Shown here one piece after another: positions 1 to 64,000 of a DNA stretch of 64,000 bases (position 1 is its first letter; each line of letters opens with the position of its first letter). The notes under the pieces were generated by a model. It made no database searches. It had not been told where the DNA came from and saw nothing but the letters and a program-made list of their open reading frames with translations. The translations under genes and the position numbers were made by a program. The stretch spans positions 744,001 to 808,000 of the forward strand of contig JACYFD010000001.1 in the NCBI GenBank assembly GCA_014803435.1. The letters are read 5' to 3'. This stretch comes from Cellulosimicrobium terreum (lineage in GTDB: Bacteria > Actinomycetota > Actinomycetes > Actinomycetales > Cellulomonadaceae).

Positions 1-982
1 CGAGCAGCGTCGGGGGTGGAGGAGCGGCGGGGTGGTGGGTCGCCCGGGCGTCGCCGAGGCGCAGCTGCAGCTCGACCGCGTCGCGCGCGGAGGAGCCCAG
101 GAACGGGTGCCGGGCGAGCGGCGGGACGTCCGCGCGGGGGACGCGGACGTCGTCGGCCTGCCGCTCGGAACCGTGGGCGGCGACCCGCTCCCACAGCGCG
201 GGGGACGGGTGCACGAGCCAGAGGTGGACGTCGCGGTGCTCGGCGAGAGCGCGCAGGACCCGCAGCTCGTCCTCCGGCAGCCGGGTGGGGCCGAACACGG
301 ACAGGCGGTCGGGGAGGTCGACGACGGACGGGTCGGCGCGCAGCGCGGCCACGGCGGCCGCGACGCGTCGGGCCGGGTCGGACCCGGAGACGCGGTCGAC
401 CAGCCGCCGCCACAGCTCGGGCTGCCACGCGAGGTCCGCCGGCGTGCGGTCGGCGGCACCGTTCGCCGCACCCGCCTCGTCGTGGGACCACGCGAGCACG
501 ACGTCGGGCCGTTGCCGCGCGTAGTCCACCAGGAGGTCCGCGACGCGGCGGGCCAGCGTCAGGCGCCGACCCCGCCGCACCTCGTCGCCCGGGTCGCCGA
601 CGTAGCGCGCGAGCGGCGCCGCCCAGGGCTCGCCGAGGCTCGCGTCGAGCACCTCCAGCACGGACCACGCGAGCCTCTCGGGTCGCCACGGGTCGTCGTC
701 GGGCGCCACTCCGGTGACGTCCGCGACGACCTGCTCCACGACCCTGCGCGGGCCGCGGAGGTCGACGTTCGCGCACACCCCGCCCGCACCCGATCCTGCC
801 GACGTGCCGTCCGGCGGCGTGCCGAGGTGGTGCGAGAGCTGCTGCGCGACCCACCGCTCGACCCCACGCGTGGGCACGGCGACGACGTCCGGCGTGAACG
901 GGTCGTCGAGCGGTTCGGCGAGCACGGCAGCGAGCGGCGCGACGAGCGCGTCCGCGCGCTCGGACCGGTGCACGTGCAGCAA
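1..982 (-). CDS. recC: RecC exonuclease V gamma subunit, N-terminal part (cut by window edge)
   Basis: This is the N-terminal ~327 residues of RecC, the Chi-recognition subunit of the RecBCD double-strand-break repair nuclease; the rest lies beyond the left edge. The frame opens with LHVHRSERADAL and continues with VAVPTRGVERWVAQQLSHHLG, typical of the RecC N-terminus, followed by LAWQPELWRRLVDRV and LSVFGPTRLPEDEL, also RecC-like. No ATG is in frame. The best start is a TTG at 980-982 giving MLHVHRSERAD, which matches the usual MLxVHRAERAD opening. An ATG at 1006-1008 is in another frame. recB and recD would be expected to the left but are not in view. Function rests on family resemblance. 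Confidence 0.85.
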   Translation of the reverse strand, partial: MLHVHRSERADALVAPLAAVLAEPLDDPFTPDVVAVPTRGVERWVAQQLSHHLGTPPDGTSAGSGAGGVCANVDLRGPRRVVEQVVADVTGVAPDDDPWRPERLAWSVLEVLDASLGEPWAAPLARYVGDPGDEVRRGRRLTLARRVADLLVDYARQRPDVVLAWSHDEAGAANGAADRTPADLAWQPELWRRLVDRVSGSDPARRVAAAVAALRADPSVVDLPDRLSVFGPTRLPEDELRVLRALAEHRDVHLWLVHPSPALWERVAAHGSERQADDVRVPRADVPPLARHPFLGSSARDAVELQLRLGDARATHHPAAPPPPTLL

Positions 983-1101
983 ACGAGGACCCCCGTCGAG
1001 ATGGTCATGACCCAACCGCGCAGGCCGGACGGCTGTGCGCTACGAGGAGGCTACGAGGTCCCACCGACACGGGCGAACCGCGATCCACAGCCGCACCGGG
1101 A

Positions 1102-1833
1102 TCACGCATGGCGCGCGACGACGACCCACTCGCGCCCCGGGCGGTCCGGCGCGTCGCGGACGTCCTCGACGACGAACCCGCACGCCGTGAGCGATGCCTC
1201 GACCTCCTCGCGCGAGCGGAACCGGAGGGTCGAGTCCGAGTGGAGCTCGCGCCCGTCGGGCAGGACGGTCGTGTCGTGGAACGACACGAGGGGGAGAGCG
1301 ACGTCGGTCAGCTCGGTCCAGCTCTCGACGACCCCGACGCCGGGGACGTCGACGCGGACGAACGTCTCGTCGCGGACCCAGCCCTCCCACGCCCGACGCG
1401 CGGGTACCCGGGTCTCGAGGACCAGGTGGCCCCCCGGCGCGAGGGCGGCGTGCACTCCGCGCAGCGTGGCGGTCCACGCGTCGTCGGTCAGGAAGACCTG
1501 CGCGACGTTCGCCGTCATGGTCGCGAGGTCGACGGGGAGGCGGGAGAGCGGCGGCAGCGTGGCTGCGTCGCCGTGGACCCACAGCACGCGGTCGGCGCCG
1601 GGCTTGGTCCGCGCGACGTCGAGCGACGCGCCCGCCGGGTCGACGCCGACCACCTCGACCCCGCGCCGCGCGAGCAGGCACGCGAACGTGCCCGTGCCGC
1701 AGCCGACGTCGAGCACGGACCGCGCTCCCAGCTCGTCGACCAGGGCGGCGTAGGCGTCGAGGTCGCTGCGGTCGGGGTCGAGCGGGTCGTAGAGAGCGGC
1801 CAGCGTCGGGTCGTCGAAGATCGCGTCGGGCAC
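1102..1833 (-). CDS. Class I SAM-dependent methyltransferase
   Basis: A 243-residue Rossmann-fold methyltransferase. The SAM-binding motif I, VLDVGCGTGTFACLLA, lies near residue 40, with an acidic strand-2 end (VVGVDPAG) and motif LAPGGHLVLETR further on, so the fold is clear. The methyl acceptor cannot be read from sequence. I chose the GTG at 1831-1833 (VPDAIFDDP), matching relatives that begin MPDAxFD. A TAGCGT box ends 7 bases upstream, so the mRNA is probably leaderless. An in-frame ATG at 1873-1875 would add 14 residues but has no ribosome-binding site. It stands alone between recC and the metZ operon. Confidence 0.85.
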   Translation of the reverse strand: MPDAIFDDPTLAALYDPLDPDRSDLDAYAALVDELGARSVLDVGCGTGTFACLLARRGVEVVGVDPAGASLDVARTKPGADRVLWVHGDAATLPPLSRLPVDLATMTANVAQVFLTDDAWTATLRGVHAALAPGGHLVLETRVPARRAWEGWVRDETFVRVDVPGVGVVESWTELTDVALPLVSFHDTTVLPDGRELHSDSTLRFRSREEVEASLTACGFVVEDVRDAPDRPGREWVVVARHA

Positions 1834-1840
1834 GGCCCCG

Positions 1841-1846
1841 ACGCTA
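1841..1846 (-). promoter_or_regulatory. Probable -10 box of a leaderless promoter
   Basis: On the minus strand TAGCGT is followed by 7 bases and then GTG at 1833. This TAnnnT-to-start spacing puts transcription initiation at or next to the start codon, the usual layout of leaderless actinobacterial genes. No Shine-Dalgarno is present. Confidence 0.45.
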
Positions 1847-2013
1847 GGCCCGCTGCCCGCCGTCGTCCACGGCATTGTCCGCGTCGGCGGCGAAGGACGC
1901 CGCCCTGTCGGCGATGAGTCACAGACGGTGCAGCGAGCCCCTGGCCGGCGAATGCGTCACGAACGATCCACCGGCCGGGGTCGACCGTGCACTGCTGTTC
2001 CGCAGGGGCGGGG

Positions 2014-3270
2014 TCAGGCTCCGAGGGCCTGGGTCACGTCCTCGACGATGTCGAGCGGGTCCTCGAGCCCGACCGACAGGCGCACGGTCGTCTCCGCGAT
2101 CCCGACGGCGGCCCGACCTTCCGGCCCGAGCTTGCGGTGCGTCGTCGTGGCGGGGTGCGTGACCATGGACTTCGCGTCACCCAGGTTGTTGGAGATGTCC
2201 ACGACCTGCAGCGCGTCGAGGAAGGTGAAGGCCCGCTTCTTGGCCGTCTCGGCATCGGTGCCCTCGGGCACCGCGAGGTCGAACGTCACGACGGTCCCGC
2301 CGCCGGTCTGCTGCGAGCGCGCGAGCTCGACCTGCGGGTGGGACTCGAGGAACGGGTAGCGCACGCGCGCGATCCCCGGCAGCTCCTCGAGGACACGCGC
2401 GATCCGCTCGGCCCCGGCGTTCTGGGCGGCGACGCGCACGGGCATGGTCTCGATGCCCTTGATTAGGACCCAGGCGTTGAACGCCGACAGCGTCGGTCCG
2501 GTGTTGCGGACGAAGGTCTGCACCGGTCCGCCGATGTACTCCTGCGACCCGAGGATCGCCCCGCCGAGCACCCGGCCCTGGCCGTCGATGTGCTTGGTCG
2601 CGGAGTACACGACGACGTCCGCGCCGAGCTCGAGCGGCTTCTGCATGAGCGGCGTCGCGAACACGTTGTCGAGCACGACGACGGCGCCGGCCGCGTGCGC
2701 GAGCTCTGCCACGCGACGCGCGTCGACGATGTCCTGCATCGGGTTGGACGGCGTCTCGAAGAACACGACGTCGGCAGGGGTGGACAGCGCCTCCTCCCAC
2801 TGCGACAGGACGTGACCGTCGACGTAGTCGGTGCGCACGCCCCACTTCGCGAAGATCTCGTCGAAGATCACGACGCTCGACCCGAACAGCGCGCGCGCCG
2901 CCACGATGCGCGACCCGGACCGCACCAGCGCCGCGAGCGACGTGAACACGGCCGACATGCCCGACGCCGTCGCGTAGCACGCCTCGGCGCCCTCGATGAG
3001 GCGAAGGCGCTCCTCGAACGCGTGGACCGTCGGGTTGCCGTAGCGCGAGTAGACGAACCGGTCGAGCTCGCCCTTGAAGGCGGCCTCGGCGTCGGCCGCC
3101 CGGTCGTACGTGTAGCCCTGCGTGAGGAACAGCGCCTCGGACGTCTCCTGGAACTCGGTGCGGTGGTGACCACCGCGCACGGCGAGCGTCGCGGGGCGCG
3201 CGCTCGCCGGCAGGGGCTTGCGCCCGGAACCGCCGGGGACAGGCTGCCCGACGCCGGATCCCGCGCTCAC
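2014..3270 (-). CDS. metZ: O-succinylhomoserine sulfhydrylase
   Basis: A 418-residue PLP enzyme of the Cys/Met metabolism family that makes homocysteine from O-succinylhomoserine and sulfide. Family features run in order: YSRYGNPTVHAFEERL (cofactor and substrate region), SGMSAVFTSL, ETPSNPMQDIVD, DNVFATPLMQ, and the Schiff-base lysine in VVYSATKHIDGQGR near residue 226; the ISNNLGDAKSMVTHPATTTH block is typical of the family. The start is a GTG at 3268-3270 overlapping the stop of the upstream rhodanese gene (GTGA), so the two are translationally coupled. The same pair occurs in mycobacteria (Rv0390-Rv0391). The rhodanese leader RNA probably controls both. Cystathionine gamma-synthase is a close relative, but neighbours and motifs favour MetZ. 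Confidence 0.93.
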   Translation of the reverse strand: MSAGSGVGQPVPGGSGRKPLPASARPATLAVRGGHHRTEFQETSEALFLTQGYTYDRAADAEAAFKGELDRFVYSRYGNPTVHAFEERLRLIEGAEACYATASGMSAVFTSLAALVRSGSRIVAARALFGSSVVIFDEIFAKWGVRTDYVDGHVLSQWEEALSTPADVVFFETPSNPMQDIVDARRVAELAHAAGAVVVLDNVFATPLMQKPLELGADVVVYSATKHIDGQGRVLGGAILGSQEYIGGPVQTFVRNTGPTLSAFNAWVLIKGIETMPVRVAAQNAGAERIARVLEELPGIARVRYPFLESHPQVELARSQQTGGGTVVTFDLAVPEGTDAETAKKRAFTFLDALQVVDISNNLGDAKSMVTHPATTTHRKLGPEGRAAVGIAETTVRLSVGLEDPLDIVEDVTQALGA

Positions 3271-3734
3271 CGGTCCGCCTCGGACTGGTCGGGGGCGTAG
3301 CCCGTCGTCGGCAGGCCGCGGACCTTCCAGCCCTCGACGTCCCGGGCACCGGAGAAGCCCGGCGCACCCTCGAAGCCCTCGAGGATGTTGTACGCGGGGC
3401 CGAGCCCGGCGGCGGTCGCGGCGCGTGCGGCGCCGATCGAGCGCTGGCCCGAGCGGCACAGGAAGACGACCGGCCGGACGTCGCCGGACTCGAGGCCCGC
3501 CTCGGCCAGCTGGTCCAGGAACGCCGGGTTGGGCCCGTGCGGGGTCACCCACTCGTCGAACAGGACCTCGCGGCCCAGCCCGGCGACGTCGGGCACCCCG
3601 ATGGTGCGCCACTCGCCCTCGGTGCGGACGTCGACGAGGACGGCGCGCTCGTCCCCGGCGAGCAGGTCCCACGCCTGCTGCGGGGTCAGGTCACCGGCGT
3701 AGCCCACGGCGGGTCGGGGGGTCAGGTCGGTCAT
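3267..3734 (-). CDS. Rhodanese-like sulfurtransferase
   Basis: A 155-residue single-domain rhodanese. It starts with the domain signature TPQQAWDLLAGDERAVLVDVRTEGEW (CH2A-like) and carries the active loop CRSGQRS, with the persulfide-forming cysteine near residue 92. It probably passes or releases sulfane sulfur for homocysteine synthesis by MetZ, whose start codon overlaps this stop. The ATG at 3732-3734 is preceded by GGAGGAGAC. It is the first gene of the operon, behind a structured leader and a promoter at 3854-3882. Confidence 0.92.
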   Translation of the reverse strand: MTDLTPRPAVGYAGDLTPQQAWDLLAGDERAVLVDVRTEGEWRTIGVPDVAGLGREVLFDEWVTPHGPNPAFLDQLAEAGLESGDVRPVVFLCRSGQRSIGAARAATAAGLGPAYNILEGFEGAPGFSGARDVEGWKVRGLPTTGYAPDQSEADR

Positions 3735-3753
3735 GGTGTCTCCTCCATCGGTC

Positions 3754-3824
3754 GTGGCAGTAGCACCCTGCGCCCGGACGCCTGCGGGGCGTCCGGCGGG
3801 TTGCTGCGGCGTCGACGTGCCACG
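3754..3824 (-). ncRNA. Structured leader RNA of the rhodanese-metZ operon (class unknown)
   Basis: Read on the minus strand, GTGGCA (3819-3824) pairs with TGCCAC (3754-3759) as an outer stem. Inside it, AGCAACCC can pair with GGGTGCT, and the centre holds a perfect 7-bp hairpin GGACGCC-CCGCA-GGCGTCC (3776-3794). The GCAACC/GGGTGC pair resembles the core of SAM riboswitches, but the rest of the S-box (GAGGG and GGCCCGAUGA segments) is missing. It ends about 20 bases before the rhodanese start. A cis-acting sulfur sensor is inference; only the fold potential is seen. Confidence 0.5.
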
Positions 3825-3853
3825 TCACTCGGCCGCTCCGGATGGTCGTTCGG

Positions 3854-3882
3854 ATCGTACGACACGCGGTGCGCCGACTGAA
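3854..3882 (-). promoter_or_regulatory. Promoter of the rhodanese-metZ operon
   Basis: On the minus strand TTCAGT (3877-3882) is followed after 17 bases by TACGAT (3854-3859), a plausible housekeeping-sigma promoter. Transcription would begin near 3847, which puts the structured leader wholly in the mRNA. Confidence 0.45.
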
Positions 3883-3951
3883 GGCGTGTCTCGTGCGCAG
3901 GCGTCGTGCGGGATGCCCGCGGTCCGCGATCCGAGACGGGATGCCCACCGG

Positions 3952-3981
3952 TTGACACCTTTCGAGGTCGTCGCCCATCCT
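3952..3981 (+). promoter_or_regulatory. Promoter of the SAM-IV / aminotransferase unit
   Basis: TTGACA at 3952-3957 is followed after 18 bases by CATCCT (3976-3981). Transcription would start near 3988, at the 5' edge of the riboswitch, which supports the pairing of promoter and aptamer. Confidence 0.5.
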
Positions 3982-3989
3982 GGACGACA

Positions 3990-4095
3990 GGTCATGAGTG
4001 CCAGCGTGAAACCCCGGTTTGCTGGCCGGCAACCCTCCTCTCGCGGCGGGGTGCCCCGGGTGACGACCGGGCCGCACGCCGACCGGCGCGCGGCA
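3990..4095 (+). ncRNA. SAM-IV-type riboswitch
   Basis: The leader starts GGTCATGAGTGCCAGCG, continues with TTGCTGGCCGGCAACCCTCC and GGCGGGGTGCCCCGGGTGA, and closes with GACC pairing to the opening GGTC. These blocks, in this order, match the SAM-IV aptamer as I know it from actinobacterial sulfur genes: the CCAGCG/GCTGG stem, the CCGGCAACC junction, and the GGGTGCC partner strand. A GC-rich segment to about 4095 may form the additional 3' stem or pseudoknot. The aminotransferase start at 4140 lies about 45 bases downstream with GGAGG at 4127-4131. SAM binding probably lowers expression. There is no obvious U-tract terminator, so translational control is likely. Confidence 0.8.
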
Positions 4096-4139
4096 AGCGC
4101 GGGGAGCACCTCCCCGACACTGCCTCGGAGGACCGTGCC

Positions 4140-5567
4140 ATGACCGCTCTCGCCGACATCTCCTGTCAGGACGTCACCGCTCGTGGAACCGTCGCGGACG
4201 TGCCCGCGCTGCTGCCCGTCGTCGGCAGCGACACGCTCGTCCCGCTCGTGGACGGCCGCAGCGTCCCGTACGCGAACCTCGACGTCGCCGCGTCCGCGCC
4301 GGCCCTGCGGTCGGTCGCGGACCGCGTGACCGAGGTCCTGCCGCTGTACGCGAGCGTGCACCGCGGCGCGGGCTACCTCTCCCAGGTGTCGACCGCGCTC
4401 TACGAGGCGTCGCGCGCGACGATCGGCGCGTTCGTCGGCGCCCGGCCCGACGACGTCACGGTCGTCACGCGGAACACGACCGACTCGCTCAACCTCCTCG
4501 CGGGCTGCGTCCCCGCCCGGCCGGACGGCACGCCGGGGCGGGTCCTCGTGCTCGACGTCGAGCACCACGCGAACCTCCTGCCCTGGCAGCGCGCCGGCGG
4601 CGCGACCGTCCTGGCGGGCGGGTCGACCGTCGCCGAGACCCTCTCGGGGCTGCGCGCCGAGCTCGCGCGCTTCGACTACGCGCTCCTCGCCGTCACCGGC
4701 GCCTCCAACGTGACGGGCGAGTCGCTGCCCGTCGCAGACGTCGTGCGGATCGCGCACGACGCCGGGGCGCGCGTCGCGCTCGACGGCGCCCAGCTCGTCC
4801 CGCACCGCGGCTTCTCGCTCGCGGAGACCGGCGCGGACTACGTCGCGTTCTCCGGGCACAAGACGTACGCACCGTTCGGCTCCGGCGCGCTCGTCGGGCG
4901 CCGCGACTGGCTCGACTCCGGCACGCCCTACCTCGCGGGTGGCGGCGCCGTGCGACAGGTGCGGGTCGACGGCACGGACTGGCAGACGGCGCCCGCCCGG
5001 CACGAGGCCGGGTCGCCCAACGTCGTCGGCGCCGTCGCGCTCGCCGCGGCGTGCGATGCCCTCAGGGCGCTCGACCCCGCGGCCCTCCACGAGCACGAGG
5101 CGGCCCTGCGCGCCGCGCTCGTCGAGGGACTGTCCGCGATCGACGGCGTGCGCGTCGTGACGGTGTGGCCGGACGCGGTCGACCCGGTCGGCGTCGTGAC
5201 GTTCTGCGTGGCCGGGCACGACCCCGGTCTGGTCGCCGCGTTCCTGTCGGCCGAGCACGGCATCGGCGTGCGCGATGGTCGCTTCTGCGCGCACCCGTTG
5301 CTCGCGCGCCTCGGGTACGACGCCGGGGCCATCCGCGCGTCCGTCGGCGTCGGCACGAGCGGGGCGGAGGTCGTGCGCCTCGTCGACGCGGTGCGCACGT
5401 ACGTGCAGGACGGACCGTCCACCCGGTACGAGGTGGTCGACGGCTGCTGGGCCGTCGTCGACGACCCGCGTCCCGTCCCCGCCGGCTCGGGACTCGACGG
5501 CCTCTTCGCCACCGCCGCCGCAGGCTTCCTGGCCGACGCTGCGGCGTGCGGTCCCGCCCCGCGATAG
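4140..5567 (+). CDS. Class V aminotransferase-fold PLP enzyme, SufS/Csd-like
   Basis: A 475-residue PLP enzyme resembling cysteine desulfurases. Visible features are the PLP aspartate and neighbours in ARVALDGAQLVPHR, the Schiff-base lysine in FSGHKTYAPFGSGALVG near residue 241, and RDGRFCAHPLL near residue 383, which aligns with the catalytic cysteine loop of SufS (RTGxHCAxP). A C-terminal tail of about 60 residues follows the usual fold. The ATG at 4140 has GGAGG 8 bases upstream. An open frame reaches further upstream but would translate the riboswitch. Such genes are known behind SAM-IV RNAs. A role in cysteine or sulfane-sulfur metabolism is likely, but the exact substrate is not shown. 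Confidence 0.88.
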   Translation: MTALADISCQDVTARGTVADVPALLPVVGSDTLVPLVDGRSVPYANLDVAASAPALRSVADRVTEVLPLYASVHRGAGYLSQVSTALYEASRATIGAFVGARPDDVTVVTRNTTDSLNLLAGCVPARPDGTPGRVLVLDVEHHANLLPWQRAGGATVLAGGSTVAETLSGLRAELARFDYALLAVTGASNVTGESLPVADVVRIAHDAGARVALDGAQLVPHRGFSLAETGADYVAFSGHKTYAPFGSGALVGRRDWLDSGTPYLAGGGAVRQVRVDGTDWQTAPARHEAGSPNVVGAVALAAACDALRALDPAALHEHEAALRAALVEGLSAIDGVRVVTVWPDAVDPVGVVTFCVAGHDPGLVAAFLSAEHGIGVRDGRFCAHPLLARLGYDAGAIRASVGVGTSGAEVVRLVDAVRTYVQDGPSTRYEVVDGCWAVVDDPRPVPAGSGLDGLFATAAAGFLADAAACGPAPR

Positions 5568-5577
5568 CGAGCACCTG

Positions 5578-5647
5578 CCGAGATGGCGATCCCCCGCCGG
5601 GAACCGGCCCTGGGGGCCACTGTCCCGACGGAGGATCGCCATCTCGG
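5578..5647. repeat. 15-bp inverted repeat between convergent genes
   Basis: CCGAGATGGCGATCC (5578-5592) and GGATCGCCATCTCGG (5633-5647) are perfect inverted copies separated by 40 bases that hold further GC-rich pairing (CCGGGAACCGG). It sits between the aminotransferase stop and the convergent csbD stop, so a bidirectional terminator is likely. The long loop and lack of a T-run would also fit a dispersed palindromic repeat. Confidence 0.6.
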
Positions 5648-5664
5648 GGTTGCTGCGAGGGTGG

Positions 5665-5835
5665 CTACTTGAACGCGTCCTTGACGTCGTCGCCAGCCTG
5701 CTTGATGTTGGCCTGGGCCTGGTCGGCCTTGCCCTCGGCCTCGAGGCGCTCGTCGTCCTTCGCCTTGCCGGTGGCCTCCTTGATCTTGCCCTTGGCCTCT
5801 TCGGCGGAGTGCTTGATCTTGTCATCGAGTCCCAT
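5665..5835 (-). CDS. CsbD family stress protein
   Basis: A 56-residue, very charged, Lys/Glu/Ala-rich protein (MGLDDKIKHSAEEAKGKIKEATG) of the CsbD family, which is induced by general stress in many bacteria. The function is unknown; it is small, soluble and probably flexible. The ATG at 5833-5835 follows GAAGGAGATCTCC, a strong ribosome-binding site. It is monocistronic and convergent with the aminotransferase gene. Confidence 0.9.
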   Translation of the reverse strand: MGLDDKIKHSAEEAKGKIKEATGKAKDDERLEAEGKADQAQANIKQAGDDVKDAFK

Positions 5836-5951
5836 GGAGATCTCCTTCTCGGTGGATGTCTCGACCGTAGGCACGCCGCCTCCCGCTCGCACGCCGGGAG
5901 CACCGGAGCTCGGGTGGCCGGTGGCCGAGGCACGTGACAGGGGACGGGCGA

Positions 5952-6947
5952 TCACCCGCGGGGGGAGACACGTCCCGACAGGTGCAGGCGCCCTTTGCCG
6001 TCCCACGCCTGGTAGGTGAGAGACCTGGTCGGGCTGTCGGACTCGTCGACGTCGGGGCGGATCGCGACGTCGACCGTGCTCGGCAGGAGCACGGGCTTGG
6101 CGAACGTGACGTCCCAGTCGTAGGTCTCACCGCGCGCAGGTCCGGCCGCGGCGAGCGCGCGAGCCGCGGTGTACATGCCGTGGGCGATGGCGCGCGGGAA
6201 CCCGAACGCCTTCGCGCCGAGCGCGGACGTGTGGATGGGGTTCCGGTCGCCCGAGACCGCGGCGTAGGCCCGGCCGGTCCCGGCGCCGAGAGACCAGCGT
6301 GCGGTGGGCAACGGTGGCGTGAAGCTGTCAGCGACACCTGCGTCCGGGGCGTCACGAGGTGCTGACACCTCGGGGAGGTGGACGCCCTTGGCGAGATAGG
6401 TCGACGCGCCGCGGTAGGCGAGGGTCGTCGCCGCCAGGCCGGAGCCGGCGGCACGCTCGTCGTCCGTCCGCTCGACGGAGATCTCCGTGACGAGGTCCAC
6501 CTGGACCCCGCGCCGGTGCGGGCGCAGGTCCTGGGCCCAGGCACGCACCTCGAGGGAGTCTCCGAGGCGGACCGGGCGCAGCACGGACGCCGCGTTCGCG
6601 AGGTGGACCATGCCGAGCAGGGCCAGCGGGAAGTCGGCGCGCACCATGAGCGCGGTCGCGAGCGGGAAGCCGAGCACGTGCAGGTACCCCGCAGGCAGCA
6701 GCTCCGCGGGGGCCTCGCCCACGATCTCGCCGTACCGTGCGAGGTGCTCCGCGCTCCCGACGTGGCCCGGCCCGGCCGCGTCGCCCGTCGCCACGCCGGC
6801 GACCCGGTACGTGACGTCGGGGAGCGTGAGGTCGCGCTGACGCGCGCCCGGCAGGCGGGCGGCCGCCGCGATCCGGCCCGACGCCGCGAGCCCGCGCGCG
6901 TAGAGCCCGCCCAGCCCCGGGATCGCCGGGAGGGTCTCGACGCTCAC
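5952..6947 (-). CDS. MaoC family (R)-hydratase, HtdX-like
   Basis: A 331-residue double-hotdog protein. The C-terminal half carries the hydratase-2 motif YAAVSGDRNPIHTSALGAKAFGFPRAIAHGMY (catalytic Asp and His in DRNPIH), which hydrates enoyl-CoA to (R)-3-hydroxyacyl-CoA or the reverse. The GTG start at 6945-6947 overlaps the stop of the FabG gene (GTGA). It is the last gene of a thiolase-FabG-MaoC operon that matches the mycobacterial fadA2/fabG4/htdX neighbourhood. A fatty-acyl or polyketide-like substrate is possible. The stop lies about 116 bases from csbD with no clear terminator. Confidence 0.88.
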   Translation of the reverse strand: MSVETLPAIPGLGGLYARGLAASGRIAAAARLPGARQRDLTLPDVTYRVAGVATGDAAGPGHVGSAEHLARYGEIVGEAPAELLPAGYLHVLGFPLATALMVRADFPLALLGMVHLANAASVLRPVRLGDSLEVRAWAQDLRPHRRGVQVDLVTEISVERTDDERAAGSGLAATTLAYRGASTYLAKGVHLPEVSAPRDAPDAGVADSFTPPLPTARWSLGAGTGRAYAAVSGDRNPIHTSALGAKAFGFPRAIAHGMYTAARALAAAGPARGETYDWDVTFAKPVLLPSTVDVAIRPDVDESDSPTRSLTYQAWDGKGRLHLSGRVSPRG

Positions 6948-8320
6948 CGTCCCACCAGGCTCTGCCCGCACACACGCAGGACCTCGCCGTTGACGCCCGC
7001 CGCGGCGGGCGACGCGAGGAACGCGATGGCCTCGGCGACGTCGACCGGCTGCCCGCCCTGCTGCAGCGACGACACGCGGCGCGCGACCTCGCGCGTGACG
7101 AACGGGATCGACGCCGTCATCTCGGTCTCGATGAAGCCCGGTGCGACGGCGTTCGCCGTCCCGCCGACCTGGGCGAGCAGCGGCGCGAACGCGCGCGTGT
7201 GCCCGATGACCCCGGCCTTGGAGAAGGCGTAGTTCGACTGGCCGCGGTTGCCGGCGATCCCGCTCGTGGACGCGAGCGAGACGATCCGCGGGCTGCCGGA
7301 GAACCCGCCCACGGCGAGGAGGTGCTCGGAGATGCGGACCTGCGCGGCGAGGTTCACCGCGACGACCGCGTCCCACTTGTCGGCGGACATGTTGGCGAGC
7401 AGCTTGTCGCGCAGTATCCCCGCGTTGTGCACGAGGACGTCGATCCCGCCGTGACGCGCCCGGGCGTGCTCGAGGATGCGCGCGCCCGCGTCGTCGGCAG
7501 TCACGTCGAGCTGGAGCGCGGTCCCGCCGATCGCGTTCGCGACCTGCGCGAGCTGCTCGCCCGCCGCGGGCACGTCCACGACGACGACGCTCGCGCCGTC
7601 GCGGGCGAGCGTGCGCGCCACCTGAGCGCCGATCCCGCGCGCGGCGCCGGTGACGACGGCGACCTTCCCTTCGAGCGGGCGGTCCCAGGACGTGGGCCCG
7701 ACGGTCGCGCCCTCGGACACGGGCGCCCCGACGCGCAGCACCTGGCCGTCGACGAACGCCGACCTCGCGGAGAGGAAGAAGCGCAGCGCGGCCAGCGCGC
7801 TGACGCCGTCGGGGGGCTCGCCGCCGGTGAGCTGGATCCCGTTGCCGGTCGCGCCGTAGCGCAGCTCCTTGGCGACGGAGCGCAGGAATCCGTCGACGCC
7901 CTCGCGGGCCGCGGCCAGCGCGGGGTCGTCGGCCTCGCCGGGTGCACGGGAGACGGTCACCACGCGCCCGTTCGGCGCGAGGCGGCGCAGGTTCGCCGAG
8001 AGCGCCATGACGGTCGCCGACGCGTCCTCGGGGCGGGCGAGCTCGGTGAGCACGACGACGATCGCGCCCCATCGCTGCTCGGAGCTGCCCTCGGCGCCCG
8101 CGCCCTGACGGACGTCGAGGTCCCAGCCGAGCAGTGCCTCGGCGACGCGGTCGGCGTCGTCCTGGGCGTGGGGGGTCCCACCCAGCACCAGCACCGGGCC
8201 GGTGGTCAGCGGGTCGCCGGCGCGGAAGCGGCGCAGCACCGCGGGGCGGGGCAGGCCGAGCTTCTTGGCGAGGCTCTTGGTGAAGCCGGAGTTGACGGCC
8301 TTGACGTACGAGTCGGTCAC
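6944..8320 (-). CDS. High-molecular-weight FabG, 3-oxoacyl reductase
   Basis: At 458 residues this is about twice the size of a normal SDR. The N-terminal ~210 residues (start MTDSYVKAVNSGFTKSLAKK) form the degenerate flavodoxin-like domain of HMwFabG. The C-terminal part is a canonical SDR: cofactor motif VTGAARGIGAQVA near residue 219, LVHNAGI, catalytic Tyr/Lys in YAFSKAG near residue 366, and an APGFIETEM loop. This is the architecture of mycobacterial FabG4 (Rv0242c), which uses NAD(H) and acyl-CoA substrates. It lies in one operon with the thiolase upstream and the MaoC hydratase downstream, so it probably interconverts 3-hydroxyacyl- and 3-oxoacyl-CoA. Confidence 0.92.
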   Translation of the reverse strand: MTDSYVKAVNSGFTKSLAKKLGLPRPAVLRRFRAGDPLTTGPVLVLGGTPHAQDDADRVAEALLGWDLDVRQGAGAEGSSEQRWGAIVVVLTELARPEDASATVMALSANLRRLAPNGRVVTVSRAPGEADDPALAAAREGVDGFLRSVAKELRYGATGNGIQLTGGEPPDGVSALAALRFFLSARSAFVDGQVLRVGAPVSEGATVGPTSWDRPLEGKVAVVTGAARGIGAQVARTLARDGASVVVVDVPAAGEQLAQVANAIGGTALQLDVTADDAGARILEHARARHGGIDVLVHNAGILRDKLLANMSADKWDAVVAVNLAAQVRISEHLLAVGGFSGSPRIVSLASTSGIAGNRGQSNYAFSKAGVIGHTRAFAPLLAQVGGTANAVAPGFIETEMTASIPFVTREVARRVSSLQQGGQPVDVAEAIAFLASPAAAGVNGEVLRVCGQSLVGR

Positions 8321-8347
8321 GGGGTTCCTCTCGGTGGCGTGGGCCGG

Positions 8348-9790
8348 TCAGGCAGCGGGTGCGGTGGCGGTCTCGGTCCCGGCGGGCACGGACTCGAGGA
8401 TCGCTGTGACGCCCAGCCCGCCCGCGGCGCAGACCGAGATCAGTGCGCGTGCCGACCTGCCGGTCTCGGCGGACCGCTGCGCGAGCAGCTTGGCTGCCGT
8501 GGCGACGATGCGTCCGCCGGTCGCGGCGAACGGGTGCCCCGCGGCGAGCGAGGAGCCGTTGACGTTGAGGCGGTCGCGGTCGATCGAGCCGAGCGCACCG
8601 TCGAGGCCGAGCGCGGTGCGGCAGTACTCGTCGTGCTCCCACGCCTTGAGCGTGGCGAGGACGGTCGAGGCGAACGCCTCGTGGATCTCGTAGAAGTCGA
8701 AGTCGCCGAGCGCCAGGCCGTTGCGGGCCAGCAGGCGCGGGACGGCGTGCACCGGCGCCATGAGCAGGCCCTCCTCGCCGTGCACGAAGTCGACGGCCGC
8801 GGTCTCGGCGTCGACGACGCGGGCCAGCAGCGGCAGGTTGCGGGCCTGGGCCCACTCCCGCGAGCCGAGCAGGACGGTTGACGCGCCGTCGGTCAGGGGG
8901 GTGGAGTTCCCGGCGGTCATGGTCATGACGGGCCCATGGCGAACGGCCCCGTCCTCGGTCCCGGCGGAGTTGTCCAGGCGCGAGCCGTACACCGGCTTGA
9001 GCTTCGCGAGCTTCTCCATCGACGAGTCGGCGCGCAGGTTCTGGTCGCGGACCAGCCCGCGGTGCGGCGTGACGAGGTCGTCGAAGAACCCGGCGTCCCA
9101 CGCGGCGGCGAGGTGCTGGTGGCTGGCGAGCGCCAGCGCGTCCTGCTCCTCGCGCGTGATGCCCCACCGCGCGGTGGTGATCGCCTGGTGCTCGCCCATC
9201 GACAGCCCGGTGCGGGGCTCGTCGGTCGCGGGCGTGAGGGGCTTGAGGTCGGAGGGGCGGATCTTCGCCAGCGCCTTCATCCGCGCCCCGACGCTCGTGG
9301 CGTGGCTCGCGTCGAGCAGCGCGCGGCGCAGGCCCTCGCTCACGGCGATCGGCGCGTCGGAGACGGTGTCGCTGCCGCCGGCGATGCCGGACTCGACCTG
9401 GCCGAGCCGGATCTTGTTCGCGACGGCGATCGTCGCCTCGAGCCCGGTGGCGCACGCCTGCTGGAGGTCGTAGGCGGGCGTCTGCGGCGACAGCGACGAC
9501 CCGAGCACGCTCTCGCGGACCAGGTTGAAGTCGCGCGAGTGCTTGAGCACGGCACCGCCGACGACCTCGCCGATCCGCTCGCCCTGGAGGCCGAACCGCG
9601 CGACCAGACCCTCGAGCGCGGCGGTGAACATCTCCTGGTTGCTGGCCCGCGAGTACTTCCCGCCCGCACGCGCGAACGGGATGCGGTTGCCGCCGACGAC
9701 GTACGCGTCGCGCAAGCCGGGGGCGCCTGCCCCAGGGGTGGATCCGTCGCTCGTGCTGGGGGACGGTGCGGACGTCTTCCTCGTGGCCAC
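8348..9790 (-). CDS. Acetyl-CoA C-acyltransferase (thiolase, FadA2/FadI-like)
   Basis: A 480-residue thiolase. The acyl-accepting cysteine is in LQQACATGLEA near residue 113, the second-site motifs are EIHEAFAS and NVNGSSLAAGHPFAATGGR, and the C-terminal proton-transferring cysteine is in SVCAAGGLG, so all catalytic parts are present. A ~25-residue Ser/Pro/Gly-rich N-terminal extension precedes the conserved start AYVVGGNRIPFAR. It is the first gene of the thiolase-FabG-MaoC operon and divergent from a TetR gene across a region with two overlapping palindromes. It should catalyse the thiolytic last step of beta-oxidation. Confidence 0.92.
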   Translation of the reverse strand: MATRKTSAPSPSTSDGSTPGAGAPGLRDAYVVGGNRIPFARAGGKYSRASNQEMFTAALEGLVARFGLQGERIGEVVGGAVLKHSRDFNLVRESVLGSSLSPQTPAYDLQQACATGLEATIAVANKIRLGQVESGIAGGSDTVSDAPIAVSEGLRRALLDASHATSVGARMKALAKIRPSDLKPLTPATDEPRTGLSMGEHQAITTARWGITREEQDALALASHQHLAAAWDAGFFDDLVTPHRGLVRDQNLRADSSMEKLAKLKPVYGSRLDNSAGTEDGAVRHGPVMTMTAGNSTPLTDGASTVLLGSREWAQARNLPLLARVVDAETAAVDFVHGEEGLLMAPVHAVPRLLARNGLALGDFDFYEIHEAFASTVLATLKAWEHDEYCRTALGLDGALGSIDRDRLNVNGSSLAAGHPFAATGGRIVATAAKLLAQRSAETGRSARALISVCAAGGLGVTAILESVPAGTETATAPAA

Positions 9791-9835
9791 TGCGTCTCAC
9801 TTCCTCGTCGCGCTGGGTATGGTGTCCAAGACCCA

Positions 9836-9858
9836 CAGTACCTGATACTGTCGGTATC
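9836..9858. promoter_or_regulatory. Two overlapping palindromes, probable TetR operator
   Basis: CAGTACCTGATACTG (9836-9850) and GATACTGTCGGTATC (9844-9858) overlap by seven bases, each with 5-bp arms. They lie in the 121-base gap between the divergent thiolase and TetR genes. One arm read on the minus strand, GATACCGAC, resembles the half-site of the four-copy operator found further right, but the spacing differs. Confidence 0.5.
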
Positions 9859-9911
9859 GTGAGTCGGGTCACAGAGCCGTCCCGGCTCTGACCGCGCATC
9901 GGAGGACATTC

Positions 9912-10688
9912 GTGAACGCAACCGGGAACGGTGTGAGCGCGCATCCAGGTACCCAGGACCGCGTCGTGTCGGTCGACGGCCGCTCCACGCGGTGGGACGA
10001 CCACCGGGCCGCCCGTCGCGCCGAGCTCATCCGCGCCGCGAGCAAGGCCGTGCACCGCGGTGGCCCCGGCGTCTCCATGGACGAGATCGCCGCGGCGTCG
10101 GGCACGTCGAAGTCGATCATCTACCGCTACTTCGACGACAAGACCGGCCTGCAGGTCGCGCTCGGCGCGGCCGTCGTCGGGCAGATGCACGTCGCGCTGA
10201 CCGAGGCCGCCGAGGCGGCCGAGACCCCGCGCGGCGCGCTGCGCGCGATGGTCGGCGTCTACCTCGAGATGATCGAGGGCTCACCCAACGTCTACTACTT
10301 CGTGACCCGGACCAGCGCCGTCGCGGGGACCGAGGACCCGGCGGGCGCGACGACGCCGGTGGGCGCCCGTGGCGGCAGCGGTCGCTACGGGCAGGCACCG
10401 CTGGCCGCGTTCCTCGACTCCGTGATCCAGCTCGTCGCGGAGCCGTTCGCCCGCGTGACCGACGTCCCGCCCGCCGACGCCGCGGCCTGGGCGGCCGGTG
10501 CCGTCGGGTTCGTCCGCGGCTCGGGCGAGTGGTGGCTGTCGCACCGCGACGCCGTCGGCGCCCCCGACCGCGAGCAGCTCACCGAACGCGTCGCGGCCTG
10601 GCTGTGGGCCGGGCCCGTCGGCGTGCTGTCCCACAACCCGTCCGCCGGCACGACCCGCACCGGCGCCACGACCGAGGAGTCCCGATGA
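9912..10688 (+). CDS. TetR family transcriptional regulator
   Basis: A 258-residue regulator. The N-terminal ~35 residues are a variable extension. The HTH is VSMDEIAAASGTSKSIIYRYFDDKTGL at about residues 55-81, and a large helical ligand domain follows. The GTG at 9912 has GGAGG 6 bases upstream. Its stop overlaps the start of the acyl-CoA oxidase-like gene (ATGA). It probably controls both itself with that gene and the divergent thiolase operon through the palindromes at 9836-9858, with an acyl-CoA ligand as a guess. Confidence 0.9.
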   Translation: MNATGNGVSAHPGTQDRVVSVDGRSTRWDDHRAARRAELIRAASKAVHRGGPGVSMDEIAAASGTSKSIIYRYFDDKTGLQVALGAAVVGQMHVALTEAAEAAETPRGALRAMVGVYLEMIEGSPNVYYFVTRTSAVAGTEDPAGATTPVGARGGSGRYGQAPLAAFLDSVIQLVAEPFARVTDVPPADAAAWAAGAVGFVRGSGEWWLSHRDAVGAPDREQLTERVAAWLWAGPVGVLSHNPSAGTTRTGATTEESR

Positions 10689-12820
10689 CCACCACGTCCG
10701 ACCGTCCCGCCAGCACAGGTGCGCCCGTCACGTCCGTGGACGCTCCGGGCGAGTCGCACGTCGACGTCGCCGGGCTCGGCCGCATCCTGCTCGGCCGCTG
10801 GGCGGACCTGCGGGCGTCCGCGCGCGCGACCGCCGGTGAGTCCGCGTTCTGGCGCGTGGAGGGCCAGCCCAAGGAGGAGCACCGCGCGCACGTGCTCGCC
10901 CAGCTGCACCTGCTCGTCGACAAGGGCCAGGTGCTGCGCGGCTACCCGGAGCGCCTCGGCGGTGCGGACGACCCGGGCGGCAACCTCGCCGGGTTCGAGG
11001 AGCTGGTCGCCGCTGACCCGTCCCTGCAGATCAAGGCCGGCGTCCAGTGGGGCCTGTTCGGCTCCGCGATCCTGCACCTCGGCACGCCCGAGCAGCAGGA
11101 CCGGCTCCTGCCCGGCGCGATGGACCTCAGCGTCCCCGGTGCGTTCGCGATGACGGAGACCGGCCACGGCTCCGACGTCGCGAGCATCGGCACGACCGCG
11201 ACGTACGACCCGGCGACCGACGAGTTCGTCGTCCACACCCCGTTCCGCGGGGCGTGGAAGGACTACCTCGGCAACGCCGCGGTGCACGCGACGGCCGCGG
11301 TCGTGTTCGCGCAGCTGATCACGCAGAACGTCGACCACGGGGTCCACGCGTTCTACGTGCCGATCCGCGACGTCGACGGCGAGCGCGACGAGAACGGCGC
11401 CCTGCCGTTCCTGCCCGGTGTCGGCGGCGAGGACGACGGGCAGAAGGGCGGGCTGAACGGCATCGACAACGGGCGCCTGCACTTCGACCACGTGCGCGTC
11501 CCGCGCACCGACCTGCTCGCCCGCTACGGCTCGGTCGACGCCGACGGCACCTACTCCAGCCCCATCGACAGCCCCGGACGTCGCTTCTTCACGATGCTCG
11601 GCTCGCTCGTCCAGGGCCGCGTCTCGCTCGACGGCGCGGCGGTGTCCGCGGCCAAGATCGGCCTCGCGATCGCCGTGCGCTATGGCAACGAGCGGCGCCA
11701 GTTCACCGCCGCGTCGCCGTCCGACGAGGTCGTCCTGCTCGACTACGGCACCCACAAGCGGCGCCTGATCGTCCCGATCGCGGAGGCCTACGCGTCCCAC
11801 TTCGCGCACGAGCGGCTGCTCGACCTGTTCCACTCCGTCTTCTCCGGCGAGGAGGACACCCCGGAGCAGCGCGAGGACCTCGAGACGACGGCCGCGGCGC
11901 TCAAGGCGACCAGCACCCGGTTCGCGCTCGACACGCTCCAGGAGACCCGCGAGGCGTGCGGCGGGGCGGGCTTCCTCACCGAGAACCGCATCACGAGCCT
12001 GCACGCCGACATGGACGTCTACGCGACGTTCGAGGGCGACAACACCGTGCTGCTCCAGCTCGTGGCCAAGCGGTTGCTCAGCGACTACGCCGCGCAGTTC
12101 AAGGGCATCACCCCCGGCCAGATGGCGCGCGTCGTCGTCGAGCGGGCGGGGGACATGGCCCTGCACCGCACGCCGCTCAAGCGGGCCGCGCAGGCGCTCG
12201 CGGACGTCGGCGACGTGCGTCGGGCCGCCGGGCACCTGCGGGACGCCGAGACCCAGCGCGAGCTCCTCACGGACCGCGTCGAGTCCATGGTGGCCGAGGT
12301 CGCCCAGGCGCTGCGCCCGGCGCAGAAGTCCGACCCGGAGACCGCCGCGAACCTGTTCAACGCGCACCAGGTCGAGCTCATCGAGGCCGCGCGGGCGCAC
12401 GCCGAGCTCCTGCGCTGGGAGGCGTTCACGCAGGCGCTGTCGACGATCGAGCACGAGGGCACGCGCGAGGTCCTCACGACGGTGCGCGACCTGTACGGGC
12501 TGAGCCTCGTCGAGCGCCACCTCGCCTGGTACCTGCTGGGCGGCCGGCTGTCCACGCAGCGTGCCCGCACCGTGACGAGCTACCTCGACCGCCTGATCGA
12601 CCGCCTGCGCCCCCACGCGCAGGACCTCGTCGACGCGTGGGGCTACGGTCCCGAGCACCTGCGCGCGAAGATCGCGTCGGGCGCGGAGAAGGAGCGCCAG
12701 GACGAGGCCCGCGACTACTACCGTCGGCTCCGCGCGAGCGGCGACGAGCCGCTCAGCGAGAAGTCGCTGCGCAAGGCCGCGCGGACCACGAAGGGTTCGT
12801 CGGTGGCCACGCGCCACTGA
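10685..12820 (+). CDS. Acyl-CoA oxidase/dehydrogenase-like flavoprotein
   Basis: A 711-residue protein with the acyl-CoA oxidase layout rather than the ~390-residue ACAD layout. It has an alpha N-domain, the FAD beta-domain motif FAMTETGHGSDVASIGTTA, the helical domain with RFALDTLQETREACGGAGFLTENR, the catalytic glutamate in TFEGDNTVLLQ near residue 450, and a long C-terminal ACOX-type domain. It oxidises acyl-CoA to trans-2-enoyl-CoA. Whether electrons go to oxygen or to ETF cannot be read. The ATG overlaps the TetR stop. With the divergent thiolase, FabG and MaoC genes it supplies a complete beta-oxidation round, and the mycobacterial equivalent locus has fadE5 in this position. Confidence 0.9.
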   Translation: MTTTSDRPASTGAPVTSVDAPGESHVDVAGLGRILLGRWADLRASARATAGESAFWRVEGQPKEEHRAHVLAQLHLLVDKGQVLRGYPERLGGADDPGGNLAGFEELVAADPSLQIKAGVQWGLFGSAILHLGTPEQQDRLLPGAMDLSVPGAFAMTETGHGSDVASIGTTATYDPATDEFVVHTPFRGAWKDYLGNAAVHATAAVVFAQLITQNVDHGVHAFYVPIRDVDGERDENGALPFLPGVGGEDDGQKGGLNGIDNGRLHFDHVRVPRTDLLARYGSVDADGTYSSPIDSPGRRFFTMLGSLVQGRVSLDGAAVSAAKIGLAIAVRYGNERRQFTAASPSDEVVLLDYGTHKRRLIVPIAEAYASHFAHERLLDLFHSVFSGEEDTPEQREDLETTAAALKATSTRFALDTLQETREACGGAGFLTENRITSLHADMDVYATFEGDNTVLLQLVAKRLLSDYAAQFKGITPGQMARVVVERAGDMALHRTPLKRAAQALADVGDVRRAAGHLRDAETQRELLTDRVESMVAEVAQALRPAQKSDPETAANLFNAHQVELIEAARAHAELLRWEAFTQALSTIEHEGTREVLTTVRDLYGLSLVERHLAWYLLGGRLSTQRARTVTSYLDRLIDRLRPHAQDLVDAWGYGPEHLRAKIASGAEKERQDEARDYYRRLRASGDEPLSEKSLRKAARTTKGSSVATRH

Positions 12821-13052
12821 CGCGGCACGCCCGTCCGCGCGTCGACCCTGACGCGTCGCCGGGCGTCCCACCCGTCCTCGGCGAGCACGGCGGAGCGGTA
12901 CCGCCGGTCGAGGACCTCCGGGCGCCGTGACGACCACCAGCCGTCGCGGCGCCCGGCCCACGTCCCGCCGAGCACGACCTGGCGGTCGTCCCCGCGCTTG
13001 TGACGGCCTCGAGATCGTGGTCGACGGCGCGTGAGGTCGTTCTCGGCGGGTG
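12821..13052. other. Intergenic region between convergent genes
   Basis: These 232 bases separate two convergent genes. A minus-strand open frame runs across them and through the last 100 bases of the oxidase gene (translation includes WRVATDEPF and a Trp-rich stretch GWWSSRRPEVLDRRYR). It might be a small or decayed gene but has no good start and an unusual overlap, so I do not call it. No clear terminator hairpin was seen. Confidence 0.3.
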
Positions 13053-13949
13053 TCAGGTCGGGTTGCAGCGCGCGGCCATCGTGGCCACGAGCCCGACGTC
13101 CGGCCGCCACGGCTCCAGGTTCCACGCCGCCTTGTCCGGGGCGCCGAGCGCGTGGCACACGAGCTGGTCGTGCATCGTGTCCGAGTCCGCCTCAGGCTCG
13201 ACCGCGACGAGCGCTGCCCACAGGACCTCCTGGGCCGCCGCGCCGCCGGTCCTCGCCCAGGCGGTCGGGTCGACGGCGAGCGAGCGCCCGCCCTCCCGCT
13301 CTCCCCAGCTCGTGGTGCGCAGGGCGTCGGTGCCGAGCGTCGTCGCCACGAGGACGGGCGGGACACCCGTGGTGTCCGACGGCGCAGCGTCCGCCGGGTC
13401 GACCGTCACCTCGACCCGGGTCGGGCCGGTCACGACGAGCCGGGCGCGGGTCGCCGGGCCGTTCGTGCCGTCGGCCGGTCCCGCCGGTGCGGCGGTCGGC
13501 CGGGCGAGCCCCCCGACGGGCGTGCCGTCCGCTCCACGGACCGTGACGGTCCCGTCGGCGTTCGCGGCGAACGTCCCGGGGGTCGTGAGCACGAGCAGGG
13601 CGGGATCGGTGGCCACCACGACGGTCAGCTCCGCCGCGCCGTCGTCGTCCGTGCCGATCTGGAGGAGCCCCGGGTTGCCGTCCACGCCCGGTCCGGGCGG
13701 CTGCGCCGGGCGCGGCACCTCGACGTCCAGGACCAGGTCGCCCGAGGTGGCGCGCGCCGTCACGGCCGAGGAGGTCGGCAGCTCCTCCGGGGACGTCCCG
13801 TCGGCGTCCGGCGTGGGGTCGCCGGCGGGTGACGTCGCAGGGGCCGGTGTCATGGGGGCGTCCGGCGTGCATCCGCCTACCGTGCCCAGGGTGAGGACGA
13901 CGGCGAGGGGGAGCGCCCCGCGTCGTGCGCGCCGGGGCGACCGTGTCAT
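13053..13949 (-). CDS. DUF2599 lipoprotein
   Basis: A 298-residue probable lipoprotein. After a basic start (MTRSPRRARRG) comes a hydrophobic stretch ending in the lipobox TVGGC near residue 26, then a Pro/Ala/Thr-rich linker. The C-terminal ~90 residues match DUF2599: WGEREGGRSLAV, then CHALGAPDKAAWNLEPWRP and a final ARCNPT. Two conserved cysteines in this domain could form a disulfide. DUF2599 proteins are secreted actinobacterial proteins of unknown function. The start is the ATG at 13947-13949, just after the short Nudix gene, with which it may be cotranscribed. Confidence 0.85.
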   Translation of the reverse strand: MTRSPRRARRGALPLAVVLTLGTVGGCTPDAPMTPAPATSPAGDPTPDADGTSPEELPTSSAVTARATSGDLVLDVEVPRPAQPPGPGVDGNPGLLQIGTDDDGAAELTVVVATDPALLVLTTPGTFAANADGTVTVRGADGTPVGGLARPTAAPAGPADGTNGPATRARLVVTGPTRVEVTVDPADAAPSDTTGVPPVLVATTLGTDALRTTSWGEREGGRSLAVDPTAWARTGGAAAQEVLWAALVAVEPEADSDTMHDQLVCHALGAPDKAAWNLEPWRPDVGLVATMAARCNPT

Positions 13950-13959
13950 GCGGTCCCCG

Positions 13960-14214
13960 TCATGTCGGGCTCGCCGCAGGCGTGCCAGGGACGAGCCCCG
14001 CCCAGCGCCGTGCGACGTCGACGAGCTCGACGTCGTACCCCGTCTCCTCGCGCACCTCGCGCACGGCTGCGTCCTCGGGGTGCTCGCCGAGGTCGATCCC
14101 CCCGCCAGGGAGGGTCCAGCCGTCGCGATCACCCTTCCTCCAGTGCGGCAGGAGCAGCAGTCCGTCACGGACGATCACGGCGTAGGCGGCGACGCGGATC
14201 TGCATGGGCTCCAT
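13960..14214 (-). CDS. Short Nudix hydrolase domain protein, probably C-terminally truncated
   Basis: An 84-residue protein that opens with a Nudix strand (QIRVAAYAVIVRDGLLLLPHW) and contains a complete Nudix box, GGIDLGEHPEDAAVREVREETGY (GX5EX7REUXEEXGU), so the metal-binding residues are intact. It then stops after about 20 residues, whereas the fold normally needs 130-150. No frameshifted continuation is visible. The start is ATG at 14212-14214, or ATG at 14203-14205. It lies 10 bases before the lipoprotein gene. It could be a remnant or a minimal domain; catalytic activity is doubtful. Confidence 0.65.
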   Translation of the reverse strand: MEPMQIRVAAYAVIVRDGLLLLPHWRKGDRDGWTLPGGGIDLGEHPEDAAVREVREETGYDVELVDVARRWAGLVPGTPAASPT

Positions 14215-14230
14215 CGTGCCCGGTCGCGGC

Positions 14231-14638
14231 TCAGCGGTCCCGGGCGAGGGCGAATGCCGTCGTGCTGACCAGCACCAGCCCCACGCCCCACCAGACGAGA
14301 CCCGAGGCGGCGACGACGAGACCTGCCGCGACGAAGAGCGCGATCTGGGCGTCGAGGCGCCAGGGCTGGGACAGGCGGCGGGCGGCACGCGGGGCGAGCC
14401 AGCGCGCCCAGACGGCGACCGCGGTCGCGGGGAGCGCGAGCGCGAGGAGCACGCCGAGCAGCACCGGGAGCGTCGGTGCCGGTCCGGTCGAGGAACCGAG
14501 GCGCCAACCGGCCATGCCGAGAAGGGCGACGAGCGCGACCTCGCTCAGGAACGCGAGCACGTCGACGGGACCGACGCGGACCTCGGGTCGCCGTGGCGCA
14601 CCCCGGCCGGTGGGGCCCGCGTGGCCGTCCCCGGTCAT
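14231..14638 (-). CDS. YrdB/DUF2568 family membrane protein
   Basis: A 135-residue protein with four predicted membrane segments (LAFLSEVALVALLGMAGW, VLLGVLLALALPATAVAVW, IALFVAAGLVVAASGLVWW, VGLVLVSTTAFAL). Conserved positions such as the WRL and the RW-LAPRAARRL loop match the YrdB family of unknown function. The start ATG overlaps the stop of the APC permease (ATGA), so it is cotranscribed with it and may be an accessory membrane protein. Confidence 0.8.
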   Translation of the reverse strand: MTGDGHAGPTGRGAPRRPEVRVGPVDVLAFLSEVALVALLGMAGWRLGSSTGPAPTLPVLLGVLLALALPATAVAVWARWLAPRAARRLSQPWRLDAQIALFVAAGLVVAASGLVWWGVGLVLVSTTAFALARDR

Positions 14639-16101
14639 CTCCCCTCGACGTCGTCGTCGAGGCGAGAGACGTCGCTGAAGCCGGTCGTGCGGTGCTCGAC
14701 GAACCGGTTGTAGAGCCAGGTCAGGAACGACAGCAGGACGCCGAGCGCCACGAGCGCGCCGGCGATCAGGTACTGCTCCTGCTGGTCGGCGCTGCGTGCC
14801 CAGGGCCCGGCGAGGTACGCGCACGTCAGCGCGCCGAGCACGGCGAGCGGTGTCTTGGTGCGGAAGTGTGCGTGGTCCACGTGGTCGCGGCGGAGCACGA
14901 GCAGGGCGACGTTCACCACGGCGAAGACCACGAGCAGCAGGAGGGACGTGGTGCCGCCCAGCAGGGCGACGGAGTCGGCACCCTCGGTGGTCGCGGACTG
15001 GAGCACGACGTACGTGATGAGCGCGAACGCGATCGCCGTCGTCACGAGGATGGACACCCAGGGCGTCCGGCGGCGGGGGAGCACCTTGCCGAACGCGCGC
15101 GGCAGCACGCCCTGGTTCGCCATCCCGTACAGCAGGCGCGACGCCATGAGCATGTTGATGAGCGCGGAGTTGGCGACGGCGAACATGGCGATGAACGGGA
15201 AGATCGTGTCGAACGGGAGGTTGGGCGCCCCGGCGGCGACGACCTGGGTCAGCGCCGAGCCCTTGGCCGCGTCGACCAGGTCGCCGACGGGGACGAGCGC
15301 GACCGCGGTGATGGCGACGAGGACGTAGATCACGCCGGTGATCGACAGGCCGGTCAGCATCATCCGGGGGAAGTCCCGGACGGGGTCCTTGCACTCCTCG
15401 ACCATGTTCACGGAGTCCTCGAACCCGACCATGGCGAAGAACGCGAGCGTCGTGGCGGCGGTGACGGCGAGGAAGATGCTCTTGTCGTCGGCGCTCTCGA
15501 AGACCACCACGCGGGAGAAGTCGGCCCGCCCCTGCGTCACCGCCCACATCCCGACGAAGATGACGAGCAGGAGGCCGGAGATCTCGATGAGCGTGAGCAC
15601 CACGTTCGCCCGGACGCTCTCCGAGACGCCGCGCAGGTTGATCAGGGCGACGACGGCCATGAAGCCCAGGGCGATCGCGAGCTGACCGCCGCCACCGAGG
15701 GGGAGCTCCATCCCGAACGCGTCGGCTGCGAAACCGGCGAACGCGTTCGACGCGGTCGACGCGGAGGTGATGCCCGAGCTCATGACCATGAACGCGATCA
15801 CGAACGTCAGCAGGTGGATGCCGAACGCCTTGTGCGCGTACAGCGCGGCACCGGCAGCGCTCGGGTACTTCGTGACGAGCTCGAGGTACGACAGCGCGGT
15901 GATCGTCGCGACGACGAACGCGACGAGGAAGGGCAGCCACGCTGCCCCACCGACCTCTCCCGCGACCTGTCCCGTCAGGGCGTACACGCCCGTGCCGAGG
16001 ATGTCCCCGACGATGAACAGCAGGAGCAGCTTCGGCCCCATCACCTTCCGCAGACTCGGCTGCTTCTGCTGCTCCTCCGTCTGTCCTGCGGCCTGGCTCA
16101 T
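14635..16101 (-). CDS. APC superfamily amino acid permease
   Basis: A 488-residue permease with about 12 membrane helices. The first helix has the APC signature GDILGTGVYALTGQVAG, where unwound Gly residues bind substrate, and helix 6 carries FFAMVGFEDSVNMVEECKDP, the conserved APC FxGFE-like motif. It imports an amino acid or polyamine; the substrate is unknown. The start ATG at 16099-16101 follows AAGGAGCCTCTC. A longer open frame upstream is not translated. The YrdB-type gene is coupled at its 3' end. Confidence 0.9.
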   Translation of the reverse strand: MSQAAGQTEEQQKQPSLRKVMGPKLLLLFIVGDILGTGVYALTGQVAGEVGGAAWLPFLVAFVVATITALSYLELVTKYPSAAGAALYAHKAFGIHLLTFVIAFMVMSSGITSASTASNAFAGFAADAFGMELPLGGGGQLAIALGFMAVVALINLRGVSESVRANVVLTLIEISGLLLVIFVGMWAVTQGRADFSRVVVFESADDKSIFLAVTAATTLAFFAMVGFEDSVNMVEECKDPVRDFPRMMLTGLSITGVIYVLVAITAVALVPVGDLVDAAKGSALTQVVAAGAPNLPFDTIFPFIAMFAVANSALINMLMASRLLYGMANQGVLPRAFGKVLPRRRTPWVSILVTTAIAFALITYVVLQSATTEGADSVALLGGTTSLLLLVVFAVVNVALLVLRRDHVDHAHFRTKTPLAVLGALTCAYLAGPWARSADQQEQYLIAGALVALGVLLSFLTWLYNRFVEHRTTGFSDVSRLDDDVEGR

Positions 16102-16163
16102 GAGAGGCTCCTTCGCTTCCCGGACATCCCGGACCTCCATTCGACCGCGCCGGGGCCCTCTTG

Positions 16164-17153
16164 TCAGCGCGTAGGGGTGCGTGTCGCGGCCGGGCTCGGC
16201 AGCAGCGCGCGGCGTCGTCGTCGCCCGAGCACGCCGGTCGTGATCGCGACGCCGACGAGGAGGACGACGCCGCCCGTGACCTCCGCGGCGTTGGGCACCT
16301 CGTCGAGCACGAGCCACGCGGAGCCCATCCCGACCACGGGAACGAGCATCGTGAACGGCACGACCGCCGAGGCCGGGTACCGCGCGAGGAGACCGTTCCA
16401 GATGCCGTAACCGACCAGGCTCGCGAGCCACGCGGTGTACGCGGTGGACAGCAGCGGCGCGAGCGTCAGGTGCGTGAGCGCGTGCCCGACGACGTCCGGG
16501 CCGTCGATCCACAGCGCGAGCCCGACCATGGGGACGGGCACGACGAGCGCGGACCACACGGTCATCGACAACCCGTCCGTCCAGGCCGGCGCCATCCCGC
16601 GCGAGGTAGAACTCTGGTACCGCGAGGTAGGACCTTGGTCCAGACGCCCGACCGCGCGGCGTCCGGAACGTCGCTGGATCACGTTGCCGGTCGCCCACGA
16701 CGCCGCCGCGGCGAGCGTGACGACGAACGCGAGGGCGGGAGTCGTCGCGCTGCGGCCCAGGCCGACGACGACGAGGCCGGCCGCCCCGACCAGCACCCCG
16801 GCGAGCTGCCAGCGGGTCGGCACCTCGCGCAGCGCTGCCGCGGCGAACAGCACGGTGAGCCCGACCTGGGCCTGCAGGACGAGGGACGCGAGCCCGGCGG
16901 GCATGCCGAGCGCGAGCGCGGTGTACAGCAGGCCGAACTGGCCGAGGCTCATGAAGGTCCCGACGAGCAGGACGTCGCGCCAGCGCGCCGTCGGGCGGGG
17001 CACGAGGAAGATCGCGGGCAGCAGCACCGCGGTGAAGCGCATCGCGACGAAGAGCGTCGGCGGGACGTCGCCGAGGCCGAGGTCGATGACGACGAAGTTC
17101 GCGCCCCAGATGACGGCGACGAGGGTGGCGAGCAGGGAGGGGCGCAGCGGCAT
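16164..17153 (-). CDS. EamA/DMT family transporter with an in-frame repeat insertion
   Basis: A 329-residue drug/metabolite transporter with two EamA halves and about ten membrane helices; it opens SLLATLVAVIWGANFVVIDLGLG, typical of RhaT/EamA exporters. Between helices 5 and 6, after WATGNVIQRRSGR, relatives go straight to the next helix. Here about 27 extra residues appear, including two 7-residue repeats, DQGPTSR and YQSSTSR, encoded by the 21-bp tandem repeat at 16600-16641. The frame stays open, so the loop is simply longer. It is divergent from a LysR gene that probably regulates it. The start is ATG at 17151-17153. The substrate is unknown. Confidence 0.9.
   Translation of the reverse strand: MPLRPSLLATLVAVIWGANFVVIDLGLGDVPPTLFVAMRFTAVLLPAIFLVPRPTARWRDVLLVGTFMSLGQFGLLYTALALGMPAGLASLVLQAQVGLTVLFAAAALREVPTRWQLAGVLVGAAGLVVVGLGRSATTPALAFVVTLAAAASWATGNVIQRRSGRRAVGRLDQGPTSRYQSSTSRGMAPAWTDGLSMTVWSALVVPVPMVGLALWIDGPDVVGHALTHLTLAPLLSTAYTAWLASLVGYGIWNGLLARYPASAVVPFTMLVPVVGMGSAWLVLDEVPNAAEVTGGVVLLVGVAITTGVLGRRRRRALLPSPAATRTPTR
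16600..16641. repeat. Two tandem 21-bp units inside a transporter gene
   Basis: CGCGAGGTAGAACTCTGGTAC (16600-16620) is followed directly by CGCGAGGTAGGACCTTGGTC plus C (16621-16641). The units differ at four positions. The 42 bases keep the reading frame of the DMT transporter. A related pair lies at 26945-26986. Confidence 0.75.
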
Positions 17154-17230
17154 GCGTCTATGGTTCCCCGCAGGGACTGTGCACGTCCAGCGAATGAAAA
17201 TGCGTAGTTCTCTGTAGCAGGGCTGCACGG

Positions 17231-17236
17231 TAGCCT
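17231..17236 (+). promoter_or_regulatory. Probable -10 box of a leaderless promoter for the LysR gene
   Basis: TAGCCT is followed by 7 bases and the ATG at 17244, with no ribosome-binding site. The 90-base divergent gap also holds AT-richer sequence (GAATGAAAATGCGTAG), the likely LysR contact region. Confidence 0.4.
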
Positions 17237-17243
17237 CGTCCAC

Positions 17244-18140
17244 ATGATCGATCTCACTGCCGTGGACTCCCTCGTCGCCGTCGACCGCACGGGGACCGTG
17301 CACGGTGCCGCCCGGGACCTCGGGTACACGCCGTCGGCGGTGTCGCAGCAGGTCAAGCGGCTCGAACGTGAGCTGGGCGTACGCCTCCTCGACCGCGAGG
17401 GCAGGGGCGTGGTGCTCACCGCCGCGGGGCGCCGCGTCGTCGACGAAGGGCTCGTGCTGCGGGCGCAGGTCGAGGCCCTGCGCTCGCGCCTGCACGACGC
17501 GGGTGCGCGCCCCACGGGGACCGTCCGGCTCGGGACGTTCTCGACCGCGGTGCGCGGCGTCGTCGCCCCGCTCGCCGCGGCGGTGCGCGCCGACGAGCCG
17601 GATCTGCGGCTCGTCGTGCAGGAGACCGAGCCGTGGGACGCGGTCGCAGCGGTCGCCGCGGGGACGCTCGACCTCGCGCTCGTGCACCACTGGGAGGGCG
17701 TCGGCCTCACGGTGCCGCCGAGCCTGCGCCGCGAGGAGCTCTTCCGCGACGAGGCGGACGTCCTCGTGCACCGGTCCTCGCCGCTCGCCGCCCGTGCCGT
17801 CCTGACCCCCGCAGACCTCCTCGACGAGACCTGGGTCTCCACCCCGGACGGGACGATCTGCTACGAGTGGTTCTGCCACATGTTCGCGACCGCGCCGCGC
17901 GTGCCGCGCATCGACTACCGGTGCCTCGAGTTCGCGTCGCAGGTCCAGCTCGTCGCGCACGGTCTCGCGGTCGCTCTCGTCCCGCGGCTGGGACGCGGAC
18001 CGTTGCCGCCCGACGTCGTCGCGGTCCCGGTGCGCGAGCCCGTCCCCACACGCCCGGTCACCGTGGTGTGGCGCTCGACGATGACCGACGCGCCGGCTGT
18101 GCGCTACCTGCGAGAGCGGCTGCGCGACGTCGTGCCCTGA
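17244..18140 (+). CDS. LysR family transcriptional regulator
   Basis: A 298-residue LysR regulator. The N-terminal HTH is seen in LDREGRG and the preceding GAARDLGYTPSAVSQQVKRLE (residues ~20-42), and a periplasmic-binding-like effector domain follows from about residue 90. It is divergent from the DMT transporter across 90 bases, the classic layout for a LysR regulator that activates its neighbour and represses itself. The effector is unknown, probably a metabolite exported by the transporter. Translation probably starts leaderless at ATG 17244. Confidence 0.92.
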   Translation: MIDLTAVDSLVAVDRTGTVHGAARDLGYTPSAVSQQVKRLERELGVRLLDREGRGVVLTAAGRRVVDEGLVLRAQVEALRSRLHDAGARPTGTVRLGTFSTAVRGVVAPLAAAVRADEPDLRLVVQETEPWDAVAAVAAGTLDLALVHHWEGVGLTVPPSLRREELFRDEADVLVHRSSPLAARAVLTPADLLDETWVSTPDGTICYEWFCHMFATAPRVPRIDYRCLEFASQVQLVAHGLAVALVPRLGRGPLPPDVVAVPVREPVPTRPVTVVWRSTMTDAPAVRYLRERLRDVVP

Positions 18141-18144
18141 CTTC

Positions 18145-18217
18145 CCCTGCCGAACCCTGGGTTGCGCCCCGTTCGGCGGCCGGATCGGCGCTCAACCCGG
18201 GGCTCGGCGAGGCAGGG
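18145..18217. terminator. Interrupted inverted repeat, probable terminator
   Basis: CCCTGCC (18145-18151) pairs with GGCAGGG (18211-18217), and inside it GGGTTG pairs with CAACCC. It follows the LysR stop. The stem is broken and there is no T-run, so this is a weak call. Confidence 0.4.
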
Positions 18218-18247
18218 AGCGGGCGCGGAACCGGGTGGGGCGCTGAG

Positions 18248-18261
18248 TCGTTGCGCAACGA
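18248..18261. promoter_or_regulatory. Perfect 14-bp palindrome upstream of a membrane-protein gene
   Basis: TCGTTGCGCAACGA is fully self-complementary and ends 25 bases before the ATG at 18287. It could be an operator or a small mRNA hairpin. No adjacent regulator has an obvious link to it. Confidence 0.35.
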
Positions 18262-18286
18262 GAGCACGCCGACGAGAAGGGGACCG

Positions 18287-18838
18287 ATGACGCACGACGA
18301 GCCGACCACCCGACCAGCCGTCCAGCCGGTGACGGTCACGATCGCCGCGGCGACGACCCTCGCCTGGTACGCCGTGCCCGACGTCGTGCGGCCGCGCTGG
18401 GCACGCGCCGTGCTGAAGGCGGCGATCGGCGTGGCGGGCGCGGTCCTCACCGTGGGGGTGACCCCGGAGGGCCGCCAGGCGCGGGAGGGAGTGCGGCTGC
18501 TGCGCGAGACCGCCCGATCGGTCGGAGAACCCTCGGGTGCCACCGAGGCTGACGGCGCCGAGGAGGACAACACCTTCGTCCCCGACCCGGTCGAGGGGCC
18601 GCCGCTCCCGGTGCCACCGCTGGTGCTCGCGGCCGGTGCCGTCGCGTCGGTCGCCGCGAGCGTCGCGCTGATCGTCGCGGGCGAGAAGTGGGTTTACCGG
18701 CGGGGCGAGAGCCTGCGGTCGAGGGGCGCCCGGCTCCCGCACACGCGCGTCGGGCTGGCGATGGCGGGCGTCGCCGTCATGCTCACCGCGGCGGAGCCGT
18801 TCCTGTGGAGGGACGCGGACGACACGTCGGAAGGCTGA
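18287..18838 (+). CDS. Conserved hypothetical membrane protein
   Basis: A 183-residue protein I do not recognise by family. It has about three or four hydrophobic segments: around VTIAAATTLAWYAVPDV, AAIGVAGAVLTVGV, LVLAAGAVASVAASVALIVAG and VGLAMAGVAVMLTAAE, with an acidic loop of about 40 residues (ATEADGAEEDN) between the pairs. The ATG at 18287 follows AGAAGGGG. It lies between the LysR gene and the first operator-controlled operon. The TGA lies about 40 bases from the operator of the next unit. Similar small membrane proteins occur in actinobacteria, but no function is known. Confidence 0.7.
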   Translation: MTHDEPTTRPAVQPVTVTIAAATTLAWYAVPDVVRPRWARAVLKAAIGVAGAVLTVGVTPEGRQAREGVRLLRETARSVGEPSGATEADGAEEDNTFVPDPVEGPPLPVPPLVLAAGAVASVAASVALIVAGEKWVYRRGESLRSRGARLPHTRVGLAMAGVAVMLTAAEPFLWRDADDTSEG

Positions 18839-18876
18839 GGGGTCGGGGCGGTCCGCAGGTCTGCTACCCTCGCAAC

Positions 18877-18894
18877 ATACCGCGCGGTCGGTAT
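18877..18894. promoter_or_regulatory. TetR-type operator, copy 1 of 4
   Basis: ATACCGCGCGGTCGGTAT is identical (reverse complement) to the copy at 41287 and identical to the copy at 32408. The outer arms ATACCG/CGGTAT are inverted copies. TATGGT, a possible -10 box, overlaps its right end, so a bound repressor would block the promoter of the SDR-TetR-oxidoreductase-SDR operon. The SDR start is 71 bases downstream. Confidence 0.7.
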
Positions 18895-18964
18895 GGTCTC
18901 GGACCTGCCGACCCGCACGCCGGTGGCCGCACGGTCGCCCGACGGAGAGGCACGTGACGCACCG

Positions 18965-19711
18965 ATGCGACGGTTCGAGGGCAGGGTCGCCCTGATCACT
19001 GGAGGAAGCCGCGGCATCGGGCTCGCGGTCGTCGAGCGGCTCGTCGCCGAGGGCGCGAGCGTGACGGTCACGGGCCGCTCGCAGGACACTCTCGACGAGG
19101 TCGTCGCGCGTCTCGGCGCGGACCACGTCGAGGCGGTCGCGGGGAAGGCGGACGACGCCGACCACCGCGCCGAGGCGATCGCCCGCACGGTCGCTCGGTT
19201 CGGTCGCATCGACCACCTCGTCAACAACGCCGGCGTGAACCCGGCGTACGGGCCGGCGCTCGAGATCGAGCCGTCCGTGATCCGCAAGATCCTCGACGTC
19301 AACGTGGTCGCCGCGCTCGAGTGGACGCGCGACGCGGTCGCCGCGGGCCTCGGCGCCGGCGGGTCCGTCGTGTGCACGTCCTCGGTCTCCGGCCTCGCTG
19401 CCAGCCCCGGGATCTCGTTCTACGGCGTCTCCAAGGCGGCGCTGGTCAACCTCACCCAGCAGCTCGCCGTCGAGCTCGCGCCGGGGATCCGCGTCAACGC
19501 GGTCGCCCCCGCGATCGTGCGGACCCGCCTGGCGCGTGCCCTCTACGAGGGGCGCGAGGACGAGGTCGTCGCGCGCTACCCGCTCGGCCGCCTCGGCGAA
19601 CCGTCCGACGTCGCGGGGCCCGTCGCGTTCCTCCTTTCCGACGACGCCGCGTGGATCACCGGTCAGACCCTGACGATCGACGGCGGCAGCAGCGTCCGCC
19701 CGATCGGGTGA
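18965..19711 (+). CDS. SDR family oxidoreductase (operon 1)
   Basis: A 248-residue classical SDR. It has the cofactor motif ITGGSRGIGLAV near residue 12, LVNNAGVNP, the catalytic serine in CTSSVSG and Tyr-x3-Lys in YGVSKAAL near residue 152. It oxidises or reduces a hydroxyl/keto group with NAD(P). The ATG at 18965 gives the standard MRRFEGRVALITGG start. An in-frame ATG at 18893 is rejected because it overlaps the operator and the putative -10. It is the first gene of the operon with TetR, quinone oxidoreductase and a second SDR. Confidence 0.88.
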   Translation: MRRFEGRVALITGGSRGIGLAVVERLVAEGASVTVTGRSQDTLDEVVARLGADHVEAVAGKADDADHRAEAIARTVARFGRIDHLVNNAGVNPAYGPALEIEPSVIRKILDVNVVAALEWTRDAVAAGLGAGGSVVCTSSVSGLAASPGISFYGVSKAALVNLTQQLAVELAPGIRVNAVAPAIVRTRLARALYEGREDEVVARYPLGRLGEPSDVAGPVAFLLSDDAAWITGQTLTIDGGSSVRPIG

Positions 19712-19721
19712 GGATGGGCGC

Positions 19722-20312
19722 ATGAGGCAGACACCCGTCGTCGACGACATCATGCGAGCAGCGCTCGACCTGTTCTCCACCCAGGGCTTCGCGAACACCT
19801 CGGTGCGCCAGGTCGTCGAGGCCGCGGGGGTGACCAAGGGCGCGATGTACCACTACTTCGAGTCCAAGGACGACCTGCTCTTCGCGATCTACGAGCGGAT
19901 CCTCTCCCTCCAGACGGCGCACCTCGAGGAGATCGTCGCGCGCGGTGAGCCGACGGCGCAGACCCTGCGCGAGGTCTGCGTGGACGTCGTCGAGACGTCC
20001 ATCGACTTCCTCGCCGAGGGCACGGTGTACTTCCGCAGCGCCCACATGCTCTCCGCCCCGCGTCAGCAGGAGGTCACCCAGCGGCGTCGGGCCTACCACG
20101 ACACGTTCTCCGCGATCATCGAGCGCGGCCAGCGTGAGGGCCTGTACCGCACCGACGTGCCGATGGGCGTGCTCGTCGCCCACTTCTTCTCGGACGTCCA
20201 CTACCTGTCCACCTGGTACTCGTCGACCGGCCCGGAGACCAAGTCCGAGGTCGCCGAGCAGATCACCGACATGTTCCTCGTCGCGCTCGCGGCCGGGAAC
20301 CCGAAGGAGTGA
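19722..20312 (+). CDS. TetR family regulator, likely the regulator of the four-operator regulon
   Basis: A 196-residue TetR protein. The HTH is NTSVRQVVEAAGVTKGAMYHYFESKDDLL at about residues 27-55, and a helical ligand domain follows with RSAHMLSAPRQQEVTQRRRAYHD. It lies 10 bases after the first SDR, inside the unit controlled by the operator at 18877, so it is probably autoregulated. It is the only TetR gene located inside one of the four operator-bearing units. That it binds all four copies is inference. An acyl-CoA or acid made by the pathway is the likely inducer. Confidence 0.9.
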   Translation: MRQTPVVDDIMRAALDLFSTQGFANTSVRQVVEAAGVTKGAMYHYFESKDDLLFAIYERILSLQTAHLEEIVARGEPTAQTLREVCVDVVETSIDFLAEGTVYFRSAHMLSAPRQQEVTQRRRAYHDTFSAIIERGQREGLYRTDVPMGVLVAHFFSDVHYLSTWYSSTGPETKSEVAEQITDMFLVALAAGNPKE

Positions 20313-20316
20313 ACGC

Positions 20317-21294
20317 ATGCGCGCGTGGCACGTGACGCGGCTCGGTGAGCCGCGCGAGGTGATGGAGATCGTCGACGTCCCCGAGCCGGAGCCCGGTCCG
20401 GGCGAGGTCGCGGTGCGGGTCCGCGCCGTCGCGGTCAACTTCCCCGACGTGCTGCTCGCGCGCGGCGAGTACCAGGTCCGTCCGGAGCTGCCCTTCGCGC
20501 CGGGGATCGAGCTGTGCGGCGAGGTGCTCGCCGTCGGTCCCGGGGTGGAGCGGGTGCGCGTCGGCCAGCGCGTCGTCGGCTCGCGGATCGGGGTCCTCGC
20601 GGAGGTCGCGGTGCTCGCGGAGCGCGAGGTGTTCCCCGCGCCCGACGCGCTGGACGACGCCGCGGCCGCGGCCCTGACGATCGCCTACCAGACCGCGTGG
20701 TTCGCGCTGCACCGGCGTGCGGTGGTCCAGCCGGGCGAGACGGTGCTCGTGCACGCGGCCGCCGGGGGCGTCGGGACGGCCACGGTCCAGCTCGCGGTCG
20801 CCGCAGGGGCCCGCGTGATCGCGGTGGTCGGCGGCGAGGCCAAGGCGCAGGTGGCGCGGGACGCCGGCGCGCACGTCGTGCTCGACCGCACGCAGGACGA
20901 CCTCGTCGCCCGGGTCAAGGAGGAGACGGGCGGTGCCGGAGCCGACGTGGTCGTCGACCCCGTCGGGGGCGACGCGTTCGACGCCTCGACCCGCTGCATC
21001 GCCTTCGAGGGGCGGATCGTCGTCGTCGGGTTCGCCGGCGGGCGCATCCAGTCCGTCCGGCCCGAGCACGCCCTCGTGAAGAACTACAGCGTGCTCGGCC
21101 TGCACTGGGGTCTGTACGCCCGCGTGCGGCCCGAGCTCGTCGCCGAGGCCCACGACACGATCTGCGCGCTCGTGGCCGACGGCGCCGTGCGGCCCGTCGT
21201 CGCCGACGTCGTCCCGTTCGAGGACGCCGCCGCGGCGGTCGAGCGGCTCGGAGAAGGTACGACCACCGGTCGGCTCGTCGTCCGCGTCGCGTGA
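20317..21294 (+). CDS. NADPH:quinone oxidoreductase family protein (MDR superfamily)
   Basis: A 325-residue zinc-independent medium-chain reductase. It opens MRAWHVTRLGEPREVME, has NFPDVLLARGEYQ (substrate-side loop without zinc ligands) and the NADPH motif VHAAAGGVGTATVQLA near residue 145. Family members reduce quinones, enones or enoyl thioesters. Start ATG 20317 lies 4 bases after the TetR stop, with GAAGGAG overlapping that stop. In this operon it may reduce an enoyl or enone intermediate. Confidence 0.9.
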   Translation: MRAWHVTRLGEPREVMEIVDVPEPEPGPGEVAVRVRAVAVNFPDVLLARGEYQVRPELPFAPGIELCGEVLAVGPGVERVRVGQRVVGSRIGVLAEVAVLAEREVFPAPDALDDAAAAALTIAYQTAWFALHRRAVVQPGETVLVHAAAGGVGTATVQLAVAAGARVIAVVGGEAKAQVARDAGAHVVLDRTQDDLVARVKEETGGAGADVVVDPVGGDAFDASTRCIAFEGRIVVVGFAGGRIQSVRPEHALVKNYSVLGLHWGLYARVRPELVAEAHDTICALVADGAVRPVVADVVPFEDAAAAVERLGEGTTTGRLVVRVA

Positions 21295-21320
21295 CGCGGA
21301 CCCCACGGAAGGACGTTCGG

Positions 21321-22055
21321 ATGGCACGGCTCGACGGCAAGGTCGCCCTCGTCAGCGGCGGGGCGCGCGGACTCGGCGCGGCGTACGTGCGTGCGCTGCA
21401 CGCGGAGGGTGCACGAGTGGTCGTCGCGGACCTCCTGGAGGCCGAGTCGGCGGCGCTCGCGGACGAGCTGGGCGACGACGTCGTCGCCGTCACGCTGGAC
21501 GTGACCGACGAGCAGGGCTGGGCCGCGGCCGTCGAGGCGACCCTCGCCGCGTTCGGCGCGCTGCACGTGCTCGTCAACAACGCCGGGATCGCGAACGCCG
21601 GCCGGATCGAGCGGTACGCCCGCGAGAAGTGGGACGCGGTGATCGCGGTCAACCTCACCGGCACGTTCCTCGGGGTCCAGGCCGTGCTGCCGGCGCTGCG
21701 GAGCGCGGGCGGGGGGTCGATCATCAACATCTCGTCGGTCGAGGGGATGCGGGGCAGCCCGGGCCTGCACGGGTACGTGGCGTCGAAGTTCGGCGTGCGC
21801 GGCCTGACGAAGTCCCTCGCCGTCGAGCTCGGGCCCGACAAGATCCGGGTCAACTCCGTCCACCCCGGCTTCGTGCTCACGCCGATGACCGAGCGGCTCG
21901 ACCCCGACTCCCCGCACATCCCCCTGGGTCGCCCCGCGCTGCCCGCGGACGTCGCGGGCGCCGTCGTGCACCTCGCGAGCGACGAGTCGGCCTACACGAC
22001 GGGCATCGAGCTGGTCGTGGACGGCGGCATGATCGCGGGCATCCCGCACTCCTGA
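21321..22055 (+). CDS. SDR family oxidoreductase, hydroxysteroid dehydrogenase-like
   Basis: A 244-residue classical SDR with SGGARGLGAAYV near residue 11, DVTDEQGW, LVNNAGIANAG, catalytic Ser in INISSVEGMRG and YVASKFGV near residue 151. The profile resembles 3-alpha/20-beta-hydroxysteroid dehydrogenases, but that name covers many alcohol substrates. ATG 21321 follows GGAAGGACGTTCGG. It is the last gene of operon 1. The next operator copy comes about 50 bases after its stop. Confidence 0.88.
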   Translation: MARLDGKVALVSGGARGLGAAYVRALHAEGARVVVADLLEAESAALADELGDDVVAVTLDVTDEQGWAAAVEATLAAFGALHVLVNNAGIANAGRIERYAREKWDAVIAVNLTGTFLGVQAVLPALRSAGGGSIINISSVEGMRGSPGLHGYVASKFGVRGLTKSLAVELGPDKIRVNSVHPGFVLTPMTERLDPDSPHIPLGRPALPADVAGAVVHLASDESAYTTGIELVVDGGMIAGIPHS

Positions 22056-22103
22056 GCGCTCGGCCGGGGGCGGTCTGGCGCACCCCATCGTTGCCCAATC
22101 GAC

Positions 22104-22121
22104 ATACCGGCCGGTCGGTTT
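22104..22121. promoter_or_regulatory. TetR-type operator, copy 2 of 4
   Basis: ATACCGGCCGGTCGGTTT differs from the other copies at three positions, including the right outer arm. It lies 41 bases upstream of the first ABC transporter gene and just before a possible -10 (TATCGT, 22128-22133). The inner ACCGGCCGGT is a perfect palindrome. Confidence 0.6.
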
Positions 22122-22161
22122 CTGTTGTATCGTCGACGTCATCCGACACGAAGAGGTGCCG

Positions 22162-22907
22162 ATGTCTACCACCGCAGCTCCCGCCGCCACACGGGTCCCA
22201 CGGCTCGCCGTCCATGACCTGACCGTGCGCTTCGGCGGGCTCACCGCCCTCGCGGACGTGTCCCTGCACGTCGACGACGGCGAGGTCGTCGGCCTGATCG
22301 GGCCGAACGGGGCGGGCAAGACCACGCTGTTCAACGCCGTGTGCGGTCTCGTCCGGCCGACGACGGGGAGCGTCTCGCTCACCACGGCGACCGGCGAGCC
22401 GGTGCCGCCCCGCCCCACCCGTCTCGTGAGCCACGGGGTCGCCCGCACCCTCCAGGGCCTCGGCCTGTTCGCCGGGCTGAGCGTGCTCGAGAACGTCGCC
22501 GCAGCGTGCCCCGACCGACGCCGCGCGGCGACGCGCGCCCGGGACGAGCTCGACGCCCTCGGCATCGGGCACCTCGCCGACGCCACGCCGACGACGCTGC
22601 CCTACCCGCTGCAGAAGAAGGTCGCGCTCGCCCGCGCGCTCGTCTCCCGTCCCGGACTCCTGCTGCTCGACGAGCCCGCGGGCGGCCTCGGTGCGGACGA
22701 CATCGCCGAGCTCGCCACGCTCGTGCGCCGCGTCGCGGACGACGGCTGCGCCGTCCTGCTGGTCGAGCACCACGTCGACTTCGTCATGGGGGTCTGCGAC
22801 CGCGTCGTCGTCCTCGACTTCGGGCGGGTGATCGCGACCGGGCCGCCCGCGGCGGTCCGGGACGACCCCGCCGTGGAAGCCGCCTACCTCGGCACGGAGG
22901 TCGCCCG

Positions 22908-22911
<4 letters not shown>
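22162..22911 (+). CDS. livG: LIV-type ABC transporter ATPase (LivG-like)
   Basis: A 249-residue ATPase of the branched-chain amino acid/amide transporter family. Walker A is GPNGAGKTT near residue 46, the signature region is degenerate (PYPLQKKVALARAL in place of LSGGQ), Walker B is LLLLDEPAGGL, and the H-loop is VEHHVDFV. The replacement of LSGGQ by YPLQK occurs in some LivG proteins. The start is ATG 22162 after AAGAGG. It is the first gene of the import operon livG-F-H-M-binding protein, under operator copy 2. It powers uptake across the membrane. Confidence 0.93.
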
Positions 22912-23620
<709 letters not shown>

Positions 23621-23621
<1 letters not shown>

Positions 23622-24499
23622 TGGACAGACTCGTGTTCCTCCTCGGCACCGGCCTCGCGCGCGGAGCGGTGCTGGCGCTCTTCGCGCTCTCGCTCGTCCT
23701 CGTCTGGCGCGCCGCCCGCGTCGTGAACTTCGCGCAGGGCGCGATGGCCGTCGCCGCGACGTACGTCGCGTTCGTCGTGACGAGCGCGACCGGGAGCTTC
23801 CTCCTCGGCCTGGGGGCGGCTCTCGTCGCCGGCGCCCTGCTCGGCTGGGCCGTGGAGCGCGGCCTCATGCGTCGCGTCGCCGGCGGCAACCCGCTCGCCG
23901 GGGTGATCGTCGCGATCGGCCTCGTCATGATCCTGCAGTCGGCGCTCGGCATCCTCGTCGGCGGCAGGCACCTGCCCGTGGCGGCGCCGTTCGACGAACG
24001 CCCGATCGTGGTCGGCGGGGTGCCGCTCCTGTCGCCGTACGACCTGTTCGTCCTCGTCGTCGCGCTCGTGGTGATGGCCGGGCTCGGGCTGCTCTTCACG
24101 CGCACCTCGCTGGGGCTGCAGATGCGCGCGGCCGCGTTCGCGCCCGAGGTGTCGCGGATGCTCGGCGTCCGGGTCTCGCGGCTGCTCACCCTCGGGTGGG
24201 CGCTCTCGTCGGCCGTCGCCGCGCTCGCCGCCGTCCTGCTCGTGCCGACGGAGCTGGGCCTGACGCCCCACGCCACGGACATGCTGTTCGTGCTCGGGTT
24301 CACGGTCGCCGTGGTCGGCGGGCTCGACTCGCCCGTCGGCGCCCTGGTCGGCGGGCTGGTCGTCGGCGTCCTCATCAGCCTCGTGACGGGGTACGTCGGC
24401 GCCGCCGTCGCACCCATCGCCGTGCTCGTGCTCCTGACGGTGGTCCTGCTCGTGCGGCCGCAGGGCCTGCTCGCGGTGGGGGAGGCGAGGCGCGCATGA
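23621..24499 (+). CDS. livH: LIV-type ABC transporter permease (LivH-like)
   Basis: A 292-residue permease with about eight membrane helices. RAARVVNFAQGAMAVAATYVA is the LivH signature, and LGLQMRAAAFAPEVSRMLGVRVSR is the cytoplasmic coupling (EAA-like) loop. It shares one base with livF (TGATG). It forms the translocation pore with LivM. Confidence 0.95.
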
Positions 24500-25626
24500 G
24501 CCCCCGACCCGCCTCGGCTCGGCCCGCCTCGTCGCGGCGCACGCTCGTCCTCGTCGCGCTCGCGACCCTCGCGGCGCTCGTCGCCGTCCTGTTCCTCGAC
24601 CCCTACCGCAGCTACCAGGTCGCGCTCGTCGCGGTCTACCTGTGCGCGACGGCGGGGCTGACGCTCGTCGTCGGGCTCGCCGGGCAGGTCTCGCTCGGCC
24701 ACGCGGCCCTCATGGCAGCGGGCGGGTACGGGTACGCGCTCACCGCGAACGCGCTGACCGAGGCAGGCGCCGAGGGCGCCGCCCGGTTCGTGCCGGCGCT
24801 GGTCGCCGGCGGCGTCGTCGCGGGCGTGCTCGGCCTGCTCCTCGGGCTCGCCGGTGCTCGGCTGCGCGGCCCCTACCTCGCGGGACTCACGCTGGCGCTC
24901 GTCATCGCCCTCCCCGCCGTCGCGACGACCTGGCGGTCGGTGCTCGGCGGCGACCAGGGCGTCCAGGTGGCGTTCGACGGCGTCCCCGAGCCCCTGCAGG
25001 CGTTCGTGGCCCTCGAGCAATGGCAGGCCTGGGTCGCGATCGTCGTCGCGGCGCTCGTCGTGGCCGGGCTCGCGATCCTGCGCGACGGTCGCCTCGGGCT
25101 GCGCATCCGCGCGGTCCGTGACGACGAGGTCGCGGCGCGGCTCAGCGGGATCCCCGCCGGCCGCGTGATGGTCGCGACCTTCACGGCGAGCGCCGTCGGC
25201 GCCGGGCTCGGCGGCGCGGTGCTGTGCTTCGTGACCCAGTCGGTGGCGCCCGGCGGCTACGGGCTCTCCCTGTCCCTCCTGCTGCTCGTCGCCGTCGTCG
25301 TGGGCGGGCTCGGGAGCCTGCGCGGCGCCGCGATCGGTGCCGTCCTGCTCGTCCTCGTGCCGTGGCTCGCCGGCCTCGTCGCCGGCGCGCTGCCCGTCCC
25401 CGCCGACCTGTCCCAGCGGCTCGACGGCAACCTCGCCGTGCTGCTGTTCGGCGTCCTGCTCGTCGTCGTCATGGTCGCCGCGCCGGGTGGCGCGGTCGGC
25501 GCGGTCCGCGCATCGCGGGCCCGACGACGGCGCGCCACCCCGTCCGTCGCCACCGTCCCAGCCGCACCCGACCAGACCGCGCCCACCCGGCGCGCCGCAC
25601 CCATGCTCCACGACACAGAGAGGTGA
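24496..25626 (+). CDS. livM: LIV-type ABC transporter permease (LivM-like)
   Basis: A 376-residue permease. GLAGQVSLGHAALMAAGGYGYA is the LivM signature, and RLGLRIRAVRDDEVAARLSGIP is the coupling loop. A disordered, Arg/Ala/Pro-rich C-terminal tail of about 45 residues (ASRARRRRATP) follows the last helix and is longer than usual. The start overlaps the livH stop (ATGA), and the binding-protein gene starts 5 bases after its stop. Confidence 0.95.
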   Translation: MSPRPASARPASSRRTLVLVALATLAALVAVLFLDPYRSYQVALVAVYLCATAGLTLVVGLAGQVSLGHAALMAAGGYGYALTANALTEAGAEGAARFVPALVAGGVVAGVLGLLLGLAGARLRGPYLAGLTLALVIALPAVATTWRSVLGGDQGVQVAFDGVPEPLQAFVALEQWQAWVAIVVAALVVAGLAILRDGRLGLRIRAVRDDEVAARLSGIPAGRVMVATFTASAVGAGLGGAVLCFVTQSVAPGGYGLSLSLLLLVAVVVGGLGSLRGAAIGAVLLVLVPWLAGLVAGALPVPADLSQRLDGNLAVLLFGVLLVVVMVAAPGGAVGAVRASRARRRRATPSVATVPAAPDQTAPTRRAAPMLHDTER

Positions 25627-25631
25627 CGAGG

Positions 25632-26942
25632 ATGTCACGCACGACACGCACCACCCGCACCACCCGCCGCACCCTGCGCGGGACCGCAGCACTCGCCCTG
25701 CCCGCCGCGGTCCTCGGCCTGGCGGCCTGCAGCGTCCCCGGCTCCACGGCAGCCGACGAGGGCGACTCCACCGGCGTCACCGAGGACACCGTCCTGGTCG
25801 GGACGCACACGCCACTGACCGGGCCGGCGGCCGCCGGCTACTCCTCGATCTCCGCGGCCGCCGGTGCCTACTTCGACTACCTCAACGACCAGGGCGGCAT
25901 CAACGGCCGCACCATCCAGTTCGTCGTCAAGGACGACGGCTACAACCCGGCGAACACGCAGACCGTCGTGCGGGAGCTCGTCACCGAGGACGAGGTGTTC
26001 GCGATCCTCAACGGGCTCGGCACGCCGACCCACTCCTCCGTCCTCGACTACCTCGACCAGAACGACGTGCCGGACCTGTTCGTCGCGTCCGGCAGCACGT
26101 CCTGGGACCAGCCCGAGGAGTACCCCTGGACGTACGCGTTCAACGTCGACTACGCGCGGGAGGCCAAGGCGCTCGCGCACTACGCGCAGGACGAGCTCGA
26201 CGGCTCGGTGTACTGCGTGCTGGGCCAGGACGACGACTTCGGCGCCGAGTTCCAGCAGGGCCTCGAGGCGGTCCTGGGCGCGGACGGGCTCGAGTCCGTG
26301 CAGACGTACTCGGTGTCCAACGAGGACGTCTCCGCACAGATCGGCGCCATGCAGGCGGCGGGCTGCGACACGAACTTCCTCGCGACCGTCAACGGCTTCA
26401 CGGCGCTCGCCGTCGGGACGGCCGCGCAGCTCGGTTACCAGGCCCAGTGGCTGTCGTCGTCGTCGGGCGGGGACTACCCGACGCTCGTGGGCTACCTCGG
26501 CGAGGACATCGCACCCGCCCTGCTCGAGGGCTTCGTCTCGACCAACTACCTGTCGTTCAGCCCGGACGACCCGTGGGCCGAGCACTTCCGCACCGTGAAC
26601 GAGGAGTACAACGAGGGTGCGACGTTCGACGGCAACACCGTCTACGGCATGTCCGTGGCCTACACGTTCGCAGAGGCGCTCGCGAAGGCCGGCGAGGACC
26701 CGACGCGCGAGAGCCTGGTCGAGGCGCTCGAGTCCGGTGACGTCGTCGGGGCCGGCATCATGCCGATCGGGTTCTCCGCCGACAGCCACGCGGCCTACAG
26801 CGGTGCGGGCATCACGTCGGTCACCGGCGGCGTGCAGGACTACGTCGGCCCGATCTACACCACGGACGACGCCGAGGGTCCGGTCGAGGACTTCACCGGC
26901 GAGGCCGTCCCGTTCGCGGACGACGGGGTTCCCCAGCCCTGA
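25632..26942 (+). CDS. LIV-type ABC transporter substrate-binding lipoprotein
   Basis: A 436-residue binding protein. A Thr/Arg-rich start is followed by a hydrophobic segment ending in the lipobox GLAAC near residue 33. The mature part is a Peripla_BP_6 fold: VLVGTHTPLTGPAAAGYSSI, AYFDYLNDQGGINGRTI, VFAILNGLGTPTHSSVLDYL, and a hinge region GGDYPTLVGYLGEDI. The family binds amino acids, amides and also aliphatic or aromatic acids. Its placement in a regulon with an acyl-CoA ligase favours an acid, but ligand residues cannot be assigned. It is the last gene of the operon. Confidence 0.93.
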   Translation: MSRTTRTTRTTRRTLRGTAALALPAAVLGLAACSVPGSTAADEGDSTGVTEDTVLVGTHTPLTGPAAAGYSSISAAAGAYFDYLNDQGGINGRTIQFVVKDDGYNPANTQTVVRELVTEDEVFAILNGLGTPTHSSVLDYLDQNDVPDLFVASGSTSWDQPEEYPWTYAFNVDYAREAKALAHYAQDELDGSVYCVLGQDDDFGAEFQQGLEAVLGADGLESVQTYSVSNEDVSAQIGAMQAAGCDTNFLATVNGFTALAVGTAAQLGYQAQWLSSSSGGDYPTLVGYLGEDIAPALLEGFVSTNYLSFSPDDPWAEHFRTVNEEYNEGATFDGNTVYGMSVAYTFAEALAKAGEDPTRESLVEALESGDVVGAGIMPIGFSADSHAAYSGAGITSVTGGVQDYVGPIYTTDDAEGPVEDFTGEAVPFADDGVPQP

Positions 26943-26944
26943 TG

Positions 26945-26986
26945 CCGAGGGAGAAACCTGGTCCGCCGAGGTAGAGCACCGACCTC
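26945..26986. repeat. Second pair of related 21-bp units
   Basis: GCCGAGGGAGAAACCTGGTC plus C (26945-26965) and GCCGAGGTAGAGCACCGACC plus T (26966-26986) resemble the units at 16600-16641 (shared core CGAGGTAGAACCTGGTCC). They begin 2 bases after the binding-protein stop. CGAGGT (26968-26973) and ACCTCG (26983-26988) can form a small hairpin, perhaps acting as a terminator here. Confidence 0.6.
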
Positions 26987-27099
26987 GACCCGCGCGCCGC
27001 GACGCGTCGGGGAGGATGTCCACCGGAGGTGGACGTGAGACTCGGAGCGCAGGTGCAGGTGCCGCTGGAGCGGCGTGACCGCGGTGCCGGAGCGAGCCG

Positions 27100-28326
27100 A
27101 TGACGGACGCGCTCGCTCCGGCACCCCGGTCGTCGTTCCTCCGCTACTGGGCGGCCGCCGCGATCAGCTCGTTCGGCACGGCGGTGACGGCGGTCGCGAT
27201 GCCCGTGCTCGTGGTCCAGTCGCTCGGCGCGACGCCGTTCGAGGTGGGTGTCGTGAACGCCGCCCAGTTCCTGCCGTACGCGCTGCTCGGCCTGGTCGCC
27301 GGCGCGTACACCGACCGGTGGCGCCGCAAGCCCGTCCTGGTGTGGGCGAGCGTCGGGCGCGCGCTCTCGCTGGGCACGATCCCGGTGCTGTGGGCGGCCG
27401 GCGTGCTGACCGTCGAGCTGCTGGTCGTCGCCCTGCTGCTGTTCGGCGCGTTCTCGGTCTTCGGGTTCGCGGCGACCCAGTCGTTGCTCCCGCGGCTGGT
27501 GCCGCGCGCGAGCCTGGTCCGGGCCAACGCCCGGCTCGACCAGACGGACGCCGCCGCCCAGACCCTCGGCCCGGCGATCGGTGGCGGGCTCGTCGGTCTG
27601 CTCGGGGCCCCGGTGGCGCTCGCCGTCGACGCGGTCAGCTATCTCCTCGACGCGGCGCTGAACGCGAGCGTCCGGGTCGACGAGCCGCGGTCCGACACCC
27701 ACGCGCGCAACCTGCGCCGGGAGATCCGCGACGGCCTGCGATGGACGTACCGGCACCGCACGCTCGGCCCGCTCGCGGTGTCGACGCACGTGTGGTTCCT
27801 CGCCAACGGCGCCGCGATGACCGTGCTCTCCCTCTTCGCCCTGAGGTCGCTCGGGTTCACGGCGCTGACGTTCGGGTTGCTGCTCGCGCTCTTCGGGGTC
27901 TCCAGCCTGGTCGGCGCGTCGATCGCGCCGAGGCTCGGGGCCCGGTTCGGGACGGGCCGGGTGGTCGTCCTGGCACGGGTGGCGTACCCGATCGCCTGGC
28001 TCCTCGTGCTTCTCGTCCCTGCGACAGCCTTCGGCGACGCCCTGCTGTTCGTCGCGCTCGCTCTGCAGGGAGTCGCCGCCGGCGTCGAGAACTCGAACGA
28101 GATGGGCTACTGGCAGGCGCTCACCCCGGACGAGCTGCTCGGCCGGGTGAACGCCACGCGGCGCTCGGTCAACCGGACGCTGGCCGCGCTCGGGGCACTC
28201 GTCGCCGGCGTCGCCGTCGGACTGCTCGGCGAGCGCCCCACGCTCGTCGGCGTCGTCGTCGCCTTCGCGGCGGCAGCGCTCGTCGTGGCGCTGTCGCCGC
28301 TGCGGGAGGCGACCGTCGGGGACTGA
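27100..28326 (+). CDS. MFS transporter (macrolide-efflux-like)
   Basis: A 408-residue major facilitator with about 12 helices. The cytoplasmic loop 2-3 has AGAYTDRWRRKPVLVWASVGRA, the MFS motif A variant GxxxDRxxRR, and VENSNEMGYWQALTPDELLGRVNATRRSVNR is the helix 10-11 region of the MFS_3/enterobactin-like group. It is probably an exporter; the substrate is unknown. A weak GGAG precedes ATG 27100. It lies after the liv operon and the 21-bp repeats and converges on the acyl-CoA ligase gene 24 bases away. There is no evidence that it belongs to the regulon. Confidence 0.9.
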   Translation: MTDALAPAPRSSFLRYWAAAAISSFGTAVTAVAMPVLVVQSLGATPFEVGVVNAAQFLPYALLGLVAGAYTDRWRRKPVLVWASVGRALSLGTIPVLWAAGVLTVELLVVALLLFGAFSVFGFAATQSLLPRLVPRASLVRANARLDQTDAAAQTLGPAIGGGLVGLLGAPVALAVDAVSYLLDAALNASVRVDEPRSDTHARNLRREIRDGLRWTYRHRTLGPLAVSTHVWFLANGAAMTVLSLFALRSLGFTALTFGLLLALFGVSSLVGASIAPRLGARFGTGRVVVLARVAYPIAWLLVLLVPATAFGDALLFVALALQGVAAGVENSNEMGYWQALTPDELLGRVNATRRSVNRTLAALGALVAGVAVGLLGERPTLVGVVVAFAAAALVVALSPLREATVGD

Positions 28327-28350
28327 CGCACGCCGACGGCGGCGCCGCGC

Positions 28351-30000
28351 CTAGGGGATCTGGGCGGGGTCCGCGGAGCGGGCTGCTTCGAACGACGCCA
28401 CGAGCTCGCGCTTGAGCACCTTGCCCGACCCGCCGAGCGGCAGCGCGTCGACGAGGTGCACGTGCCGCGGGAACTTGTAGGCCGCGACGCGCTCGCGCGT
28501 GAACCCGACGATCTCGGCGGGCTCCGCGTGCCGGCCCGGCATGAGCACGACGGCGGCGTGCACCTCCTGCCCGTGCGCGTCGTCCGCGAGGCCGAACACG
28601 GCGGCCTGGGCGACGGCCGGGTGGCCGGTCATGACGTCCTCGACCTCGCTCGGGTACACGTTGTAGCCGTTGCGGACGATCATGTCCTTCTTGCGGTCGA
28701 CGATCGTCACGATGTCGTCCGCGTCCTTGGTGCCGAGGTCGCCGGTGCGGAACCAGCCGTCGACGACGGTCTGGGCGTTCGCCTCGGGGTTGCCGAGGTA
28801 GCCCTTGAACAGGTTGTGGCCGCGGATGACGATCTCGCCGAGCTCGCCGGGACCGAGCAGCTCGACGCGGTCGTCCACGTCCGCGTCGGCGATCTCGACG
28901 TCCACGCCCCACAGCGGGCGGCCCACGGTGCCCGGGCGGATCGGCTCGCCGACGGCGTTGAACGCCGCGGTCGGGGAGGTCTCGGTGAGGCCGTACCCCT
29001 CGTGCACCTCGGCGCCGAACGTGCCGGAGAACGCCTCGAGCAGTGCGACCGGGAGCGCGGCGCCCCCGGAGACGGCGTAGCGCAGCGGTGGCCGGTCGGT
29101 GGTGCGCTCGGCGGCCTGGACCATCCCGAGGAACATCGTCGGGACGGCCGTGAACACGGTCGCGCGGTGCCGCACGAGCAGCGCGAGCGCCTCGTCGGGG
29201 TCGAACTTCGGCAGGAGCACGATCGCGGCGCCCTTGCGGAACCCGATGTTGAGCACCGCCATCTGGCCGAACGTGTGGAAGAACGGCAGCCCGCCGAAGA
29301 TGACGTCGTCGGGCCGCAGGTCGAACGTGTCGACGAGCGCGACGTGCACCTGCTCGATCATCGCCAGGTGGGAGCCGACGGCGCCCTTGGGGCGACCGGT
29401 CGTGCCGCTCGTGTAGAGGATCGTCGCGGGCGCGAGCGGGCTGACCGACGCGTAGGTGCGGACCGGCTCCGCGCTGGCCGCCTCGTCCTCGAGGCGGGGA
29501 AACGGCACCTGGTCGCGCAGCGCGTCCGGGACGAGGACCGTCACGGTCGGGACGCCCGAGGCCGCGGCGGCGGGACCGGCCTCGCCGAGGAACGGCGCAC
29601 CGGCGACGAGGAGGCTCGCGCCGGCGTCGCGCAGCACGAACTCGATCTCCGCGGCCTTGAACAGCAGGTGGATCGGGACGACCACGGCACCGATCGACAG
29701 CGCCGCGTAGTAGACGCGGGCGAAGTCGGGCACGTTGGGCACGAGCATCGCGACGCGGTCGCCGGGGCGGACGCCGCGGGCGAGCAGCGCGCCCGCGTAC
29801 GCGCGGGTCTGGGTCCACAGGTCGCCGTACGTGACCGACGCGTCGCCGATGAGGAACGCGGTGGCGTCGGGGCGGCGGTGCGCGGTCTCCGCGAGGATCG
29901 CGGCGATGGACAACGTCCCGAAGCCCGGTCCGGTGAGGACGGGGTCGAGGTCGTCACGTGCCGCGACGCCGGAGAGGTCGAGGTCACCTGGAGCAGTCAT
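28351..30000 (-). CDS. AMP-dependent acyl-CoA synthetase/ligase (operon 3)
   Basis: A 549-residue adenylate-forming enzyme. The P-loop-like motif ILYTSGTTGRPKGAVGSH lies near residue 200, followed by YGLTETSPTAAF, the hinge DGWFRTGDLG, VDRKKDMIVRNGYNVYPSEVE, and the catalytic lysine in LPLGGSGKVLKREL near the C-terminus. All catalytic motifs are intact. It activates a carboxylic acid to its CoA thioester. The start ATG at 29998-30000 follows AAGGGACC. It is the third gene after the kinase and acyl-CoA dehydrogenase under operator copy 3. Confidence 0.93.
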   Translation of the reverse strand: MTAPGDLDLSGVAARDDLDPVLTGPGFGTLSIAAILAETAHRRPDATAFLIGDASVTYGDLWTQTRAYAGALLARGVRPGDRVAMLVPNVPDFARVYYAALSIGAVVVPIHLLFKAAEIEFVLRDAGASLLVAGAPFLGEAGPAAAASGVPTVTVLVPDALRDQVPFPRLEDEAASAEPVRTYASVSPLAPATILYTSGTTGRPKGAVGSHLAMIEQVHVALVDTFDLRPDDVIFGGLPFFHTFGQMAVLNIGFRKGAAIVLLPKFDPDEALALLVRHRATVFTAVPTMFLGMVQAAERTTDRPPLRYAVSGGAALPVALLEAFSGTFGAEVHEGYGLTETSPTAAFNAVGEPIRPGTVGRPLWGVDVEIADADVDDRVELLGPGELGEIVIRGHNLFKGYLGNPEANAQTVVDGWFRTGDLGTKDADDIVTIVDRKKDMIVRNGYNVYPSEVEDVMTGHPAVAQAAVFGLADDAHGQEVHAAVVLMPGRHAEPAEIVGFTRERVAAYKFPRHVHLVDALPLGGSGKVLKRELVASFEAARSADPAQIP

Positions 30001-30031
30001 CGGTCGAGGTCCCTTCGTGGTGGTGCGGTTG

Positions 30032-31270
30032 TCACCGGCGCGCGGACGGCGTCGGCGGGGTGGTAGGGGAGAGCTCGGCGCGGCCGAGCGACGCGAGGTG
30101 GACCTCGTCGGGCCCGTCGGCGAGCCGCATGGCGCGCGCGCCCGCGAACATCTCGGCGAGCGGCTGGTCGGCGGACAGGCCCGCGGCGCCGAAGAGCTGG
30201 ATCGACCGGTCGAGGATCTGCTGCACGGCGCGCGGCACGGCGATCTTGATGGCCTGGATCTCGCGCATCGCGGCCCGGTTGCCGACGGTGTCCATGAGCC
30301 ACGCGGTCTTGAGCACGAGCAGGCGCAGCGCCTCGAGCTGGACGCGCGACTCCGCGACCTGCTCGCGCACGACGCCCTGCTGGGCGAGCGTCCGGCCGAA
30401 CGCCGTGCGCGACGTCGCGCGCTCGCGCACGAGGTCCAGCGCACGTCCCGCCATGCCGAGCGCCCGCATGCAGTGGTGCACGCGGCCCGGCCCGAGCCGC
30501 GCCTGGGCGATGCGGAACCCGTCGCCCTCGCCGGCGATCAGGTTCGACGCCGGGACGCGGACGTCGTCGAACACGATCTCGGCATGGCCGCCGTGCTCGC
30601 GGTCGTCGTAGCCGAACACGGTCAACGGCCGCACGACGTGCACGCCCGGGGTGTCGCGCGGCACGAGGATCATGCTCTGGCGGCGGTGCCGGTCCGCGTC
30701 GGGGTCCGTCGCGCCCATGACGACGAAGATCGTCGCGTCGGGGTTCATCGCGCCCGTCGACCACCACTTGCGGCCGGAGACGACGTAGTGGTCGCCGTCG
30801 CGCCGGATGCGCGTCGCGATCTGGCTCGCGTCCGACGACGCGACGTCGGGCTCCGTCATGCAGAAGGCCGAGCGGATCTCGCCGCGCAGGAGGGGCGCGA
30901 GCCATCGCTCCTTCTGCTCGGGGGTGCCGAAGTCGTGCAGGAGCTCCATGTTGCCCGTGTCCGGGGCTGCGCAGTTCATCGCCACCGGCGCGAGCCGCGG
31001 GCTGCGTCCGGTGAGCTCCGCGACCGGCGCGTACTGCAGGGTCGTCAGGCCGCCGCCGTCGGGGCCGGGCAGGAACAGGTTCCACAGGCCGCGCTCGCGC
31101 GCCTCGGCCTGGAGCTCGTGGACGACCGGCCGGAACGACCAGACGTCGGGGGTCGCGTCGACCTGCTCGGCCAGCACGGGCTCCGCGGGCAGCACCCGCT
31201 CGGTGAGGAAGACCTGCGCGCGCTCGAGCACGTCGCGCGTCGTCGCGTCGAGGGAGAAGTCCACGCTCAT
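30032..31270 (-). CDS. Acyl-CoA dehydrogenase, ACAD10/11-like
   Basis: A 412-residue flavoenzyme. The FAD/substrate motif is SAFCMTEPDVASSDASQIATRI, followed by GRKWWSTGAMNPD and the helical domain with LGPGRVHHCMRALGMAGRAL. Near the C-terminus is LADGPDEVHLASLGR, the pattern of the ACAD10/11 subgroup. In that subgroup the partner is an APH-fold kinase, here encoded directly upstream with a 4-base overlap. In the characterised pathway the pair turns 4-hydroxyacyl-CoA into 4-phosphoacyl-CoA and then, with loss of phosphate, a 3-hydroxyacyl-CoA. Applying that to this organism is inference. Confidence 0.92.
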   Translation of the reverse strand: MSVDFSLDATTRDVLERAQVFLTERVLPAEPVLAEQVDATPDVWSFRPVVHELQAEARERGLWNLFLPGPDGGGLTTLQYAPVAELTGRSPRLAPVAMNCAAPDTGNMELLHDFGTPEQKERWLAPLLRGEIRSAFCMTEPDVASSDASQIATRIRRDGDHYVVSGRKWWSTGAMNPDATIFVVMGATDPDADRHRRQSMILVPRDTPGVHVVRPLTVFGYDDREHGGHAEIVFDDVRVPASNLIAGEGDGFRIAQARLGPGRVHHCMRALGMAGRALDLVRERATSRTAFGRTLAQQGVVREQVAESRVQLEALRLLVLKTAWLMDTVGNRAAMREIQAIKIAVPRAVQQILDRSIQLFGAAGLSADQPLAEMFAGARAMRLADGPDEVHLASLGRAELSPTTPPTPSARR

Positions 31271-32340
31271 CGCCTCCCGACGCCGGCGAGCCCGGCGAGG
31301 CCCTCGTCCGCGAGGGGCCGGACGAGGCCGCCGATCGCGTCGAAGCCGTCGCCGACCGTCTCGCCCGCCTGGTAGCGGAAGTGCACGCCCTCGAGGATGA
31401 CGCCGAGCTTGTAGGCGCCGAACGCGCGGTACCAGGACAGCTCGGGGACGGACCGGCCGAGGCGCGCCTCGTAGGCGTCCACGACCTCGTCGAAGGACGG
31501 GTACCCCGCCGCGGGGTCGACGGCGCTCGTCGTCACGCCCGCGGCCGTGTCGCCGAGCGAGCGGATGCCCCAGTACAGGCCCAGCATGCCGACGTCGACC
31601 GCCGGGTCGCCCAGCGTGGCCATCTCCCAGTCGAGCACGGCCGCCACGCGGGGGCCGTGCCCGGGGTCGCGACCGACGATCACGTTGTCGAGCCGGAAGT
31701 CCCCGTGCACGATCCCCGCCGAGGAGTTCTCCGGGACCCGCTCGCGCAGGCGCTCGCCGAGCTCGTCCAGGGCGGCGACGTCCCGGGAGCGGGACGCGTC
31801 GAGCTGGGTCGCCCAGCGGCGCAGCTGCCGTCCGAGGTAGCCGCCCGGTCGGCCGAAGTCACCGAGCCCGACGGCGGCCGGGTCCACCCGGTGCAGGTCC
31901 GCCAGGGTCTCGGCGAGCTCGAGGCCGAGCGCGTGCAGCTCCGCGGGCGTGTAGGCGGCGTTCTGGGCCGGGTCGGCGAGCACGTCGCCCGCGACGTGCT
32001 CCATGAGGAAGAACGGGGTCCCGGTGCCCGCCTGGCCGTCGGAGTCGTCGACCACGTCGACGACCGGGGGGACGGGGACGTCGGTGTCGGCGAGGGCGGA
32101 GATGACCCGGTGCTCGCGCGCCATGTCGTGCGCGGTGGACAGCACGTGGCCGAGCGGCGGGCGGCGCAGGACGAGCGGCACCGTCGTCCCGTCCAGGCGG
32201 TACGTGAGGTTGCTGCGCCCGCCCGCGATCAGGGCCGCGGTGACCGGGGTGGACGTCGTGAGGGCCGGGTGCTCGCGGCGCAGCCACACGTCGAGCCGGT
32301 GCACGTCGAGACCGGGTGGGTCCGGTGTCGGTGGGGTCAT
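31267..32340 (-). CDS. APH-fold phosphotransferase family protein, partner of the acyl-CoA dehydrogenase
   Basis: A 357-residue kinase-like protein. The nucleotide loop is LIAGGRSNLTYRLDG near residue 40, a lysine-equivalent arginine lies in VLRRPPLGHVLSTAHDM, the catalytic loop is IVHGDFRLDNVIVG near residue 211 (HGDxxxxN), and the metal aspartate is in AVLDWEMATLGDPAVDVG near 236. This is the N-terminal domain type of eukaryotic ACAD10/11 and resembles LvaA of levulinate catabolism. The name aminoglycoside phosphotransferase is only structural. It is the first gene behind operator copy 3 and overlaps the dehydrogenase start (ATGA). Confidence 0.92.
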   Translation of the reverse strand: MTPPTPDPPGLDVHRLDVWLRREHPALTTSTPVTAALIAGGRSNLTYRLDGTTVPLVLRRPPLGHVLSTAHDMAREHRVISALADTDVPVPPVVDVVDDSDGQAGTGTPFFLMEHVAGDVLADPAQNAAYTPAELHALGLELAETLADLHRVDPAAVGLGDFGRPGGYLGRQLRRWATQLDASRSRDVAALDELGERLRERVPENSSAGIVHGDFRLDNVIVGRDPGHGPRVAAVLDWEMATLGDPAVDVGMLGLYWGIRSLGDTAAGVTTSAVDPAAGYPSFDEVVDAYEARLGRSVPELSWYRAFGAYKLGVILEGVHFRYQAGETVGDGFDAIGGLVRPLADEGLAGLAGVGRR

Positions 32341-32407
32341 CGTCGACCACCTCTCCGCGCGGCACGCGCGTCGTCGGGGGTGCCGGCAGGACCGGCGTCC
32401 CGCTAGC

Positions 32408-32425
32408 ATACCGCGCGGTCGGTAT
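32408..32425. promoter_or_regulatory. TetR-type operator, copy 3 of 4
   Basis: ATACCGCGCGGTCGGTAT, extended to GCATACC...GGTATGC, so it is the most symmetric copy. On the minus strand TATGCT overlaps its end as a possible -10, with the kinase start about 68 bases downstream. Confidence 0.7.
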
Positions 32426-32462
32426 GCACAGTCACCTCGCGTGAGAGGTCTTGCGGACAAAC

Positions 32463-32530
32463 GAGAACATCGAGGCTCTTGATCACGGTTACGGATCTAA
32501 CCGAGAATAGTGAGAACGATGTTCTCGGTT
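32463..32530. promoter_or_regulatory. Nested palindromes upstream of the Fic gene
   Basis: GAGAAC-GAT-GTTCTC (32512-32526) lies inside a wider inverted repeat AACCGAGAA (32499-32507) / TTCTCGGTT (32522-32530). A further GAGAACATCG half-site is at 32463-32472. They lie directly before the ribosome-binding site, the position of an autorepressor operator. Confidence 0.55.
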
Positions 32531-32542
32531 GAGGAGCAGATC

Positions 32543-33721
32543 ATGACCCACGCCCGACGCCCGCAGGTGCCGCCGCACGATCATGAGGTCCTGCCCTGGG
32601 AGGCCAGGTCCGGCCGCCGCTCCGAGATCACGCAGTACACCGCCACCATCCCGCCATCGATCGCCGACCTGCCGCTCACAGCTCCCCCCGCTCTTGCCGA
32701 GGCTTGCCGGGCCGCGCTGGTGGACATCGGGGTTCTTGAACGCACGTACGCCGACCAGGTCGCGACCCTCGAGCCGTTCCTGTTGCGTACCGAGGCCATC
32801 GCCTCCTCCCGGATCGAGGAGGAGCTGACGACCGTCGACCAGCTGGCGCGTGCGCAGCACGGGATCAGGGCGCCCAGAACTGCGCGCACGGTCAAGGGCG
32901 CCATCGACGGGCTCGCGCTGCTCGTGGAACGTTCGGCGAGTGGTGTCGACCTCGACGACATCCTCGCCGCGCACCGCCCGCTCATGGCCGACGACGCCGA
33001 GGAGAAGTGGTACGCCGGACAGCTGCGCACCGTGCAGAACTGGATCGGCGGGTCGAACCGCTCGCCGGCTGGCGCGGTGCACGTTCCGCCGGAACCGGGG
33101 CGCGTGCCCGAGCTCATGGACGATCTGGTCGCGTTCATGCGCCGCACCGACATCGATCCGATGCTGCACGCCGCCGTCGCGCACGCGCAGTTCGAGTCCA
33201 TCCATCCATTCACTGACGGCAACGGGCGCGTCGGACGCTCGCTCATCAATGGTCTGTGGCGCTACCGCGGCGTGACCGCTCGCATGGCCGTACCGGTTGC
33301 CTCAGCGATCGTTGCCGACAGGGAGCGCTACTTCGAGCTCGTCAACGGCTACCGCACTGGCGACGTCGAGGCGCTGACGGCCTACCTTGCCGACGCCACC
33401 GCGCGTGCCGCCGAGGAGGCAGCCGTCTCCGCGGGGCGGCTCGTCGCGCTACCCGATCAGTGGCACGAGCGCGTGCGTCCGCGTGGCGGGTCCGCGGCCG
33501 CCGCTCTCCTGCCGCTGCTGCCAGGCCGCCCGATCGTGGACGCCCATGACGTCACCCGTATGACAGGGGTCTCCCAGGCGCGCGCGTACGCGACGATCGA
33601 GCGGCTGGTCGAGGCCGATGTGCTGCGCCCGATCACACAGTCCAAGCGCGACATGACCTGGGCGGCCGGGGAGGTGCTGGACGAGGCGGACCTGATGGTG
33701 GAACGGCTGCGGCTGCACTGA
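32543..33721 (+). CDS. Fic domain protein with C-terminal winged helix
   Basis: A 392-residue Fic family protein, probably an AMPylator. The motif HPFTDGNGRVGRSL (HPFx[D/E]GNGRxxR) lies near residue 222, so the catalytic His and the phosphate-binding loop are intact. An inhibitory-helix-like motif, IASSRIEEEL, lies upstream near residue 92, as in self-inhibited class II proteins. The C-terminus, from about residue 320, looks like a winged helix: DAHDVTRMTGVSQARAYATIERLVEADVL. ATG 32543 follows GAGGAG by 6 bases; the in-frame GTG 32510 and ATG 32519 would overlap the palindromes. Autoregulation is likely. No partner antitoxin gene is adjacent. Confidence 0.9.
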   Translation: MTHARRPQVPPHDHEVLPWEARSGRRSEITQYTATIPPSIADLPLTAPPALAEACRAALVDIGVLERTYADQVATLEPFLLRTEAIASSRIEEELTTVDQLARAQHGIRAPRTARTVKGAIDGLALLVERSASGVDLDDILAAHRPLMADDAEEKWYAGQLRTVQNWIGGSNRSPAGAVHVPPEPGRVPELMDDLVAFMRRTDIDPMLHAAVAHAQFESIHPFTDGNGRVGRSLINGLWRYRGVTARMAVPVASAIVADRERYFELVNGYRTGDVEALTAYLADATARAAEEAAVSAGRLVALPDQWHERVRPRGGSAAAALLPLLPGRPIVDAHDVTRMTGVSQARAYATIERLVEADVLRPITQSKRDMTWAAGEVLDEADLMVERLRLH

Positions 33722-33755
33722 ACGGCATCAGGACGTCATCAGGACGGCATGGCCG

Positions 33756-34220
33756 TCAGGTAGCAGCGACCACCAGGTCACGGACGACGGCGGCCCGGAT
33801 GCCCGCGGGGACCGGCGTCGGGCGACGCGTGGCGCGGTCGACGAACACGTGCACGAACCGCCCGTGGGCGATCGGCTCGTCCTCGCCCTCGCGGAGGATG
33901 CCCAGCTCCCACACGACGCTGGACGTGCCGACGCGGCCCGCGCGCAGCCCGACCTCGAGCACGTCGGGGAACGACGCGGACGCGCGGTACTCGCACGAGC
34001 TGCTCACGCAGACGCCGATCGCGGGACCGGTGAGGCGGTCGAGCCCGGCGACGCGCACGAGCCAGGTGTTGATCGCCGTGTCCATCGCCTCGTAGTAGAC
34101 GGTGTTGTTCATGTGGCCGTAGACGTCGTCGTCGTTCCAGCGCGTGGGGAACGGCGAACGGTGCCCGTACCCCGGGTCGGCGGGCGCGGCGTCGGGCTCG
34201 GCAGTGTGCTCGGGGTGCAC
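33756..34220 (-). CDS. Acyl-CoA thioesterase, hotdog fold
   Basis: A 154-residue 4HBT-type thioesterase. TRWNDDDVYGHMNNTVYYEAMDTA holds the catalytic aspartate region (D-x-Y-GH-N), and the remaining strands follow (SCEYRASASFPDVLEVGLRAGRVG). It hydrolyses an acyl-CoA. The GTG at 34218-34220 has GGAGA upstream; a longer open frame has no support. It lies 24 bases after the QsdR-like regulator and is probably cotranscribed with it. Confidence 0.88.
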   Translation of the reverse strand: MHPEHTAEPDAAPADPGYGHRSPFPTRWNDDDVYGHMNNTVYYEAMDTAINTWLVRVAGLDRLTGPAIGVCVSSSCEYRASASFPDVLEVGLRAGRVGTSSVVWELGILREGEDEPIAHGRFVHVFVDRATRRPTPVPAGIRAAVVRDLVVAAT

Positions 34221-34243
34221 GGGGTCTCCTGCGGGTCGGTGGG

Positions 34244-34978
34244 TCAGGCAGTCGTCGTCGGGCTGCGGTCGAGGTGCAGCACGAGCTCGAACGCGGTGCG
34301 GGCGCGGGCCGCGCTCGGCACGTCGCCCGCGATGAGATCGGCGTAGGTGAACGACTCGCTGATGCGCACGAGGAGGTAGGCGAGCTCGCGCGGCGGAACG
34401 TCGCGGCCGAGCGGGCGCTGGCCGAGCTCGGTCGCGACGAGCGCCTCGACCTCGGCGACGTAGCGGCGCTGGATCTGGCTCTCCTTGGTGGTGAGCAGGC
34501 GCAGCGCGCGCGCGGGCTCGCGCTGCAGGAACGTGCGGAAGTAGTCGGCGTCGATGAGGTCGTGCACGAACGTCGTCAGAACGGACGCGACGCGCGCGCT
34601 CCCGGCGTCGTCCGCCGCGGCGAGGTCGGCTTGCTCGAGCGTGGGCACGGCGAGCGACCAGAGGACCTCGGAGAGCAGGGCGTCGCGGTTGCCGACCCAG
34701 CGGAACAGGCTCGTGCGGTCGACTCCGAGCGCGGCGGCGAGCCGGCCCATGTCGATGCGCTCGCCCGCGATGAAGGTCTCGCGGGCGCGTCGGTACGCGG
34801 TCACGGTCTCGGTGTGGCTGCCGGACGCGAGCCGCTCGGAGAGCCAGGACGGCGCGGCGGCGAGCCCGACGTGCCCCAGTCGACCACCCGGCTGACCACC
34901 CAGCCCACCAACCGGCAGGCTTCCGGTCGAGGCCGTCTCGACCGGAGGGAGCGCGTGAGCGACGTCGTCTCGGGGCAT
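34244..34978 (-). CDS. QsdR-like TetR family regulator
   Basis: A 244-residue regulator. An N-terminal variable part of about 40 residues is followed by WLSERLASGSHTETVTAYRRA, then the HTH IDMGRLAAALGVDRTSLFRWVGNRDALL at about residues 75-102. The Phe-Arg-Trp in the recognition helix and the upstream block are typical of QsdR-type TetR proteins. It is divergent from an acyl-CoA dehydrogenase and sits next to a 24-bp palindrome, which is probably its operator. The effector is unknown; QsdR relatives respond to lactone degradation in Rhodococcus, but acyl-CoA is as likely here. Confidence 0.88.
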   Translation of the reverse strand: MPRDDVAHALPPVETASTGSLPVGGLGGQPGGRLGHVGLAAAPSWLSERLASGSHTETVTAYRRARETFIAGERIDMGRLAAALGVDRTSLFRWVGNRDALLSEVLWSLAVPTLEQADLAAADDAGSARVASVLTTFVHDLIDADYFRTFLQREPARALRLLTTKESQIQRRYVAEVEALVATELGQRPLGRDVPPRELAYLLVRISESFTYADLIAGDVPSAARARTAFELVLHLDRSPTTTA

Positions 34979-35029
34979 GAGGCGACTCTACCGACGCGGG
35001 ACGCATTCTGCGCAACATCTCTGAGAGTG

Positions 35030-35053
35030 ATGCATCATTCTCCAGAATGATGC
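35030..35053. promoter_or_regulatory. 24-bp palindrome, probable QsdR-like operator
   Basis: TGCATCATTCT-CC-AGAATGATGCA has perfect 11-bp arms. It lies in the divergent gap between the regulator (start 34978) and the acyl-CoA dehydrogenase (start 35111) and is much more AT-rich than its surroundings. A GCATTCTGCG half-site lies at 35001-35010. Confidence 0.7.
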
Positions 35054-35110
35054 ACACTGGGACGAGGGATCACTGCCGATCCGATCACCGCCGATCTCCC
35101 GGAGGTACCG

Positions 35111-36307
35111 ATGACCACGACCACCGCGCCGCAGCCGACGCTGCTCGCGAGCGACTTCTACGGCGTGCAGGGCGACCTCGCGCCGGGTGAGCAGGGCCAG
35201 GTCCTGCGCATCCGCGAGTTCCTCGAGCGCGAGGTCCGACCGATCGCCGACGACTGCTGGGACCGCGCCGAGTTCCCGCACCACCTCGTCCCCGGTCTTG
35301 CCGACCTGGGCCTGTTCGGCGCGCACCTGCCGGAGACCGCCCGGTTCGAGAACGGCATGCTGTACCGCGGCTGGGTCGCGCTCGAGCTGGCCCGCGTCGA
35401 CCCGTCGATCGCGACGTTCATCGGCGTCCAGACCGGCCTGACGATGACCGCCATCGCCGGCGGCGGCTCGCCCGAGCAGCGCGAGCGCTGGCTGCCCCCG
35501 ATGGGCCGCGGCGAGATCATGGGCGCCTTCGGGCTCACCGAGCCGTTGTCCGGCTCCGACACCGCGCGCGGCCTGCGCACGACCGCCGAGCGCCAGGGCG
35601 ACACCTGGGTGCTGAACGGCGAGAAGCGCTGGATCGGCAACGCGACCTTCGCCGACGTGATCGTCGTGTGGGCCAAGGACGTGGCGGACGGCCAGGTGAA
35701 GGGATTCCTCGTGCGCGGGGGAGCCCCGGGCCTCACGGCGACGAAGATCGAGCGCAAGCAGGCGCTGCGCACCGTGCAGAACGCGGACATCGTGCTCGAC
35801 GGCGTCCGGGTCGCGGAGGAGGACCGGCTGCAGCGCGTCGCGTCGTTCCGCGACGTGGCGGACGTCCTGCGCCCCACGCGCGCCGAGGTTGCCTGGCAGG
35901 GCGTCGGCGTCGCCGTCGGCGCGTACGAGGCCGCCGTCGCGTACACCGCGACGCGCGAGCAGTTCGGCCGCCCCCTCGCGTCCTTCCAGCTCGTCCAGGA
36001 CCGCCTCGCGGAGTCCCTCGCGGACATCACGGCGAGCATCGCGACGTGCGCCCGGCTGTCCGTGCTGGCCGAGAAGGGCGAGCTGCGCGACGAGCACGCC
36101 GCGATGGCGAAGAGCTTCACGACGACCCGCATGCGCGCGACCGTCGCGCGCTGCCGCGAGCTCCTGGGCGGCAACGGCATCCAGCTCGACCACGGCGTCG
36201 CGCGGTACTTCGCCGACGCCGAGGCCGTCTACACCTACGAGGGCACCCGGGACATGAACAACCTCATCGTCGGCCGGGCCATCACGGGCGTCCAGGCCTT
36301 CGTCTGA
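35111..36307 (+). CDS. Acyl-CoA dehydrogenase, glutaryl-CoA dehydrogenase-like
   Basis: A 398-residue ACAD. The FAD/substrate motif is MGAFGLTEPLSGSDTARGLRTTA, followed by NGEKRWIGNATFAD and the catalytic glutamate in YTYEGTRDMNNLIVGRAITG near the C-terminus, the glutaryl-CoA dehydrogenase pattern. Decarboxylation cannot be assumed from this alone. ATG 35111 follows GGAGGTACCG. It starts a two-gene unit with a thiolase, controlled by the palindrome at 35030. Confidence 0.92.
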   Translation: MTTTTAPQPTLLASDFYGVQGDLAPGEQGQVLRIREFLEREVRPIADDCWDRAEFPHHLVPGLADLGLFGAHLPETARFENGMLYRGWVALELARVDPSIATFIGVQTGLTMTAIAGGGSPEQRERWLPPMGRGEIMGAFGLTEPLSGSDTARGLRTTAERQGDTWVLNGEKRWIGNATFADVIVVWAKDVADGQVKGFLVRGGAPGLTATKIERKQALRTVQNADIVLDGVRVAEEDRLQRVASFRDVADVLRPTRAEVAWQGVGVAVGAYEAAVAYTATREQFGRPLASFQLVQDRLAESLADITASIATCARLSVLAEKGELRDEHAAMAKSFTTTRMRATVARCRELLGGNGIQLDHGVARYFADAEAVYTYEGTRDMNNLIVGRAITGVQAFV

Positions 36308-36395
36308 CCTGGCCCTCCTGACCGAACCATCCAGCGTGCGGCCGACGCCGTCTCGCCGTCGTCGCCCGTCATGCCCCACGAGAGAGGAGGCCCCC

Positions 36396-37619
36396 GTGGA
36401 GGAGGCCTATGTCGTCTCAGTCGCCCGGTCCCCGATCGGGCGCGCGTTCAAGGGGTCGCTGCGGGACGTGCGTCCCGACGACCTTGCCGCCGAGATGGTG
36501 CGTGCGGCGCTCGCCCAGGTACCGACGCTCGACCCGGGCAGGGTCGAGGACCTGCTGCTCGGGTGCGGTCAGCCGGGCGGGGAGCAGGGCATGAACATGG
36601 CCCGCGTCGTCGCTGTGCTGCTCGGGCTCGACGGCGTACCCGGCACGACCGTCAACCGCTACTGCTCGTCGAGCCTCCAGACCACACGCATGGCGTTCCA
36701 CGCGATCCGTGCGGGCGAGGGCGACGTGTTCGTGTCCGCCGGCGTGGAGTCCGTGAGCAGCACCGCGCGTGGCACGGCCGACCACATCCCGGGCGAGGAC
36801 CTCACCAACCCGCGGTTCGCCGACGCGGTCGCCCGCACCGCGAGCCGCTCCGAGGCGGGAGCGCCGACGTGGACGGACCCTCGGCTCGAGGCCGGGGTCC
36901 CCGACGTGTACGTCGCGATGGGGCAGACGGCGGAGAACGTCGCCCAGCTCACCGGGACTTCGCGCCGCGAGCAGGACGAGTTCGCGGCCCTGAGCCAGCA
37001 GCGCGCGCAGGCGGCGATCGCGAGCGGGTTCTGGTCCCGGGACATCACGCCCGTCACCCTCCCGGACGGTACGCAGGTCGTGGCCGACGACGGCCCGCGC
37101 GCCGGCGTCACGGTCGAGTCCCTGGGCGGCCTCGACCCGGTCTTCCGCCCGGACGGCACCGTGACGGCGGGCAACTGCTGCCCGCTGAACGACGGCGCTG
37201 CCGCCGTCGTCGTCGTCAGCGGCCGGGTCGTGGAGGAGCTGGGGCTCCAGCCGCTCGCGCGGATCGTGTCGACCGGCGTGAGCGGGCTGTCCCCGGAGAT
37301 CATGGGCCTCGGCCCGGTCGAGGCGAGCCGGATGGCGCTCGAGCGGGCGCGCCTGACGATCGACGACGTCGACCTCGTGGAGATCAACGAGGCGTTCGCC
37401 GCCCAGGTGCTGCCGAGCGCCAAGGAGATCGGCGTCGACCTCGAACGCCTCAACGTGCACGGCGGCGCCATCGCGGTGGGCCACCCGTTCGGCATGACGG
37501 GCGCCCGGATCACCTCGACGCTCATCCACGGCCTCCAGGAGACCGCTGGCCGCTACGGCCTCGAGACGATGTGCGTCGGCGGCGGCCAGGGCATGGCGAT
37601 GGTGCTCGAGCGGGTCTGA
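36396..37619 (+). CDS. Acetyl-CoA C-acyltransferase (thiolase)
   Basis: A 407-residue thiolase. The nucleophile is in VNRYCSSSLQTTRMA near residue 89. EINEAFAAQVLPSAKE and HGGAIAVGHPFGMTGARI are the substrate and catalytic His blocks, and the C-terminal cysteine is in TMCVGGGQGMAM, so it is catalytically complete. The GTG 36396 follows GAGAGGAGG. It lies 89 bases behind the acyl-CoA dehydrogenase and is probably its operon partner. This is the second thiolase of the window and is clearly different from the one at 8348. Confidence 0.93.
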   Translation: MEEAYVVSVARSPIGRAFKGSLRDVRPDDLAAEMVRAALAQVPTLDPGRVEDLLLGCGQPGGEQGMNMARVVAVLLGLDGVPGTTVNRYCSSSLQTTRMAFHAIRAGEGDVFVSAGVESVSSTARGTADHIPGEDLTNPRFADAVARTASRSEAGAPTWTDPRLEAGVPDVYVAMGQTAENVAQLTGTSRREQDEFAALSQQRAQAAIASGFWSRDITPVTLPDGTQVVADDGPRAGVTVESLGGLDPVFRPDGTVTAGNCCPLNDGAAAVVVVSGRVVEELGLQPLARIVSTGVSGLSPEIMGLGPVEASRMALERARLTIDDVDLVEINEAFAAQVLPSAKEIGVDLERLNVHGGAIAVGHPFGMTGARITSTLIHGLQETAGRYGLETMCVGGGQGMAMVLERV

Positions 37620-37696
37620 CGGAACGCGACGAACCACGCGGCACCGCCCACCGCATCTCTGCCCTTTCGGCTCTGGTGGCCGTGCGCCGACCGACC

Positions 37697-37702
37697 TAGC
37701 GT
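37697..37702 (+). promoter_or_regulatory. Possible -10 box for the orphan gene
   Basis: TAGCGT lies 54 bases before the ATG at 37757. No convincing -35 precedes it, so this is a weak assignment. Confidence 0.3.
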
Positions 37703-37756
37703 GAACGGGGGACTGGTCCGTCGGGCCGTCGAACGCGGGTCGGTCGGGAGGCCACG

Positions 37757-38749
37757 ATGTACGTGCACGACCACGACGAGAACGTGTCCGAGAAGCACGG
37801 GAAGGGCCGTCTGGCGGGACATCGGGACGCAGTGGCCTCGATCGTCGACGGACCCGCCCTCGGGATCCCCGGGTCGAGCCCCACGACGCTGACCTCCCAC
37901 CAGGTCGCGCACCTGCAGGGGGCAGCCGGAAACAGGGCGGTGGTCGGTGCGATGGTGCAGCGGGGCCGGGCCGGGAAGACCAAGGGCGAGGCCAAGCGGC
38001 GCAAGGGCGAGCCCTTGCCCGGCCGACGGAAGCGCCGTCAGCAGGCCGAGGACGACGACATGTTCGCGATGGATCTGGCGAACAGACTGTGGGAGGACCC
38101 GCCCGCACCGATCCCTGGGAAGCGGGCGCTGGAGCCTGAACCTGATGTCGCGGCGAAGCCACCTGTGGCTCACCCCGGGCCGAGGCCACGATCTCAGGTG
38201 GCCGAGGATCCCGTTCCCCAGCCGACGCCGCCCGTGATCATGGCGAAGCCACCCTTGACCATCGCGGAGCTCAAGGAGTCGAAGGCGCCAAAGGACCTGC
38301 TGATCGCGCACTATCCGCACCACCTCGAGCTGGCCCTGCAGATGTTTCGGTCCTTCCGTGCCCAGAATTTCAGCAGCACGAGCGCGCTGGAGAAGCACGC
38401 GAGCGACAAGCTGGGCATACGTGCACAGGACGAGGCCAGGGAGAGCGGGCCGGGCTTGGGTGCGAGGTCCTCGCCGCTGAATCAGCCCACCAGACAAGGG
38501 AGCGGTCCCCAGGCAGGTTCCAAGAGGAGTGCGGTGAAGAAGGGGAGCGGCTACTTGGCCGGTGACGGCGGAAAGTGGCACGTTCACTTCGACCACGTGA
38601 AGTACGGAAGCAACGGCGCGACCCGCATCAACTTCTCCGGGCGATCCCAGGACCAGATTCTCACCGAGCTGACGACCAAGTCCGGCTTGGTCTCGGACCG
38701 GACGCACTTTGCGGCCTGCGAGCAGTGGATCAGGAATAACTGCGCATGA
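37757..38749 (+). CDS. Orphan protein with eCIS-cargo-like AGNRAV motif
   Basis: A 330-residue protein of unknown function. Near residue 50 it has HQVAHLQGAAGNRAVVGAMVQR, the LQxxAGNxAVxxLxQR motif I know from DUF4157-type and other proteins linked to extracellular contractile injection systems. A low-complexity Lys/Arg- then Pro-rich linker (residues ~70-165) follows. The C-terminal ~70 residues look like a compact domain with GKWHVHFDHVKYG and a closing CEQWIRNNC; two cysteines and three histidines are visible. The gene is less GC-rich than its neighbours, has no immunity or secretion partner here and ends before a strong terminator. ATG 37757 follows CGGGAGG. Toxin cargo is a guess. Confidence 0.75.
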   Translation: MYVHDHDENVSEKHGKGRLAGHRDAVASIVDGPALGIPGSSPTTLTSHQVAHLQGAAGNRAVVGAMVQRGRAGKTKGEAKRRKGEPLPGRRKRRQQAEDDDMFAMDLANRLWEDPPAPIPGKRALEPEPDVAAKPPVAHPGPRPRSQVAEDPVPQPTPPVIMAKPPLTIAELKESKAPKDLLIAHYPHHLELALQMFRSFRAQNFSSTSALEKHASDKLGIRAQDEARESGPGLGARSSPLNQPTRQGSGPQAGSKRSAVKKGSGYLAGDGGKWHVHFDHVKYGSNGATRINFSGRSQDQILTELTTKSGLVSDRTHFAACEQWIRNNCA

Positions 38750-38799
38750 TCACCGCCTAGTGACATCCCGACCGCGCTGAACGAGCTCGTCACCCTCGG

Positions 38800-38830
38800 A
38801 GGCCCGCCCCGCAGGCTGCGGGGCGGGCCT
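38800..38830. terminator. Strong hairpin terminator
   Basis: AGGCCCGCCCCGCA and TGCGGGGCGGGCCT form a perfect 14-bp stem with a 3-base loop. It lies between the convergent ends of the orphan gene and the MaoC gene and can serve both. There is no T-run, as is common in very GC-rich actinobacteria. Confidence 0.8.
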
Positions 38831-38878
38831 CGTGGCGCTCGCACGGCTCGTGGCGGCGTGCGCGAGGTTCCCGGCCGG

Positions 38879-39355
38879 TCAGGCCGGGACGACGAGGACG
38901 ATCGTGTCCGCGACGAGCGCGGGCTTGTCCGCGCCCTCCACCTCGATGCTCACGCGGATGCCGACGCGGCTTCCGCGGGCGCCGCCGTCCACGCTCGTGA
39001 CGGTCGACGTCGCGCGCACACGCGACCCGGCGAGCACGGGGGAGATGAAGCGCACGGAGTCGAGACCGTAGTTGACGTGCATCGCGACGCCGCCGACGTC
39101 GAGCAGGCCCTCGGTGAGGACCGGCAGGAGCGAGAGGGTGAGGTACCCGTGCGCGACGGGTGCGCCGAAGGGGCCGGTCGCGGCACGCTCGGGGTCGACG
39201 TGGATCCACTGGTGGTCCTCGGTGACGTCCGCGAATGCGTCGATGCGTGCCTGGTCGACGACGACCCACCGCTCGGACGTGGCCGAGCGCCCGACGGCGC
39301 CGGGCAGGTCGGCGACGGACGCGACCTGGATCGTGGTGGCGGTCTCGGCGCTCAT
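38879..39355 (-). CDS. MaoC family (R)-enoyl-CoA hydratase
   Basis: A 158-residue single-hotdog hydratase. FADVTEDHQWIHVDPERAATGPFGAPVAHGYLTLSLLP carries the catalytic Asp/His (D-H-x-WIH variant of the hydratase-2 motif) near residues 45-52. It resembles NodN/MaoC proteins of about 150 residues. The ATG overlaps the stop of the SDR upstream (ATGA). It is the last gene of operon 4 (alcohol dehydrogenase, FabG, MaoC). Confidence 0.92.
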   Translation of the reverse strand: MSAETATTIQVASVADLPGAVGRSATSERWVVVDQARIDAFADVTEDHQWIHVDPERAATGPFGAPVAHGYLTLSLLPVLTEGLLDVGGVAMHVNYGLDSVRFISPVLAGSRVRATSTVTSVDGGARGSRVGIRVSIEVEGADKPALVADTIVLVVPA

Positions 39356-40134
39356 GCGCGCGGCCCTCCCGCCGCGTAGACGACCTGGCCGGAGACGAAC
39401 CCGGCCTCCTCGGAGCAGAGGAACGACGCGAGGGCCGCGATGTCCTCCGGCTGCCCGACGCGGCGCACGGGGATCTCCTTCGCCATGTGCTCGCAGAACT
39501 CGTCGAACCCCATCCCGACGCGCGCGGCCGTCTCGCGGACCATGTCCGTGGCGACGAACCCGGGAGCGATCGCGTTGGCAGTCACGCCGAACGGCCCGAG
39601 CTCGATCGCGAGGGTCTTGGTGAACCCTTGCATGCCGGCCTTCGCGGCCGCGTAGTTGGCCTGACCGCGGTTGCCGAGCGCGGACGTGCTGGACAGGTTC
39701 ACGACGCGGCCCCACTTCGCCTCGACCTGGTGTGCCTGCACCGCACGGCTCATGAGGAACGCGCCGCGCAGGTGGACGCCGAGCACGGCGTCCCAGTCGT
39801 CGTCGGTCATCTTGAACAGCAGGTTGTCGCGCAGGATGCCCGCGTTGTTGACGAGCACGGTCGGGGCGCCGAGCTCGTCGACGACGCGCACGATCGCGGC
39901 GTCGACCGCGCCGCGGTCCGCGACGTCGGCGCCGACGGCGATCGCGCGGCCGCCGTCGTCCTCGATGCTCTTCGCGGTCTCGGCGGCCTGCTCCTCGCGC
40001 AGGTCGACGACGGCGACCTGCAGGCCGTCGGACGCGAGCCGGCGCGCGATCGCGGCGCCGATGCCGCGGGCGCCGCCCGTGACGATCGCGGTACGAGCGG
40101 TCGTGCTCCGGGTGGTGGGCTGGGGTTCGGTCAT
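39352..40134 (-). CDS. SDR family 3-oxoacyl reductase (FabG-like)
   Basis: A 260-residue SDR. It has VTGGARGIGAAIA near residue 18, LVNNAGILRDN, the catalytic Ser in NLSSTSALG, YAAAKAGMQGF, and ANAIAPGFVATDM, which is close to canonical FabG. It probably interconverts 3-hydroxyacyl- and 3-oxoacyl-CoA. It overlaps both neighbours by 4 bases. It is the third SDR of the four-operator regulon. Confidence 0.92.
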   Translation of the reverse strand: MTEPQPTTRSTTARTAIVTGGARGIGAAIARRLASDGLQVAVVDLREEQAAETAKSIEDDGGRAIAVGADVADRGAVDAAIVRVVDELGAPTVLVNNAGILRDNLLFKMTDDDWDAVLGVHLRGAFLMSRAVQAHQVEAKWGRVVNLSSTSALGNRGQANYAAAKAGMQGFTKTLAIELGPFGVTANAIAPGFVATDMVRETAARVGMGFDEFCEHMAKEIPVRRVGQPEDIAALASFLCSEEAGFVSGQVVYAAGGPRA

Positions 40135-41249
40135 CGTGAGGTCCCTTCGTGGGGTCGGATCAGCTGGCGGAGCCCGGCGCCGGTGGCCAGGCGGTCCATC
40201 GCGGTGCAGAGGTCGTCGAGGGGGACGTGCGCGGTCACGAGTCGTTCGAGCGGGAGCCGCCCGTCGCGCCAGAGCTGCACGTAGCGGGGGATGTCGCGGG
40301 CGGGCACTGCCGATCCGAGGTAGCTGCCGACGACGGTGCGCGCCTCGGCGGTCAGCGTCAGGGGAGCGATCGCGGACCGCGCGTCCGGCCCCGGCAGGCC
40401 GACGGTGACCGTCGTCCCGCCGGGCGCGGTCGCCGCGAACGCCGTCTCGAACGCGCGGGCGCTGCCCGCGGCCTCGACGACGACGGGCGCTCGCAGCCCG
40501 GACGCGGCGAGCGCGGCGGGGGTGTGGGCGGCCGAGGCGCCGAGGTCGCGCGCGAGGTCGAGCTTGTCCTCGACCGCGTCGACGCCGATCACCTCGTGGC
40601 CCAGCGCGCGCGCGACGAGCAGCGCCGCCATGCCGACGCCGCCCAGCCCGACGACGAGCACCGGCTCGCCCGGGCGCGGGCGACCCGCGTTCAGCACGGC
40701 ACCGCCCCCGGTGAGCACCGCGCAGCCGAGGAGGGCCGCGACGTCGGGCGGGACGTCGTCGTCCACCGGTACGACGGACGTGCGGCTGACGACGGCGTGG
40801 GTCGCGAAGGCCGAGACGCCGAGGTGGTGGTGCACGGGTTCGCCGTCGCGGCGCAGGCGGCGCCCGCCACCGACGAGCGTCCCGGCGCCGTTCGCGGCGC
40901 TGCCCGTGCGGCACGGCAGGCGGCCGTCGGTCGCGCACTCGGGGCAGTCGCCGCAGCGGGGCAGGAAGGTCAGGACGACGCGGGTCCCGGGCGCGACGTC
41001 GTCGACGCCGGCCCCGACCTCCTCGACGATCCCGGCTGCCTCGTGGCCGAGGAGCATCGGCACCGGGCGCTCGCGGCTGCCGTCGACGACGGAGAGGTCG
41101 GAGTGGCACAGACCGGCGACCTCGATCCGCACGAGCAGCTCGCCGGGTCCGGGCGGGTCGAGCTCCAGGCGTGAGACGGTCAGCGGGCGCGAGCCCGCGA
41201 AGGGCGCGGGCGCCCCGATCCGCTCGAGCACGGCTCCGACGATCTCCAT
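40131..41249 (-). CDS. Zinc-dependent alcohol dehydrogenase
   Basis: A 372-residue medium-chain dehydrogenase. Catalytic zinc ligands are in GLCHSDLS and LGHEAAGIVEEVG. The structural zinc cluster appears as CGDCPECATDGRLPC, and the cofactor motif is VLVVGLGGVGMAALL near residue 190. It belongs to the class III-like group (FLPRCGDCPEC). It oxidises a primary or secondary alcohol, or reduces a ketone or aldehyde. ATG 41247-41249 follows GGGAGGTACGAGGCG; an in-frame ATG at 41270 lacks a ribosome-binding site. It is the first gene of operon 4, behind operator copy 4. Confidence 0.92.
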   Translation of the reverse strand: MEIVGAVLERIGAPAPFAGSRPLTVSRLELDPPGPGELLVRIEVAGLCHSDLSVVDGSRERPVPMLLGHEAAGIVEEVGAGVDDVAPGTRVVLTFLPRCGDCPECATDGRLPCRTGSAANGAGTLVGGGRRLRRDGEPVHHHLGVSAFATHAVVSRTSVVPVDDDVPPDVAALLGCAVLTGGGAVLNAGRPRPGEPVLVVGLGGVGMAALLVARALGHEVIGVDAVEDKLDLARDLGASAAHTPAALAASGLRAPVVVEAAGSARAFETAFAATAPGGTTVTVGLPGPDARSAIAPLTLTAEARTVVGSYLGSAVPARDIPRYVQLWRDGRLPLERLVTAHVPLDDLCTAMDRLATGAGLRQLIRPHEGTSR

Positions 41250-41286
41250 CGCCTCGTACCTCCCTGACATCGTCGTCCAGAGTTCC

Positions 41287-41304
41287 ATACCGACCGCGCG
41301 GTAT
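41287..41304. promoter_or_regulatory. TetR-type operator, copy 4 of 4
   Basis: ATACCGACCGCGCGGTAT, the reverse complement of copies 1 and 3. The start of the alcohol dehydrogenase is 37 bases downstream on the minus strand, and TATGGA at the operator end could serve as its -10. Confidence 0.7.
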
Positions 41305-41390
41305 GTTCGCCTGACCCTACACGACGGAGGACCGTGCGGGTACCGGGTGTCGGTGCAGCCCGGGTCGGCGTCGGTGGGAGAGTGGGAAGC

Positions 41391-41777
41391 ATGCTGACCG
41401 TCGGGCTCGTCCTCGCGGGTGTCGCCGCCGCGATTCACGTCTACATCTTCGTCATGGAGTCGCTCACGTGGACGAGCGCGCGCACCCGCGCGACGTTCGG
41501 CACGACGCCCGAGCAGGCCGAGCAGACGCGCGAGCTCGCGTTCAACCAGGGGTTCTACAACCTCTTCCTCGCGGTGCTCGTCGTGCTCGGGATCGTGCTG
41601 CACGCGGCCGGGTGGACGACGGCGGGTGCGTCCCTCGTGCTCGCGGGTGCGGGCTGCATGGTCGCTGCGGGTGTCGTCCTCCTGGTCTCGTCGCCGTCGA
41701 AGGCGCGCGCCGCGCTCGTGCAGCTCGTGCCGCCGCTGCTCGGCGTCGTCGGGGTCGTCGCCGGTCTCGTCTCCTGA
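41391..41777 (+). CDS. DUF1304 family membrane protein
   Basis: A 128-residue protein with four membrane helices. [20 protein letters not shown] and [17 protein letters not shown] are the conserved DUF1304 parts. The function of the family is unknown. GTGGGAAGC precedes ATG 41391. It lies between operon 4 and purL and is probably monocistronic. Confidence 0.9.
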
Positions 41778-41813
41778 CGGCGGACCGCAGCCGTCGGGCC
41801 CGCGAACCGCCGG

Positions 41814-41819
41814 TAGACT
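41814..41819 (+). promoter_or_regulatory. Probable -10 box of purL
   Basis: TAGACT lies 50 bases before the purL ATG, leaving a leader of about 43 bases. No clear -35 or riboswitch was seen. Confidence 0.35.
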
Positions 41820-41869
41820 TGGCCGCGCGCCGTCGTGCGCTCCCCGCCAGCGCCCACCCGAGGGAACCG

Positions 41870-44233
<2,364 letters not shown>

Positions 44234-44242
44234 CACGACGCA

Positions 44243-44282
44243 CGACGGACCCGAGGCCACTGCGGTGACCTCGGGTCCGTCG
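44243..44282 (+). terminator. purL terminator hairpin
   Basis: CGACGGACCCGAGG and CCTCGGGTCCGTCG form a perfect 14-bp stem with a 12-base loop, starting 9 bases after the purL stop. Confidence 0.8.
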
Positions 44283-44365
44283 CGTCTGGCCGGGTTCGGT
44301 GAAGGAGTCCGGTCGACGTCGTGGTGCCCGCGCCACCGGGGCCGTCGTCCTGCCAGAGTCCGGGA

Positions 44366-45370
44366 ATGACCTCGGTGAGCACCGCACCCGCGCCCACGCG
44401 CGTCCCGACCCGTCGCCGCCCCGGCGGGCGCTTCCTCACGGTGCTCCTCGCGCTCGGCGCGGGCGTCGTCGTGGCGATGACCCTCGTGCGCGCCGTCCCG
44501 TACGACGCCGTGCCGCCGCTCGCGCAGCTCGTCGGCCTGACGCCGTGGGTCGCCGGGCTCGCGGTCGTCGGGCTGGCCGTCGTGCTCCTCGCGCGGCGCC
44601 GGGTGCTCGCGGCCCTGCTCGCCGCGTGCGTGGTCGCGCAGGCGGTGTGGCTGGTCCCCGCGTTCGTGCCCGGGCCGCCGGTGCCCGACGGCGCGGTGCC
44701 GCTGCGCGTGCTGGGCGTGAACGCCTGGTTCGGTCAGGCCGACGCGGAGCAGGTGGTCGACCTGGTGCGGTCGAACGACGTCCAGGTCCTCGCGGTCGTC
44801 GAGCTCACCACGGACTTCCGAGCCCGGCTCGTGGACGCGGGGATCGAGGACGTCCTGCCGCACCACGTCGACGCGAAGGTCGCGGACGGCGCTCCGGGGA
44901 GCGGGCTGTGGAGCGCGCTGCCGCTCACCGACGTCGACACGACCGAGTTCTCCGAGTTCGCCATGCCGTCGGCCACGGTGGACGTCGACGGCGCTCCGGT
45001 CCGTGTCACCGCTGTGCACCCCGTCCCGCCGCTGCCGAGGATCACCCGCTCGTGGCAGGCGGACATGCTCGCGCTCGCGGACCGTGCTCACGACGACCCG
45101 ATGTCGCAGGTGCTCGTCGGTGACTTCAACTCCACCGACGACCACGCGACCTTCCGACAGCTCCTGGGCGACCGGTTCCACGACGCGACGCGTTCCTCGG
45201 GGAGCGGCCTCGACCTGTCGTGGTCGCCGCGCCAGGGCTCGCCCCCCGTGCTGAACCTCGACCACGTCGTGACCGACCGTGAGAACGTCGTGACCGACGT
45301 CGAGTCGCTGGAGGTCCGTGACAGCGACCACCGCGCCGTCGTCGCGACCGTGCACGTCCCGCGAGGCTGA
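44366..45370 (+). CDS. Membrane-anchored endonuclease/exonuclease/phosphatase family protein
   Basis: A 334-residue protein with three N-terminal membrane helices (about residues 22-110: FLTVLLALGAGVVVAMTL, WVAGLAVVGLAVVLL, LAALLAACVVAQAVW) followed by an EEP domain. Catalytic motifs are visible: LGVNAWFGQAD, VLAVVELT (metal Glu), VGDFNSTDDHATFR and a final RDSDHRAVVATV (Asp-His). The EEP domain would face outside. This architecture is common in actinobacteria; the substrate (nucleic acid, phospholipid or inositol phosphate) is not known. Confidence 0.88.
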   Translation: MTSVSTAPAPTRVPTRRRPGGRFLTVLLALGAGVVVAMTLVRAVPYDAVPPLAQLVGLTPWVAGLAVVGLAVVLLARRRVLAALLAACVVAQAVWLVPAFVPGPPVPDGAVPLRVLGVNAWFGQADAEQVVDLVRSNDVQVLAVVELTTDFRARLVDAGIEDVLPHHVDAKVADGAPGSGLWSALPLTDVDTTEFSEFAMPSATVDVDGAPVRVTAVHPVPPLPRITRSWQADMLALADRAHDDPMSQVLVGDFNSTDDHATFRQLLGDRFHDATRSSGSGLDLSWSPRQGSPPVLNLDHVVTDRENVVTDVESLEVRDSDHRAVVATVHVPRG

Positions 45371-45388
45371 GTAAATTCCGACTAATCT

Positions 45389-45406
45389 GGTCCACAATGT
45401 GGGACC
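45389..45406. promoter_or_regulatory. Imperfect palindrome upstream of the LLM promoter
   Basis: GGTCCACAATGTGGGACC contains the perfect CCACAATGTGG and near-matching GGTCC/GGACC arms. It lies 15 bases before the -35 box at 45421, a position suited to an activator or repressor. GGTCC repeats again at 45408-45412. Confidence 0.4.
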
Positions 45407-45420
45407 TGGTCCGGAACTCG

Positions 45421-45449
45421 TTGACACGCCACCGGGGCACTCGTAGTTT
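45421..45449 (+). promoter_or_regulatory. Strong promoter of the LLM flavoprotein gene
   Basis: TTGACA (45421-45426), 17 bases, TAGTTT (45444-45449). The -35 is a perfect consensus, which is rare in this window. Transcription would start near 45456, leaving a leader of about 50 bases. Confidence 0.65.
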
Positions 45450-45506
45450 CCGTCGCACCGAGGCAGTGCCCGTGCCCCGGGCGTGCCACGAGAACGGAAC
45501 CCCGCG

Positions 45507-46622
45507 ATGTCAGAACCTCGGTCACCGAGCACCGTCCACCTCGGCGTCGACCTGAGCGACGCCGGCGCGCGCCCTGCCGCGTGGCGCGCCGTCGGATCGC
45601 AGGCGCGACGCCTCTTCGACGCGGGGCGGCTCGCCGATCTCGTGGCGACCGCGCAGCGCGGAGTGCTCGACCTCGTGGTGCTCGACGACGCGTTCGCCCT
45701 CCGGCCCGGCCAGGGCGGTGGGACCCGGGGTGGCCTCGACGCCGTGCTCGTCGCGTCCCGGCTCGCGCAGGCCAGCACGGGGATCGGGCTCGTGCCGACG
45801 GTCTCGGCCACCGCGGTGGATCCGTCCCACGTCGCGACGGCCCTCGCGACGATCGACCAGGTGAGCGCCGGGCGCGCGGGCTGGCAGGTCGGGTGGACCG
45901 CGACGGCGGCCGAGGCGGACCTCGACGGGCCCGATCGGACGATCGAGGCCGTCGTCAGGTCGTGGGACGACCGGGAGGAGGCCGCCGGCGTCCGAGCCGT
46001 CGGCCTGGGCACGGTCGCGGACCCCGGAGTCCTGCGCCACGTCGACCACGAGGGCGTCCGGTTCGCGGTCCGGGGCCCGTCCCCGACCCCGCGGTCCCCG
46101 CAGGTGCGGCCGCCGGTCGTCGTACGGGTCGACTCGGCGGCCGCGCTCGGGCTCGCGGCCCGGCGGGCCGACGTCGTGCGCGTCCGCGCCGCGACCCTGG
46201 ACGAGGCCGTACGGGTGCGGTCACGCGTCCGCGACGCGGCGGCCCGCGCCGGTCGCGACCCCGACCGGATCAGGGTCCTCGTCGACGCGTACGTCGTCGT
46301 CGGCGACACGCGGGCGAGCGCCCAGGCGCGCCTCGACCTGCTCGAGGACCTCGAGGGGGTCTCGTGGGACACCGGCTCCCTCACGCACGTCGGCACCGCA
46401 CGCGACCTCGCGGTGACCGTCGAGGAGTGGGCCCTCGCCGGCGCTGCGGACGGCTTCCTCCTGCGTCCCTCGTCCCTCGGCACGGACCTCGACGCGGTCG
46501 TCGACGGCGTGGTCCCCGCGCTCCAGGGGGCGGGCCTGTTCCGCACGGCGTACCCGGGCACGACGCTGCGCGAGACGCTCGGCCTCCCGCACCCGGCGCG
46601 GCGGTGCGCCGCGGTGGCCTGA
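45507..46622 (+). CDS. LLM class flavin-dependent oxidoreductase
   Basis: A 371-residue luciferase-like (alpha/beta)8 flavoprotein. [63 protein letters not shown] and the C-terminal [14 protein letters not shown] are the typical LLM landmarks. It needs reduced FMN, which the flavin and FMN reductases at 47834-48975 could supply. Relatives act on alkanesulfonates, nitriloacetate or other small organics, but the substrate is not shown. ATG 45507 is used; the ribosome-binding site (GGAACCCCGCG) is weak. Confidence 0.9.
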
Positions 46623-46711
46623 ACCGCCGGACGTCCGTTCACACGCTCTCGCCAGGTGAGAGCCTCGGGATATTCCTTGCGTCGCGCCGTCCGTGGTGTT
46701 CCGCTGGCGTC

Positions 46712-47731
<1,020 letters not shown>

Positions 47732-47735
47732 CCCT

Positions 47736-47801
47736 GCACGACGACGGCCCCGCGGCCGGGAGCGGAACGTGTCGCTCCCGGCCGCGGGGCCGTCGTCGTG
47801 C
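47736..47801. terminator. 29-bp perfect hairpin between convergent genes
   Basis: The arms 47736-47764 and 47773-47801 are perfect inverted copies (start GCACGACGACGG, end CCGTCGTCGTGC) around an 8-base loop. It stands between the convergent aldo/keto reductase and flavin reductase genes and should stop both. Confidence 0.85.
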
Positions 47802-47833
47802 TCAGAGGATGTCGTGCTCAGAGGATGTCGTGC
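47795..47833. repeat. 16-bp tandem repeat overlapping a gene end
   Basis: GTCGTGCTCAGAGGAT occurs at 47795-47810 and 47811-47826, then a partial third copy begins at 47827 (GTCGTGCTCA). The first copy overlaps the right arm of the hairpin and the last runs into the flavin reductase stop at 47834, so slippage here could have moved the terminator or the 3' end. Confidence 0.7.
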
Positions 47834-48400
47834 TCACAGGGCCGAGTGCCGGCCGATCCGGTGGTACGTGCGGTCGTGGTAGACGAGCGGGGAGGCCGCG
47901 CTGCCGGCGTCCACGCCCGACTCGAGGGCGCGCAACGACACGAGATAGCTGTCCCCGACCGGGGTGCGCTGCAGGACCCGCCCACGGACCCATGCCGGAG
48001 CGCCGTCGATCACGGGCTCACCCGTCGCGAGGCGGGACCAGCCGCCGTCGGCGAACCGGTCGATGCCGCTCGTCGCGAACCGCGCGGACACGTCGCCCTG
48101 GTGGTCGGCGAGGAAGCTGATCGTGAGGGTGGCGGCGCGGGAGATCGCGGGCCACGACGACGAGGTCGAGGCGAGCGAGAACGCCAGCAGCGGCGGCGCC
48201 GCCGACACGGAGATGACGGACGTCGCGGTGAAGCCGACGGGACGCCCGTCGTGCTCGAGCGCGACGACGGCCACGCCCGCCGGGTGCCCGCGGAACACCG
48301 CCTTGTACTGCTCGGGCGTGAGCTGCGGCTCGTCCTGCTGGGCGAGCAGCGCCTCCAACCGGGTCAGGTCGTGCGTGCGCGTGCCAGGTCCGGCGGTCAT
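47834..48400 (-). CDS. Flavin reductase family protein
   Basis: A 188-residue split-barrel FMN-binding reductase. YKAVFRGHPAGVAVVALEHDGRPVGFTATSVISVSAAPPLLAFSL contains the flavin reductase motif (PVGFTATSVxSVS...PLL), and later there is DGAPAWVRGRVLQRTPVGDSYL. It supplies reduced flavin to a monooxygenase, most simply the LLM protein at 45507. The ATG at 48398-48400 overlaps the stop of the FMN reductase gene (ATGA). Confidence 0.92.
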   Translation of the reverse strand: MTAGPGTRTHDLTRLEALLAQQDEPQLTPEQYKAVFRGHPAGVAVVALEHDGRPVGFTATSVISVSAAPPLLAFSLASTSSSWPAISRAATLTISFLADHQGDVSARFATSGIDRFADGGWSRLATGEPVIDGAPAWVRGRVLQRTPVGDSYLVSLRALESGVDAGSAASPLVYHDRTYHRIGRHSAL

Positions 48401-48975
48401 CGGGCCAGTCCCGCGAACGCGCCGACGTCGACGGCGCGCCGCAGCGCGTCGGCCGAGCGGGCGAGCCACTCGTCCACGACCGGGTCGAGGTCCACGAGCC
48501 GCGCCTCGGGCACGCTGAGGGTCCGGGTCGGCACGACCGCCCCGAGCTCGACGAGCACGGGCCGCAGGTGCACCTCGCCCGCGAGCGCGTGGGCGGGGTC
48601 GCCCGAGACGACGAGCGGGACGGTCACGACCCCGGCGAGGCCGTCCGGACCGTACTGGTCCAGGAACGCCTTCAGCAGGCCGGTGTAGGACGCCTTGTAG
48701 ACCGGGGTCGCCACGACGACGACGTCCGCCGCGGCGACCTGCTCACGCGCCGCGTCGGTGTGCGGGTGCAGCGGGGCGAAGATCTCGCCCGCGAACGTCG
48801 CGAGGTCGACCGTGCTGGTCCCGGACGCACCGATCGCGTCGGCGACGCGACGGGCGACGGTCTGCGCCGCGGCCAGGGTGCGCGAACCGGGCCGCGGGTT
48901 CCCGGAGAGGGCGAGGACCGTGGTGGGTGCGTCGGGTCCGGTGGGTGGTGCGGACGGTGAGTGCTGAGCCGGCAT
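48397..48975 (-). CDS. NAD(P)H-dependent FMN reductase, SsuE/MsuE-like
   Basis: A 192-residue flavodoxin-fold reductase. VLALSGNPRPGSRTLAAA is the FMN phosphate loop and VVVVATPVYKASYTGLLKAFLDQYGPDGLAGVVTVPLVVSG the SsuE-like core (PVYKASYTGLLKxFLD). Such enzymes pair with sulfonate or sulfone monooxygenases. It is the first gene of a two-gene unit with the flavin reductase. Upstream the minus strand has AT-richer sequence (CTAGTACAGATTTAGCC, TATACC) where the promoter should lie. Confidence 0.92.
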   Translation of the reverse strand: MPAQHSPSAPPTGPDAPTTVLALSGNPRPGSRTLAAAQTVARRVADAIGASGTSTVDLATFAGEIFAPLHPHTDAAREQVAAADVVVVATPVYKASYTGLLKAFLDQYGPDGLAGVVTVPLVVSGDPAHALAGEVHLRPVLVELGAVVPTRTLSVPEARLVDLDPVVDEWLARSADALRRAVDVGAFAGLAR

Positions 48976-49186
48976 CGTTTCCTCGCATCTGGTCGCTGGT
49001 TCCGTGATCCGAGTACCGGTATAGCAACGCTCCGGCTAAATCTGTACTAGATGACTCAAGTTTCTCGTCCTGTGGACCCATGTGACGCCGAACGTTTCCG
49101 GAGCGGGTACGACGAACGGCGCGGAACCCGGTGGGTCCGCGCCGCTCGTGGGGCCGGCGCCGTGGGCCGGCGCGCGTGCTCGGAGG
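48976..49186. other. Intergenic region, promoter side of the FMN reductase unit
   Basis: This 211-base gap holds the AT-richer promoter region of the FMN reductase (48990-49070) and, nearer dps, GC-rich self-pairing sequence (GGGGCCGGCGCC, GGGCCGGCGCG) that may end dps transcription. No gene is called. Confidence 0.4.
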
Positions 49187-49672
49187 TCAGGCCTCGGTGT
49201 TCTCCGAGGAGATCATCCAGGCCTGCTTCTCGAGGTCGTCGATCACCTCGTGCAGGATGTCGGCCGTCGTCGGGTCCTCGGCGTCGACCGCGTCGTGCAC
49301 GGCGCGTGCGACCTCGACGGTCTGTGCGACGCGCTCCACGATCGCGTCCACCGTGTCACCGACCGACACGAGGCCGGCGGGGTACGGCGAGAGGTCGGTC
49401 GTGGTGGCGACCGTCTCGGTGCGGCCGTCGGGCACGGCCTGCAGGGCGCGCAGGCGCTCGGCGACCGTGTCGCTGTGCTCGCGGGCGACGTCGACGAGCT
49501 CGTCGAGCTGGAGGTGCAGGTCGCGGAACCCGCGGCCGGTGACGTTCCAGTGGGCCTGCTTGCCCTGCACGTGCAGGTCGACCAGCGCGACGAGCACGCG
49601 CTGGAGGTTCGACGTGAGCTCCTGCGACGCCTGGAAGCGGGCGGTGCTGCGGTTCATGGAAGGTGCGGACAT
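49187..49672 (-). CDS. dps: Dps family DNA-protecting ferritin-like protein
   Basis: A 161-residue ferritin-like protein. LVDLHVQGKQAHWNVTGRGFRDLHLQLDELVDVAREHSDTVAERL holds the ferroxidase ligands (His in QAHWN, Asp and Glu in LHLQLDELVD), and the C-terminus VIDDLEKQAWMISSENTEA completes the helix bundle. It stores iron, removes peroxide and protects DNA as a dodecamer. ATG 49670-49672 follows GAGGAGCACC. A 27-bp palindrome at 49734-49760 lies upstream. Confidence 0.93.
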   Translation of the reverse strand: MSAPSMNRSTARFQASQELTSNLQRVLVALVDLHVQGKQAHWNVTGRGFRDLHLQLDELVDVAREHSDTVAERLRALQAVPDGRTETVATTTDLSPYPAGLVSVGDTVDAIVERVAQTVEVARAVHDAVDAEDPTTADILHEVIDDLEKQAWMISSENTEA

Positions 49673-49733
49673 GGTGCTCCTCGCTCTCTCGGGGATCGCC
49701 CGGACGTGGTCGGTCACCGTGGTCGTCGGTCGT

Positions 49734-49760
49734 CCTATTCTGGAACTCTTCCAGAATAGG
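49734..49760. promoter_or_regulatory. 27-bp perfect palindrome upstream of dps, FurA/PerR-like operator
   Basis: CCTATTCTGGAA-CTC-TTCCAGAATAGG has perfect 12-bp arms. TTCCAGAATAGG resembles the TTCCAGAA-type sequence I associate with actinobacterial FurA (peroxide-sensing Fur family) sites. It lies 62 bases before the dps start. No fur gene is in the window, so the regulator is inferred. Confidence 0.6.
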
Positions 49761-49799
49761 GAGGTCGGGCGACTCGCGCCAGCAAGGGCAGGCGAACCT

Positions 49800-50231
49800 T
49801 CACGCCGTCCTGCGGCGCAGCCGGACACCGAGGATCCCGAGGACGACCTGCGCGAGCCACAGCACAGGGACGGGGAGCAGGAAGAACGGGGAGACCGCGC
49901 TCGCGAGGTCGTACCCGCGCGGCTCGGGGACGTCCGTCGGGTACGGCTGCGTGTACGTGAGGAGGAAACCTGCGGGGAGCAGGGCCACCCACAGCCACAC
50001 CGTCACGACGGCGTAGGGGAGCGGGACGTCGTCGGGCACCCGGACCCCGCCGACCCACCGGGAGAGCGCCGGCCCCGCCGCGAGGACCGCGAAGGCCGGC
50101 AGGGCGAGGAGGACGAACCCCGCGAGCAGGAGGCCGCCACCGGCGAGCGCGCTTCCCGCGACGAAGCACACCGGGAGGACGACCGCCGCCCAGAGGTGGC
50201 ACCGGAGCACGACCGTGCGCAGCGCGCTCAT
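49800..50231 (-). CDS. Hypothetical four-helix membrane protein
   Basis: A 143-residue protein I do not recognise. It has four hydrophobic segments (LWAAVVLPVCFVAGSALAGG, LLLAGFVLLALPAFAVLAAG, VVTVWLWVALLPAGFLL, PFFLLPVPVLWLAQVVLGILGV) with short loops and a basic end (RLRRRTA). ATG 50229-50231 has CAGGAG 8 bases upstream and is preferred to an in-frame ATG at 50294. It ends about 40 bases before the dps palindrome. Confidence 0.7.
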   Translation of the reverse strand: MSALRTVVLRCHLWAAVVLPVCFVAGSALAGGGLLLAGFVLLALPAFAVLAAGPALSRWVGGVRVPDDVPLPYAVVTVWLWVALLPAGFLLTYTQPYPTDVPEPRGYDLASAVSPFFLLPVPVLWLAQVVLGILGVRLRRRTA

Positions 50232-50385
50232 CGCCGGCTCCTGTCGTCCAGGGGGAGCCCGGTCCCGTCCGGACCCGGGCCGTCGTCCGTGCACATGCTA
50301 GGGATCGGTCCCGAAGCCTACGATGGGGAGAGCTCCCCCGGGCAAGACCGGACGGAGGTCGCCCCGAAGGTGTGGCAGGTCGTCG

Positions 50386-50751
50386 ATGACGCTGAACGTC
50401 GTGCTCCTCGTCGCGGCCGCAGCGGGTGCTGCCGCCGCCGGATGGGTGCTGCACCGGGCCGGACGCCCGCCCACGGCCTCGACCGACGACCCCGTGCGCA
50501 CGCTCGAGCTGCAGGTCCGGCTCAGCGCGCTCGCGGCAGAGCTGCGGCGCATCGAGGCCGACCGGGACGCGTTCGCCCGTGCGCACCACTACCTCGCCGT
50601 CCAGGGTGCGTACGACGCGCTGCTGCGCGAGGCGTGCCGGCTGTCCGGGTTCCCGGTCGAGGACGCCCCGCTGCGGGCAGGATTCCGGGCGGGCGACGAG
50701 GAACGGTTCCGGGAGGAGATCGGCCTCGCCGAGCGCGGCTGGAGCTGGTGA
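50386..50751 (+). CDS. Hypothetical single-span membrane protein
   Basis: A 121-residue protein with one N-terminal membrane helix (LNVVLLVAAAAGAAAAGWVL), then an amphipathic, Arg/Glu/Ala-rich part (LELQVRLSALAAELRRIEADRDAFARAH) likely to be a coiled coil, and a soluble C-terminus (LSGFPVEDAPLRAG). No family is recognised. ATG 50386 lies within the probable transcript: TACGAT at 50320-50325 is a possible -10. An in-frame start at 50323 would overlap that box. Confidence 0.65.
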   Translation: MTLNVVLLVAAAAGAAAAGWVLHRAGRPPTASTDDPVRTLELQVRLSALAAELRRIEADRDAFARAHHYLAVQGAYDALLREACRLSGFPVEDAPLRAGFRAGDEERFREEIGLAERGWSW

Positions 50752-52191
<1,440 letters not shown>

Positions 52192-52230
52192 CCGCGGAGG
52201 GGCGGGCGTCGTCTACCCTGGCCGACGGCC

Positions 52231-52262
52231 GCCGTCGTGCAGGGTGGCCGTCGTGCAGGGTG
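52231..52262. repeat. Perfect 16-bp tandem duplication upstream of cutC
   Basis: GCCGTCGTGCAGGGTG occurs twice without a gap (52231-52246, 52247-52262), followed by the shorter repeat TCCGGACCCG x2. It lies in the 5' leader of the cutC gene, after a possible -10 TACCCT at 52213-52218. Confidence 0.7.
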
Positions 52263-52324
52263 CACGAGCGCCTGACCGGTCCGGACCCGTCCGGACCCGG
52301 CCGGAGCGGACGAGGGGAGCGCGC

Positions 52325-53119
52325 ATGACGACCACCGACCACGAGGGCCCCGACCCGCGCGACGTCGCGCTCGAGCTCGCCGTCCAGGACCCGCAGGGCG
52401 TCCGGGTGGCTGCCGCCGTCGGCGCGCGGCGCGTCGAGCTGTGCGTCGCCCTCGGTGCGACCGGGGGCCTCACGCCGAGCGCGGGCCTCGTCGCCGCAGC
52501 CGTGTCCGCCGCCGCCGCGAGCGTGCCCGTCGACGGTGCCCCGCGTCCCGGGGTGCACGTCCTCGTCCGCCACCGCCCCGGCGGTTTCGTCCTGGCGGGC
52601 GACGACCTCGACGTCCAGGTGCGTGACGTGCGCGCCGTCGTCGAGGCCGGTGCCGCGGGCGTCGTCGTCGGCGCGCTGACCCCGACGGGCGAGGTCGACG
52701 CGGCCGCGGTGCGCGAGCTGGTCGCCGCCGCCGACGGCCGTGAGGTGACGTTCCACCGGGCGGTCGACGTCGTGGCCGACCCGCTCGCCGCTCTCGACCT
52801 GCTCGCCGGGCTGGGGGTCGTGCGCGTGCTGACCTCGGGTGGCGCGACGCGCAGCATCGACGGTGTCGACCGGCTGCGCGCCATGGCTCGCCACGCGCGC
52901 GTCACGCTGGGCGGTCCCGTCCAGGTGATGGCCGGCGGGGGAGTGCGCCCGCAGGACGTCGGGGCGCTCGTCGCCGCGGGTGCGGACGCCGTCCACCTGT
53001 CCGCGAAGCGGCTCGTGGCGGACGACGCCGGTCCGGGTGGCGGGGGCGACGCCGGGTACGAGGTCACGGACCCGGAGGTGGCCGCGGCTGCGCGGGCCGC
53101 GCTCGACGCCGCTCGCTGA
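52325..53119 (+). CDS. cutC: CutC family protein
   Basis: A 264-residue TIM-barrel protein of the CutC family, once linked to copper homeostasis but of uncertain biochemical role. ALELAVQDPQGVRVAAAVGARRVELC, VTFHRAVDVVADPLAALDLL, RVLTSGGATRSIDGVDRL and VMAGGGVRPQDVGAL match the family's conserved blocks; the Glu in RVELC and the His in FHRAVD are conserved. ATG 52325 is preceded by GGGGAGC. It is a single-gene unit. Confidence 0.92.
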   Translation: MTTTDHEGPDPRDVALELAVQDPQGVRVAAAVGARRVELCVALGATGGLTPSAGLVAAAVSAAAASVPVDGAPRPGVHVLVRHRPGGFVLAGDDLDVQVRDVRAVVEAGAAGVVVGALTPTGEVDAAAVRELVAAADGREVTFHRAVDVVADPLAALDLLAGLGVVRVLTSGGATRSIDGVDRLRAMARHARVTLGGPVQVMAGGGVRPQDVGALVAAGADAVHLSAKRLVADDAGPGGGGDAGYEVTDPEVAAAARAALDAAR

Positions 53120-53322
53120 ACCGGCTGACCCGGCCGCCCGCGACCACCCCGACCACCCACGACCACCCGTGACCGGGCGGGGACGCGTCGGCCTAGTTTC
53201 GGTTAGGTAACTTTCTTGTTGAATCGGTGAGTTAGGCAGGAATCCTTAGTTAGTGTTCCTGCACACGCCTCCGGGCGCACCGACGAACGACGCGACGACG
53301 CGTCGTTCCAGCGAAAGGACCG
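53120..53322 (+). promoter_or_regulatory. Upstream region of the ABC importer operon with repeats and a leader hairpin
   Basis: An AT-richer stretch (53195-53255) has the spaced repeats GGTTAGGTAAC, AGTTAGGCAG and CTTAGTTAGTG, likely operator or promoter elements. Near the gene, AACGACGCG-ACGA-CGCGTCGTT (53286-53307) forms a 9-bp hairpin ending just before the ribosome-binding site GAAAGGACCG, which could affect translation. Confidence 0.45.
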
Positions 53323-55020
53323 ATGATGATTCGAAGCACGACGCGCAAGCGTCTGCTCACGGCCGTTGCGCTCGTGACCGGCGTGACCCTCCTGGCGTCC
53401 GGCTGCGCCGGTGGTGGGAACGGCGAGGGCGAGGAGGGATCCGACGCGCCCGCCCGCGTGCTGAACGTCTGGGCCGGCTCCCAGACGCCGATCACGCCCA
53501 ACTTCAACCCGTTCGCCCCGACCGTGCTGCACGGAGCGCTCGGCCCGGTCTACGAGACCCTGTTCGTCTACAACAAGGCGCAGGCGTCCGACCCCACGCC
53601 GATGCTCGGCGAGTCGTTCGAGTGGAACGAGGACGGCACGCAGCTCACGGTGACGGTGCGCCAGGGCGTCACGTGGAGCGACGGCGAGGAGTTCACGGCC
53701 GAGGACGTCGTCTTCTCGTTCACCAACGAGGCGTCGAAGCCGTCCTACCTCACCTCCGCCGAGGCGACCGACGCGTCGACCGTCGTGCTGACCTTCGACG
53801 GCCCGCAGTACACCAACGAGTTCGCCCTGCTCGGTGCGTCGTGGATGATCCCCCAGCACGTGTGGGGCGACAAGACCGCGGAGGAGATGACGACCTGGGC
53901 GAACGAGGAGCCGGTCGGCACCGGCCCCTACGTCGTCGAGTCGACGTCCGACGCGGCCTACACGCTCGTCGCGAACGGCGAGTACTGGCAGGCGGACAAG
54001 CCGGCCGTGCAGGAGGTCCGCTACCTCGGGATCGACGCGAACCAGTCCGCCGAGGACCTCCTCAAGGCCGGTGACCTCGACTGGGCCGGCATGTTCGTCC
54101 CGGACCCCGAGGGCGTGGGCGGCTCCGGCGGCCCCGCGGGCTACCTCAACACGCCGCAGGACCCGACGGTCCTGTACACGTGCGCCAACGCCGACCTCGG
54201 GTGCGAGGGGCCGCAGACCGACGTCGCGGTCCGCCAGGCGCTCGACCTCGCCATCGACCGCGGCACGATCAACGACAAGGCGTTCGTCGGCCTCGCCGCG
54301 ACCGTCTCGCCGACGTTCGCCCTCCTCGGGCGCGACGACAAGTGGATCTCGCCCGACGTCCCGAAGGAGAGCCCCCAGACCGCGGACGTCGCCGCTGCGG
54401 GCGCCATCCTCGAGGACGCCGGCTACGCGAAGAACGCGGACGGCATCTACGCCAAGGACGGCGCAGCCCTCGAGCTGTCGCTGACCTCGGTCGACGGCTG
54501 GACGGACTACAACGACGCCGCGAAGCTGATCGCGGAGCAGGCGAAGGCCGCGGGCATCGCCGTCACCGCGAGCACCGTCTCCTGGCAGGAGTTCTCCGAC
54601 GCCCGCCAGTCCGGCAACTTCCAGCTCGTCATGGGCGGCGTCGTCGGCACCTCGGTCGCCGACCCGTTCCAGATCTACCGCGACTGGTTCTCGGGCGACT
54701 ACACCCAGCAGGTCGGGACGCAGCTCGAGTCCGGCGAGTGGAACTTCTCGCGGTACTCGAACCCCGTCGTCGACGAGGCCGTGACCGAGGCCGCGGCGAC
54801 GAACGACGAGGCCGCGAAGAAGGCCGCCTACGCCACGATCCAGACCGAGATCACGCGCGACCTGCCGTACATCCCGCTGGTGATCAACGCGACGCAGACC
54901 TTCTTCAACGACAGCGACTACACGGGCTGGCCGACGGAGGACGACCTCTACGCCTTCCCGCCGTCGTGGGGCTCCGTCTCCGCCGGCTACGTCCTCGGCA
55001 ACCTCGAGCCCGCCGAGTGA
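53323..55020 (+). CDS. ABC transporter substrate-binding lipoprotein (SBP family 5)
   Basis: A 565-residue binding protein. A hydrophobic signal ends in the lipobox LLASGC near residue 28. The mature part follows the SBP_bac_5 pattern: NFNPFAPTVLHGALGPVYETLF, LTVTVRQGVTWSDGEEFTAEDVVFSF and TGPYVVES. It belongs to the dipeptide/oligopeptide-binding fold, which also includes cello-oligosaccharide binders; many aromatic residues (WGDK, YWQAD, GWTDY) would suit sugar stacking, but this is only suggestive. ATG 53323 (or 53326) follows GAAAGGACCG. It is the first gene of a five-gene importer operon with two permeases and two ATPases. Confidence 0.93.
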   Translation: MMIRSTTRKRLLTAVALVTGVTLLASGCAGGGNGEGEEGSDAPARVLNVWAGSQTPITPNFNPFAPTVLHGALGPVYETLFVYNKAQASDPTPMLGESFEWNEDGTQLTVTVRQGVTWSDGEEFTAEDVVFSFTNEASKPSYLTSAEATDASTVVLTFDGPQYTNEFALLGASWMIPQHVWGDKTAEEMTTWANEEPVGTGPYVVESTSDAAYTLVANGEYWQADKPAVQEVRYLGIDANQSAEDLLKAGDLDWAGMFVPDPEGVGGSGGPAGYLNTPQDPTVLYTCANADLGCEGPQTDVAVRQALDLAIDRGTINDKAFVGLAATVSPTFALLGRDDKWISPDVPKESPQTADVAAAGAILEDAGYAKNADGIYAKDGAALELSLTSVDGWTDYNDAAKLIAEQAKAAGIAVTASTVSWQEFSDARQSGNFQLVMGGVVGTSVADPFQIYRDWFSGDYTQQVGTQLESGEWNFSRYSNPVVDEAVTEAAATNDEAAKKAAYATIQTEITRDLPYIPLVINATQTFFNDSDYTGWPTEDDLYAFPPSWGSVSAGYVLGNLEPAE

Positions 55021-55053
55021 CGCACCGCTGACGTGACCCGAGGAGGAGCCGAG

Positions 55054-55077
55054 ATGAACGAGGGAAGCACCCGATGA
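55054..55077 (+). CDS. Possible 7-codon minicistron coupled to the permease gene
   Basis: ATGAACGAGGGAAGCACCCGATGA encodes MNEGSTR. It follows the strongest ribosome-binding site of the region (AGGAGGAG, 55041-55048), and its stop overlaps the permease start (ATGA). It may load ribosomes for the permease, or simply be chance, since the permease has its own GAGGGA. Confidence 0.3.
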   Translation: MNEGSTR

Positions 55078-56066
55078 AGTACTACGCCCGGCGGATCGTG
55101 TTCTACGCGATCACCCTGTGGGCTGCCATCTCCCTGAACTTCCTGATCCCCCGGCTGATGCCGGGCGACCCCGCCGACATCATGCTGGCCAAGATGGCCC
55201 GCAGCGGCGAGGTCGCACCCGGGGTCGAGAAGTCCATCCGGCTCCTCCTCGGGTCCGACACGGACCAGTCCCTGTGGGAGCAGTACGTCACCTACTGGGG
55301 CAACATCCTGCGCGGGGACCTCGGGGTCTCGGTCACGAAGTTCCCGACCCCCGTCACCGAGCTCATCGCCTCCGCGCTGCCGTGGTCGATCGGGCTGCTG
55401 GGGATGGCCACGCTGATCTCGTTCGTCCTCGGCGTCGGGATCGGGGCCTGGGTCGGCTGGCGGCGCGGGACGTGGGTCGACAACCTCATCCCCGGCTCGA
55501 CGCTGCTGCAGTCCCTCCCGTACTTCTGGGTGGCGCTTCTGCTCGTCTACCTGTTCTCCGTCCAGAACCCGTGGTTCCCGCGCATCGGCGGCTACGACGT
55601 CTTCACGTTCGACGGGCCCGAGCTCAGCTGGGCCTTCATCGGCTCGGTCGTCTACCACGGCTTCCTGCCCGCGCTCACGGTCGTCCTGGCGTCGTTCGGC
55701 GGCTGGCTGCTCGGGATGCGCAACATGATGGTGTCCACGCTGTCCGAGGACTACATCACCACCGCCGAGGCCAAGGGCCTGCGCCGGTCCCGGATCCTCA
55801 TCACCTACGCCGTGCGCAACGCGGCCCTGCCGTCGATCGCCGGGTTCGGGATCGCGCTCGCGTTCGTGGTGGCCGGGGCCATCGTGATGGAGCAGGTCTT
55901 CTCCTACCCCGGTCTCGGCAAGCTCATGATCACGGCCGTGCAGGGCAACGACTTCGCCCTCATGCAGGGACTGTTCCTCGTCATCACCCTCGCCGTGCTG
56001 GTGGCGACCTTCCTCATGGACCTGGTGTACGGCTTCATCGACCCGAGGACGCGACACGATGGCTGA
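55074..56066 (+). CDS. ABC transporter permease, DppB-like
   Basis: A 330-residue permease with six helices. MKYYARRIVFYAITLWAAISLNFLIPRLMPGDPAD is the DppB-type N-terminus. EAKGLRRSRILITYAVRNAALPSI is the EAA coupling loop and VMEQVFSYPGLGKLM the conserved end. It forms the pore with the DppC-like subunit. It starts 53 bases after the binding-protein gene and overlaps the next gene by 8 bases. Confidence 0.93.
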   Translation: MKYYARRIVFYAITLWAAISLNFLIPRLMPGDPADIMLAKMARSGEVAPGVEKSIRLLLGSDTDQSLWEQYVTYWGNILRGDLGVSVTKFPTPVTELIASALPWSIGLLGMATLISFVLGVGIGAWVGWRRGTWVDNLIPGSTLLQSLPYFWVALLLVYLFSVQNPWFPRIGGYDVFTFDGPELSWAFIGSVVYHGFLPALTVVLASFGGWLLGMRNMMVSTLSEDYITTAEAKGLRRSRILITYAVRNAALPSIAGFGIALAFVVAGAIVMEQVFSYPGLGKLMITAVQGNDFALMQGLFLVITLAVLVATFLMDLVYGFIDPRTRHDG

Positions 56067-57153
56067 CGACATCCGCGAGCAGGAGCTCGTCATGGGAGCG
56101 GGGCCCGCGGGCGTCGCCGTCCCGCTCGACCCCCCGGGCGCCACCGCACCCGTACCCGCCGACGGACCGCCGTCGTCCCGCCGCGGGCTGCGGATGCTGC
56201 TGCCCACGGTCTCGCCCAAGCTCGTCGTGGGCCTGGTCCTGACGCTCGGCATCATCGGCTTCGCGTTCATCGCGCCGTCGTTCGTGCAGGACCCCCGGTA
56301 CTCCGGGAACGACGCGTTCCTCCCGCCCAGCAGCGACCACCTGCTCGGCACGACGAAGCTCGGCTACGACGTGCTCGCCCAGCTCGCCTACGGCGCGAAG
56401 GGCTCGCTCATGGTCGGCCTCGTGGCCGCCACGATGGCGATCGTGCTGTCGCTCGTCTTCGGCATCGTGGCGGGCTACCGCGGCGGGTGGACCGACGACG
56501 TCCTGTCCCTCGGGACGAACATCATGCTGGTCATCCCGGGCCTCCCGCTCATGATGGTGATCGCCATCTACGCGCAGAGCCGCAGCCTGTGGCTCGTGGC
56601 GCTCATCCTCGGCATCACCGCGTGGCCGGGGTCGGCCGTGATCCTGCGCTCGCAGGCGCGCTCCCTGCGAGGGCGGGACTACGTGGCCGCGGCACGCGTC
56701 GCGGGGGAGAAGACCTTCCGCATCGTGCTCGTCGAGATCATGCCGAACCTGCTCCCGCTCCTCGCCGCCCAGTTCCTCGGCGCGGTCATCCTCGCGATCC
56801 TCGGGGAGGCCGGGCTGTCGTTCATCGGCCTCGGCCCCAACGGCTCGATCACGTGGGGCACGATGATCATCGACGCGTACGGCGGCAACGCCCTCGGCGG
56901 CGGGGCGTGGTGGTGGTTCGTCCCGCCGGGCCTCATGATCGCGCTCTTCGGCTGCGGCCTCTCGCTCCTCAACTTCTCGATCGACGAGATCATCAACCCC
57001 AAGCTGCGCAACGCCCCGGCCGCCGTCAAGAACGTCCGGCGGGCACGTCGCCGCGGTCTCGGCGTCACCGCCCACGGCCGTACGACGCGCACGGACGGCA
57101 CCTCCGACGCGGTCACCGACGACGAGAAGACGAAGGAGACGGTGGACGCATGA
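56059..57153 (+). CDS. ABC transporter permease, DppC-like
   Basis: A 364-residue permease. After a ~40-residue Pro/Ala-rich cytoplasmic lead come DPRYSGNDAFLPPSSDHLLGTTKLGYDVLAQLAYGAKGSLMVGL, the DppC landmark (LGTDxxGRD-like), the coupling loop VAAARVAGEKTFRIVLVEIMPNLL, and EAGLSFIGLGPNGSITWG. A charged C-terminal tail of about 50 residues follows. It is in the operon between DppB- and DppD-like genes; its stop overlaps the next start (ATGA). Confidence 0.93.
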   Translation: MADDIREQELVMGAGPAGVAVPLDPPGATAPVPADGPPSSRRGLRMLLPTVSPKLVVGLVLTLGIIGFAFIAPSFVQDPRYSGNDAFLPPSSDHLLGTTKLGYDVLAQLAYGAKGSLMVGLVAATMAIVLSLVFGIVAGYRGGWTDDVLSLGTNIMLVIPGLPLMMVIAIYAQSRSLWLVALILGITAWPGSAVILRSQARSLRGRDYVAAARVAGEKTFRIVLVEIMPNLLPLLAAQFLGAVILAILGEAGLSFIGLGPNGSITWGTMIIDAYGGNALGGGAWWWFVPPGLMIALFGCGLSLLNFSIDEIINPKLRNAPAAVKNVRRARRRGLGVTAHGRTTRTDGTSDAVTDDEKTKETVDA

Positions 57154-58130
57154 CGACCACGGACACGGCCCCGACGACGGGGCCGCTGACGACACCCGGG
57201 CACGACGCGTACGTCGCGTCCCTCGAGCCCGTCCTCACGGCCCGCGGCGTCTCGATCGACTACGAGGTCACCCCGGTCGTCCACGCGGTGAAGAACGTCT
57301 CCCTGACGCTCCACCGCGGGGAGATCCTCGGGCTCGCCGGCGAGTCGGGCTGCGGCAAGACGACCCTCGCCTATGGCATCAACCGGCTCCTCAAGGCGCC
57401 CGCGCTCATGACGAGCGGAGAGGTGACGTTCCACGACCGCGACGGCAGCGACACCGACGTCGTCGCGCTGCAGGGCGACGCGCTGCGCACCTACCGGTGG
57501 GACAAGGTCTCCATGGTCTTCCAGGGAGCCATGAACTCGCTCAACCCCGTCATCAGCGTGCGCCACCAGCTCGGGGACGTCCTGACGACCCACCGGCCGG
57601 GCATGACGCGCCGCGACCGCGCCGCGCGCTCGGAAGAGCTGCTCGAGCTGGTCGGCGTCGACCCCGTCCGCCTCGACTCCTACGCCCACGAGCTGTCCGG
57701 GGGAATGCGGCAGCGCGTCATGATCGCCATGGCGCTCGCGCTCGACCCCCAGGTCATGATCATGGACGAGCCGACGACGGCGCTCGACGTCGTGATCCAG
57801 CGCGGCATCCTGCGGGAGATCATGCGGTTGCGCGAGCGGCTCGGCTTCGCGGTCGTCTTCATCACGCACGACCTGCCGATGCTCCTCGAGATCAGCGACC
57901 GCATCGCGGTCATGCTGCGGGGCGAGGTCGTCGAGATCGACACCGCGCAGACCCTCTTCGAGAATCCCCAGCACCCGTACACGCGACGGTTGCTCGGCTC
58001 GTTCCCGAGCCTCGTCGGGGAGCGCGGTGCGTTCGTCCGCACCGGCGACGCGCCGGCCGGCGCTCACGACCACGCGCACGACCACCCGCACGCCCGCACG
58101 CACACCCAGGACGAGGAGCGCCCCGCATGA
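57150..58130 (+). CDS. ABC transporter ATPase, DppD-like, with His-rich tail
   Basis: A 326-residue ATPase. Walker A is GESGCGKTT near residue 67, signature LSGGMRQRVMIAMAL, Walker B VMIMDEPTTALDV and the switch His in FITHDLPMLL. The oligopeptide-type C-terminal extension QHPYTRRLLGSFPSL is present. The last ~25 residues (HDHAHDHPHARTHTQ) are very rich in histidine, which is unusual and could bind metal. It starts within the DppC-like stop and overlaps the next ATPase (ATGA). Confidence 0.94.
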   Translation: MTTTDTAPTTGPLTTPGHDAYVASLEPVLTARGVSIDYEVTPVVHAVKNVSLTLHRGEILGLAGESGCGKTTLAYGINRLLKAPALMTSGEVTFHDRDGSDTDVVALQGDALRTYRWDKVSMVFQGAMNSLNPVISVRHQLGDVLTTHRPGMTRRDRAARSEELLELVGVDPVRLDSYAHELSGGMRQRVMIAMALALDPQVMIMDEPTTALDVVIQRGILREIMRLRERLGFAVVFITHDLPMLLEISDRIAVMLRGEVVEIDTAQTLFENPQHPYTRRLLGSFPSLVGERGAFVRTGDAPAGAHDHAHDHPHARTHTQDEERPA

Positions 58131-58972
58131 GCACGCTCGAGGTCCGGGACGTCGTGAAGGACTTCCGGCTGCACAAGGGGCTGCGGAGGTCGACCCTGCG
58201 GGCGGTCAACGGGGTGTCGTTCACCCTCGAGCCCGGGAAGACGATCGCCGTGGTGGGCGAGTCGGGCTCCGGCAAGTCGACCGTGGCGCGCATGATCGCG
58301 CGGCTCGAGACGCCGACGTCGGGCCAGATCCTGCTCGACGGCGCGCCCGTGCCGTCGCGCGGTCGTGCGCTCGACGCCTACCGCCACGACGTGCAGATGG
58401 TCTTCCAGGACCCCTTCGCGTCGCTGAACCCGTTCCACACCGTCGCGCACCACCTGGAGCGTCCGCTGCGGATCCACGGGGTGGCCCGCACGCGGCAGGA
58501 GGTGGACGCGAAGGTCCACGAGCTCCTCGAGCGCGTCAACCTGACGCCCGCCGCGGCGTACGCGGCGAAGCAGCCGCACGAGATGTCGGGCGGCCAGCGT
58601 CAGCGGGTCGCGATCGCGCGCGCCCTCGCGCCCGGCGCCCGGTTCCTCGTCGCGGACGAGCCCGTGTCGATGCTCGACGTGTCGATCCGCCTCGGCGTGC
58701 TGAACCTGCTGGCACGGCTGCAGCGCGAGGAGGACCTCGGGGTCCTCTACATCACGCACGACCTCGCCACGGCGCGGCACTTCAGCGACGAGATCCTCGT
58801 GATGTACCGGGGCGACGTCGTCGAGCACGGCCCGTCCGACCGGGTGATCCTCGACCCGCAGCACGACTACACCAAGCTCCTCCTCGGGGCGGCGCCGAAC
58901 CCGGAGCACCACGGGCGGCTGCGCGACGAGGTCAGGGCGGAGCTCGCCGCGCAGGCCACGGGCGGCGGGTAG
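58127..58972 (+). CDS. ABC transporter ATPase, DppF-like
   Basis: A 281-residue ATPase with Walker A GESGSGKST near residue 45, signature HEMSGGQRQRVAIARAL, Walker B FLVADEPVSMLDVS and switch His YITHDLATARHFS. QHDYTKLLLGAAPNPEH is the usual C-terminal region. It pairs with the DppD-like ATPase. Its TAG stop forms the first half of a TAGGGT box for the leaderless gene that follows. Confidence 0.94.
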   Translation: MSTLEVRDVVKDFRLHKGLRRSTLRAVNGVSFTLEPGKTIAVVGESGSGKSTVARMIARLETPTSGQILLDGAPVPSRGRALDAYRHDVQMVFQDPFASLNPFHTVAHHLERPLRIHGVARTRQEVDAKVHELLERVNLTPAAAYAAKQPHEMSGGQRQRVAIARALAPGARFLVADEPVSMLDVSIRLGVLNLLARLQREEDLGVLYITHDLATARHFSDEILVMYRGDVVEHGPSDRVILDPQHDYTKLLLGAAPNPEHHGRLRDEVRAELAAQATGGG

Positions 58973-58975
58973 GGT
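58970..58975 (+). promoter_or_regulatory. -10 box sharing the stop codon of the upstream ATPase
   Basis: TAGGGT starts with the TAG stop of the ATPase gene and is followed by 6 bases and the GTG of the RNase II-like gene. This spacing fits leaderless transcription. Confidence 0.45.
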
Positions 58976-58981
58976 CGGTCC

Positions 58982-60526
58982 GTGCCCGCCCGCCGCATGC
59001 GCCTGGTCCCGCCCGTCGCCGTCCTGGACGCGGCGCGCACCGTCGAGGAGGCGCTCGCCGCGCTGCGTGCCGAGATGGAGGTCCCTGGCGACTTCGGTCC
59101 CGAGGCCCTCGCCGAGGCGCAGGCTGCCGCCGGGTCCGGACAGGTCGGGAGCGGGGACCGGGAGGACCTGCGCGACGTCCCGTTCGTGACGATCGACCCG
59201 CCCGGGTCGATGGACCTCGACCAGGCGCTCTACCTCGAGCGGTCGGACGACGGGTTCGTCGTGCACTACGCGATCGCCGACGTCGGCGCGTTCGTCGTGC
59301 CGGGCGGGGCGCTCGACACCGAGGTGCACGAGCGCGGGTCCACCCTGTACGCGCCGGACCGGCGCACGCCCCTGCACCCGCCCGAGCTCTCGGAGGGCGC
59401 GGCGAGCCTGCTCCCGGGTGAGGAGCGGCCTGCGGCGGCGTGGCGCGTGGAGCTGGACGCGCGCGGGGAGATCGTCGCCGCCACGGTGCGCCGGGCCCTC
59501 GTGCGCTCGCGTGAGCGGCTGACGTACGAGGAGGCGCAGGCGCGGATCGAGGCGGCACCGGCGGGCGCCGAGCCGCTCGACCTGCTGCGCGAGGTCGGCG
59601 GGCTGCGGCTCGAGTGCGAGCGGGCGCGCGGCGGGGTGTCGCTGGAGGTGCCGGAGCAGGAGGTCGTCGCGCACGACGACGGCACGTTCGGCCTCGAGCT
59701 CCGGGCGACGCTCCCGGTCGAGGAGTGGAACGCCCAGGTCTCGCTGCTCACGGGGATCGCGGCCGCGCAGATCATGCGCGACGGCGGTGTCGGCGTCTTC
59801 CGCGCGCTGTCGCCGGCCGACCCGCGCGACGTCGCGCGGCTGCGCCGCACCGCGAGCGCGCTGGACATCGACTGGCCCCCGGACGTGGACTACGCAGACG
59901 TCCTGCCGACGCTGGACGCGGACCTCCCGCGGCACGCGGCGTTCCTCACGGAGGCGACGAGCCTGTTCCGGGGCGCCTCGTACGAGTCGTTCGGCGGGAC
60001 GGGCCAGGAGCCCGGGGTGCCCGACGACGCGGTCCACGCCGCGATCGCCGCCGAGTACGCGCACGTGACGGCACCGCTGCGCCGCCTGGTCGACCGTTAC
60101 GGCAGCGAGGTCTGCCTCGCGCTGTGCGCGGGCGAGCCCGTGCCGGGCTGGGTCCTCGATGCGCTCCCGGGTCTGCCGCGCACGATGGCGCGGACCGGGC
60201 AGCGCGCGGGCTCGTTCGAGCGCGCGGTCGTGGACGTCGTGGAGGCGGCACTCCTGTCGGGGCGCGAGGGCGAGGTCTTCGACGCCGTCGTCGTCGACGT
60301 CGACGAGCCGGAGGGCGACGCGACGGACGGTGCCGCGCCGGCGACGGAGCCGGGTGCGAGACAGCGCGGGCAGGTCGTCCTCGCCGAGCCGGCGGTGCGT
60401 GCACGGGCCGAGGGCGTCGACCTGCCGCTGGGCGAGCGGGTCCGCGCGACGCTGCGGGAGGCCTCGGTGGTCGATCGCCGGGTCCGCTTCACGGTGGGCC
60501 CCGCCGTGCGCGACGCCGCGGGCTAG
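58982..60526 (+). CDS. RNase II/R family (RNB domain) protein
   Basis: A 514-residue RNB-domain exoribonuclease. VTIDPPGSMDLDQALYLE near residue 70 carries the metal-binding aspartates (DxxxxxDLDQA), then YAIADVGAFVVPGGALDTEVHERGSTLYAPDRRTPLHPPELSEGAASLLPGEERPA is the typical RNB core, and later EYAHVTAPLRRLVDRY. It lacks the N-terminal cold-shock and C-terminal S1 domains of RNase R, like other short actinobacterial RNB proteins. It is probably a 3'-5' RNA decay enzyme. The GTG at 58982 is leaderless. Confidence 0.93.
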   Translation: MPARRMRLVPPVAVLDAARTVEEALAALRAEMEVPGDFGPEALAEAQAAAGSGQVGSGDREDLRDVPFVTIDPPGSMDLDQALYLERSDDGFVVHYAIADVGAFVVPGGALDTEVHERGSTLYAPDRRTPLHPPELSEGAASLLPGEERPAAAWRVELDARGEIVAATVRRALVRSRERLTYEEAQARIEAAPAGAEPLDLLREVGGLRLECERARGGVSLEVPEQEVVAHDDGTFGLELRATLPVEEWNAQVSLLTGIAAAQIMRDGGVGVFRALSPADPRDVARLRRTASALDIDWPPDVDYADVLPTLDADLPRHAAFLTEATSLFRGASYESFGGTGQEPGVPDDAVHAAIAAEYAHVTAPLRRLVDRYGSEVCLALCAGEPVPGWVLDALPGLPRTMARTGQRAGSFERAVVDVVEAALLSGREGEVFDAVVVDVDEPEGDATDGAAPATEPGARQRGQVVLAEPAVRARAEGVDLPLGERVRATLREASVVDRRVRFTVGPAVRDAAG

Positions 60527-60529
60527 GCT
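60524..60529 (+). promoter_or_regulatory. -10 box sharing the stop codon of the RNB gene
   Basis: TAGGCT begins with the TAG stop of the RNB gene and is followed by 6 bases and the ATG at 60536. It is the second such arrangement in a row. Confidence 0.45.
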
Positions 60530-60535
60530 CGCGAC

Positions 60536-60907
60536 ATGCCTGCTCGACGCCGCACCGATCCTGCCGTGGGACGCGCGGCCGTGGCCACGTGGCGGGACGG
60601 GACCGCGGCGCGCGCGGACGTGACGACCGCGGTGCGGTTCACGCTCGAGGAGCTGGCCGACGTGGCGCCGGGCAACGCCGTGGAGGTGCGGGTGCCGCCG
60701 GCCGGTGCGGTGCAGGCGGTCGAGGGTCCGCGGCACACGCGTGGCACGCCGCCGAACGTGGTGGAGACGGACCCGCAGACCTGGCTGGGCCTGGTGACCG
60801 GGGCCCTCACGTGGGGCGAGGCCGTGGCGGACGGCCGCGTCCGGGCGTCCGGCGAGCGTGCGGACCTGTCGCCGCTGCTCCCGCTGCAGGCCGCCCGTCC
60901 GCGCTGA
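60536..60907 (+). CDS. Sterol carrier (SCP2-like) family protein
   Basis: A 123-residue protein of the actinobacterial sterol carrier family. [48 protein letters not shown] and [36 protein letters not shown] have the SCP2 pattern (D-P-x-x-W/F-x-x-L-x-x-G, then G-x-V-x-x-SG-x-x-A). Family members bind lipids, but the role of this group is unknown. Translation begins at a leaderless ATG; there is no ribosome-binding site. Confidence 0.82.
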
Positions 60908-61223
60908 TCTCGTGCCGCCGGACCGATCCTCACGGGGCGTTCCGGACAGGTCGTGTTACCACCGAGTAACGTTCTGCGCCTAACTCTGGCGGCCCGGGCC
61001 GCCCGCGGCTACCGTCCGATGATGATCGGCCGGATGATCGGGCGCCGCCCGCGATGACGCTGACCGCACGACGACGTGCGGCGACGTTCTCGCGGTGGTG
61101 ATCCGCGTGCAACCGCCCGTTCACGCAGATGAGGTGCGATGGCCCAGGCACGACGGGTCCGGCGCCGTCCGAGGCGTGGACGCGGGTGCCGTCGGGCCGT
61201 CCGCACCAGATGAAGGAGTCAGC
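60908..61223 (+). promoter_or_regulatory. Upstream region of the secreted nuclease gene
   Basis: This 316-base gap contains GTTAC-CACCGA-GTAAC (60955-60970), an operator-like inverted repeat, and the perfect 16-bp palindrome GGCGGCCCGGGCCGCC (60988-61003), which could end the upstream transcript. TACCGT at 61010-61015 is a possible -10. The tandem GATGATCGG/GATGATCGGGC follows. The ribosome-binding site AAGGAG lies 5 bases before the GTG at 61224. No gene is called. Confidence 0.45.
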
Positions 61224-64000
61224 GTGTCCCCTCACCAGTTCCTGCGGCGTCGGGGGGTGGTGGCGGGCACGACGATCGTGGCGCTCGCCGTGCCGCTGTC
61301 CGTCACCGCGACCGCCGCCACCGCGGCTCCCGACGACGGCGGCGTCGTCATCAACGAGGCGTACCTGAGCGGCGGCAGCGCGAACGCGCCGTACACGAAC
61401 AAGTTCGTCGAGCTCTACAACCCCACCGACGCGGCGATCGACGTGTCCGGGATGTCCCTGCAGTACCGGTCGGCCACCGGGACGGGAGCCTTCACGGGCG
61501 TCACCGCGCTCACGGGGTCGATCGCCGCGGGCGGCTACTACCTGGTGCAGGGCGGGTCCAACGGGTCCAACGGCGCCGCGCTCCCCGAGCCGGACGTGGC
61601 GGGGGGCCTCAACCCGTCGGGCACCACGGGAACGCTCGTCCTCGCGGGCCAGACGGGAGCGATCAACCCGGGCACGGGGAATCTCGCCGGCGCCGCGAAC
61701 GTCGTCGACCTCGTCGGATACGGCACGTCGAACACCTTCGAGACGGCCGTCGGCCCAGCGCCGTCGGCCAACAACGTCCCGGCGTCGATCAACCGCACGG
61801 ACTTCGCGGACACCGACGACAACAGCGCCGACCTCACGGTCTCCAGCACCGTCACGCCCCAGAACAGCGGCGGGGGCACCGACCCCGAGCCGCCCGAGCC
61901 CGGCGAGGTCGTCCCGATCGCGGACATCCAGGGCACCGGCGCGGCGAGCCCGCTCGTGGGCGAGACGGTCACGACGCGCGGCGTCGTCACCGCCACCTAC
62001 CCGACGGGCGGCTACGACGGCCTGTACCTCCAGACCGAGGGCACGGGCGACCTGGGTGACGACCACGACGCGTCGGACGCGATCTTCGTCTACTCGAAGG
62101 CCGCCGCCGAGCAGCTCGAGGTCGGCGACCACGTCGAGGTCACGGGCACCGTCTCGGAGTACTTCACGCTCACGCAGATCACGACCCCGGCCGGCGGCTG
62201 GTCGGTGCTCGACGAGCCCGCCGAGGCCGTCAAGGCCGCCGACGTCGCGTTCCCCGCGGACGGCGCCGAGCGCGAGGCGCTCGAGGGCATGCTCGTCCAG
62301 CCCGCCGGCGACTACGTGATCGCGGACAACTACGACACGAACTACTACGGCTCGTTCCTGCTCGCGGCGGGGACCGACCCGTTCCTCCAGCCCACCTCGG
62401 CCGGTCGGCCGGGCAGCCCCGAGGCGGCCGCCGCGGTCGCCGACCGCTCCGCGCGCGGCGTCGTGCTGGACGACGGTGCGACGACGAACTTCAACAGCAC
62501 GGCCAACAAGGGTGTCCCGCTGCCCTATCTCACGGGCGGTGCGCCGGCCCGGGTCGGGGCGGGCGTCACCTTCACGTCACCAGTGATCCTCGACTACCGC
62601 TTCGACGCCTGGACGTTCCAGCCGCTCACGCAGCTGCAGGCGGGCGACGGCGGCAACGCCGACGAGGTCCAGCCGGCGACGTTCGAGGACACGCGCGAAG
62701 ATGCTCCCGCCGACGTCGGCGGGGACCTGAGCGTCGCGACGTTCAACGTCCTCAACTACTTCACGACGACGGGCGACCAGCTCGCCGGGTGCCAGTTCTT
62801 CACGGACCGTGAGGGCAACCCGATCACGGTGCGCACCGGCTGCGACGCGCGGGGCGCGGCGGACGCCGAGAACCTCGAGCGCCAGGAGACCAAGATCGTC
62901 GCCGCCATCGACGCGCTCGACGCCGACGTGGTCGCGCTCATGGAGATCGAGAACTCCGAGCCGTTCGGCAAGGACCGCGACCAGGCCCTGTCCGACCTGG
63001 TCGACGCGCTCAACGACGCCGCCGGAGCGGACGAGTGGGCGTTCGTCCCCTCCCCGGCCGCGGTGCCGGACGAGGAGGACGTGATCCGCCTCGCCTACAT
63101 CTACCAGGTGGACGCGGCCGAGCCGGTCGGCGAGTCGCAGATCCTGCTCGACGACCCAGCGTTCGGCAACGCGCGCGAGCCGCTGGCACAGGTGTTCCAG
63201 CCGGCGGGCGGTGTCTCCGAGGGCGACGGGTCGACGGACGACGACGTGCTCGTCGTCGCGAACCACTTCAAGTCGAAGGGTTCGGGCTCGGGCGAGGACG
63301 CCGACCAGGGCGACGGCCAGGGTGCGTCCAACGCGTCGCGCGTGAAGCAGGCGACGGCGCTCGTGGGCTTCGTCGACGACGTCGCCGCGGACGCGGGCAC
63401 GGACAAGGTCCTGCTCGCGGGCGACTTCAACTCGTACTCGATGGAGGACCCGCTCGAGGTCCTGAAGGACGCGGGGTACACGGACCTCGGGGAGACGACG
63501 GGCGAGGAGACCTACCTCTTCGACGGCTACGTCGGCTCGCTCGACCACGTGTTCGCCTCGGCCGCCGCGGCCGACGCGGTGACGGGCACCGACGTGTGGA
63601 ACATCAACTCCGTCGAGCCCATCGCGAACGAGTACAGCCGGTACAACTACAACGCGTCGATCCTCTACGACACGACGCCGTTCCGGTCGTCCGACCACGA
63701 CCCGGTGCTCGTCGGGCTCGACCTCGGCGGCGACGTCGCGCCGGGCACGACGACGATCGACCTGCTCGGGATCAACGACTACCACGGTCGTATCGAGCCG
63801 TACGTGACGAACCCGACCACCGGGGTCGTCACGAACAACACGCTGTCGTTCGCCGGGACGGTCGAGCAGCTGCGTGCGCAGAACCCCGAGGGCAGCGTCT
63901 TCCTGTCCTCGGGCGACAACATCGGCGCCTCGCTCTTCGCGTCGGCGTCGCAGCAGGACCAGCCGACCATCGACGTGCTGAACGCCCTGGAGCTCGCGAG
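61224..64000 (+). CDS. Secreted ExeM/NucH-like nuclease with 5'-nucleotidase module (cut by window edge)
   Basis: About 925 residues are visible. A signal peptide (twin-arginine-like FLRRRGVVAG, then VALAVPLSVTATAATA) is followed by a lamin-tail domain (VVINEAYLSGGS...NKFVELYNPTD), an OB-fold segment (TRGVVTATY), then the EEP nuclease domain from about residue 500: VATFNVLNYF, VVALMEIEN, VLLAGDFNSYSMEDPLEVL and a final RSSDHDPVLVGL with the Asp-His pair. Then TTTIDLLGINDYHGRIEP opens a UshA-type 5'-nucleotidase (metal motif NDYHG), which runs off the edge. It probably scavenges phosphate or nucleosides from extracellular DNA. The GTG at 61224 has AAGGAG. Confidence 0.9.
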   Translation, partial: MSPHQFLRRRGVVAGTTIVALAVPLSVTATAATAAPDDGGVVINEAYLSGGSANAPYTNKFVELYNPTDAAIDVSGMSLQYRSATGTGAFTGVTALTGSIAAGGYYLVQGGSNGSNGAALPEPDVAGGLNPSGTTGTLVLAGQTGAINPGTGNLAGAANVVDLVGYGTSNTFETAVGPAPSANNVPASINRTDFADTDDNSADLTVSSTVTPQNSGGGTDPEPPEPGEVVPIADIQGTGAASPLVGETVTTRGVVTATYPTGGYDGLYLQTEGTGDLGDDHDASDAIFVYSKAAAEQLEVGDHVEVTGTVSEYFTLTQITTPAGGWSVLDEPAEAVKAADVAFPADGAEREALEGMLVQPAGDYVIADNYDTNYYGSFLLAAGTDPFLQPTSAGRPGSPEAAAAVADRSARGVVLDDGATTNFNSTANKGVPLPYLTGGAPARVGAGVTFTSPVILDYRFDAWTFQPLTQLQAGDGGNADEVQPATFEDTREDAPADVGGDLSVATFNVLNYFTTTGDQLAGCQFFTDREGNPITVRTGCDARGAADAENLERQETKIVAAIDALDADVVALMEIENSEPFGKDRDQALSDLVDALNDAAGADEWAFVPSPAAVPDEEDVIRLAYIYQVDAAEPVGESQILLDDPAFGNAREPLAQVFQPAGGVSEGDGSTDDDVLVVANHFKSKGSGSGEDADQGDGQGASNASRVKQATALVGFVDDVAADAGTDKVLLAGDFNSYSMEDPLEVLKDAGYTDLGETTGEETYLFDGYVGSLDHVFASAAAADAVTGTDVWNINSVEPIANEYSRYNYNASILYDTTPFRSSDHDPVLVGLDLGGDVAPGTTTIDLLGINDYHGRIEPYVTNPTTGVVTNNTLSFAGTVEQLRAQNPEGSVFLSSGDNIGASLFASASQQDQPTIDVLNALELA

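Follow-up and report, generated by a model that had tools for sequence, protein, structure and literature searches.

The locus described here lies in a 64,000-nucleotide stretch of the Cellulosimicrobium terreum genome (the window) and raises the question of which regulator acts through a repeated 18-bp element and what kind of compound the genes behind it break down. A first-pass annotation had reported three identical copies of the element and one with three changes. Scanning the window with ATACCGACCGCGCGGTAT gave exactly this result: operators 1, 3, and 4 (Table 1) matched without mismatches and operator 2 with three, and nothing else in the 64-kb window came within three mismatches. Shuffled windows contained 0.06 copies on average, and four copies were reached in none of 100 shuffles. 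The sites precede the start codons of SDR1, the kinase gene, the ADH gene, and LivG by 70, 67, 37, and 40 bases, respectively (34 bases for LivG with the alternative GTG start at 22156), in line with the 37 to 71 bases given earlier. The composition of the four units was also as described previously, with agreeing Pfam assignments.

Table 1. Operators and genes of the cluster, with positions in the window
Feature	Position	Strand	Remarks
Operator 1	18877..18894	-	Precedes SDR1-TetR-QOR-SDR2 unit; -10-like TACCCT just upstream of site
SDR1, short-chain dehydrogenase	18965..19711	+	Family match
TetR-family regulator (TetR 19722)	19722..20312	+	TetR_N + TetR_C_24 (PF00440, PF17932 above cut-off); proposed repressor of five operators, PfmR-like
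Quinone oxidoreductase (QOR)/MDR-type dehydrogenase	20317..21294	+	Family match
SDR2	21321..22055	+	Top NCBIfam match ChcB1 (trans-4-hydroxycyclohexanecarboxylate dehydrogenase), 261 bits, below cut-off of 400
Operator 2	22104..22121	-	Precedes Liv importer; 3-mismatch copy
LivG-type ABC ATPase	22162..22911	+	Family match
LivF-type ABC ATPase	22908..23621	+	Family match
LivH-type permease	23621..24499	+	Family match
LivM-type permease	24496..25626	+	Family match
Importer substrate-binding protein	25632..26942	+	Peripla_BP_6
AMP-forming acyl-CoA ligase	28351..30000	-	Family match
ACAD10/11-type acyl-CoA dehydrogenase (ACAD), LvaC-like	30032..31264	-	RLGPGRVHHCMR and catalytic Asp in LADGPDEV
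APH-type kinase, LvaA-like	31267..32340	-	Related to ACAD11 kinase domain; HGDFRLDN
Operator 3	32408..32425	-	Precedes kinase-ACAD-ligase; -10-like TATGCT overlapping site end
4HBT thioesterase	33756..34220	-	Downstream of second TetR
Second TetR	34244..34978	-	TetR_C_36
Separate operator-like palindrome	35031..35054		Between second TetR and ACADb; conserved
ACADb, ordinary acyl-CoA dehydrogenase	35111..36307	+	Family match
Thiolase	36396..37619	+	Family match
MaoC-type hydratase	38879..39355	-	Family match
FabG-type SDR	39352..40134	-	Family match
Zinc-type alcohol dehydrogenase (ADH)	40131..41249	-	Best NCBIfam match NDMA-dependent ADH, 248 bits, below cut-off of 440
Operator 4	41287..41304	+	Precedes ADH-FabG-MaoC; -10-like TAGGGT just upstream of site

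The element had been called an 18-bp palindrome. A dyad is present, but its symmetry is imperfect, and over the orthologues the near-invariant part is only ACCG-N6-CGGT, with A/T-rich ends. The whole 4.49-Mb genome held two further matches to the 18-mer with three mismatches (contigs C10 and C11). The genome-wide motif search suggested in the first-pass annotation, run with the general form AWACCGN6CGGTWY (scanned as AWACCGNNNNNNCGGTWY), found five sites, including all four in the window. A first degenerate pattern was dropped as too loose, as it matched in 17 out of 17 genomes of the genus. Outside the window, an unlinked carboxylesterase gene carries an operator of the same type together with a TACGNT box, both in this genome and in two Isoptericola genomes; here, the site lies 35 bases from the start codon. 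In G016, the closest regulon-bearing relative, the carboxylesterase was unmatched.

A search of relatives, likewise suggested earlier, revealed that the site is conserved jointly with the TetR gene and the units. Of 75 orthologue loci, 73 had a matching site no more than 1 kb upstream of the TetR gene; a reversed-sequence control gave one match in 78 loci. No such site was found at the two loci with 27%-identical TetRs. The upstream site is missing at L014 and L051. Gene order and operators were kept in eight other clusters from six genera: all eight had a site before the kinase gene and before the ADH gene, and seven had sites before SDR1 and LivG (the eighth was found in L009). The ligase was absent from two of these clusters, both from Isoptericola. 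Among 17 genomes of the genus, the same two encoded both the TetR (E of 1e-20) and the ACAD (E of 1e-60), and clustered sites were confined to these two. Across 28 genomes (133 Mb), 90 of 141 general-form sites were located 35 kb or less from the TetR gene, and the reversed pattern matched seven times. The remaining 51 sites were isolated and spread over most of the 28 genomes, as might be expected of chance matches or a dispersed repeat; the shuffles, the clustering, and the conservation in place contradict such an origin, which we regard as extremely improbable. Stray sites were seen at L089, L102, and L105. The one at L102 lies where an MFS gene begins, and another TetR may target it.

Which protein binds the sites? 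The TetR at 19722, inside one of the controlled units, had been put forward as the natural regulator. The operator class is common to unrelated TetR-family members (PaaR and PfmR), and each of the eight relatives examined carried the second TetR in its cluster, so the sites might belong to the second TetR or to a TetR encoded elsewhere, with TetR 19722 as an operon passenger. Against this, four genomes with three or four clustered sites each (G031, G032, G036, and G039) had no match to the second cluster TetR at an E value of 1e-20, the second TetR has its own conserved palindrome beside it, and the sites track the 19722 orthologue as described above. We find another regulator improbable; the four genomes without a second-TetR match leave TetR 19722 as the natural candidate, as first suggested. 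We consider it quite probable that TetR 19722 is the repressor of the four cluster operons and the unlinked carboxylesterase gene, acting in 4-hydroxy or 4-oxo acid breakdown. Other TetR-family matches of this protein included KstR2 and DarR.

The palindrome beside the second TetR was the sole match to its strict pattern in the genome, and ACADb and thiolase carry this different operator, which probably belongs to the second TetR. The first-pass annotation had called the pathway self-contained. This was too strong, because ACADb and thiolase lie inside the 22 kb with a different operator and the carboxylesterase gene lies outside the window with the same one.

The -10-like boxes had been described as overlapping three of the sites. 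Boxes are indeed present near the sites, but their placement takes two forms: for Liv and the kinase they follow the site or overlap it, and for SDR and ADH they immediately precede it. In 47 of 59 orthologous Liv promoters, a TANNNT box is found at site coordinate 25; 49 of the 59 have one anywhere in the interval scanned, compared to 0 and 0 in two control intervals. For SDR1-type sites, the box was in register in 68 out of 72 cases (1 in the control interval). As the boxes overlap or abut the operators, this geometry suggests that the operators act in repression.

The first-pass annotation could not match the genes to a named system. We find that the predicted chemistry corresponds to that of ACAD10/11 and LvaA/LvaC, and that regulation and gene set resemble PfmR (TTHB023) of Thermus thermophilus HB8, whose regulon (TTHB014 to TTHB023) is the closest characterized one. 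PfmR is likewise a TetR_N plus TetR_C_24 repressor encoded inside its own operon. Its operator, TACCGACCGNTNGGTN, shares the ACCG-N6-CGGT dyad and the core, although the exact 18-mer here differs at one fixed base. The PfmR regulon also comprises a phosphotransferase, an ACAD11-type ACAD (with HCMR and Asp), an SDR, an AMP-binding protein, MaoC, FabG, and a second ACAD, and it includes a thiolase gene. Here, the operators lead us to infer similar control of the kinase, ACAD, ligase, SDR, MaoC, and FabG genes. Pairwise identities to the Thermus proteins were 29% (kinase), 41% (ACAD), 31% over 197 residues (ligase), and 36% over 89 residues (MaoC), and FabG and the SDRs also matched. When PfmR was searched against the C. 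terreum genome (this direction only), TetR 19722 was the best match (E of 4.2e-15; next, 8.7e-11), although the two are only 26.5% identical.

The two systems also differ. The Thermus genes form one ten-gene operon on a megaplasmid, whereas here there are four operons and an unlinked gene. None of the genes annotated in the 30 kb examined around the PfmR operon encodes a LIV importer, and the ligase relative TTHB017 is a short AMP-binding protein of 314 residues. Genes for a DUF6285 protein and a histidine phosphatase lie beside the Thermus kinase gene, and the C. terreum genome had no PF19802 (DUF6285) match. LvaB is presumably a DUF6285 protein; the lva cluster of P. citronellolis also lacks lvaB.

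The published role of PfmR is in phenylacetate and fatty acid metabolism, and PaaR of Burkholderia cenocepacia, a TetR-type repressor of phenylacetate genes, uses the same operator core as found here, ACCGACCGGTCGGT, in several promoters. A PaaR-type phenylacetate regulon would account for this inverted repeat and for the weak similarity of MaoC to PaaZ (E of 2e-13). However, no phenylacetate genes were found among the ORFs scanned, none of the 30 matching a Paa oxygenase subunit, and we know of no role for a kinase and an ACAD11-type enzyme in that pathway. We judge the phenylacetate reading very improbable; as PaaR shares the core, this element by itself does not identify the pathway.

The kinase and ACAD are more telling as to the substrate. 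Against the PDB, the ACAD matched 2WBI (ACAD11) at an E of 2.8e-132; next came two further ACAD11 entries, 8V3U and 8V3V, and an unnamed ACAD, 4HR3, with a gap to 6e-42 after these. The kinase matched the ACAD11 kinase domain of 8V3V at 3.9e-42, behind 9O56 and 3DXP (both about 1e-52). The diagnostic ACAD residues (upstream Arg, HCMR motif, and catalytic Asp) are present; the same features occur in the ACADs of all eight other clusters and in TTHB015, and the HGD motif with its catalytic Asp is found in the kinases of the window and of all eight. In the lva operon of Pseudomonas putida (LvaABCDE) and in mammalian ACAD10/ACAD11, as far as the published text is available, the kinase-ACAD pair has the same diagnostic residues; the lva operon likewise has ligase and SDR genes but is regulated by the sigma54-dependent LvaR and uses LvaF/LvaG for transport, in contrast to the TetR and ABC importer here. 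The ORFs scanned around the cluster included no LvaR-type regulator, the two TetRs being the sole regulators. In the portions available, PMC12440821 reports that the Arg, HCMR, and Asp are needed, PMC12440821 and PMC11342911 report that bacterial and mammalian kinase-ACAD pairs act on 4-hydroxyacyl-CoAs, and the phosphate-based route in mammals is that of ACAD10 and ACAD11. Since a kinase and an ACAD of this type occur here with the diagnostic residues, we regard a 4-hydroxy or 4-oxo acid as the most likely substrate. Levulinate and related plant-biomass acids are plausible substrates in Cellulomonas-type actinobacteria.

The regulon could also be correctly drawn and serve another hydroxylated acyl-CoA, such as that of a cyclic acid, given the ChcB1 match of SDR2 and an importer and esterase that the available text does not list as lva genes. 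We consider this option unlikely: the residues with which ACAD11 binds phosphate are present here, as is its catalytic Asp, and such pairs are reported to act on 4-hydroxyacyl-CoAs. The best solved relative of SDR2 is Rv2002 (1NFF), and the best PDB match of the importer substrate-binding protein is 4N03, which we take to be deposited as a fatty-acid binding protein. The roles that we give to the SDRs, ADH, and QOR are guesses based on family membership. Among 204 plasmid records, four other ACAD11-type loci were found, none with a convincing operator. A Tsukamurella plasmid cluster contains a phosphotriesterase gene, a hint toward a lactonase (qsd) function. This idea was set aside: the main text of PMC6262395, in the part available, mentions neither "phosphotransferase" nor "acyl-CoA dehydrogenase."

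From sequence, we infer the following scheme for a 4-hydroxy or 4-oxo acid. TetR 19722 would bind the AWACCG-N6-CGGTWY dyad at five promoters and repress its own operon, the LIV-type importer, kinase-ACAD-ligase, ADH-FabG-MaoC, and the carboxylesterase gene until released from DNA by the substrate or a CoA derivative of it. The acid would be taken up by the importer and converted to a CoA thioester by the ligase, and the SDRs or ADH may reduce a 4-oxo group to the 4-hydroxyl or set its stereochemistry. The kinase would then phosphorylate the 4-hydroxyacyl-CoA, and the ACAD would eliminate the phosphate, yielding a 2-enoyl-CoA that MaoC could hydrate, FabG oxidize, and thiolase cleave. ACADb and thiolase would be controlled by the second TetR through the separate operator.

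Our literature search found no paper on the Cellulomonas instance and none naming both PfmR and ACAD11. The aligned sequence of 3VPR, the solved Thermus repressor, agrees by eye with TTHB023; the assignment of this repressor predates the ACAD10/11 papers, and the present data suggest a possible function for it. The cluster provides a nearly complete candidate regulon (repressor, operator, importer, esterase, and enzymes) for bacterial 4-hydroxy and 4-oxo acid use, and it would link repressors of a poorly understood type with recently explained chemistry. We tentatively propose, at a little below even confidence, that in two phyla, Actinomycetota and Deinococcota, PfmR-type TetRs serve specifically to sense the 4-hydroxyacyl-CoA (phosphorylation-elimination) pathway. 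If so, they would respond to a 4-hydroxyacyl-, 4-phosphoacyl-, or enoyl-CoA as inducer, and PfmR, assigned to phenylacetate and fatty acids before the chemistry was explained, would need reassignment.

A pattern search of the window recovered the four copies of the 18-bp palindrome that the first-pass annotation had described, three exact and one with three mismatches, and found no further copy at up to three mismatches. Four copies were attained in none of 100 shuffles, and the whole Cellulosimicrobium terreum genome (4.49 Mb) contained two additional three-mismatch matches, both on other contigs. The units behind the sites also had the contents claimed for them: short-chain dehydrogenase SDR1, TetR, quinone oxidoreductase (QOR), and SDR2; LivGFHM plus the binding protein of a LIV-type importer (Liv); an APH-type kinase, an ACAD10/11-type acyl-CoA dehydrogenase (ACAD), and a ligase; and alcohol dehydrogenase (ADH), FabG, and MaoC. 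The spacing from site to chosen gene start was 37 to 70 bases in all four units.

Operator sites and other features of the cluster (window coordinates unless a locus or contig is named)
Feature	Position	Strand	Location
Operator, SDR1 unit	18877	-	before SDR1
TetR gene	19722-20312		SDR1 unit
Operator, Liv unit	22104	-	before LivG
MFS transporter gene	27100-28326		between binding protein and ligase
Operator, kinase unit	32408	-	before kinase
Fic/DOC-family gene	32543-33721		just upstream of kinase promoter
Second TetR gene (TetR_C_36)	34244-34978
Near-perfect palindrome	35031-35054		between second TetR and an ordinary acyl-CoA dehydrogenase (ACADb)-thiolase
Operator, ADH unit	41287	+	before ADH
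Fifth site	C1:1113480 (L086:7481-7498)		35 bases before carboxylesterase gene
Extra operator-like site, Agromyces cluster	L099:8611		past ADH, amid more LivF-like ATPase genes
Perfect palindrome AAACCGACCGGTCGGTTT, two Cellulomonas genomes	L089:5211; L105:5306		unlinked location

When named genomes were scanned for the TetR gene, the best 80 of 88 matches gave 77 distinct loci, 75 of them TetR orthologues (L009 to L083; 57 to 90% identity) and two distant (27%). Of the 75 orthologue loci, 73 had a match to ATACCGACCGGTCGGTAT with at most four mismatches in the 1 kb preceding the TetR gene, the exceptions being L014 and L051; neither distant locus had a site, and the reversed sequence matched once in 78 loci. 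Judged by position, the upstream site preceded SDR1 in most orthologue loci; it preceded TetR itself, by 47 to 69 bases, in L017, L020, and L062. A second site followed 2.0 to 5.5 kb downstream in 59 of the 75 loci (some loci end too early to reveal one) and preceded Liv wherever genes were checked. Across sites, the dyad ACCG-N6-CGGT was almost invariant.

At the genome level, the strict pattern AWACCGNNNNNNCGGTWY had sites in 27 of 28 genomes, and its reversed form gave 7 matches over the same set. The exception, G021, carries a four-mismatch variant at its locus, L014. Of the 141 distinct sites placed in 133 Mb, 90 were at most 35 kb from the TetR gene and the remaining 51 lay elsewhere; 21 of the 28 genomes had at least three near that gene. 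Among 17 genomes of the genus, TetR (at E 1e-20) was confined to two and ACAD (at E 1e-60) to those same two; the remaining 15 had zero to two distinct sites apiece, unclustered.

For the second TetR gene, 7 of the 28 genomes gave no match at E 1e-20; among the seven are G031, G032, G036, and G039, which retain three or four clustered sites. The near-perfect palindrome beside this gene occurs once in the C. terreum genome by strict pattern, with related palindromes at the same location in eight relatives. Judged by sequence, this palindrome and the TetR_C_36 protein form a putative second repressor-operator pair inside the cluster.

Promoter boxes accompanied the operators. Of 59 Liv promoters, 47 had a TANNNT box starting at site coordinate 25 and 49 had one anywhere in the stretch searched (none in either of two control stretches). 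On the SDR1 side, TANNNT started 7 to 16 bases upstream of 68 of 72 sites (one in a control stretch). TATGCT overlapped the end of the kinase site in the window and in six of eight relatives; the ADH promoter was mixed, with TATGCT at the site in five of eight relatives and an upstream box in others and in the window. From these box positions, the operators are predicted to overlap or abut the core promoter, the placement one would expect if the regulator is a repressor.

We compared gene order by tblastn with window proteins in eight other clusters, from Cellulomonas, Antribacter, Isoptericola (two), Krasilnikoviella, Agromyces (two), and Cellulosimicrobium. All eight contained SDR1, TetR, QOR, SDR2, the five Liv genes, ACAD, and kinase, as well as thioesterase, the second TetR, ACADb, thiolase, MaoC, FabG, and ADH; the ligase was found in six and was absent from both Isoptericola. 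Sites preceded kinase and ADH in all eight and SDR1 and LivG in seven, the eighth being observed in L009. None had the window's MFS transporter gene or its Fic/DOC-family gene, and the latter is likely an insertion. In the nearest relative (L103-L104; G017 C5, about 315.9 to 327.6 kb), ligase and binding protein are separated by ~11.7 kb of other DNA, unlike in other genera, where they adjoin.

The only other strict-form site of the C. terreum genome makes the carboxylesterase gene a predicted fifth target. Both Isoptericola genomes encode close esterase relatives (71 to 72%; L121 and L122), each directly preceded by the genome's lone distant site, with a TACGNT box in matching register. Two further genomes encode less similar esterases (44% and 55%) and had no site in the stretch examined, and 6 of 10 genomes searched, including G016, lacked an esterase match at E 1e-60.

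The best solved relative of ACAD was ACAD11 (2WBI; E 2.8e-132), whose Arg, HCMR motif, and Asp are conserved in it; changing these residues is reported to ablate the ACAD step (PMC12440821). The window kinase matches the ACAD11 kinase domain, and a second study describes the same reaction, which runs in two steps, and reports bacterial enzymes able to replace the human domains (PMC11342911). Together with the ligase, SDRs, MaoC, FabG, and thiolase, kinase and ACAD would convert a 4-hydroxy or 4-oxo acid into acetyl-CoA. An ACAD11-type cluster on a Tsukamurella plasmid (L113) has a phosphotriesterase gene adjoining the ligase, a hint that lactones may supply 4-hydroxy acids.

The regulon proposed in the first-pass annotation was borne out in every computation made; its statement that the system matches no named one gives way to a named repressor type (PfmR) and a likely chemistry (ACAD10/11). 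Burkholderia PaaR is reported to have the same operator core (PMC2770484) and Thermus PfmR a similar consensus (PMC7022988). The top match of PfmR in the C. terreum genome was the window TetR. The PfmR operon on pTT27 (L108) comprises kinase, ACAD, SDR, AMP-binding protein, MaoC, FabG, and a second ACAD; its TTHB015 shares 41% identity with the window ACAD and carries the ACAD11 residues. Homologues of lvaABCD are reported in Alpha-, Beta-, and Gammaproteobacteria (PMC6692424). In other genera, four plasmid loci of ACAD11 type (4 of 204 records) had no convincing operator, which counts against a universal link of operator and ACAD11-type genes; in the Rhodococcus and Deinococcus plasmid loci, the Asp-motif search string had no match and HCMR was present. 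The parts of the regulon are of known kinds; their combination with an importer and an esterase, and the connection drawn between PfmR and ACAD10/11 chemistry, are new among the papers listed in the literature searched.
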